28,105 nucleotides of DNA from assembly GCA_031255615.1 (NCBI GenBank), contig JAIRSD010000073.1, positions 1-28,105 of the forward strand. The letters are read 5' to 3'. The notes below the pieces were generated by a model, which did no database searches, was not told the DNA's origin, and saw only the letters and a list, made by a program, of their open reading frames with translations. Position numbers and translations under genes: made by a program. The DNA is from Treponema sp. (GTDB taxonomy: Bacteria; Spirochaetota; Spirochaetia; Treponematales; Breznakiellaceae). Below are positions 1 to 28,105 of this stretch, piece after piece (position 1 is the stretch's first letter; every line of letters starts with the position of its first letter).

Positions 1-95
1 CCCCGCACACCCCCGGCCCCCGCCCCCCCCCGCCCCCCCCACATGTCCCCCACACCGCTAGCGCCCCCCCCCCCGCCCCCCACTCCGGCCTTAAA
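1..95. repeat. C-rich low-complexity tract
   Basis: This stretch is almost entirely C on the + strand, with several homopolymer runs of eight or more C and only scattered A, G or T. No codon-like structure is credible here. It could be a natural simple-sequence tract or a sequencing/assembly artefact at a contig edge; the sequence alone does not decide. Confidence 0.7.
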
Positions 96-126
96 GACAG
101 CCGGCCTCCTGCCGGCCCTGGCGGCG

Positions 127-159
127 CGGAGTTCGCGGGGCCTTGCCCCGCGAACTCCG
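127..159. repeat. perfect 15-bp hairpin upstream of hemerythrin
   Basis: Arms 127-141 and 145-159 are exact reverse complements separated by the triplet CTT. No T-run follows, so it is not a classic intrinsic terminator. A smaller hairpin with the same CTT loop lies at 14673-14687 in one of the dispersed repeats, so this may be an isolated module of that repeat family. The remaining bases from 95 to 290 show no gene that I can support. Confidence 0.7.
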
Positions 160-294
160 GAAAACCAACAGGCCCGGCGGCCCGGCCTCCGTACCGGCGG
201 GGCCGCCGCCTTCAAAGTCCCGCCGCCCCGCAAGGGAGGCAAAGCGGAGATCCCGGACTTCCGCTTCGAGCTTCTTTTCCATCCAATCCCCCTG

Positions 295-303
295 TGGTAT
301 AAT
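295..303 (+). promoter_or_regulatory. extended -10 promoter of hemerythrin
   Basis: TATAAT at 298-303 is preceded by TG at 295-296, giving an extended -10 element. There is no good -35 hexamer at the expected distance. Transcription would start near 310, leaving a leader of about 12 bases that holds only the ribosome binding site. Confidence 0.6.
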
Positions 304-321
304 AGCGCCAAGGAGCTGAAC

Positions 322-777
322 ATGCCCGACGAATCCGCGATTTTGGTTGAGTGGGATGATAAGTATTCGGTGGGGATTCCCCTGATTAACGATCAGCACA
401 AGGAATTGATCCGGCTTACCAACGAGTTGTATCAGGGCTGTCTGGCCGGAGACGACCAGGCCCGGGATTTCTTCTTTAACGCGATCCACGGAGCCATGGA
501 CTATGTGAAGTACCATTTTTCCGCGGAAGAAAAAATGATGGAAAACATCAAGTACCCCCGCCTGGAGGAGCACAAAAAAGAGCACGAGGATTTTGTCCGC
601 AAGATGCTGGAAGATGTTAAGAGCTTTCAGGGCGGCAAAAAATTCGTCCCCAATAATTTTGTCCGCTTCCTCAAAGACTGGATCCTCTCCCATATCGCCA
701 TCTCGGATATCCAGTACGCCCGGTACATCATGGACCTCAAAAAGCGGGGAAAGCTGGGCGGCGCCGGGACGAAGTAG
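322..777 (+). CDS. bacteriohemerythrin
   Basis: A 151-residue single-domain hemerythrin, a cytosolic four-helix protein that binds O2 at a non-haem di-iron site. All expected ligands are visible in order: His26 (in NDQHKEL), the HxxxE pair His65/Glu69, the HxxxH pair His84/His88, and the HxxxxD pair His124/Asp129. The length is normal for the family. An upstream open frame reaches back to position 43, but those residues are proline-rich translation of the C tract. AGGAG at 311-315 sits six bases before this ATG, and the extended -10 at 298-303 would exclude the upstream frame. It appears monocistronic and faces the ThuA gene convergently. The family role is O2 storage, sensing or scavenging; in an anaerobe, protection from O2 is a reasonable inference. 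Confidence 0.93.
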   Translation: MPDESAILVEWDDKYSVGIPLINDQHKELIRLTNELYQGCLAGDDQARDFFFNAIHGAMDYVKYHFSAEEKMMENIKYPRLEEHKKEHEDFVRKMLEDVKSFQGGKKFVPNNFVRFLKDWILSHIAISDIQYARYIMDLKKRGKLGGAGTK

Positions 778-809
778 GACGCCTTCCCGGGAAAATGGGA
801 AAGACGAAG

Positions 810-833
810 GCCGCCGGACGGATATCCGGCGGC
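810..833. other. hairpin in convergent 3' region
   Basis: A 9-bp stem (GCCGCCGGA at 810-818 and TCCGGCGGC at 825-833) with a six-base loop lies 33 bases past the hemerythrin stop. A smaller TCCCGG/CCGGGA hairpin lies near 927-942, at the ThuA stop. Neither has a T-run, so if they end transcripts it is not by the standard intrinsic mechanism. Confidence 0.45.
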
Positions 834-930
834 GGAATTCCCCCCTGCCGGGAGGCATCCCTCAAAGCGGGGGCCGCGGACTTTCCGGCGGCCCCGATGC
901 TTTCCTCCGCTTTGGAAGGGGCAATCCCGG

Positions 931-1698
931 CTACCGGGACGGCCCCTCCCCCTCCGGGGTGTAGGATTCCAGAGCGGCGGCGTTGGGGCCGCCCCGATCC
1001 CTCACGCAGTTCCGTTGAACCGGGCAGGCCCATTTTACCGCGTTGGTAATGATCCGCTGTATCTCCTTTTGATGATAAACCGGGAAGGTTTCATGCCCAT
1101 TCTGGAGGAAGAAGATCTTCCCCTCCCCCCGCCGCCATGTACAGCCGGACCGGAACACCTCGCCCCCCTGGAACCAGCTCAGGAAGATAAGCTCGTCAGG
1201 CTGGGGTATCCCGAAGGGTTCCCCGTAGGTTTCATCATGGGGCACCGTAAAGGTCTCCTCCAGGCCCTCGGCTATGGGATGATTCTTCATGATGGTCCAC
1301 AGCCGGACCTTCTCGCCGGCTTCCCGCCAGCGAAGGTTGTAGGTGTCGGTCCCCAACAGCCGCTGAAAGGGCTTGGACGCGTGGCCGGAATGGAGAACCA
1401 CCAGGCCCATGCCGTTTACCACCCGGTCCGCCGCGGCGGCCGCTATCTCGTCGTCAATCTCCTGGTGCTTTATATGGCCCCACCAGATCAGTACGTCCGT
1501 GTCGTCCAGAACCTGCCGGCTTAAGGATTCCCGATGATCCTCCAAGGTAGCGCAGCGGATGGTTCCAACGGCGGCGTCCTTTTCCAGGAATCCCTTGATG
1601 GCGCCGTGGATCCCCTGGGGGTAGATAGCCCGCACCGCATCCACCGTAGTTTCGTGGACAAATTCGTTGTAAATCGTCACATTAATCTTCCGATCCAT
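931..1698 (-). CDS. ThuA-like protein (trehalose-utilisation family)
   Basis: A 255-residue ThuA-domain protein with a class I glutamine-amidotransferase-like fold. Family-typical motifs are WWGH (72-75), HSGHAS (103-108), NHP (139-141) and NGHET (200-204). In rhizobia, ThuA acts with the Gfo/Idh-type ThuB in oxidation of trehalose to its 3-keto form. Here it is the last gene of a sugar-ABC/oxidoreductase operon, so a role in processing the imported sugar is a sound inference; the substrate is unknown. I chose the ATG at 1698 because an AGGAGG-type site lies just before it. The in-frame ATG at 1746 adds 16 unconserved residues. It follows the oxidoreductase after 134 bases containing small hairpins. 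The last 25 or so residues look unstructured. Confidence 0.85.
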   Translation of the reverse strand: MDRKINVTIYNEFVHETTVDAVRAIYPQGIHGAIKGFLEKDAAVGTIRCATLEDHRESLSRQVLDDTDVLIWWGHIKHQEIDDEIAAAAADRVVNGMGLVVLHSGHASKPFQRLLGTDTYNLRWREAGEKVRLWTIMKNHPIAEGLEETFTVPHDETYGEPFGIPQPDELIFLSWFQGGEVFRSGCTWRRGEGKIFFLQNGHETFPVYHQKEIQRIITNAVKWACPVQRNCVRDRGGPNAAALESYTPEGEGPSR

Positions 1699-1832
1699 TA
1701 TGTTCCTCCTCCCTCGCAACTTCAGCGGCCCGGAGCCCTTCGACAATCATGCCGGCTGCCGCAGCGGGCTTCAAGCCCTTCGGACTTTAGACCGCCGGCC
1801 TCCCCAAAAGGAAACCGAATATTCCAAACACT

Positions 1833-2903
1833 CTACGGCAGAGCCACCCAGCGGCCCTGCTCAAAGGATTCGACTACGGCGTCCAGGATTTTCTGATTCA
1901 GAAGCCCGTCCTCTATACCCGCCGCCAGGCCGTCGCCCTTTCCTCTGATAAGGTCGGCGAAGCACTGCGTTTGATCCGCCGCGTAGAAAGGGGGAACGGG
2001 AACCTTCGCGAAGGTGTTGAGCTGCCCCAGGGGCTGCCCGACGCAAAGCTCAAGTTCGTCCATTCCGGGCTTCTCGTCCAGCTTGTATACCAGGGCCCCC
2101 TTGCGGCCGTAGATTTCCAGACGCTGGAAATTGCCCCTGCCGAAACCGAAACGGGTAATCTCGAAGACCGCGGATATTCCCCCCTCCATACGGGCCAAAT
2201 AATGGCAGTAATCGTCCACGTCGGAAGGACCGGTCCGGGAAGATCCGGGCAGGGGCCGGGATTTTACATAGGTATCCGCGTCGCCTACCACTTTGGTATA
2301 TTCCCTGCCGGTAACAAAACGCGCTAAATCCAGCGCGTGGCAGCCCAGATCCCCCAGCGCCCCGGAACCGGCCCTGGCCTTTATAAAACGCCATACCAGC
2401 GGGACCCCCAAGTCGGGGTTTCCCCAGCCCTGAAGGTACTGCATATACACATGGTACAATTCCCCCAGGGCGCCGCTTTGGACCAGATGCCGGGCGTAAC
2501 GGACGGCGGTCTTGAACCGGTAGGAAAAACAGACCATGTTTTTTACCCCGGCCTCCCTGGTATGCCGGGCCAGGGCCTCCGCTTCCCCCGCGTTCATGGC
2601 CGCCGGTTTTTCCACGGCGTAGTGCTTCCCGGCCTTCACCGCGGCCATGGCCATGGAGAAATGGCAGTCGTTGGGGGTGCAGATGTCCACCGCCTCGACC
2701 AAGGGAGACGAGATAAGATCCTGGTAATCGGTAAAACGGGAGGATTCGCCAATACCGTAGCGATCCCCCATCCGATCCAGCTTTTCCCTGTCGATGTCGC
2801 AGAGGGCCGTCAGTTCAAAGTCCTTGCACTTCTCGATGCCGGGAAGGTGGACCCCCCCGGCAATTCCGCCAAGTCCGATAACCCCAATTTTGATTCGCGG
2901 CAC
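1833..2903 (-). CDS. Gfo/Idh/MocA family oxidoreductase
   Basis: A predicted NAD(P)-dependent sugar or polyol dehydrogenase of 356 residues. The N-terminal Rossmann fold has the dinucleotide motif at residues 10-15 (G-L-G-G-I-A). The EKP motif is at 98-100, and a GCHALD segment in the C-terminal domain carries the usual catalytic-region His and Asp. I prefer the GTG at 2903: AGGAGG lies eight bases upstream and conserved sequence begins at once. An ATG at 2942 would add 13 unconserved residues but has a modest AAAGGA site of its own, so the start is not certain. It lies 41 bases after the second permease gene and before the ThuA gene, and may correspond to ThuB in a thu-like pathway. The sugar substrate cannot be read from sequence. 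Confidence 0.9.
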   Translation of the reverse strand: MPRIKIGVIGLGGIAGGVHLPGIEKCKDFELTALCDIDREKLDRMGDRYGIGESSRFTDYQDLISSPLVEAVDICTPNDCHFSMAMAAVKAGKHYAVEKPAAMNAGEAEALARHTREAGVKNMVCFSYRFKTAVRYARHLVQSGALGELYHVYMQYLQGWGNPDLGVPLVWRFIKARAGSGALGDLGCHALDLARFVTGREYTKVVGDADTYVKSRPLPGSSRTGPSDVDDYCHYLARMEGGISAVFEITRFGFGRGNFQRLEIYGRKGALVYKLDEKPGMDELELCVGQPLGQLNTFAKVPVPPFYAADQTQCFADLIRGKGDGLAAGIEDGLLNQKILDAVVESFEQGRWVALP

Positions 2904-2944
2904 GGCAATCCCCTCCTTCCCGGCCGAATATAAATTTCCCATCC

Positions 2945-3781
2945 CTATCCTTTAAGAGCGCCGTTCGTAAGACCGGCGATGATGTAACGCTGCATAAACG
3001 AGTATAGTATGATAATCGGCAGCAGGGCAAGCAAGAAGGCGGCAAAGGCCAGATTCGATTCAAACGAATACTGATTCTTGAAATTAAACATGAACAGCGG
3101 CATGGTCCAAAAACTGTTGGATTTATTCAGCACCAAAAGGGGGAGAAGAAAATCGTTCCATACCCACAGGGCGTTAAGAATGACGATGGTGGCGGTCATG
3201 GGCACAATAAGGGGGTATACGATCCAAAAGAAGGTCTGGGGGACGCTGCACCCGTCCATGAAGGAGGACTCTTCCAGTTCCAGGGGAATAGACTTGATAT
3301 ACCCGGTGTAGAGAAACACCGACTGGGTTAAAGCCAGGGACAGATAACAGATAATCAGCCCAAAGTGATTCATAAGGCTGAATTTCTGCATCACCAGCGT
3401 CAGGGGGACCATGATCACCTGAAAGGGGACGAATATGGCCAGGAGAAAATAAAAATAAAAGCCCCTGTACAGCCGGGATTGATCCATGTTTCTGGCGATG
3501 GCGTAGGAAACCAGGGGAGTAAAAACGGCGATGAGGGAGACGGAAAGAACGGTAACCAGGAGGGAATTCCGCACATAGAGCAGAAACTTCGATCTGGTCA
3601 GAATGTACCGCATGTTCCCCAGGTAAAAGGAACCGGGGGGCAGGAAGAAATTCCGGGCAATCTCCTCGGGCGTTTTAAAGGCGGTGATCACGGTCAGATA
3701 AACCGGAAAAATTATCGCCAGGGCCCCCAGGCTGAGAAATAAATATACCGCCGCCCTACCGGGCTTAAATCCGGCGTTCAC
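2945..3781 (-). CDS. carbohydrate ABC transporter permease 2 (MalG/ThuG type)
   Basis: A 278-residue integral inner-membrane subunit with about six membrane segments. The cytoplasmic coupling loop at about 168-194 (ELEESSFMDGCSVPQ, then PLIVP) is the EAA motif that contacts the ATPase; EES replaces the usual EAA but Asp176-Gly177 are kept. The C-terminus (GLTNGALKG) is typical of MalG-type permeases. Its ATG overlaps the stop of the preceding permease gene by four bases (ATGA), which indicates translational coupling. It should form a heterodimer with that permease. Confidence 0.93.
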   Translation of the reverse strand: MNAGFKPGRAAVYLFLSLGALAIIFPVYLTVITAFKTPEEIARNFFLPPGSFYLGNMRYILTRSKFLLYVRNSLLVTVLSVSLIAVFTPLVSYAIARNMDQSRLYRGFYFYFLLAIFVPFQVIMVPLTLVMQKFSLMNHFGLIICYLSLALTQSVFLYTGYIKSIPLELEESSFMDGCSVPQTFFWIVYPLIVPMTATIVILNALWVWNDFLLPLLVLNKSNSFWTMPLFMFNFKNQYSFESNLAFAAFLLALLPIIILYSFMQRYIIAGLTNGALKG

Positions 3782-4671
3782 CGTTCACCCACCTCCTTTT
3801 TTCCAAGGACCGAAAACTGTAGGGAAGATATAAGGGCAATGATCAGGAACAGCACCACCGATTGGGCGACTCCAAAACTGTACTTATTTTCCACAAAGGC
3901 GTTCCGGTATATCAACAGGCTTATGGATTCGGTAGCCCGTCCGGGACCGCCGTCGGTCATGGCCCGGGCCAGGTCAAAGAGGGTGATCCCCCCCTTCATA
4001 GAAAGGACCAGCACGACGTTGATAATAGGAATGAGAAAAGGCAGGGTAATAGCCGTAAACTTGTGGTAAGAGCGGGCCCCGTCAATCGTCGCCGCCTCGT
4101 ACAGTTCATTGGGAATAACCTGGAGGCCGGCGATAAACAATACCGTGGGGATTGCCAGACCCTGCCAGAGATTCACCAGCAGAATGCCGAATTGGGCAAG
4201 GCTGCCGTTGGCCAGAATATTGGTTTTAAGAATTTCGACGCCCAGGGCTTCGCCGATTCGGGGGCCTACCCGGTAGAGAATCTCGTTCCACATAAGCCCG
4301 ATAACCACCAGCGACAGCACCGCGGGAAAGAAAAAGACCGTCCTGAAAAAGGTCTGCGCCTTGATCCTGGAATTCAGCATCAAAGCCGCGGCCATAGACA
4401 GGACCAGCGTACCGGCGACCAGCATCACGGTATAACGCAGGGTAAACAAAACCGAATTGCGCATCCGGTTGTCGCTGAACATTTTTATGTAATTTTCTAT
4501 CCCCACTATCCGGTAGGACCGGGCCAGGCCGTTCCAGTTGGTGGCGGAGTAGAAAAGCCCGATAAAAACGGGGACAATCACAAAAAATGTATACAACAGG
4601 AGGGCGGGAATCACAAAGGAAAGATACACGCCCCGGTTAAGCCTGTTGATAAGCCGGCCGCCCTTTTTCAT
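3778..4671 (-). CDS. carbohydrate ABC transporter permease 1 (MalF/UgpA type)
   Basis: A 297-residue inner-membrane permease with about six membrane segments. The coupling loop at 189-215 (ELYEAATIDGARSY then LPFLIP) is a clear EAA motif. The GGPGRAT-like segment before the last helices is common in MalF/UgpA-type subunits. Four-base ATGA overlaps join it to the binding-protein gene upstream and the second permease downstream, so all three are one translational unit. No ATPase gene lies in this operon, so a shared MsmK/MalK-type ATPase encoded elsewhere is likely. Confidence 0.93.
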   Translation of the reverse strand: MKKGGRLINRLNRGVYLSFVIPALLLYTFFVIVPVFIGLFYSATNWNGLARSYRIVGIENYIKMFSDNRMRNSVLFTLRYTVMLVAGTLVLSMAAALMLNSRIKAQTFFRTVFFFPAVLSLVVIGLMWNEILYRVGPRIGEALGVEILKTNILANGSLAQFGILLVNLWQGLAIPTVLFIAGLQVIPNELYEAATIDGARSYHKFTAITLPFLIPIINVVLVLSMKGGITLFDLARAMTDGGPGRATESISLLIYRNAFVENKYSFGVAQSVVLFLIIALISSLQFSVLGKKEVGER

Positions 4672-5918
4672 TGCATCCCCTTGAAATTCTTCAATTCGGC
4701 GTCCATTTCCCGGTAAAAGGCGTCTTTATTAAAGTTGGTTAAGAAATTCTGCTGGACGATGTTGTACTGATCGTAGCAACCGGCCGGCCAGTCGTCGGTA
4801 AACCACCCGGCGTAGGTTCTGCCCGCCTGAATCATATCGGTTATCGGCTGGTACTGGGGAAGGCCGCTCTTGACCCCCTTGATGCAGGACACGGATCCGT
4901 CCAGGTCGGCCCAAATTTGGACCCCCCGATCAAAGAAGAAGTCGATAAATTTCATGGCCGCTTCCCCGTGGGCGGCGCTCCGGGGCTCGCTCCGCATCAT
5001 GACGACATGATCGACGCCCCAATGCACCTTGGTATCCTCCGCCTTCGCCGCAGGGAAAGGAAATACGCCGTAATTAAAATTGGGGTTTGCCTTGTCCAAC
5101 ACGGGGATGATCCAGTTTCCCTGGAAAAGCATGGCCCCCTTGCCGTTGGCGAAATCCCCCAACCCCGCTTCATAAGCGGTGCCCAAATAATCGGTCTGGG
5201 TCCAGTTTTTCCTGGACCGTTCCAGCCAATCGGCGTAATCGGAAAAACCGGGAATATCCCTAACGCTCTTACCGCCGTGAATTACCTCCAGCATGAGGGC
5301 GGGATCGTACATATTTTCCGCTGCAATGGTGTTCCCGTGGCCGATGCTCCACTGTTCCTTGTCGGTTACCTGGAGGGGCTGCCCTCCCCGGCCCTTTATG
5401 CCGTCGCAGAGGGCGTAGAATTCCTCCCGGGTCTGGGGAATGGAAAGGCCGTTTTCCGCGAAATAATCTTTGTTGTAAAAGACCCCCACAAAATTGATGC
5501 TTATGGGAACCGCCCACTGCCTGCCCTTGTAGGCGATAAAATTCTTAAACTGATCTTCCACCCGGTTCATAACCGCTTCGCCGGTTAAATCCTTGACATA
5601 GCCCTCGTCGATAAGGAGCCGGGCGTCAGGATTGCTCCACCCGGAAAAAACGTCCGGCGCGTCATTGGCGGCAATCCGGGTTTTCAAGATAGAACCGGAG
5701 TCAGGAACGTTATTCTGCTCCACCGTGATATTGGGATGCTGCGCCATAAATTCCGTAATGATCGCATCGACGATCTCGACGGTTTCCCGCTTTTGCTGGA
5801 AAAATTCGATTTTTATTTTTCCGCCGGAACCCGCCGCGGACTCCGATCCCCCTTCCTTTTTTTCGCATCCCGCCAAAGCCAGGACCGCGATCGCCAGGAT
5901 TGCAAAACGCTTGCACAT
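4668..5918 (-). CDS. sugar-binding lipoprotein of ABC importer (SBP family 1)
   Basis: A 416-residue extracytoplasmic solute-binding protein that delivers a carbohydrate to the two permeases. The N-terminus is a lipoprotein signal peptide with the lipobox L15-A16-G17-C18, so the mature protein should be lipid-anchored at Cys18. A short Gly/Ser linker follows, then a family 1 fold (FFQQKRE start, VFSGWSNPDAR segment). The start at 5918 is set by GGAGG seven bases upstream; an earlier ATG at 5966 would put 16 residues before the signal peptide. It is the first gene of the operon. Candidate ligands are disaccharides or polyols, given the ThuA and Gfo/Idh partners, but this is inference. Confidence 0.93.
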   Translation of the reverse strand: MCKRFAILAIAVLALAGCEKKEGGSESAAGSGGKIKIEFFQQKRETVEIVDAIITEFMAQHPNITVEQNNVPDSGSILKTRIAANDAPDVFSGWSNPDARLLIDEGYVKDLTGEAVMNRVEDQFKNFIAYKGRQWAVPISINFVGVFYNKDYFAENGLSIPQTREEFYALCDGIKGRGGQPLQVTDKEQWSIGHGNTIAAENMYDPALMLEVIHGGKSVRDIPGFSDYADWLERSRKNWTQTDYLGTAYEAGLGDFANGKGAMLFQGNWIIPVLDKANPNFNYGVFPFPAAKAEDTKVHWGVDHVVMMRSEPRSAAHGEAAMKFIDFFFDRGVQIWADLDGSVSCIKGVKSGLPQYQPITDMIQAGRTYAGWFTDDWPAGCYDQYNIVQQNFLTNFNKDAFYREMDAELKNFKGMQ

Positions 5919-5980
5919 AGCCTTTCCTCCAAAAACGTCTATAAATATCCGGCGGCGCAATACCATCGGATTACAAATTA

Positions 5981-6008
5981 ACTATATTTATACATTCCGG
6001 CTTTTCAA
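5981..6008 (-). promoter_or_regulatory. promoter of the sugar operon
   Basis: Read on the minus strand, TTGAAA (complement of 6003-6008) is followed after 16 bases by TATAGT (complement of 5981-5986), about 60 bases before the binding-protein start. This is a good sigma70-type match and the surrounding DNA is AT-rich in an otherwise GC-rich window. Confidence 0.6.
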
Positions 6009-6011
6009 CAG

Positions 6012-6038
6012 AAGAACCAAAAAAAACACAAGGTTCTT
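6012..6038. promoter_or_regulatory. inverted repeat just upstream of the sugar-operon promoter
   Basis: AAGAACC at 6012-6018 and GGTTCTT at 6032-6038 form a perfect 7-bp inverted repeat with a 13-base spacer, immediately upstream of the -35. It could be an operator for a sugar-responsive regulator. No regulator gene is present nearby to support this. Confidence 0.35.
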
Positions 6039-6081
6039 TAAAAAAATCGTATAGGGGTGAAAATTATCCAAATAGTAACGG

Positions 6082-6350
6082 TATGTTGGGCGCATCCCCG
6101 GCGCTTCGCGCCGGGGACCGGGCTATCCGCTCTAACAAAAACCCTGCGGGTTTTTATTCCGCTCCTATCCCTTGCGCGGTTCTGCTGACCAAAACGCTGC
6201 GCGTTTTGGTCCGGCGTCCCTGCCGTTTTTGCGGGCCTGTGAGTTTTGGCGTGAAGCGCCAAAACTCCTGGAACTTATCCCCCCGCGCCGGCATCCCTGC
6301 CGCCGCGCCCTGTCTTTTTTGGACCGCGCCGGAGGCGGCATTGCGGCAAA
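6082..6350 (+). repeat. modular hairpin repeat, copy 1
   Basis: It begins with the shared block GGGCGCATCCCC. Perfect or near-perfect hairpins follow: arms 6096-6104/6108-6116 (loop TTC), 6134-6144/6148-6158 (loop TGC, one mismatch), 6188-6197/6201-6210 (loop TGC) and 6241-6251/6257-6267. The shared word CTATCCCTTGCGCGG lies at about 6165-6179. It fills most of the divergent gap between the two ABC operons. Short open frames across it are repeat translation, not genes. Confidence 0.8.
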
Positions 6351-6351
6351 A

Positions 6352-6380
6352 TTGACAAATTGGTATTATTTGTCTAAAGA
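6352..6380 (+). promoter_or_regulatory. candidate promoter/operator of the peptide ABC operon
   Basis: A consensus TTGACA (6352-6357) is followed after 17 bases by a weak -10, TAAAGA (6375-6380). An inverted repeat GACAAAT (6354-6360) / ATTTGTC (6368-6374) overlaps the -35 and could be an operator. If used, the transcript has a leader of about 150 bases containing the two-hairpin element. Confidence 0.4.
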
Positions 6381-6411
6381 TGGTCTAGGCCCCCGCGGGC
6401 CCGCGAAGATT

Positions 6412-6502
6412 GGGCTTGTTCAATAACCCGGTTGGTTATTGAACAAGCCCTGCGCTTCGTTTTTAAGCGGTTGTTGTTCAGAAACTTCAGTTTTTGAACA
6501 AC
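6412..6502 (+). repeat. two-hairpin element, copy A
   Basis: Hairpin 1 has 17-bp arms (6412-6428 and 6434-6450) around a 5-base loop. Hairpin 2 has arms 6473-6485 and 6490-6502 around TTCA, with one G-T position. They are joined by 22 bases. An inverted copy lies at 20880-21003. This copy sits 38 bases before the peptide-binding-protein gene, so it would form in its 5' leader. Confidence 0.8.
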
Positions 6503-6539
6503 CCTATTTAACAAAAAATTTGTTTCAAGGAGATCGACG

Positions 6540-8030
6540 ATGAAGGCGATAAAGTTTTTACCCCTGGTCCTGCTCATCTTTATTCCCTGCTCCCTGTCCG
6601 CCGGAGGAAGGGCCGCGGCGTCCCGGAATATGGAACTCCGCTACGGCTTTACCTCGGAACCGGCGACCCTCGATCCCCTGGATCCCTCCAACACGGCGGA
6701 CGGCCGGAGCATTCTTTTTAACGTCTTTGAGGGGCTGGTCCGGGTAGAACCCGACGGGGAATTGAAGCCCGCGGCGGCCTCCGCTTATACGGTGGAGCGG
6801 GGGGGGCTGATCTACCGGTTTACCCTGCGGGAGGGCCTGAAATTCCATAACGGGGAACCGGTAACCGTGGGGGACGTAAAATACACCCTGGATCAGGCCG
6901 CCGCCGCCAGGTACCAGGGCTTTACCCAGATTGAGGGGGTGGAAACCCCGGACAGGGCCACCGTTGTGGTTACCCTTAAGACCCCGGATGTGGAGTTCCT
7001 CCCCTACCTTACTATCGGGATTGTCCCGGCGGCCAACCCGGACCGGGAGAGGAATCCCGTCGGCACGGGGCCTTTTATGATCGAATCCTACACCACCCAG
7101 CAGAATCTGGTGCTGGCCAGGAACCCCCACTACTGGAAACCGGGCTTTCCCAAGCTGGACAAGGTGACCATCGTCTTCCTTGCCGATTCGGAGGCCCTGC
7201 TCCTCTCCCTCCGGGGGGGGAATATCGACGCCGCGGAGATCACCGGCTCCCTGGTTGACCAGCTTCCCGAAGGGGACTTCGACATTTTTTCCGGCTACTC
7301 CAACGCGGTCCAGCTTTTGGCCCTGAACAACGACGTGAAACCTTTGGACGATCTCCGGGTGCGGCGGGCCCTTAACTACGCGGTGGATCCGCGGGCCCTT
7401 ATTGACGCGGCCTTTTTCGGCCGGGGCGAAGTTTCCGGAAGCCCCCTTATCCCCGGACTTTCCAGGTACTACAACTCCGCCCTGGCGAATCCCTACCCCC
7501 ATGACCCGGAGCGGGCCAGGGCCCTGCTGCGGGAGGCCGGCTACGGAGAGGGCTTCCCCCTGGAGATTACGGTGCCGTCCAACTATACCATGCACGTAGA
7601 CACCGCCCAGGTAATCGTGAACCAGCTTGCCGCCGTAGGCGTGAAGGGGACTATCAAACTGGTGGACTGGGCGGCCTGGCTTTCCAACGTGTACCGGGGC
7701 CGGAACTATCAGGCCACCGTCATTTCCCTGGACGCCGCCAACAGTTCCCCCCGGATGTTCCTGTCCCGCTATCTTTCCTCCGGGGGCAGCAACTTTGTCA
7801 ACTTTAAGAACGCCGAGTACGACCGGGTCTACCAGGCCAGTCTGGAGGAGGGCGACGAAACGAAGCGGATCGCCCTGTACCGGGAGGCCCAAAAAATCAT
7901 CAGCGACAACGCCGCCGGCGTGTATATCCAGGATATTTACTTTTTCCGGGCCTTCCCCAAGGGGCGTTACACCAACGTCTTGAACTATCCCCTTTATGTG
8001 ACGGATTTCGCGTCGATTACGCCGCGCTGA
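6540..8030 (+). CDS. oligopeptide/dipeptide ABC substrate-binding protein (SBP family 5)
   Basis: A 496-residue extracytoplasmic binding protein of the DppA/OppA/NikA family. The N-terminus is a signal peptide (basic MKAIK, then a hydrophobic stretch to about residue 20). A Cys at 17 is not in a standard lipobox, so lipidation is uncertain, although spirochaete lipoboxes are loose. The family signature YRFTLREGLKFHNGEPV is present at about 90-107, and SEPATLDPLDPS is near the N-terminus. AAGGAG just upstream sets the start. It is the first gene of a five-gene importer operon, but 415 bases with a hairpin repeat separate it from the permease genes. The ligand could be peptides, nickel or glycosides; sequence does not decide. 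Confidence 0.93.
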   Translation: MKAIKFLPLVLLIFIPCSLSAGGRAAASRNMELRYGFTSEPATLDPLDPSNTADGRSILFNVFEGLVRVEPDGELKPAAASAYTVERGGLIYRFTLREGLKFHNGEPVTVGDVKYTLDQAAAARYQGFTQIEGVETPDRATVVVTLKTPDVEFLPYLTIGIVPAANPDRERNPVGTGPFMIESYTTQQNLVLARNPHYWKPGFPKLDKVTIVFLADSEALLLSLRGGNIDAAEITGSLVDQLPEGDFDIFSGYSNAVQLLALNNDVKPLDDLRVRRALNYAVDPRALIDAAFFGRGEVSGSPLIPGLSRYYNSALANPYPHDPERARALLREAGYGEGFPLEITVPSNYTMHVDTAQVIVNQLAAVGVKGTIKLVDWAAWLSNVYRGRNYQATVISLDAANSSPRMFLSRYLSSGGSNFVNFKNAEYDRVYQASLEEGDETKRIALYREAQKIISDNAAGVYIQDIYFFRAFPKGRYTNVLNYPLYVTDFASITPR

Positions 8031-8084
8031 GGGGCCCTTCGTTTGCCCGTCCGAAAAGGGCGCGGCGCGGGGGCCGGCTGTATT

Positions 8085-8275
8085 CAATGTTGGAGTTGCT
8101 GCGCTTCGCGCAGCAACTCCGAAGGCGCAAAACGGCAGGGACGCCGTTTTGCGCCCGCGCAAGGGATAGGAGGGGTGCGGAGCAGCCACGCCGCAGGCGG
8201 GGCCGGAGCGATAGCGGAGCCCCGGATAGCCCGGTCCCCGCCGGAGGCGGGGATGCGCCCAAAAACTCAACATTG
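8085..8275 (-). repeat. modular hairpin repeat, copy 2, bounded by inverted repeats
   Basis: The element is bounded by CAATGTTG (8085-8092) and CAACATTG (8268-8275), an exact 8-bp inverted repeat that continues as CTGTAT farther out on both sides. Inside are a 13-bp hairpin (8092-8104/8108-8120, loop TTC), a 10-bp hairpin near 8127-8152, and in reverse orientation the shared words of the family (GCGCAAGGGATAG near 8156; CCCCGCC-GGA-GGCGGGG followed by ATGCGCCC near 8236-8260). It lies within the peptide transporter operon. The layout resembles a MITE, but no target-site duplication is clear. Confidence 0.75.
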
Positions 8276-8276
8276 A

Positions 8277-8305
8277 GTCTATTATACAGCATGAGGTCTA
8301 TTATA
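8277..8305 (+). repeat. short direct repeat GTCTATTATA
   Basis: GTCTATTATA occurs at 8277-8286 and again at 8296-8305, a 19-base period, just outside the repeat element. The AT-rich words could be promoter or operator half-sites for the permease genes, but no -35 supports this. I see nothing else convincing between 8306 and 8445. Confidence 0.4.
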
Positions 8306-8445
8306 TCGGCGTAAACCGGGGGCGCCGTGAAGACAGGGGCCCTACTTGAAAACATGCCCCATATATGGTTAGGTAGGATCCGTTCGCCAGAGGGAGGTTC
8401 CTGGGGCGGCCTTGGGGGTGGACAGTCAAAAGACCGGAAACAGGG

Positions 8446-9462
8446 ATGGCACAAACAGCGGCTGAGACAAGGGGAATTTTGCAGGGGAAATCCGGGGGGA
8501 TCTGGCTTTTCCTGGGAAAGCGGCTGTCTATAACCCTGCTGACCCTTTTTTTGGTGTCCCTGCTGACCTTTCTTGCCTTCGCCGTCATTCCCGGGGATCC
8601 GGCGTTGATGGCCCTGGGGATCGAGGCCAGCGACGAACAGGTCGAGGCCCTGCGGAGGGAGATGGGGCTGGACCGGAGCCTGCCGGAACAGTACGGGGCC
8701 TGGGTGGGGAAATTCCTTACCGGGGACCTGGGGAATTCCGCCCGTTTCCGGGGGGCCCCAATCGCCGGGATGATCCTTGAACGGCTGCCGGTGACCTTCT
8801 GCCTCGCGAGTCTTTCCCTGCTTTTTATGATTCTTATCGCCGTCCCCGCGGTGTTGGCGCCGGCGCAAAGAGAGGGGGGGCCGCTGGACCGTACCGTGAA
8901 CGTTTTAACGGCCCTCAGCATCTCCTTTCCCGGTTTTTTCCTGGGGGTGCTTTTCATTTGGCTTTTCGGCATCCTGCTGAGGTTTTTTGTTCCCGGCGCT
9001 TATGTTGATTACCGCCAGGATCCTCTTTCCTTCGCGGCCTACCTGGTGTTCCCCGCCCTGGCCCTGGCGCTGCCCAACGCGGCGGTCCTGGTAAAATTTC
9101 TGCGGGCCCAGGTTTTGCGGCAGCTTCGGCAGGATTATGTGCGGAGCGCATTGGCCCGGGGGGCGGGGAAGCGGCGGATTCTCTACGGCCATGTACTGAA
9201 AAACGCGGTCATTCCCGGGGTAACTCTTTTGGGGATGATCGCGGGGGAGACCTTCGCGGGGAGCATCGTGATTGAACAGGTTTTCGGCATCCCCGGCATC
9301 GGGCGTCTTCTTATCAGTTCCATTACCAGCCGGGATTACGCCATGGTCCAGACCCTGACGGTATACATGGCTTTCATGGTGGTGCTGGGAAACACCCTGG
9401 CGGACATTCTTATCCGCATCATCGATCCCCGGATTTCCGCGGATACCCGGAGGGCGGCGTGA
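8446..9462 (+). CDS. peptide/nickel-type ABC transporter permease (DppB type)
   Basis: A 338-residue inner-membrane permease with about six membrane segments, the first at about 28-50. Family marks are the IPGDPA segment after the first helix, the long periplasmic loop with LGLDRSLPEQY-like sequence, and the coupling loop ARGAGKRRILYGHVLKNAVIPG. FGIPGIGRLLISSI near the C-terminus is diagnostic of DppB/OppB. The start is weak: there is no good Shine-Dalgarno site before 8446, and about 20 residues precede the usual family start. It overlaps the next permease gene by four bases (GTGA). Confidence 0.92.
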   Translation: MAQTAAETRGILQGKSGGIWLFLGKRLSITLLTLFLVSLLTFLAFAVIPGDPALMALGIEASDEQVEALRREMGLDRSLPEQYGAWVGKFLTGDLGNSARFRGAPIAGMILERLPVTFCLASLSLLFMILIAVPAVLAPAQREGGPLDRTVNVLTALSISFPGFFLGVLFIWLFGILLRFFVPGAYVDYRQDPLSFAAYLVFPALALALPNAAVLVKFLRAQVLRQLRQDYVRSALARGAGKRRILYGHVLKNAVIPGVTLLGMIAGETFAGSIVIEQVFGIPGIGRLLISSITSRDYAMVQTLTVYMAFMVVLGNTLADILIRIIDPRISADTRRAA

Positions 9463-10274
9463 GTTTTCCTTCGCTCAGGGCCGGGGAACTGGGGGCCGGG
9501 GCGGCGCTGGCGGTTCTGGTGGGGGGTCTTTCCCTGGCGAGCCTCTTTTGGGCCCCCTACGGCTACAACGACATGGAACCGGAAAGGCGTTTTCTTCCCC
9601 CCCATCGGGAGCATATCCTGGGGACCGATAATTTCGGCAGGGACGTGTTTTCCCGGATCATGGAGGGGGGCCGCTGCAGCCTCCTTTCCGCCCTGGTTAC
9701 GGTGGCCGGCAGCGCCGCCCTGGGGAGCATCCTGGGATTAAGCTCCGGCTACGCCGGGGGGCCGGCGGACGAGATTCTTATGCGCCTTATGGACGCCTTT
9801 AGCTCCTTCCCGGGAATCCTCCTGGCCCTGGTAATGGTGTCCCTCCTGGGAAACGGCGCGGGGACTCTGGTTATCGCCCTGCTGGTCCTTTTTATCCCCA
9901 GTTTTACCCGGATCATGCGGAGCGGCATGCTGCAAATCAAAAACCGGGACTTTGTTAAGGCCGCCCGCCTGTGGGGGGTTTCCCCGGGCAGGCTTATCTT
10001 CATCCACATCCTCCCCAACCTGCTGCCCTCCCTGCTTTCCGCGTCGGTCCTGGGGCTTTCCAACGCGATCCTCGCGGAGGCTACGATGAGCTACCTGGGC
10101 CTGGGGATTCAGCCTCCCCTGCCCAGTTGGGGGAGGATGCTGTCGGAATCCCAGAATTACCTTTTCAACGCTCCCTGGTGCGCCCTGGCGCCGGGGCTCA
10201 TGATCGTCTTAACCGTCATGGCCTTCCACTTTTTGGGGGAGGGCATCCGCCGCCGCCTTTCTCCGGGGGGTTGA
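9459..10274 (+). CDS. peptide/nickel-type ABC transporter permease (DppC type)
   Basis: A 271-residue inner-membrane partner of the DppB-type subunit. GTDNFGRDVFSRI near residue 48 is the DppC/OppC signature. The coupling loop is AARLWGVSPGRLIFIHILPN, and the C-terminal SYLGLGIQPPLPSWG motif is typical. The start codon is GTG, overlapping the TGA of the previous gene, with GGAGG five bases upstream. The ATPase gene follows with no gap (TGA then ATG). These contacts suggest tight translational coupling. Confidence 0.93.
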   Translation: MSFPSLRAGELGAGAALAVLVGGLSLASLFWAPYGYNDMEPERRFLPPHREHILGTDNFGRDVFSRIMEGGRCSLLSALVTVAGSAALGSILGLSSGYAGGPADEILMRLMDAFSSFPGILLALVMVSLLGNGAGTLVIALLVLFIPSFTRIMRSGMLQIKNRDFVKAARLWGVSPGRLIFIHILPNLLPSLLSASVLGLSNAILAEATMSYLGLGIQPPLPSWGRMLSESQNYLFNAPWCALAPGLMIVLTVMAFHFLGEGIRRRLSPGG

Positions 10275-11270
10275 ATGGCATACCTTTTAACGGTGAGGGA
10301 TCTCCGAATCGAAATCAAGGGGCGGGCCGCGGTGGAGGGGATCAGCTTCTCCATGGAGGAGGGGGAGATCCTAGGGATCGTGGGAGAATCGGGCTGCGGA
10401 AAGAGCCTGACCGCCCTCTCCATTCCCCTGCTGCTGCCGGAACCGGCCTCTATCGCCGGGGGGAGCGTCCTGTACCGGGGCCGGGATCTTTCCCTTTTGA
10501 ACGAAGGGGAGCTTAAGGATCTCCGGGGCAGGGAAATTTCCATGGTCTTCCAGGAACCCCGGTCTTCCCTTAACCCCCTAATCCGCGTCGGAAGGCAGAT
10601 AACCGAACCCCTGGAACTCCACGGCAAGGGAGACAGGGAGCTGAATAGACGGAGGGCCCTGGCCTTGATGGAGGACCTGGGGCTTCGGGAGGGGGAAAAA
10701 CTTCTGGACCTTTACCCCCACCAGCTTTCCGGGGGCATGTGCCAGCGGGTGATGATCGCCGCCGCCATGATCTGCGGCCCCCGGCTCCTTATCGCCGACG
10801 AACCTACCACCGCCCTGGATGTAAGTATCCAGGCTCAAATTTTGGGGCTGTTAAAGAAGATCAACCGGGAAACCGGGACGGCGATTCTCTTTATCTCCCA
10901 CGACCTGAGCGTGATTCGAAGCCTCTGCGGGAAGGTCCTGGTGATGTACGCGGGAAAGCTGGTGGAACGGGGGCCGGTGGAGGAAGTCTTCTCCCGTCCC
11001 GCCCATGAATACACCCGGGGCCTCCTGGGGGCCATACCGGGCCCCGCTTCCCGGGGCCGGCCCCTGGCGAACATTCCCGGCCGGGTGCCCCCCATCGAGG
11101 AGGATCGTCCGCCGGGCTGCCCCTTCGCCCCCCGCTGCCCCCGGGCGGCGGCGCCCTGCCGGGAAAGATTTCCCCCCGAAGCCGACCTGGGAGGGGGGCA
11201 TTCCGCCGCCTGCCTTGCCGCCTGCGACGCAGCCCGCGCCGCCGCCGGGACGCCGGAGGATCGCCGATGA
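10275..11270 (+). CDS. oligopeptide/nickel ABC transporter ATPase (DppD type)
   Basis: A 331-residue cytoplasmic ATPase that powers the importer with its DppF-type partner. Walker A GESGCGKS is at 37-44, the signature LSGGMCQR at 151-158, Walker B LLIADEP at 171-177 and the switch His at 209 (ISHDL). The C-terminus has the extension of this subfamily (PGRVPPI, then [11 protein letters not shown] with spaced cysteines), which is a sign of DppD/OppD-type proteins. Its stop overlaps the next ATG by four bases. Confidence 0.95.
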
Positions 11271-12058
11271 ACCTCCTTTCGGTGCGGGATCTTTCCGCCG
11301 CCTACGTCAGCCATTCCCTGGGCAGTTTCGGCAGGCGGATCGAAAGGCCGGTGCTTCACGGCGTCAACCTGGAAATCGCCGCCGCGGAGATCTTCGGCCT
11401 GGTAGGGGAATCGGGCTGCGGAAAAACCACCCTGGGACGCTGCATCCTGGGGCTCATGGATTACCGGGGGGAAATCGTTATCGACGGTCTCCGGCAGGGT
11501 AAAAAAGCGGACCGCGGGGAAATGGCCAGGCGGGTGCAGGCGGTATTCCAGGACCCCTCGGCCAGCCTCAATCCCGCCTGGAGGGCCGGCCGGATTCTGG
11601 AAGAACCCCTCAGGATAAACAGGATAGGCGGCGGGGCGGAACGGAAAAAACAGGTGGACCAGACCCTGGAACTGGTGGGGCTGGATCCTTCCTACAAGAG
11701 GCGGAGGGTGGACGAACTCTCCGTCGGCCAGAAACAGCGGATCTGCATCGGCTGCGCCCTGATGCTGCGCCCCCGGCTCATCATCGCCGACGAAGCGGTA
11801 AGCGCCCTGGACGTGTCGGTGGGGGCCCAGGTCCTCAACCTTTTCCGGGAACTCCACCAAAACCTGGGGCTCGGCATGCTTTTCATTTCCCACAACCTTA
11901 ACCAGGTCTCCTATCTCTGCGACCGCATCGCGGTTATGAAGGAAGGCCGTATTGTGGAACAGGGAGGGGCGGAAGAAATCTACCGGAATCCCCGGGACCC
12001 CTATACCCGGATGCTGCTGGAAGCGTCGCCGTCCATGCTTCCCTTCGCCCTCCCCTAA
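11267..12058 (+). CDS. oligopeptide/nickel ABC transporter ATPase (DppF type)
   Basis: A 263-residue second ATPase of the importer. Walker A GESGCGKT is at 47-54, Walker B LIIADEA at 171-177 and the switch His at 209 (ISHNL). The signature motif reads LSVGQKQR (151-158) rather than LSGGQ, and Walker B is followed by Ala rather than the usual Pro. The C-terminal oligopeptide extension seen in DppD is absent: the protein ends soon after EEIYRNPRDPYTRMLLEAS. This is the last gene of the operon. I see no intrinsic terminator in the 103 bases before the convergent TPR gene. Confidence 0.93.
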   Translation: MNLLSVRDLSAAYVSHSLGSFGRRIERPVLHGVNLEIAAAEIFGLVGESGCGKTTLGRCILGLMDYRGEIVIDGLRQGKKADRGEMARRVQAVFQDPSASLNPAWRAGRILEEPLRINRIGGGAERKKQVDQTLELVGLDPSYKRRRVDELSVGQKQRICIGCALMLRPRLIIADEAVSALDVSVGAQVLNLFRELHQNLGLGMLFISHNLNQVSYLCDRIAVMKEGRIVEQGGAEEIYRNPRDPYTRMLLEASPSMLPFALP

Positions 12059-12161
12059 TCCGCACCTCCTTCGGGGGCGGGAGCTCCGCGGGGCGGCGGC
12101 CCTCAGAAAAACCGCGGCGCGCGGCCCTTCGGTTCGGCCCCATCCTTGGAGGGGCTCGTTT

Positions 12162-13469
12162 TCAGGCCTCCCCTTCTCCGTCCTTCGCGGATAAATACCG
12201 GCGGGCCAGGGGATCCTCCGGCTCCAATTCCAGGACGGTGCGGAAAAAACCGGCCGCCTCCCCCTTGTTCCCCGTCTTCAGGGCCAGAACCCCCAGGTTG
12301 GAAATGATTTTAATGTTCTCCGCGTCCCGGCGCAGGGCGCTTTCCAACTGCCTCCGGGCCCCGGCATAATCCTTCAGTTCCATAAGGCAGATGGCAAGCT
12401 CGTTCCGGGTATCGCAGTTATCCCCCCCCAGCTCCACGGCCTTTTCCAGCGCGGAACGGGCGTCGGCCCAGCGTTCCAGCCGCCGCAGGGCCCAGCCCAG
12501 GAGGAACCAGCCGTTCCAGACCCCGGGCCGCCTTTCCAGGAAAAGCCGGATCCGGTCCATCCCCTCCCGTTCCCTGCCCCGGCGGACGCAGTCCCAGGCT
12601 TCCCGGAAATCCTCATCCTGTAGGCCGTGCTCCTCAATCTCCCGGGCCAGGGTCAGGGCGTTTTCCCTTTTTTCCGGGCTCAATTCAAAGCCCCCCGCCC
12701 CGTCGTCCTGATCCTCCAGGCTGCCGTAGGCCCTAAAACAAACCAGGGCCCGGCTGTAATCCCTGCGTTTCAGGAAAAAGAGGCCGGCGTTAAAAAGAAC
12801 GTCGGGGACCGGGTTTTCCAGGACCAGGGCTTCGCCGTAGACGGCCTCGGCGGCCAGATAGTCCCTTTCCGCCATGGTCTCCTGCCCCGCCCGCTCCAGG
12901 GCCGCCGCCCGCTCCTCAAGGACCAGGGCCTGGTTAAGAAGAACCGGGGAGGAACCGGGGCAGAGGGCCCGGAGGGCGGCCAATATTTCCAAGGCCAGGG
13001 CGTAATCGCCGTTCCGGGCCTTTAGAACCGCCGCCCCAGTAAGCTCCGCCTCAATTCCCGGCCGCAGGGACAGGACCAGGCGGCGGTAGTAGCCGGGCCA
13101 GCGGGGCGGCCCTCCCCCCTCCCCCGCCGGAGAAAAAGGGGGGGGAGATTCCTCTCCGGCCAGGACTCGGAGCATCCCGGAAAGAATCATCTCCAGGGTA
13201 ATCTCCTCGGGATTGATGCCTTCTTCGCCTTCCCCGCCGTTTTCACCGTCTTCCCCGGCGGGCAGCTCCACCGGGATGGGAATGGAGGGATCAAAGACAA
13301 AACCCGGCTCATCCTCCTCCGGGAGGGGATCCTCAGCGTCCCGCTGTACATGGCGGCGGACCTGCGACTGAATGTGGATCCCCAGGGATTCGGAAAGCCG
13401 GATAAAAACGATTCTGCCGCCGGGAGTTCGGGGATCCGGTTCCGGGGAATCGGCGGAAGAGGGTATCAA
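12162..13469 (-). CDS. TPR-repeat protein downstream of PilZ gene
   Basis: A 435-residue protein of unknown function. The N-terminal 110 residues contain a very acidic, Gly/Glu-rich linker (about 45-90). Helical repeats follow from about 150, with three good tetratricopeptide units over the last 110 residues (patterns such as GWALRRLERWADARSALEKA and LAICLMELKDYAGARRQLES). TPRs usually mediate protein-protein contacts. No signal peptide or membrane segment is seen. The apparent start is TTG at 13469, overlapping the TGA stop of the PilZ gene; I find no ATG or GTG with a ribosome site near it, so translation probably depends on coupling to PilZ. Confidence 0.75.
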   Translation of the reverse strand: MIPSSADSPEPDPRTPGGRIVFIRLSESLGIHIQSQVRRHVQRDAEDPLPEEDEPGFVFDPSIPIPVELPAGEDGENGGEGEEGINPEEITLEMILSGMLRVLAGEESPPPFSPAGEGGGPPRWPGYYRRLVLSLRPGIEAELTGAAVLKARNGDYALALEILAALRALCPGSSPVLLNQALVLEERAAALERAGQETMAERDYLAAEAVYGEALVLENPVPDVLFNAGLFFLKRRDYSRALVCFRAYGSLEDQDDGAGGFELSPEKRENALTLAREIEEHGLQDEDFREAWDCVRRGREREGMDRIRLFLERRPGVWNGWFLLGWALRRLERWADARSALEKAVELGGDNCDTRNELAICLMELKDYAGARRQLESALRRDAENIKIISNLGVLALKTGNKGEAAGFFRTVLELEPEDPLARRYLSAKDGEGEA

Positions 13470-14422
13470 CGCATACCGCCGCCCGCGGTTTTAACCGCGG
13501 TCTCGACCGCCGCGTCGGCAGCGGGGGCTTCCCCCGGAAGACCGGGGGCGGGGCTTTCCGCGGCAGGGGCATCCCCTTCCGCGGGGGCCGCCTTCACCGG
13601 GGACTCGCCCTCGGTGGAGGCGCCGCGGACGGTGGAAAGATACCCGTTCAACCGCATCTTGTAGCCCATGGGGATGCGCCCCTCGTCAAAGGCCAGATTT
13701 ATGATCGCCAAATCCTTGCGGTAGGCCACATTTTCCGCCTGGATAAATTTTCCCTTTATCAGGAAGCTCTCCCGGGGATCCTCAAAATCTATCCGCAGGG
13801 AAGCCTCCTTTTCCAAAAGAAATTTTACCACCCCCTGGATAACGATCCGGACGCCCCCAAAGGAAATGTCCCGCAGAATACAACGCCGGGGCACCCCCTG
13901 GATAAAAACGGCGCACTCGCTGGAACGGATGTTTAGCTTCCGCAGTATTTCTGCCGTAACCAATATCCGCTCCCCCCGGCGGCGGGTGGAATTGACGTTC
14001 GCGTCCAGCAGACGGCCCATGATCTCGATAAGATCGTCAGGGGGCCGCTGGGTAAACTGTATGGTTAAAAGCCCCACATCCTTGGCATCCCCATAGGGAA
14101 CGTAGCCCAGAGACCGGGCCGCCACAAAAAAGGCTATGAGTTCTCCCTCCTGGAAGGGATCCTTAAAGCAAAAACGCAGGCTCACCATGTTATTCGCCTG
14201 CTGCAGCTTGGATACAAAACCGGATTTAACATTTATCGCTATCTTGGCCCCCAGAAAAGAAGACGAATAAATGACGCAGGGCCACGCATCGCTGACGCAT
14301 TTGATGTGGATCTGTCTGGGTTGAAGACCGGTAACCTGAATGATTTCCTTGGAATAAATTACCTCAATATCCCGAAAACGCTCATACAGGAGTCCGATTT
14401 TTTGGCTCGTTAATATACCCAT
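13466..14422 (-). CDS. PilZ-domain c-di-GMP-binding protein with treponema-type N-terminal domain
   Basis: A 318-residue probable c-di-GMP effector. The N-terminal half (to about 135) resembles the YcgR-like N-terminal domain found in treponemal PilZ proteins. The PilZ domain follows, with R148-R149-x-x-R152 and D185-x-S187-x-x-G190, the canonical RRxxR and D/NxSxxG ligand motifs. The last 45 residues are an Ala/Pro/Glu-rich tail. In spirochaetes such proteins affect motility and virulence; the role here is inferred. The ATG has no Shine-Dalgarno site, and a good promoter ends nine bases before it, so the mRNA may be nearly leaderless. It is followed by the overlapping TPR gene. Confidence 0.88.
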   Translation of the reverse strand: MGILTSQKIGLLYERFRDIEVIYSKEIIQVTGLQPRQIHIKCVSDAWPCVIYSSSFLGAKIAINVKSGFVSKLQQANNMVSLRFCFKDPFQEGELIAFFVAARSLGYVPYGDAKDVGLLTIQFTQRPPDDLIEIMGRLLDANVNSTRRRGERILVTAEILRKLNIRSSECAVFIQGVPRRCILRDISFGGVRIVIQGVVKFLLEKEASLRIDFEDPRESFLIKGKFIQAENVAYRKDLAIINLAFDEGRIPMGYKMRLNGYLSTVRGASTEGESPVKAAPAEGDAPAAESPAPGLPGEAPAADAAVETAVKTAGGGMR

Positions 14423-14430
14423 CTTTTATA

Positions 14431-14459
14431 ATCATAAGGATTTAGAAGCCAAAAATCAA
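14431..14459 (-). promoter_or_regulatory. promoter of the PilZ-TPR operon
   Basis: On the minus strand TTGATT (complement of 14454-14459) is followed after exactly 17 bases by TATGAT (complement of 14431-14436). Predicted +1 is about 14424, two bases before the ATG at 14422. Confidence 0.55.
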
Positions 14460-14505
14460 TGAATATGATCTTTGTCCCGCAATTCCCGGTTTAAAAGACA
14501 CCGCG

Positions 14506-14720
14506 TATCGAATGTATCCCGGGCGAATCCCCGCCTCCGGCGGGGACCGGGCTGTCAAGGCAGCCGCGGGCTGCCGGGGCTCCGCTGTCGCTCCGGCCCC
14601 GCCTGCGGCGCGGCTCCCCGCCCTTCCCCCGCCTTCGCGGTTAATCTTTACATCCGCCGGTCTTTCAGGCTAAGCGGCCTTGCCGCTATGGGCCGCAAAG
14701 TTCCGCCCCTTGCGGCGGAT
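14506..14720 (+). repeat. modular hairpin repeat, copy 3
   Basis: It starts with TATCGAATGTAT (14506-14517), also present in copy 6. Then come GGGCGAATCCCC, the hairpin 14529-14535/14539-14545 (loop TCC), GGCAGCC/GGCTGCC around GCG near 14559-14575, and a block near 14577-14620 that matches copy 2 (GGGGCTCCGCT then TCGCTCCGGCCCC). AGCGGC/GCCGCT around CTT lies at 14673-14687. It fills the gap between lon and the PilZ gene. Confidence 0.7.
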
Positions 14721-14742
14721 CCCCGGTTTCTCAGGCAGGACT

Positions 14743-17319
14743 TTAAGGCAGGGCCAGGGCCAGCACCTCGTCAAAACGTTCCACCGGATGGAATTCGATG
14801 CCCTTCTTCACATGATCGGGAATCTCGTCCAGGTCCCGCAGGTTTTGCCGGGGAATGATGATATGCCGGGCCTTGTTCCGCCGGGCGGCGATGGTCTTTT
14901 CCTTGAGGCCGCCGATGGGCAGCACCTGGCCGGTAAGGGAAAGCTCCCCGGTCATGGCAAGCCGGTCCGCGATTATCTTCCCCCGCATCAGGGAGAGGAA
15001 GGCGGTGGCCATGGTGATCCCCGCGGAAGGCCCGTCCTTGGGGGTGGCTCCTTCGGGAATGTGGAGGTGGACGTGGTTCTTCTCGAACCAATCCGCCGCC
15101 AGGCCGTAGCGTTCCACCGCCAGCTTCCGGGCGACCGTCATGGCGATGGCGGCGCTTTCCTTCATGGTATCCCCCATTTTGCCTGTCAATGTAAGGCCCT
15201 CCTTGCCGGGCACGGAGATAGCCTCGATCACCAGCGTATCCCCCCCCATGCTGGTCCAGGCCAGGCCCACCGACATGCCGGGGCGGTCCGCCCGCTTGAT
15301 CTCTTCCTCGGGAAAGATGGGTTTCCCCAAATGTTTTTCCACCAGCCTTTTGTCGATGACGAACTTAATCGAAGCGGCATGGGCGGACAGGGGCCGCGAT
15401 ACCGGCGTCCGGGGGGCGGCCTTTTCAGCCTTTGCCGCTTCAACCGGCGCCGCCCCGTCTTTTACCGCTTCGCCGCCCCCCCCCAAGGGCCTTCCCGCCG
15501 CCGGACCCGGCGGCTGAACGACCGGAACCGGAGCGCCTCCGGGGCTCCCCGCCGCCAGTTTTTCATCATCTTCGATGATCTGCTTCGCCAGCTTCCGGTG
15601 GATCTTGTCCAGGTTTTTCTCAAAATTCCGCACCCCCGCTTCCCGGGCGTAGCCGTTGGCAATGTGGAGCAGGGATTCGGAGGAATACTTTACCTGGCTC
15701 TTTTTCAGACCGTTCTTTTCCAGACTCTTCGGCACCAGATAGCGCTTGGCGATTTCCAGTTTTTCCGTATCGATATAACCGGGAATTTGAATAATCTCCA
15801 TCCGGTCCAGCAGGGGCGGGGGAATCGTGTCCTGGGTATTGGCGGTCACAATAAAGAATATTCGGGATATGTCAAAGGGAAGATCCAAATAGTGATCCCG
15901 GAAGCTGAAATTCTGCTCCGGATCCAGGACCTCCAGCAGGGCGCTGGCGGGGTCCCCCTGGTAGCTGGCCCCCATTTTATCAATTTCGTCGATCATAAAG
16001 ACCGGGTCCCGGGCTTTGACGATTTTAAGCCCCTGGATAATCTTCCCCGGCATGGCGCCGATATAGGTGCGGCGGTGGCCCTTAATCTCCGCCTCATCCC
16101 GCATGCCCCCCACGCTGAAACGGAAAAACTGTTTCCCCAGGGCCCGGGCGATGGAACGGCCCACGCTGGTCTTCCCCACCCCCGGGGGGCCGATCAGACA
16201 GATAATGCTCCCCGTCGGCAGCCGGTCCTCCCTGCCGGAAGACGCGGCCTTCCGGGGCTGCTCCCCCTGCCGGAGCTTCCGCACCGCCAGATATTCGACA
16301 ATCCGGTTCTTTACATCCTTAAGTCCGTAGTGATCCGCCTCCAATATCGCCTGGGCTTCTTTCAGATCAAATTGTTCCGGTTCCGGTTCCCCCCAGGGCA
16401 GGGCGGCGATCACATCCAAATAGTTCCGGGTCACGATGAATTCCGCGGAATTGGGCTCCATGAGGCTGAATTTTTCCAGCTCCTGATCCACCGTCTCCTT
16501 AACCTCTCCCTCGAACTTAAAGGCCTCGAATTTTTCCTTAAAGCGCTGGTATTCGGAACTCTTGGCGTCGGTGGTCATCCCCAGCTCCCCCTTGATAGCC
16601 TTCAGTTCCTCCCGCAAAAAATATTCCCGCTGGGATTTTTCGATCTTTTCGTTGATCTCCTTTTGGATTTTTTTCTGAATCCGCAAAAGCTCCTGTTCTT
16701 TCTTAATAAAAACCAGGACCTGCTCCATCCGCTTGCGGACATTCAGAATCTCCAGAATTTTCTGCTGCTCCGTCTTTTCGATGTTAAGGATGCTGGCGAT
16801 AAAATCGGCGATCTTGCCGGGATGATCGATGTTGATCATGTTAAGCCGCATTTCCTCGGAAAAGAGGGGGTTGTTTTCGGAGATCTGCTTCATCTCGCTG
16901 ATCAAAGCCCGGGTAAGGGCCTTCACCTCGCTGGTATTGTCCTCCTCGTCCTCCAGATACTCCACCGCCGCCACAATCGGGTTGCTGGGATGCAGGGCCT
17001 TCTTAATCCTGAAACGTTTCAAGGTCGAAATAAAAATATTCACCCCCCCGTCGGGCAGGTTGATCCTCTTCACAATCTTGGCCGCCGTCCCCACCGGGTG
17101 CAGATCCCCGGCGGCGGGATTCTCCGTCTCATTAAGCAGCATCACCATACCGATAAAGGCGTCCCCCGCCACCGCGTCCTCCACCACCTTCACGTCCGGG
17201 GGATTCCCAATCATGATAGGGGTAAAAATACCGGGAAAAATAGGCCGGCCCATCAGGGCCACCAGCGGCAGCTTGTTAGGGAGACTCTGATCGATAGGTA
17301 TGAGACTTTGATCTGACAT
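14743..17319 (-). CDS. lon: ATP-dependent protease Lon
   Basis: An 858-residue cytoplasmic AAA+ serine protease that degrades misfolded and regulatory proteins. The N-terminal substrate-binding domain and coiled coil span about 1-330. The ATPase has Walker A GPPGVGKTS (377-385) and Walker B VFMIDE (440-446). The protease domain has the catalytic dyad Ser765 (PKDGPSAG) and Lys808 (GGLKEK), spaced 43 residues as in E. coli Lon. Between the ATPase and protease domains (about 589-648) is a low-complexity Ala/Pro/Gly-rich insert not found in E. coli Lon. The start is supported by GGAG seven bases upstream. A second start nearby is unlikely because the conserved N-terminal domain begins at once. 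Confidence 0.97.
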   Translation of the reverse strand: MSDQSLIPIDQSLPNKLPLVALMGRPIFPGIFTPIMIGNPPDVKVVEDAVAGDAFIGMVMLLNETENPAAGDLHPVGTAAKIVKRINLPDGGVNIFISTLKRFRIKKALHPSNPIVAAVEYLEDEEDNTSEVKALTRALISEMKQISENNPLFSEEMRLNMINIDHPGKIADFIASILNIEKTEQQKILEILNVRKRMEQVLVFIKKEQELLRIQKKIQKEINEKIEKSQREYFLREELKAIKGELGMTTDAKSSEYQRFKEKFEAFKFEGEVKETVDQELEKFSLMEPNSAEFIVTRNYLDVIAALPWGEPEPEQFDLKEAQAILEADHYGLKDVKNRIVEYLAVRKLRQGEQPRKAASSGREDRLPTGSIICLIGPPGVGKTSVGRSIARALGKQFFRFSVGGMRDEAEIKGHRRTYIGAMPGKIIQGLKIVKARDPVFMIDEIDKMGASYQGDPASALLEVLDPEQNFSFRDHYLDLPFDISRIFFIVTANTQDTIPPPLLDRMEIIQIPGYIDTEKLEIAKRYLVPKSLEKNGLKKSQVKYSSESLLHIANGYAREAGVRNFEKNLDKIHRKLAKQIIEDDEKLAAGSPGGAPVPVVQPPGPAAGRPLGGGGEAVKDGAAPVEAAKAEKAAPRTPVSRPLSAHAASIKFVIDKRLVEKHLGKPIFPEEEIKRADRPGMSVGLAWTSMGGDTLVIEAISVPGKEGLTLTGKMGDTMKESAAIAMTVARKLAVERYGLAADWFEKNHVHLHIPEGATPKDGPSAGITMATAFLSLMRGKIIADRLAMTGELSLTGQVLPIGGLKEKTIAARRNKARHIIIPRQNLRDLDEIPDHVKKGIEFHPVERFDEVLALALP

Positions 17320-17392
17320 GCGTCACTCCAGTTTTTTAGTATGAACAGCGTCCGGCATACCGGTCTCTGCGCGGGATTTCCTCTTTGATCAA

Positions 17393-17421
17393 AATATCGC
17401 AAAAAGCATCGCCAAAAGCAA
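17393..17421 (-). promoter_or_regulatory. candidate lon promoter
   Basis: On the minus strand TTGCTT (complement of 17416-17421) is followed after 17 bases by GATATT (complement of 17393-17398), about 75 bases upstream of lon. It is a moderate match. No CIRCE-type heat-shock repeat is visible. Confidence 0.35.
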
Positions 17422-17522
17422 GAAAAAGCGCGCCCCGCATCGGAGCGGCCCATGAAAAGGGCCGGGAGGGAGAAAGACAGGCCGCGCTCCAGGGCTGTCA
17501 TTTGCAGGCCGCCGGGTCATAA

Positions 17523-17686
17523 GGGCGCATCCCCGCCTCCGGCGGGGACCGGGCTATCCGCTCTAACAAAAACCCTGCGGGTTTTTGTTCCGCTTCTATC
17601 CCTTGCGCGGGCGCGGAACGGCGCCGTTCCGCGCCTTCCGCAGCGATACGGTTTTACGCCCGCGGGTTTTCGCTTCGCGAAAACCG
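17523..17686 (+). repeat. modular hairpin repeat, copy 4
   Basis: It begins with GGGCGCATCCCC. Hairpins are 17531-17537/17541-17547 (loop TCC), 17565-17575/17579-17589 (11-bp arms, loop TGC), a perfect 26-bp palindrome at 17610-17635, and 17665-17673/17677-17685 (loop TTC). The word CTATCCCTTGCGCGG lies near 17596-17610. It occupies the gap between the hydrolase and lon genes. Nothing else is recognisable in 17686-17815. Confidence 0.8.
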
Positions 17687-17815
17687 GAACCGCCCCGCCC
17701 TCCGCGGCGTTTGGTATAAGCGGCCCGCCCATGCTCAGGAAACGCTAAAGGGCGGCGCTGAGGAACCGCGAATTTCCAATTCTTCCCGGATGTCCGCGAT
17801 TCAGCCCCGGCAGGA

Positions 17816-19762
17816 TTAGAACATGGCCGAACCCCCCGCCAGTATCCAGCTTGCCAGGATGGCCACCACAAAGGAACCCAGCCAGATTCTCCCGCTTTTC
17901 CGGTAAAGCCAGGTGGAGATAAAGAAAAAAAGGGCGAACTGGGGGATAAGCAGGATCATAACCGACATGAAGGGGCCGCCGAAGAGGCTTGAAAAGAGCA
18001 GATCCACCCCGGGGCCCATACCCAAAAAGAAGGGAATGTACTCGATGAGGGCGATCAAAAATACACCCCCCAGCATGACCAGAACGCTGTAGCCCCAGGA
18101 GAGGAGGAGCCCCCGCCCGGCTTTCTCGGGGAGCCGGAGCTGGCCGTAGAGCCGGGCCCCGGCGTTGACGGTGAAAAAAGCCCCGTAAAAGGGGAGGTAG
18201 ACCAAAAATTGTAGGAACCGGGCGGGGCTAAAGGTCTTAAAGAAGGGCCAGATAAAACGGAAGTCAAGCTGGAAAAGCCCGCTCCCCAGGACCGTCAACA
18301 GGTACATCATCCCGGTAAGGATAAGGGCGGCCAGAAAGGACTTGCCGGCGGCGGCCCAGTCAAAACGACGGGGTTCCCGGAGGCTTCCCAGGCCCAGATC
18401 GTAGAGGGTAAAACCAAGCCGCCTCCCCTCCCCTTTTTTGTACCAGTAGACAAGCATGAACAGGGAAACGAGCATGAGGAAACTCAGCCAGGTGATAAAA
18501 CCGGTGCCGATGGTCATACGGAACACATGTTCCGGTACGGGAAGCAGGCCGTGTCCAAGCTGGCCCAAAAAGGGAAAGGTAAAACCGCTTACCAGGACGG
18601 CAATGAGGACCCCCCGCGTCCGGGATCCTCCGGGGACGCCCCCCGCCGGATCGGGGATTCCGCCCGTACCGGGCCGGGGCTGGCGGAGGGAAGAAAAGAA
18701 GGGAATACGGGCCAAGAGCAAAAACAAGGGGAGCATGGCCCCCAGGGCGGCGAGCATGGCGGCAAGGACCGCCGCCTCCTTGATCATAAAAACGTGGTCG
18801 GTATCGGCAATGCCGGGACGGACCTCTAATGCCTGGGTAAACCAGTACATAGCCGCCGTCAGGGCCCGGCCGTCGTGGGTGGTAAGCCGGTGGTTGGTCT
18901 GGATTAGCTCCATACGCCGCCCGCTGCCGCCGGCGAAGGAACCGTAGGTCCTGTTCCACTCCACCGGGGAGTCCTGGCCCATAAAGTCGCGGTACCGCAG
19001 GGGGGTCTTTTCCAGGCCCATCACGTTTTTTTGAAAATCCCGGAAGTAATCGAATTCGTCCCACCGGGCCTGGATCAGCATCACGTTATGAAAGCGGTAA
19101 CGCCCGGCATCGTAGTATTCCTCCGCGGGAATCTCCCCGCATTGAAGGACCACCGCCCGGTGGCCGGGAAAGGCGGCGGCCACGGACCAGGAAGCCCAGG
19201 TCCCCATGGAATGGCCGGTAATCCCCAGACGGCTCCCGTCCACAAAAGGCAGGGACTGCAAAAAGCGGTACCCCGCCTTTCCGCCCATGGAACTGTCCTT
19301 TAATCCCGCCGAATAGGTTTCCTTAAAAAAATCCAGGTTGCTGAAGGTCATAAAAATACGGAAACGGCCGGGGCCGCCGACGGACCCGCCGGGATTCTTG
19401 AGGCTGTGTTCCGCCCAGCCCCGCTCCCGCATGCCCGGAACCGTATAACCGTGGCCGTAGAGGTCCAGAGACAGGGCGGCTATGCCCCGCCGGGCCAGTT
19501 CGATGCCGTAGGCGGCGGAGGTTTCCCGGTCGTTCTGGTAGCCGTGCATGATCAGAACCGCCGGCACAGGGTGTTCCGCGTCCGCCCCCCGGGGTATGAA
19601 TATTTTGTAGCCGAGGGAGTAACCCGGCTCCTCCCCTTCCAGCGTGCCGGAACGGACCGTAACGGCCCCGAAACCGGACTGGGCCAGGGCGGCGATTCCC
19701 AGGAACGCAAAGACCAGGATCGTGCAGGTCAAGAAAGCGGCCAGGGGTTTTATGAAGCTCAT
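17816..19762 (-). CDS. alpha/beta hydrolase fused to a multi-pass membrane domain
   Basis: A 648-residue protein of unrecognised function. An N-terminal hydrophobic segment (8-28) should be a signal anchor. The next 290 residues are an alpha/beta hydrolase with oxyanion-loop HG (73-74) and nucleophile elbow G183-H-S185-M-G; the acid and His are not certain, though a THD near 300 is a candidate. From about 328 to the end there are around eight hydrophobic helices. The hydrolase domain is therefore probably outside the cytoplasmic membrane, tethered to a membrane domain. The substrate is unknown; esters or lipids are possible. There is no Shine-Dalgarno site, and a -10 ends just before the ATG. 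It is divergent from cysK. Confidence 0.82.
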   Translation of the reverse strand: MSFIKPLAAFLTCTILVFAFLGIAALAQSGFGAVTVRSGTLEGEEPGYSLGYKIFIPRGADAEHPVPAVLIMHGYQNDRETSAAYGIELARRGIAALSLDLYGHGYTVPGMRERGWAEHSLKNPGGSVGGPGRFRIFMTFSNLDFFKETYSAGLKDSSMGGKAGYRFLQSLPFVDGSRLGITGHSMGTWASWSVAAAFPGHRAVVLQCGEIPAEEYYDAGRYRFHNVMLIQARWDEFDYFRDFQKNVMGLEKTPLRYRDFMGQDSPVEWNRTYGSFAGGSGRRMELIQTNHRLTTHDGRALTAAMYWFTQALEVRPGIADTDHVFMIKEAAVLAAMLAALGAMLPLFLLLARIPFFSSLRQPRPGTGGIPDPAGGVPGGSRTRGVLIAVLVSGFTFPFLGQLGHGLLPVPEHVFRMTIGTGFITWLSFLMLVSLFMLVYWYKKGEGRRLGFTLYDLGLGSLREPRRFDWAAAGKSFLAALILTGMMYLLTVLGSGLFQLDFRFIWPFFKTFSPARFLQFLVYLPFYGAFFTVNAGARLYGQLRLPEKAGRGLLLSWGYSVLVMLGGVFLIALIEYIPFFLGMGPGVDLLFSSLFGGPFMSVMILLIPQFALFFFISTWLYRKSGRIWLGSFVVAILASWILAGGSAMF

Positions 19763-19767
19763 AGGTT

Positions 19768-19797
19768 ATTGTAGTCCCCGGTCCAATCAGCCGTCAA
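19768..19797 (-). promoter_or_regulatory. promoter of the membrane hydrolase gene
   Basis: On the minus strand TTGACG (complement of 19792-19797) is followed after 18 bases by TACAAT (complement of 19768-19773). The predicted +1 falls at or beside the A of the ATG (19762), which implies a leaderless mRNA. Confidence 0.5.
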
Positions 19798-19805
19798 CGC
19801 GGGGC

Positions 19806-19836
19806 TTGACAAAATCCGAAAGGTATTGTGTATAAT
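19806..19836 (+). promoter_or_regulatory. cysK promoter
   Basis: A consensus TTGACA (19806-19811) and a consensus TATAAT (19831-19836) are separated by 19 bases, longer than the ideal 17. The long spacer suggests an activator or other control. It partly faces the hydrolase promoter on the other strand. Confidence 0.6.
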
Positions 19837-19858
19837 ATCTATCAATTTACTAGGATAT
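19835..19858. promoter_or_regulatory. candidate operator for cysK
   Basis: ATATCTA (19835-19841) and TAGGATAT (19851-19858) form an imperfect palindrome overlapping the end of the -10 and the transcription start. The TACTAGGATAT half resembles sites of Rrf2-type cysteine regulators in other bacteria, but the match is from memory and weak. Confidence 0.3.
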
Positions 19859-19872
19859 ATCAGGAGGATGTC

Positions 19873-20793
19873 ATGGCGCTTGCGGAAAAAATTACGGACC
19901 TTATCGGAAACACCCCGCTGGTGAGGATCAACCGGATCAACGACGGGGGGGCGGTCATCTACGTTAAGCTGGAGAGTTTTAACCCCCTGCACAGCGTGAA
20001 GGACCGGATCGCCCTGGCCCTCATCGAGGCGGGGGAGCGGGAAGGGAAGATACGGGAAGGGACCGTCCTTATCGAACCGACCAGCGGGAATACGGGCATC
20101 GGCCTGGCCTATGTGGCGGCGGTCAAGGGCTACCGGATCATCCTGACCATGCCGGAGACCATGAGCCTTGAGCGGCGGAAGCTGCTTAAGGCCCTGGGGG
20201 CGGAACTGGAGCTTACCGAGGGGGCCAGGGGCATGAAGGGGGCCATCGCCAGGGCGGAGGAGCTGGCCGCCGCCATCCCCAATGCCTTTATCCCCCAGCA
20301 GTTCAACAACCCCGCCAACCCGGAAATCCACGAAAAGACCACGGGGCCGGAAATCTGGAAAGACACGGAAGGGAAGATCGACATCCTTATCGGCGGGGTG
20401 GGCACCGGAGGGACCGTCACCGGGGCGGGGAAGTACCTGAAGGCCCGGAAGCCCGGCATCCAGGTGATTGCCGTGGAGCCCTCCACCAGCCCGGTCCTTT
20501 CCGGCGGCAGCCCCGGGCCCCACAAGATCCAGGGGATTGGGGCGGGTTTTGTGCCCCTAGTCTACGACAGGACGGTGGTGGACGAGATATACCAGACCGA
20601 CGATATCAAGGCCGGAACCGTCGCCCGGCTGCTTGCCAAAAAGGAGGGAATCCTGGCGGGCATCTCCTCCGGTTCCGCCCTGGAAGCGGCCCTTACAGTC
20701 TCCCGGCGGCCGGAAAACAAGGGCAAGGTCATCGTCGCGGTCCTCCCCGACACGGGGGAGCGCTACCTGTCCACCTGGCTCTGGGAAGACTAG
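19873..20793 (+). CDS. cysK: cysteine synthase A (O-acetylserine sulfhydrylase)
   Basis: A 306-residue PLP enzyme that makes L-cysteine from O-acetylserine and sulfide in the cytosol. The PLP lysine is Lys43 in SVKDR. The substrate-binding loop TSGNTG is at 70-75, the phosphate-binding GGVGTGGT at 174-181, and the cofactor Ser region SSGSA at 265-269. The length is standard for CysK/CysM. I chose the ATG at 19873 because AGGAGG lies five bases upstream and conserved sequence starts at once; the longer frame from 19828 begins inside the promoter. It is monocistronic, with no cysE beside it. No T-run terminator follows; a strong hairpin starts 87 bases downstream. Confidence 0.96.
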
Positions 20794-20879
20794 TACTTTG
20801 CTTAAGCTAAATCACCGGATAAGCGGAACGACCGGGAACAGGAATTTTAGCCACAATGGTACACGAAGGAATGAATAGA

Positions 20880-21003
20880 GTTGTTCAGAAACTTCTGTTT
20901 CTGAACAACAACCGCTTAGAAATGAAGAAAAGCGTGGATTTCCTCGGACAACCCGCGTTTTTCGCAAGGCTTGTTCAATAACCAACCGGGTTATTGAACA
21001 AGC
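20880..21003 (-). repeat. two-hairpin element, copy B (inverted)
   Basis: Hairpin 2 (20882-20911) has perfect 13-bp arms around TTCT; hairpin 1 (near 20968-21003) has arms of about 16 bp. Relative to copy A the order is inverted, and the linker is about 55 bases rather than 22. The word AACCGCTTA beside hairpin 2 is shared with copy A. It lies between cysK and the transposase remnant. Confidence 0.75.
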
Positions 21004-21580
21004 CTAATAAGCGATTCCTAAAGTAAAACGCTGCGCCGGGCGCAGGCCCGGTAGACTGCGAATAGGATACGGTGCACTACGATGCCCGATAATCAAATAC
21101 CCCCGGCAAAGTCGGGGGATTGTTTTTGTGAACCGCTCAAAGCGGTTTGTTTTGGAGCCGCCTACAGGCGGATTTGGGTGTTGGCTGTCTTTGAACATTT
21201 CCAGATGATCTTGATGCTTGTCTTCATCTTCCTGTCCCAGGATAAACTTCCTTATGGGCGTTTCGTCCCGGCCTACCGTCGATACAAAATATCCTCTCGC
21301 CCGGAAATTCTGCCCCGTGAAATTGTTCCCTTTCCCCAGATGCGTCCGGGCCATCGCTATCGCGCTCTTCCCCTTGATGTATCCTACCACGGTCGATACC
21401 CCATGCTTCGACGGTATTTCTATCAGCATATGGATGTGATCTGAGCATACATGCCCCTTCACTATCTTGCTTTCCCGCTGTTCGGCCAATCCGTGGAATA
21501 TCTCCCCTAAATCCGGGGCCGCTTCCCCATAGAGCTTCTTCTTCCGATACTTCGGTATCCTATAATCGAGGTACGAGCGG
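21004..21580 (-). pseudogene. IS200-type TnpA transposase remnant
   Basis: The minus-strand frame matches IS200 single-strand transposases from an IPKYRKKKLYG segment through CSDHIHML (the HUH motif), GYIKGKSAI and ARGYFVSTVGRDE. The helix that should carry the catalytic Tyr reads KFILGQ where IS200 has a Y in the F position, so the nucleophile appears lost. No ATG, GTG or TTG is found in frame upstream of the IPKYR segment, back to the recQ stop; the first start-like codon is a TTG at 21489, inside the domain. The frame also runs through the terminal hairpins before stopping at 21004. A dead copy is the simplest reading. Confidence 0.75.
21036..21171. repeat. hairpin cluster, probable right end of the IS200 remnant
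   Basis: Four hairpins lie in a row: CCGGGC/GCCCGG (21036-21051), CCCCCG/CGGGGG (21100-21118), AACCGCT/AGCGGTT around CAA (21131-21147) and CCGCC/GGCGG around TACA (21158-21171). IS200-family ends carry subterminal hairpins bound by TnpA. The exact termini cannot be set here. A CCGGTCC/GGACCGG hairpin near 21629-21644 may belong to the other end. Confidence 0.5.
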
Positions 21581-21705
21581 ATCGCCGGGACCCTGAGTTT
21601 CTTTCGCCGGGGTTCTTCTGGGTGCGCCGGTCCCCGGACCGGTGATGTAAGGCGAGGGGGTACATCGTCAGGGACGGTTTCAGCGGGTATCCGGGGCCGG
21701 CCTCC

Positions 21706-23613
21706 TCAGGAACGCCCGTGTTCCCGAATCGCCGCCAGAAAGAGGTCCCCGTATTTTTCCAGCTTTATGGTTCCCACGCCGCTGACGGCGAGGAAGGATT
21801 CCCTGGTTTGGGGCTTTTTCCTGCACATATCCCAGAGGCTGCTGTCGGAAAAGACAATGTAAGCCGGTATATGGGCCTCCCGTGCCAGGTTTCCCCGCAG
21901 TTCCTTAAGCCGGAGAAAGAGGGACTCCTCCGGCTGCTCCGCCTCCCCTTCCGCCTCCTCAGGGAGGCCCCGCTCAACCGGGGCCGGCGGCCGCCCTTCG
22001 GGCCGGAGCCGCCGGCCTTTTCCGGGGCCTTCGCGCTTAAGCTCCCCCGGCAGCATCATCGAAAGGAAAGCGGCCCCGGCAAAAATTTCCCGCCACCGGG
22101 GGCCCAAAGACAACACCGGATACTCGCCCCCTTCGAGGACCAGATAGCCTTCGGCGACCAGATGATCCATGATAAGCCGGATTCGGTGGGATTCCTCGGC
22201 GGCCATGATTCCGTAGGTGCTTAAGGTGTCGCAGCGGGAGGCGCGGATCTTTTCACTGCCGCTGCCCCGGAGAATATCGGCCACCATGGTTTTGCCGAAA
22301 GACCGGTTCCGCTCTTTAAGCCGGTATACGCAGGAGACGATCTTCTGCGCGGGGACGGTGATGTCGGTCTCCTCAAAAATCGTGTCGCAGTTCGAACAAT
22401 TACCGCAGTAGGCGGGGGAGCTCTCCCCGAAATACCCCAGAAGCCGGGATCGCAGACAGTCAGAACCGGTAGCGTAAAAGGTCATCGCCTTAAGAAGTTC
22501 CAGGTTGTGTTCCACCAGGGCTTCATCCCGGAGGCCCTCGTCATCCTGGCTGTTGTTGATGAGGTAGGTATTGATCCGTACATCCTGGGGACTGTAGAGG
22601 AGGATGCAGTCCGCCCTTTCCCCGTCCCTCCCCGCCCGCCCGGCCTCCTGGTAATAGCTTTCGATGTTCTTGGGCATATTGTAATGAATCACGAAGGAGA
22701 CATTCGATTTATCGATTCCCATGCCGAAGGCGTTGGTGGCGACCATGGTGGGCTTGCGGTCGTAGATAAAATCATCCTGATTCCTCCGCCGCTCCCCGTC
22801 CTCAAGACCCGCGTGGTAGCGGGTTGCCGCGAATCCTTCGGCGGACAGCGCCCGGCAAAGTTCATCCACGGTTTTCCTGGTGGCGCAGTAGATGATCCCG
22901 CTCTTGCCCGGCCGGTCCCGCAAACAGTCCAGGAGGGTCCTCAATTTGTCCTGCGGCCTCCGCACCTCGAAGTACAAATTCTTCCGGTCGAAACCGGTGC
23001 GCTGAATCAGCGGATCCTCCAGACCCAGAATCCGGTGAATGTCTTCCCGCACCTTCCCCGTGGCGGTGGCGGTAAAAGCGGCGGTAACGGGCCGTTCCTC
23101 AATGCGGCGGATAAAACCGGCGATCTCCAGATAGCTGGGCCGGAAATCGTGGCCCCACTGGGAGGCGCAGTGGGCCTCGTCAATGACCACCAGGGCAATC
23201 CTGGGCCCCTCCGTCGATTCGGCGAGACCAAAGGGAAGGCCCCTGCGGAGCCGCTCCGGGGCAACGTAAAGAATATTGTATTCCCCCCGGACCGCCCGGG
23301 AGATCGTTTCTCCGTATTCGCCGGGACTCTGGGAACTATTGAGGAAGGCCGCGGGAATCCCGGCATCCCGCAGGGCCTTTACCTGATCTTTCATCAGGGA
23401 GATGAGGGGCGAAATAACCAGGGTAAGGCCTTCAAGCAGCAGGGCGGGGATCTGGTAACAAAGGGATTTCCCCGCCCCCGTCGGCATCACCGCCAATACG
23501 TCCCGGCCTTCCAGGATAGCGTCAATGACTTCCTCCTGGCCGGGCCGGAATTGACTGTAGCCGAAACGCTCCTTCAGTATCCGGCGCTTCTCGCCCCCCC
23601 GCCGATCCGTCAT
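21706..23613 (-). CDS. recQ: ATP-dependent DNA helicase RecQ
   Basis: A 635-residue superfamily 2 3'-5' helicase for recombination and fork repair. It has the Q-motif region (17-30), Walker A PTGAGKS (44-50), DEAH (145-148), TATAT (181-185) and QEAGRAGRD (motif VI, 322-330). Zinc-binding cysteines are at 386, 403, 406 and 409, then a winged-helix region. After a charged linker (about 525-562) there is a C-terminal HRDC domain (about 563-632), so the architecture is complete. The start is uncertain: ATG 23613 has no close Shine-Dalgarno site, but TACATT ends seven bases before it. The frame stays open to 23712, with another ATG at 23670, but that part lies in a hairpin repeat. Confidence 0.95.
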   Translation of the reverse strand: MTDRRGGEKRRILKERFGYSQFRPGQEEVIDAILEGRDVLAVMPTGAGKSLCYQIPALLLEGLTLVISPLISLMKDQVKALRDAGIPAAFLNSSQSPGEYGETISRAVRGEYNILYVAPERLRRGLPFGLAESTEGPRIALVVIDEAHCASQWGHDFRPSYLEIAGFIRRIEERPVTAAFTATATGKVREDIHRILGLEDPLIQRTGFDRKNLYFEVRRPQDKLRTLLDCLRDRPGKSGIIYCATRKTVDELCRALSAEGFAATRYHAGLEDGERRRNQDDFIYDRKPTMVATNAFGMGIDKSNVSFVIHYNMPKNIESYYQEAGRAGRDGERADCILLYSPQDVRINTYLINNSQDDEGLRDEALVEHNLELLKAMTFYATGSDCLRSRLLGYFGESSPAYCGNCSNCDTIFEETDITVPAQKIVSCVYRLKERNRSFGKTMVADILRGSGSEKIRASRCDTLSTYGIMAAEESHRIRLIMDHLVAEGYLVLEGGEYPVLSLGPRWREIFAGAAFLSMMLPGELKREGPGKGRRLRPEGRPPAPVERGLPEEAEGEAEQPEESLFLRLKELRGNLAREAHIPAYIVFSDSSLWDMCRKKPQTRESFLAVSGVGTIKLEKYGDLFLAAIREHGRS

Positions 23614-23669
23614 CCGTTGAATGTAAACCTCCCCCCCAAAGAGCGGCCTCCGGTTCAGAAAACACCCCA

Positions 23670-23760
23670 TATCGAATGTATGCTGGACGCATTTTTTGCG
23701 GCTCCGCCGCAAAAAAACTCAGGCTTCGCTCCAATTCCCCGTCCCGCGGGGCAGCTTAAT
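23670..23760. repeat. modular hairpin repeat, copy 6 (short)
   Basis: TATCGAATGTAT (23670-23681) matches the edge of copy 3. An 11-bp hairpin (23692-23702/23706-23716, loop TCC) follows, then a short CCCCG/CGGGG hairpin near 23738-23752. The core words of the larger copies are absent. It fills the gap between the aconitase-family and recQ genes. Confidence 0.55.
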
Positions 23761-23769
23761 GACGCTGTC

Positions 23770-26142
23770 CTACAGACGCCCCCGGTTGTAGTTGATAAGA
23801 CTCCCCGCCAAAAGAACCGCCCGTTCCACGGCGTTCATGTCCGGCATGGCAAGGACAAAGGGAAGGGGCTTTGTCCCGGATCCCCCGCCGCCGGGAACAG
23901 CCTCGTCCTTCAGGACAACCCAAGCGTCCAGCGCCGGGGCCCCGGTTTCCACCGCCTTTCTGATACCGGGGATGAACACATAGCCCCCGTTCCCAAAGAG
24001 GGGCTCCCCCTCGACGGTGAAGGGAAGGATCCCCCAGTTGATAAGGTTGCTGCGGTACCGTTTGGTGGCGTATTCATTGGCGAAATTCGCCGCCCCTCCC
24101 AGGACCCGCTGGCAGCTTGCGGCCTGTTCCCGGGCGCTGCCGTCCCCGGGCTTGCGGGCGAAGATCGCCGATCCAAACTGGGGGAGGCCCCGAGGATTGA
24201 GGCCCTTGAGCACCGCAAGGACGGCGGCAAATTCGGGAAGTTCCCCGGAACCGCTTCCGGGGTCTCCGTCCCGCCGCAGGGCCTCGCTCTGCCGCCGCAC
24301 CGCCTTGGCCCGGCCCACGTAGGCGGGATCTTTGCGGGACAGGGTATATTCCGCCAGCCCCAGGGGGTTAGACCGGAAGGAAGATGTCTCCCCGGAGGGG
24401 ATAAGCTCGTCGGTGGTGGTTACCGGATCGGTAATAAAGGACACAATTTTAAGCAGCAGGTCTTCCCCCAGGGCCTCCGTCTCCGGCCAGTCGCTGATGT
24501 TGGGCCCGTAGACAAGCTCCACCCCCCGGTCCGGCTTCCCCGCGCCCCGGTATACCCGAACCCGGTAAGGGCCGTCGTCGTAACGGTAGGCCGGAGGCTT
24601 TTCCTCAAGGCCCAGGGATTCCGCGGAGGCCAGACAGCCGCCGTTCAGGGCGGTGGCGGCGATGCTGCGGGCGTCCATCAAGGCTACCGAGGCGATCTGT
24701 CCGCCGCCGGGCTTGCTTCCCTCCCGGTTGGGAAAATTCCGGGTGGTGTGGCGGATGGAGAATCCGTTGTGGGCCGGTACGTCCCCGGCGCCGAAACAGG
24801 GTCCGCAGAAGGCGCTGCGGAGCACCGCGCCCCTTTCAAGGAGGGACGCGGCGGTACCGTTGCGGGTAAGTTCCAGCATCACCGGCTGGCTGCCGGGGTA
24901 CACCGAAAGGGAGAAGGCCCCCGGCCCGCCGCCGCCCTGCCTGCCGCTCTCCAGGACGGCCGCCGCCGCCGTGATATTGTCAAAGGTTCCTCCAGCGCAG
25001 CCGGCGATGATCCCCTGATCTACCTGGATACGGCCCTTCCCCTTGATCTTGTCCCGCAGTTTTAAAGGAACCCGGGGATTCTCCAGGACGGCCGCCGCCG
25101 CCCGTTCCACCTCGGCAAAAATATCCCCGCCGTTTTCCAGCACCTCATCAATTTGGTATACGTTGCTGGGATGGAAAGGCAGGGCGATCATGGGTTTGAG
25201 CGCGGAAAGGTCGATCTCCACCAGGCCGTCGTAGTAGGCGCAGGGGGCCGGGGAAAGTTTCCGGTAATCCCGGGCCCTGCCGTGGATCGTGAGGAACTCC
25301 TGCACCCGCTCGTCGGTCTCCCAGATCGAAGACCAGCAGGTAGTTTCGGTGGTCATCACGTCGATTCCCGCGCGGAAATCTATAGGCAGGCTGCGGATTC
25401 CGGGCCCCGCGAACTCCAGCACCGCGTTCTTTACCAGCCCCTCTTTGAAAACCGCGCCCACCAGGGCCAGGGCCGCGTCCTGGGGTCCCAGGCCGGGCCG
25501 GGGCTCCCCCCGGAGGTACACCAGAATCACCCGGGGATAGGGCATGTCGTAACTCTGTTTAAGGATCTGCTTTACCAGCTCCCCGCCCCCCTCGCCGACC
25601 CCCATGGTTCCCAGGGCCCCGTAGCGGGTGTGGCTGTCGCTGCCCAGGATCATCTTGCCGCAGCCCGCGGCTTCCTCCCGGACAAAGGAGTGGATCACCG
25701 CCAGGTGGGGGGGCACATAGACCCCGCCGTAGCGCCGGGCCGCGGAGAGTCCGAAAAGATGATCGTCCTCGTTGATCGTCCCCCCCACGGCGCAGAGGGA
25801 GTTGTGGCAGTTGGTCAGGTAATAGGGAATGGGAAAGGAGTCCATGCCGCTTACCCTGGCGGTCTGGACGATATTTACAAAGGTAATGTCGTGGGAGGCC
25901 ATGGCGTCGAAGGAGAGGGCGAGGGGATTCCCGGGACCGATGGGGCCGTCCCCCCGGTGGTGGGCCGCCAAAATCCCATAGGCCATCGTGCCCCGCCGGG
26001 CTTCCTCCGGCCGGGGCGCTCCGCCGGCCTCCCGCCCATACCGCGATCCCAGCCGCGCCAAAAGCCCCGCCTGTTCCGGGGAATCTTCGACAATCTCCTT
26101 TCCCCCGAACAAATACACCCCTCTACCGCTTACCCGTAGCAT
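23770..26142 (-). CDS. aconitase-family hydratase (YbhJ-like)
   Basis: A 790-residue member of the aconitase/isopropylmalate-isomerase superfamily. The [4Fe-4S] ligands are present as Cys382 (GCAGG) and Cys446/Cys449 (CGPC). GSDSHT (167-172) and RNF (468-470) match conserved active-site segments. The C-terminal swivel domain is present (ATKRYRSNLINWGILPF) but the usual SSRxHAAL arginine motif of aconitases is not, as in the divergent YbhJ-type hydratases. The substrate is therefore open; citrate/isocitrate should not be assumed. GGGAGG four bases upstream supports the start. No citrate synthase or isocitrate dehydrogenase is nearby. Confidence 0.88.
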   Translation of the reverse strand: MLRVSGRGVYLFGGKEIVEDSPEQAGLLARLGSRYGREAGGAPRPEEARRGTMAYGILAAHHRGDGPIGPGNPLALSFDAMASHDITFVNIVQTARVSGMDSFPIPYYLTNCHNSLCAVGGTINEDDHLFGLSAARRYGGVYVPPHLAVIHSFVREEAAGCGKMILGSDSHTRYGALGTMGVGEGGGELVKQILKQSYDMPYPRVILVYLRGEPRPGLGPQDAALALVGAVFKEGLVKNAVLEFAGPGIRSLPIDFRAGIDVMTTETTCWSSIWETDERVQEFLTIHGRARDYRKLSPAPCAYYDGLVEIDLSALKPMIALPFHPSNVYQIDEVLENGGDIFAEVERAAAAVLENPRVPLKLRDKIKGKGRIQVDQGIIAGCAGGTFDNITAAAAVLESGRQGGGGPGAFSLSVYPGSQPVMLELTRNGTAASLLERGAVLRSAFCGPCFGAGDVPAHNGFSIRHTTRNFPNREGSKPGGGQIASVALMDARSIAATALNGGCLASAESLGLEEKPPAYRYDDGPYRVRVYRGAGKPDRGVELVYGPNISDWPETEALGEDLLLKIVSFITDPVTTTDELIPSGETSSFRSNPLGLAEYTLSRKDPAYVGRAKAVRRQSEALRRDGDPGSGSGELPEFAAVLAVLKGLNPRGLPQFGSAIFARKPGDGSAREQAASCQRVLGGAANFANEYATKRYRSNLINWGILPFTVEGEPLFGNGGYVFIPGIRKAVETGAPALDAWVVLKDEAVPGGGGSGTKPLPFVLAMPDMNAVERAVLLAGSLINYNRGRL

Positions 26143-26199
26143 CGCGCCTCCCCTGAATTTTTCGGATTCCGAATCCGGAACCGGTTTTTACACAGCCGA

Positions 26200-26233
26200 G
26201 GCTTGTTTCAAAACTTCAGTTTTGAAACAAGCC
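26200..26233. repeat. single hairpin related to the two-hairpin elements
   Basis: Perfect 15-bp arms (26200-26214 and 26219-26233) around TTCA. It shares the GGCTTGTT outer arm with hairpin 1 and the AAAC-TTCA-GTTT tip with hairpin 2 of copy A. It lies 58 bases upstream of the aconitase-family gene and could overlap its promoter. Confidence 0.65.
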
Positions 26234-26297
26234 CGTCATAATGAAAAATACCAATTTAACGGCCGCGGATCCAGTGATTCAGGCGGTTCCGGTTTCG

Positions 26298-26560
26298 GCC
26301 CAACGGGGCGCAGCCCCTGTCCGTTCCAATAAGGGGGGCCGAATAAAAACGCGGGGCCTTCTGGTTTTTTGGAGCCGGCGCAGGGAGTGCGCCGGCTCCC
26401 GTCCCGCCGGAGAAATCCCCCGAGTTTTTGCGGAGCAAAAACTCACAAGGTGAAAGCCGGAGGCTTTCGCCGCGCAAGGGATAGGAGCGGAACAAAAACC
26501 CGCAGGGTTTTTGTTAGAGCGGATAGCCCGGTCCCCGCCGCAGGCGGGGATGCGCCCAAA
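26298..26560 (-). repeat. modular hairpin repeat, copy 5
   Basis: In reverse orientation to copies 1, 3 and 4. Hairpins: 26305-26309/26313-26317 (loop GCA), 26371-26382/26388-26399 (12 bp), 26422-26431/26435-26444 (loop GGA), 26452-26458/26462-26468 (loop GGA), 26491-26501/26505-26515 (loop GCA; same stem as copy 4) and 26533-26539/26543-26549 (loop GCA), ending in ATGCGCCC. It separates the lipid kinase and aconitase-family genes. Small open frames here are not credible. Confidence 0.8.
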
Positions 26561-26639
26561 AGAGACTGGACATCAGGCCCGCCGCGGTTCACTATCGGGG
26601 AGCGCCGCCCCGAATCGTCCCGGCATGAGGGAGAAGGGT

Positions 26640-27776
26640 TTAACCGGGGGAAGAAAGGCCGTTCCGGGGTTTGAGCACCGGTATCGCCGGGGGGGTAAGT
26701 TCTATGGCGGCGGGGAAATCTTCGGGCCGCAGCAATACTGTTTCGCCGTCCATCTGGGCCAGGATAGGATGGAGGCCGGAAAACTCCACCCGGGCGGCGT
26801 TAAAGAGGATCGCCTCCGGTTTATCGACGTGGGCGCCGGTGTTAAAGAGGTCCTTCAAGGCCAGTTTCCGCAGCAGGGACATCTGTTTCAGGGCGCAGAC
26901 GTTCCGGTCGTCGGGGAGGATCCGTTTGCGGGATCCGTAGGTCCGGCGTCCGCTGGCCCCCACCGCCAGGAGCAGGATATGCCGGCGGAATGTTCCCTCC
27001 GCCACTTCCCGGCCCTCCCGGTCCAGTGCCCGCAGATCCAGGGGGCCCACGGTGTAGATCCGGTCGTAAAAGAGGGCGGCGATGTCTACCCAGAGTTTAT
27101 AGGAATCACCGGGGAGATTCCCCTTCATTTTGTTGGTCATGTGGGTCACAAAGGCGTCCAAGCCCACGGAGAGGATGTTGAAGGCCAGGAAGGGGCCCTT
27201 GCCGGGCCGGGCGGTGCTAAGCCGCAGGGCCTGGGCCTTGACAATATCCACCGGCTTAATCAACAGGTCCAGGGCGCCGGCCAAGTCCTGGGAGTCGGCT
27301 CCGTCGTTGCCGGTCCCCATGGGAAGGCGGAGAACGGCGAAACGTTCCCGCAATGCCGCCGGGGCATGGTAAAGGGCGCTCTGGACTTCCAGGCTGGTGC
27401 CGTCCCCGCCGGCGGTAACGACAAGGAAGAAATCCTGTTCCCCCGCCTCCGCGGCGGTTTCCAAAAGGGAACGGAGGGCCCCCTCCGCGTCCCCCGCGCC
27501 GGCGGTGAGGACCGGCCCTCCCTCTCCGGCGGCGGCGGACCATCCAAAGACGGCGGGGCCGCAGCCGTCCCGCCGGGGGTTGGCCCGGGCCTTTTTCGCA
27601 TAATCCTCCAGGGCGGCGCGGTGCCGGATCCAGCGGGAGCGGATGGTAAAGCCCCCGGCGCTGGGATTGATCACCAGGGTCCAACGGATGTTTTTTCCCG
27701 GCGCAACGAGGGCGCGGGGGCATATTTCTCCCATCAACGCGGCGAATTCACGGATTCGGGGATTCTCCAGAGGCAT
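26640..27776 (-). CDS. diacylglycerol-kinase-family lipid kinase
   Basis: A 378-residue cytosolic or membrane-peripheral kinase with the DAGK catalytic fold. It has NPSAGG (37-42), the nucleotide-binding GGDGT (123-127) and LPMGTGND (151-158). C-terminal motifs of the family follow (a GLDAFVTH segment near 208, a variant of the usual G-D region). The likely reaction is ATP-dependent phosphorylation of diacylglycerol or a related lipid, for phospholipid salvage; the substrate is inferred. There is a family-atypical stretch at about 60-100 between the first strand and GGDGT. No Shine-Dalgarno site precedes the ATG, and a possible promoter ends seven bases before it. It has no evident operon partner. 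Confidence 0.87.
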   Translation of the reverse strand: MPLENPRIREFAALMGEICPRALVAPGKNIRWTLVINPSAGGFTIRSRWIRHRAALEDYAKKARANPRRDGCGPAVFGWSAAAGEGGPVLTAGAGDAEGALRSLLETAAEAGEQDFFLVVTAGGDGTSLEVQSALYHAPAALRERFAVLRLPMGTGNDGADSQDLAGALDLLIKPVDIVKAQALRLSTARPGKGPFLAFNILSVGLDAFVTHMTNKMKGNLPGDSYKLWVDIAALFYDRIYTVGPLDLRALDREGREVAEGTFRRHILLLAVGASGRRTYGSRKRILPDDRNVCALKQMSLLRKLALKDLFNTGAHVDKPEAILFNAARVEFSGLHPILAQMDGETVLLRPEDFPAAIELTPPAIPVLKPRNGLSSPG

Positions 27777-27782
27777 AAAAGA

Positions 27783-27810
27783 GCTTTACACGAAATTCCC
27801 TGCCGGTCAA
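27783..27810 (-). promoter_or_regulatory. candidate promoter of the lipid kinase gene
   Basis: On the minus strand TTGACC (complement of 27805-27810) is followed after 16 bases by TAAAGC (complement of 27783-27788). The -35 is good and the -10 weak. Predicted +1 is the A of the ATG at 27776. Confidence 0.35.
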
Positions 27811-27913
27811 GGATACGTTTGCCTCACGAGAAATGTTACCGAAAAGAGCCCGCGCCTCAAATTGAAAGGGTTGGCCGAATTACAATAAAGGACGCTCGAA
27901 GGAGGGCGTTCGA

Positions 27914-28105
27914 ATGGGGTTAAACATGAAAGAAAAACAGGCGGCAACCAGGGAATGCAGGCCCCGTTACCAGAAGACGACGAAGAAAGGCAAGCGGGTT
28001 CTGCTTGACGAATTCACCCGACTGACCGGATGCCACCGGAAATCAGCCGTCAGAGTTTTAGGCTGCAAACCGGTCAGGGAACTGACGGTCTACGGGTACG
28101 GCGGG
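27914..28105 (+). CDS. DDE-type transposase, N-terminal part (cut by window edge)
   Basis: An open frame of 64 codons runs to the window edge. The segment RYQKTTKKGKRVLLDEF followed by TGCHRKSAVRVL matches the N-terminal helix-turn-helix of integrase-core (DDE) transposases, where RY(Q/R)xAxKxxKxxILDEF and TGYHRKxAIRLL are typical. A GGAGG eight bases upstream favours the ATG at 27914 over the one at 27926. The catalytic core would lie beyond the window. The left terminal inverted repeat of the element should be in about 27777-27900, but I cannot identify it without the other end. Confidence 0.75.
   Translation, partial: MGLNMKEKQAATRECRPRYQKTTKKGKRVLLDEFTRLTGCHRKSAVRVLGCKPVRELTVYGYGG

What the first reader, a model, noticed from the sequence alone, without database searches (positions are those of the whole stretch)
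6082..26560. A dispersed, modular family of hairpin repeats with constant blocks and exchanged stems
Copies at 6082-6350, 8085-8275, 14506-14720, 17523-17686 and 26298-26560, plus a short relative at 23670-23760, share constant words: GGGCGCATCCCC (GGGCGAATCCCC in copy 3), then GGGGACCGGGCTATC, then CTATCCCTTGCGC. Copy 3 matches the last word only loosely and copy 6 lacks the core. Between these words sit different hairpin modules: copies 1, 4 and 5 carry an 11-bp AACAAAAACCC stem, while copies 2 and 3 carry a GGGGCTCCGCT block instead. Constant edges with swapped, self-complementary interiors suggest copying or recombination of modules rather than simple decay. I do not know a named family that fits.
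Basis: seen in the sequence. Interest (0 to 1): 0.72.

Follow-up and report, generated by a model that had tools for sequence, protein, structure and literature searches.

The report
Divergent Flavo-1 hairpin repeats in Treponema
The scattered hairpin repeats are divergent copies of Flavo-1, a catalogued but unexplained "small RNA" family; copies from two bacterial phyla share a larger three-armed fold than the catalogue shows and behave more like a DNA repeat than like an RNA gene.

Summary
In detail: three near-complete copies, one with a replaced interior, one head and one scrap. A named family fits: Rfam RF01705 "Flavo-1", whose model lies on the opposite strand. Window copies score 22.5-28.1 bits (cut-off 42), but copies with the same words in related Treponema score up to 64 and Flavobacterium copies up to 85.7. 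The Rfam model covers one arm only. A model built here adds a closing helix and a second arm (three-way junction); over 82 copies from Spirochaetota and Bacteroidota 95.7% of pair cells are standard and 27 of 31 pairs show changes on both sides. Copies are intergenic, with no significant orientation bias relative to genes or replication; G-U pairs are rarer than in a small tRNA control; a HuH transposase lies nearby at 1 of 41 tested loci. Against plain junk, one Flavobacterium site keeps the element in place and orientation in 20 of 20 (selected) relatives. Best reading: a DNA-level interspersed element whose folded purine-rich strand is selected and which spreads rarely by an unknown route. 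An RNA role is not excluded. New variant of a known family; function open.

The parts
6088..6177 (-). c1: near-complete element (strand = purine-rich, Rfam strand); P3 = AACAAAAACCC stem
   Evidence: R1 78.8 bits (training row); RF01705 22.5 bits, cut-off 42
8157..8260 (+). c2: element with intact outer words and P2 but replaced interior
   Evidence: R1 43.8 bits, E 1.8e-7, bias 14.7, not a training row; its minimum-free-energy fold is not the three-way junction
14521..14591 (-). c3: head (P2 and GGGGACCGGGCTGTC) with unrelated interior
   Evidence: R1 17.9 bits, E 0.057: weak
17523..17608 (-). c4: near-complete element
   Evidence: R1 80.9 bits (training row); RF01705 25.3 bits; fold -43.9 kcal/mol, z -4.63
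26472..26557 (+). c5: near-complete element, opposite orientation to c4
   Evidence: R1 80.4 bits (training row); RF01705 28.1 bits
23685..23717 (-). c6: scrap, GGACGCAT plus one hairpin, no core
   Evidence: alignment, position; no R1 match
17604..17608 (-). c4 P1, 5' arm on the purine strand (GCGCA)
   Evidence: pairs with 17525-17529; P1 covaries in 4 of 5 pairs over A4
17525..17529 (-). c4 P1, 3' arm on the purine strand (TGCGC)
   Evidence: as above
17531..17547 (-). c4 P2 hairpin, sequence free
   Evidence: 7 of 7 P2 pairs with changes on both sides over A4
17565..17589 (-). c4 P3 hairpin (AACAAAAACCC stem), the exchanged module
   Evidence: family D1; P3 region 11 of 12 pairs with changes on both sides over A4

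Best explanation
Structure (shown by covariation): the purine-rich strand forms a three-way junction. A 5-bp closing helix P1 (GCGCA/UGCGC here) encloses a long arm and a free hairpin P2. The long arm is GGG/CCC, UA/UA, GC/GC with two conserved 3x3 purine internal loops, ending in a free hairpin P3. Rfam models only the long arm. Mechanism (inferred): it acts as DNA. The purine-rich strand folds when single-stranded, the folded linkers are recognised by an unknown protein, and rare copying places the P1-closed unit into intergenic DNA in either orientation. Copies then persist vertically, while stems are exchanged between copies or perfected by hairpin-templated repair, which keeps pairing without keeping sequence. 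Who copies it, and whether the host uses it, is not shown. Confidence: identity about 0.97, three-way junction about 0.95, DNA-level behaviour about 0.5.
For: Rfam hits on relatives with the same words, 50.9-63.6 bits in L052, L006, L022, and 86 matches in G001. Covariation: 95.7% of cells paired against 73.7% shuffled, 27 of 31 pairs with changes on both sides, 432 such cells against 112. P1 covaries: GCGCA/TGCGC, GCGTG/CACGC, GCGTT/AACGC. The repeated unit c4/c5 ends at P1. Patchy copy number: 86 in G001, 0 in the other genome of its genus. Gene orientation classes 10, 8, 6, 5 of 29 scorable copies; gap types as in all gaps; replication 39:42 and 28:41. Stem exchange. G-U 24 of 2280 cells against 13 of 180 in tRNA stems. 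Published: Flavo-1 hits lie indistinctly sense or antisense to transcribed regions and many lie outside (PMC9723704, passages).
Against: One Flavobacterium site is kept in place and orientation in 20 of 20 relatives fetched (selected set), others in 10 of 15 and 5 of 13, which suggests function and little movement. G-U exceeds A-C in hand-paired P2 (15 to 3) and in A5 (9 to 0), as selection on a folded strand, RNA or DNA, would give; in A4 it is 24 to 21. In G352, tandem gaps show 17 antisense to 8 sense, p 0.11. No copying enzyme and no target duplication found. c3 and c6 share flank beyond P1.
Confidence: 0.5

Rival explanations
1. Flavo-1 is what Rfam calls it: a structured RNA, either many sRNA genes or mRNA leader/trailer elements that bind a protein through the purine loops.
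For: Strong covariation; purine strand folds better than its complement (-43.9 against -38.8 kcal/mol for c4); G-U over A-C 15:3 in P2; 20 of 20 at one Flavobacterium site and one orientation in 10 of 15 at another; several 5' transcribed regions coincide with Flavo-1 hits (PMC9723704, passages); Rfam type sRNA.
Against: No significant orientation bias to genes in Treponema (29 copies) or Flavobacterium (35 copies); G-U scarce; at the 20-of-20 site the element lies upstream of a promoter-like block rather than next to the coding start; the transcriptome paper found no consistent strand.
Confidence: 0.33
2. A REP-type element mobilised as single-stranded hairpin DNA by a HuH (Y1) TnpA_REP transposase.
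For: Dispersed, intergenic, palindromic; subclass 2.6 TnpA_REP of Bacteroidetes is flanked by 'atypical secondary structures' with copies elsewhere (PMC6006769, section 25); a half-copy lies about 165-245 nt after the Y1_Tnp ORF of Schleiferia (L057).
Against: R1 hits 1 of 41 Y1_Tnp loci; no Y1_Tnp match in G001 (86 copies), G002 (16), G011 (24), G013 (13), G025 (22), G047 (14); no GTAG or CGTC in c1, c4, c5; no replication-strand bias. The 41 loci were not sorted into subclasses.
Confidence: 0.07
3. A MITE-like element of an unseen DDE or recombinase transposon, with outer inverted repeats as its ends.
For: Some G001 copies have an outer inverted repeat CTTCGATTCGG...CCGAATCGAAG (L094, L089); one site is occupied in 3 and empty in 4 of 7 Flavobacterium relatives.
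Against: No target duplication seen by eye in the 50 G001 flanks (two of them cut by contig ends) or at the window copies; conserved internal linkers and covarying internal stems are not expected of a MITE.
Confidence: 0.08

Closest known systems
Rfam RF01705 Flavo-1
   Same: Same linkers, long arm with the same pairs and 3x3 purine loops, same free P3; hits at the same places as model R1
   Different: Window copies score below the cut-off; their P3 joins directly to GGAA without the AAUC/GAUU base. P1 and P2 are absent from the Rfam model. Catalogued as sRNA of Bacteroidetes (PMC2864571, table row seen in passages)
Rfam RF03162 TD-2
   Same: Another high-copy hairpin family in some of the same Treponema genomes (64 in G050, 63 in G051, 8 in G001, 4 in G002); a sub-threshold match (42.5 bits, cut-off 48.7) abuts a Flavo-1 copy in L021
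   Different: Different model; no match in 5 of 9 genomes tested, among them the three Flavobacteriaceae; none in the window at E up to 2
REP elements with TnpA_REP (RAYT); GTAG- and CGTC-tagged repeats
   Same: Dispersed intergenic palindromes in high copy; CGTC repeats were reported in Bacteroidetes and Spirochaetes (PMC3733652, one passage)
   Different: 100-nt three-way junction rather than one 20-40 nt hairpin; no tag in c1, c4, c5; transposase beside 1 of 41 loci

Membership tests
Rfam Flavo-1 (RF01705) | Score at or above the gathering cut-off (42 bits) | tested here: not met
   Window copies 28.1, 25.3, 22.5 bits; none for c2, c3, c6. Same-word relatives pass: 63.6, 60.1, 50.9 bits. 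Hence filed as a divergent variant
Rfam Flavo-1 (RF01705) | Consensus linkers and long-arm pairs | tested here: met
   Window matches run over model positions 1-76 with the linker words conserved (alignments); c1, c4, c5 fold that way unaided
Rfam Flavo-1 (RF01705) | Function as a transcribed RNA | not testable with these tools
   No expression data; published transcriptome gives no consistent strand (PMC9723704, passages)
REP / TnpA_REP | Cognate HuH transposase flanked by copies | tested here: not met
   1 of 41 Y1_Tnp loci, flanks of at most 1.5 kb; subclasses not separated
REP / TnpA_REP | GTAG or CGTC tag at the hairpin foot | tested here: not met
   Neither word in c1, c4, c5; one or other somewhere in 22 of 82 A4 rows, place not examined
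MITE | Terminal inverted repeats with target-site duplication | tested here: inconclusive
   Outer inverted repeat in some G001 copies, no duplication seen by eye; no near-identical genome pair compared
Rfam TD-2 (RF03162) | Match to the model in the window | tested here: not met
   No TD-2 match at E up to 2

The most novel reading that the evidence does not exclude
Flavo-1, catalogued as an sRNA, is really a DNA-level interspersed element shared by Bacteroidota and Spirochaetota. Its purine-rich strand folds into a three-way junction recognised as single-stranded DNA, and stems are swapped and re-perfected between copies, so that pairing is inherited without sequence: a new kind of structured chromosomal repeat with an unknown partner protein.
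Probability: 0.4. Interest if true: 0.7.

Novelty: new variant of a known kind. Interest (0 to 1): 0.5.

Why it matters
Flavo-1 is named in a review's section on the most abundant small RNAs with no function given (PMC9029176, passages). If it is a DNA repeat, many 'sRNA' annotations mislead. If it is an RNA, its three-way junction and orientation-blind placement need explaining. The extended model, the orthologous sites and the stem-exchange pattern make both readings testable in culturable Flavobacterium.

Tried and rejected
Phages and plasmids: no blastn match for c4 with flanks; the 20-base core is absent from viral contigs.

Rfam at gathering gave nothing for the window; the family appeared only through relatives.

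HuH/RAYT partner: rejected as a general partner.

Of the 55 stretches of the 19-base scan, 45 are Spirochaetota. Five (L008, L011, L036, L046, L053) lack the anatomy and were set aside by eye as chance hits. L050 (Syntrophomonadaceae) shows only the head and has no R1 match at E 0.01, so spread to that phylum is not claimed.

Replication-strand bias: none found, but only the listed 81 of 138 (G352) and 69 of 108 (G343) matches were used, and origin/terminus were guessed from GC skew of 20 stretches each; the skew of G343 is noisy.

A first ORF caller called lon on the wrong strand; it was replaced by a codon-score caller that returns the Pfam-supported window genes, most of which were its training seed. 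Of 52 copies given to it, 19 lay at a locus edge and 4 overlapped an ORF; 29 were counted.

One search (tRNA parsing) gave nothing and was replaced. mis-parsed some P3 stems; the module table was redone.

Literature: searches showed no paper in the listings or passages seen that describes the three-way junction or dispersed-repeat behaviour of Flavo-1; the library is open-access only and I read passages, not whole papers.
Full report
OBSERVATION. The core word occurs in five true copies, far beyond chance (0.15 expected with up to 2 mismatches). c1, c4 and c5 are near-complete, c2 has another interior, c3 is a head and c6 a scrap. c4 and c5 agree over 88 nt, ending at the closing helix plus 2 nt; c3 and c6 share a further left flank. 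All six lie between genes; neighbours include ABC-transporter, PilZ, TPR, lon, recQ and aconitase genes.

IDENTITY. A scan of one genome per species for a 19-base core gave 55 stretches, 45 of them in Treponema/Spirochaetaceae MAGs (sample names suggest termite guts, from recall), 4 in Flavobacteriales. Their common anatomy is GGGCG[CA or TG]TCCC - hairpin - GGGACCGGGCTATCCGCTC - hairpin - CCGCTNCTATCCCT[TG or CA]CGC. Rfam at relaxed threshold named it: Flavo-1, RF01705, on the other strand, 50.9-63.6 bits in L052, L006 and L022 (cut-off 42) and 25.1 in L021. The window copies reach 28.1, 25.3 and 22.5 bits (E 0.039, 0.23, 1.3), so Rfam alone would not report them. Flavobacterium copies reach 85.7 bits.

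STRUCTURE. Rfam pairs GGG/CCC, UA/UA, GC/GC, AAUC/GAUU and P3, with 3x3 internal loops GAA/GGA and GGA/GGA (consensus). I added P1 and P2 from 28 copies (A3) and built R1. R1 finds 82 matches in 81 sources, 58 from Spirochaetota and 24 from Bacteroidota; 80 rows are distinct, and 22 are training rows given by the same reference, a few more being training elements fetched under another locus. On that alignment 95.7% of cells pair, 27 of 31 pairs have changes on both sides and 432 cells carry such changes; shuffles give 73.7%, 19.3 and 112, none of 500 reaching the observed values. The alignment is fitted to the structure and the rows are related, so these numbers lean towards it; slid structures fall to 47.9% or less. 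The minimum-free-energy folds of c1, c4 and c5 give the same three-way junction unaided, z -4.36 to -4.63; c2 and c3 fold otherwise, z -1.63 and -2.06. The held-out copy c2 scores 43.8 bits (E 1.8e-7, bias 14.7).

DISTRIBUTION. Matches at E 0.001 or better: G001 86, G002 16, G003 5, G004 58, G005 7, G006 5, G007 and G008 0. Thirty of 41 Flavobacteriaceae and 113 of 121 Flavobacterium genomes (at most 35 candidates scored per genome) have it. G343 has 108 and G352 138 (at most 150 scored). The other genome of G001's genus has none. None of 14 control genomes has it.

CONTEXT. In the window and related Treponema loci, 29 scorable copies fall in the four gene-orientation classes 10, 8, 6 and 5. 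In G352, 35 of 36 copies were scored: tandem 25, divergent 6, convergent 4, like all gaps of 100 bp or more (122, 29, 21); the 36th is called inside an ORF whose predicted start runs through the element. In the tandem gaps 17 are antisense and 8 sense (p 0.11), and 23 of 35 genes on the element's 5' side point away (p 0.09): weak hints, not significant. Replication: 39:42 and 28:41, pooled p 0.22.

TURNOVER AND PERSISTENCE. Of 26 Treponemataceae genomes with at least 300 bp upstream of lon, 24 have no R1 match there; G051 has one in the opposite orientation, and G050 one in the same orientation as c4 at a similar distance. Against rapid movement, in Flavobacterium the site between ddl and a PASTA gene carries Flavo-1 in the same orientation in 20 of 20 relatives fetched, 18 over the cut-off and 2 at 35.8 bits. 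These were chosen: 19 because their BLAST match spanned the site, which favours occupied sites, and G245 because a listed hit lay there; genomes whose match starts beyond the site were not looked at. Flanks are largely unalignable, linkers intact, P3 different. A second site is occupied in 3 and empty in 4 of 7 relatives. A third, 5' of the gene at L262:3483, is occupied in 10 of 15 loci in one orientation (L333 only roughly placed); its 3' side in 2 of 15; a further site in 5 of 13. G352 itself has, by eye, a copy with a swollen P3 at the third site.

MODULE EXCHANGE. In 36 G352 copies, short P2 with and without the CGGGGTTCGG apex: 4 and 8; long P2 with and without: 11 and 13 (by eye one copy moves, giving 12 and 12). 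In G390 the copies at two sites share nearly the same P3, while the orthologous copies in G352 carry two other hairpins. In G001 many copies share a run-of-T GCC P3 with differing P2. This supports module copying; compensatory point change also occurs (GTGAGCC/GGCTCAC and ATAAGCC/GGCTTAT around one apex).

RNA OR DNA. G-U makes 24 of 2280 cells in A4, with A-C 21 and other mismatches 74; in A5 G-U is 9, A-C 0, others 14 of 1542. In G352 P3 stems G-U is 4 of 317, 7 of 36 copies skipped. In 15 tRNAs from the same sequences G-U is 13 of 180. Scarce G-U speaks for DNA-level perfection of stems; but hand-paired P2 stems show G-U over A-C 15 to 3 (p 0.008), tRNA is one small control, and G-T also beats A-C in DNA (recalled). 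The F. psychrophilum transcriptome paper says Flavo-1 hits lie indistinctly in sense or antisense of transcribed regions and many outside (PMC9723704, passages). That Flavo-1 also occurs in Spirochaetes was, I recall, noted before; the table seen lists Bacteroidetes (PMC2864571, passages).

PARTNER. Quentin et al. 2018 report atypical structures beside subclass 2.6 TnpA_REP genes in Bacteroidetes (PMC6006769, section 25 and passages). R1 hit 1 of 41 Y1_Tnp loci, and six copy-rich genomes had no Y1_Tnp match (G001 and G002 are fragmented MAGs). Subclass 2.6 was not tested separately.

CONCLUSION. Divergent Flavo-1 elements with an enlarged, well-supported structure. A DNA-level repeat is favoured over an sRNA gene, persistence at some sites being the main counter-evidence.

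Noticed in passing
window 21004-21489 (-): IS200-like Y1 transposase ORF matching only profile positions 36-118; N-terminal part missing in this frame.
   Followed up: no
window 6409-6508 and 20874-21008: A second pair of hairpins (GGCTTGTTCAATAACC..., GTTGTTCAGAAACTTC...) occurs at both places in inverted order, the latter beside the IS200-like ORF; a relative lies at 26202-26231, and similar stretches occur in two related genomes, L207 and L208.
   Followed up: no
window 14486-14528 and 23650-23692: c3 and c6 share about 35 nt of left flank outside the element (79%), so some copies may belong to a larger unit.
   Followed up: no
L089, L094 (G001): Outer inverted repeat CTTCGATTCGG...CCGAATCGAAG encloses Flavo-1 and an extra piece; many other G001 copies show only the right half, TATTCCGAATCGAA.
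   Followed up: partly
L018:7397-7498, L030:1749-1851, L051:621-727: Variant with an extra piece inserted between CTATC and the last CCCTTGCGC word, recurring at several G001 loci.
   Followed up: no
L057:1474-1857 and 2022-2103: In Schleiferia the Y1_Tnp ORF ends YIKNQKQHH, the motif given for subclass 1.2, and a Flavo-1 half-copy lies downstream among CCAACGATTAAAATCGTTGG hairpins.
   Followed up: partly
L021:1483-1584 (-), L021:3046-3135 (+): TD-2 (RF03162) matches, one abutting Flavo-1 and below the cut-off, one above it; TD-2 reaches 63-64 matches in two Treponema genomes.
   Followed up: partly
L262:3155-3345: Flavo-1 copy with a P3 swollen by about 100 nt, missed by the Rfam model, at an orthologous site.
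   Followed up: no
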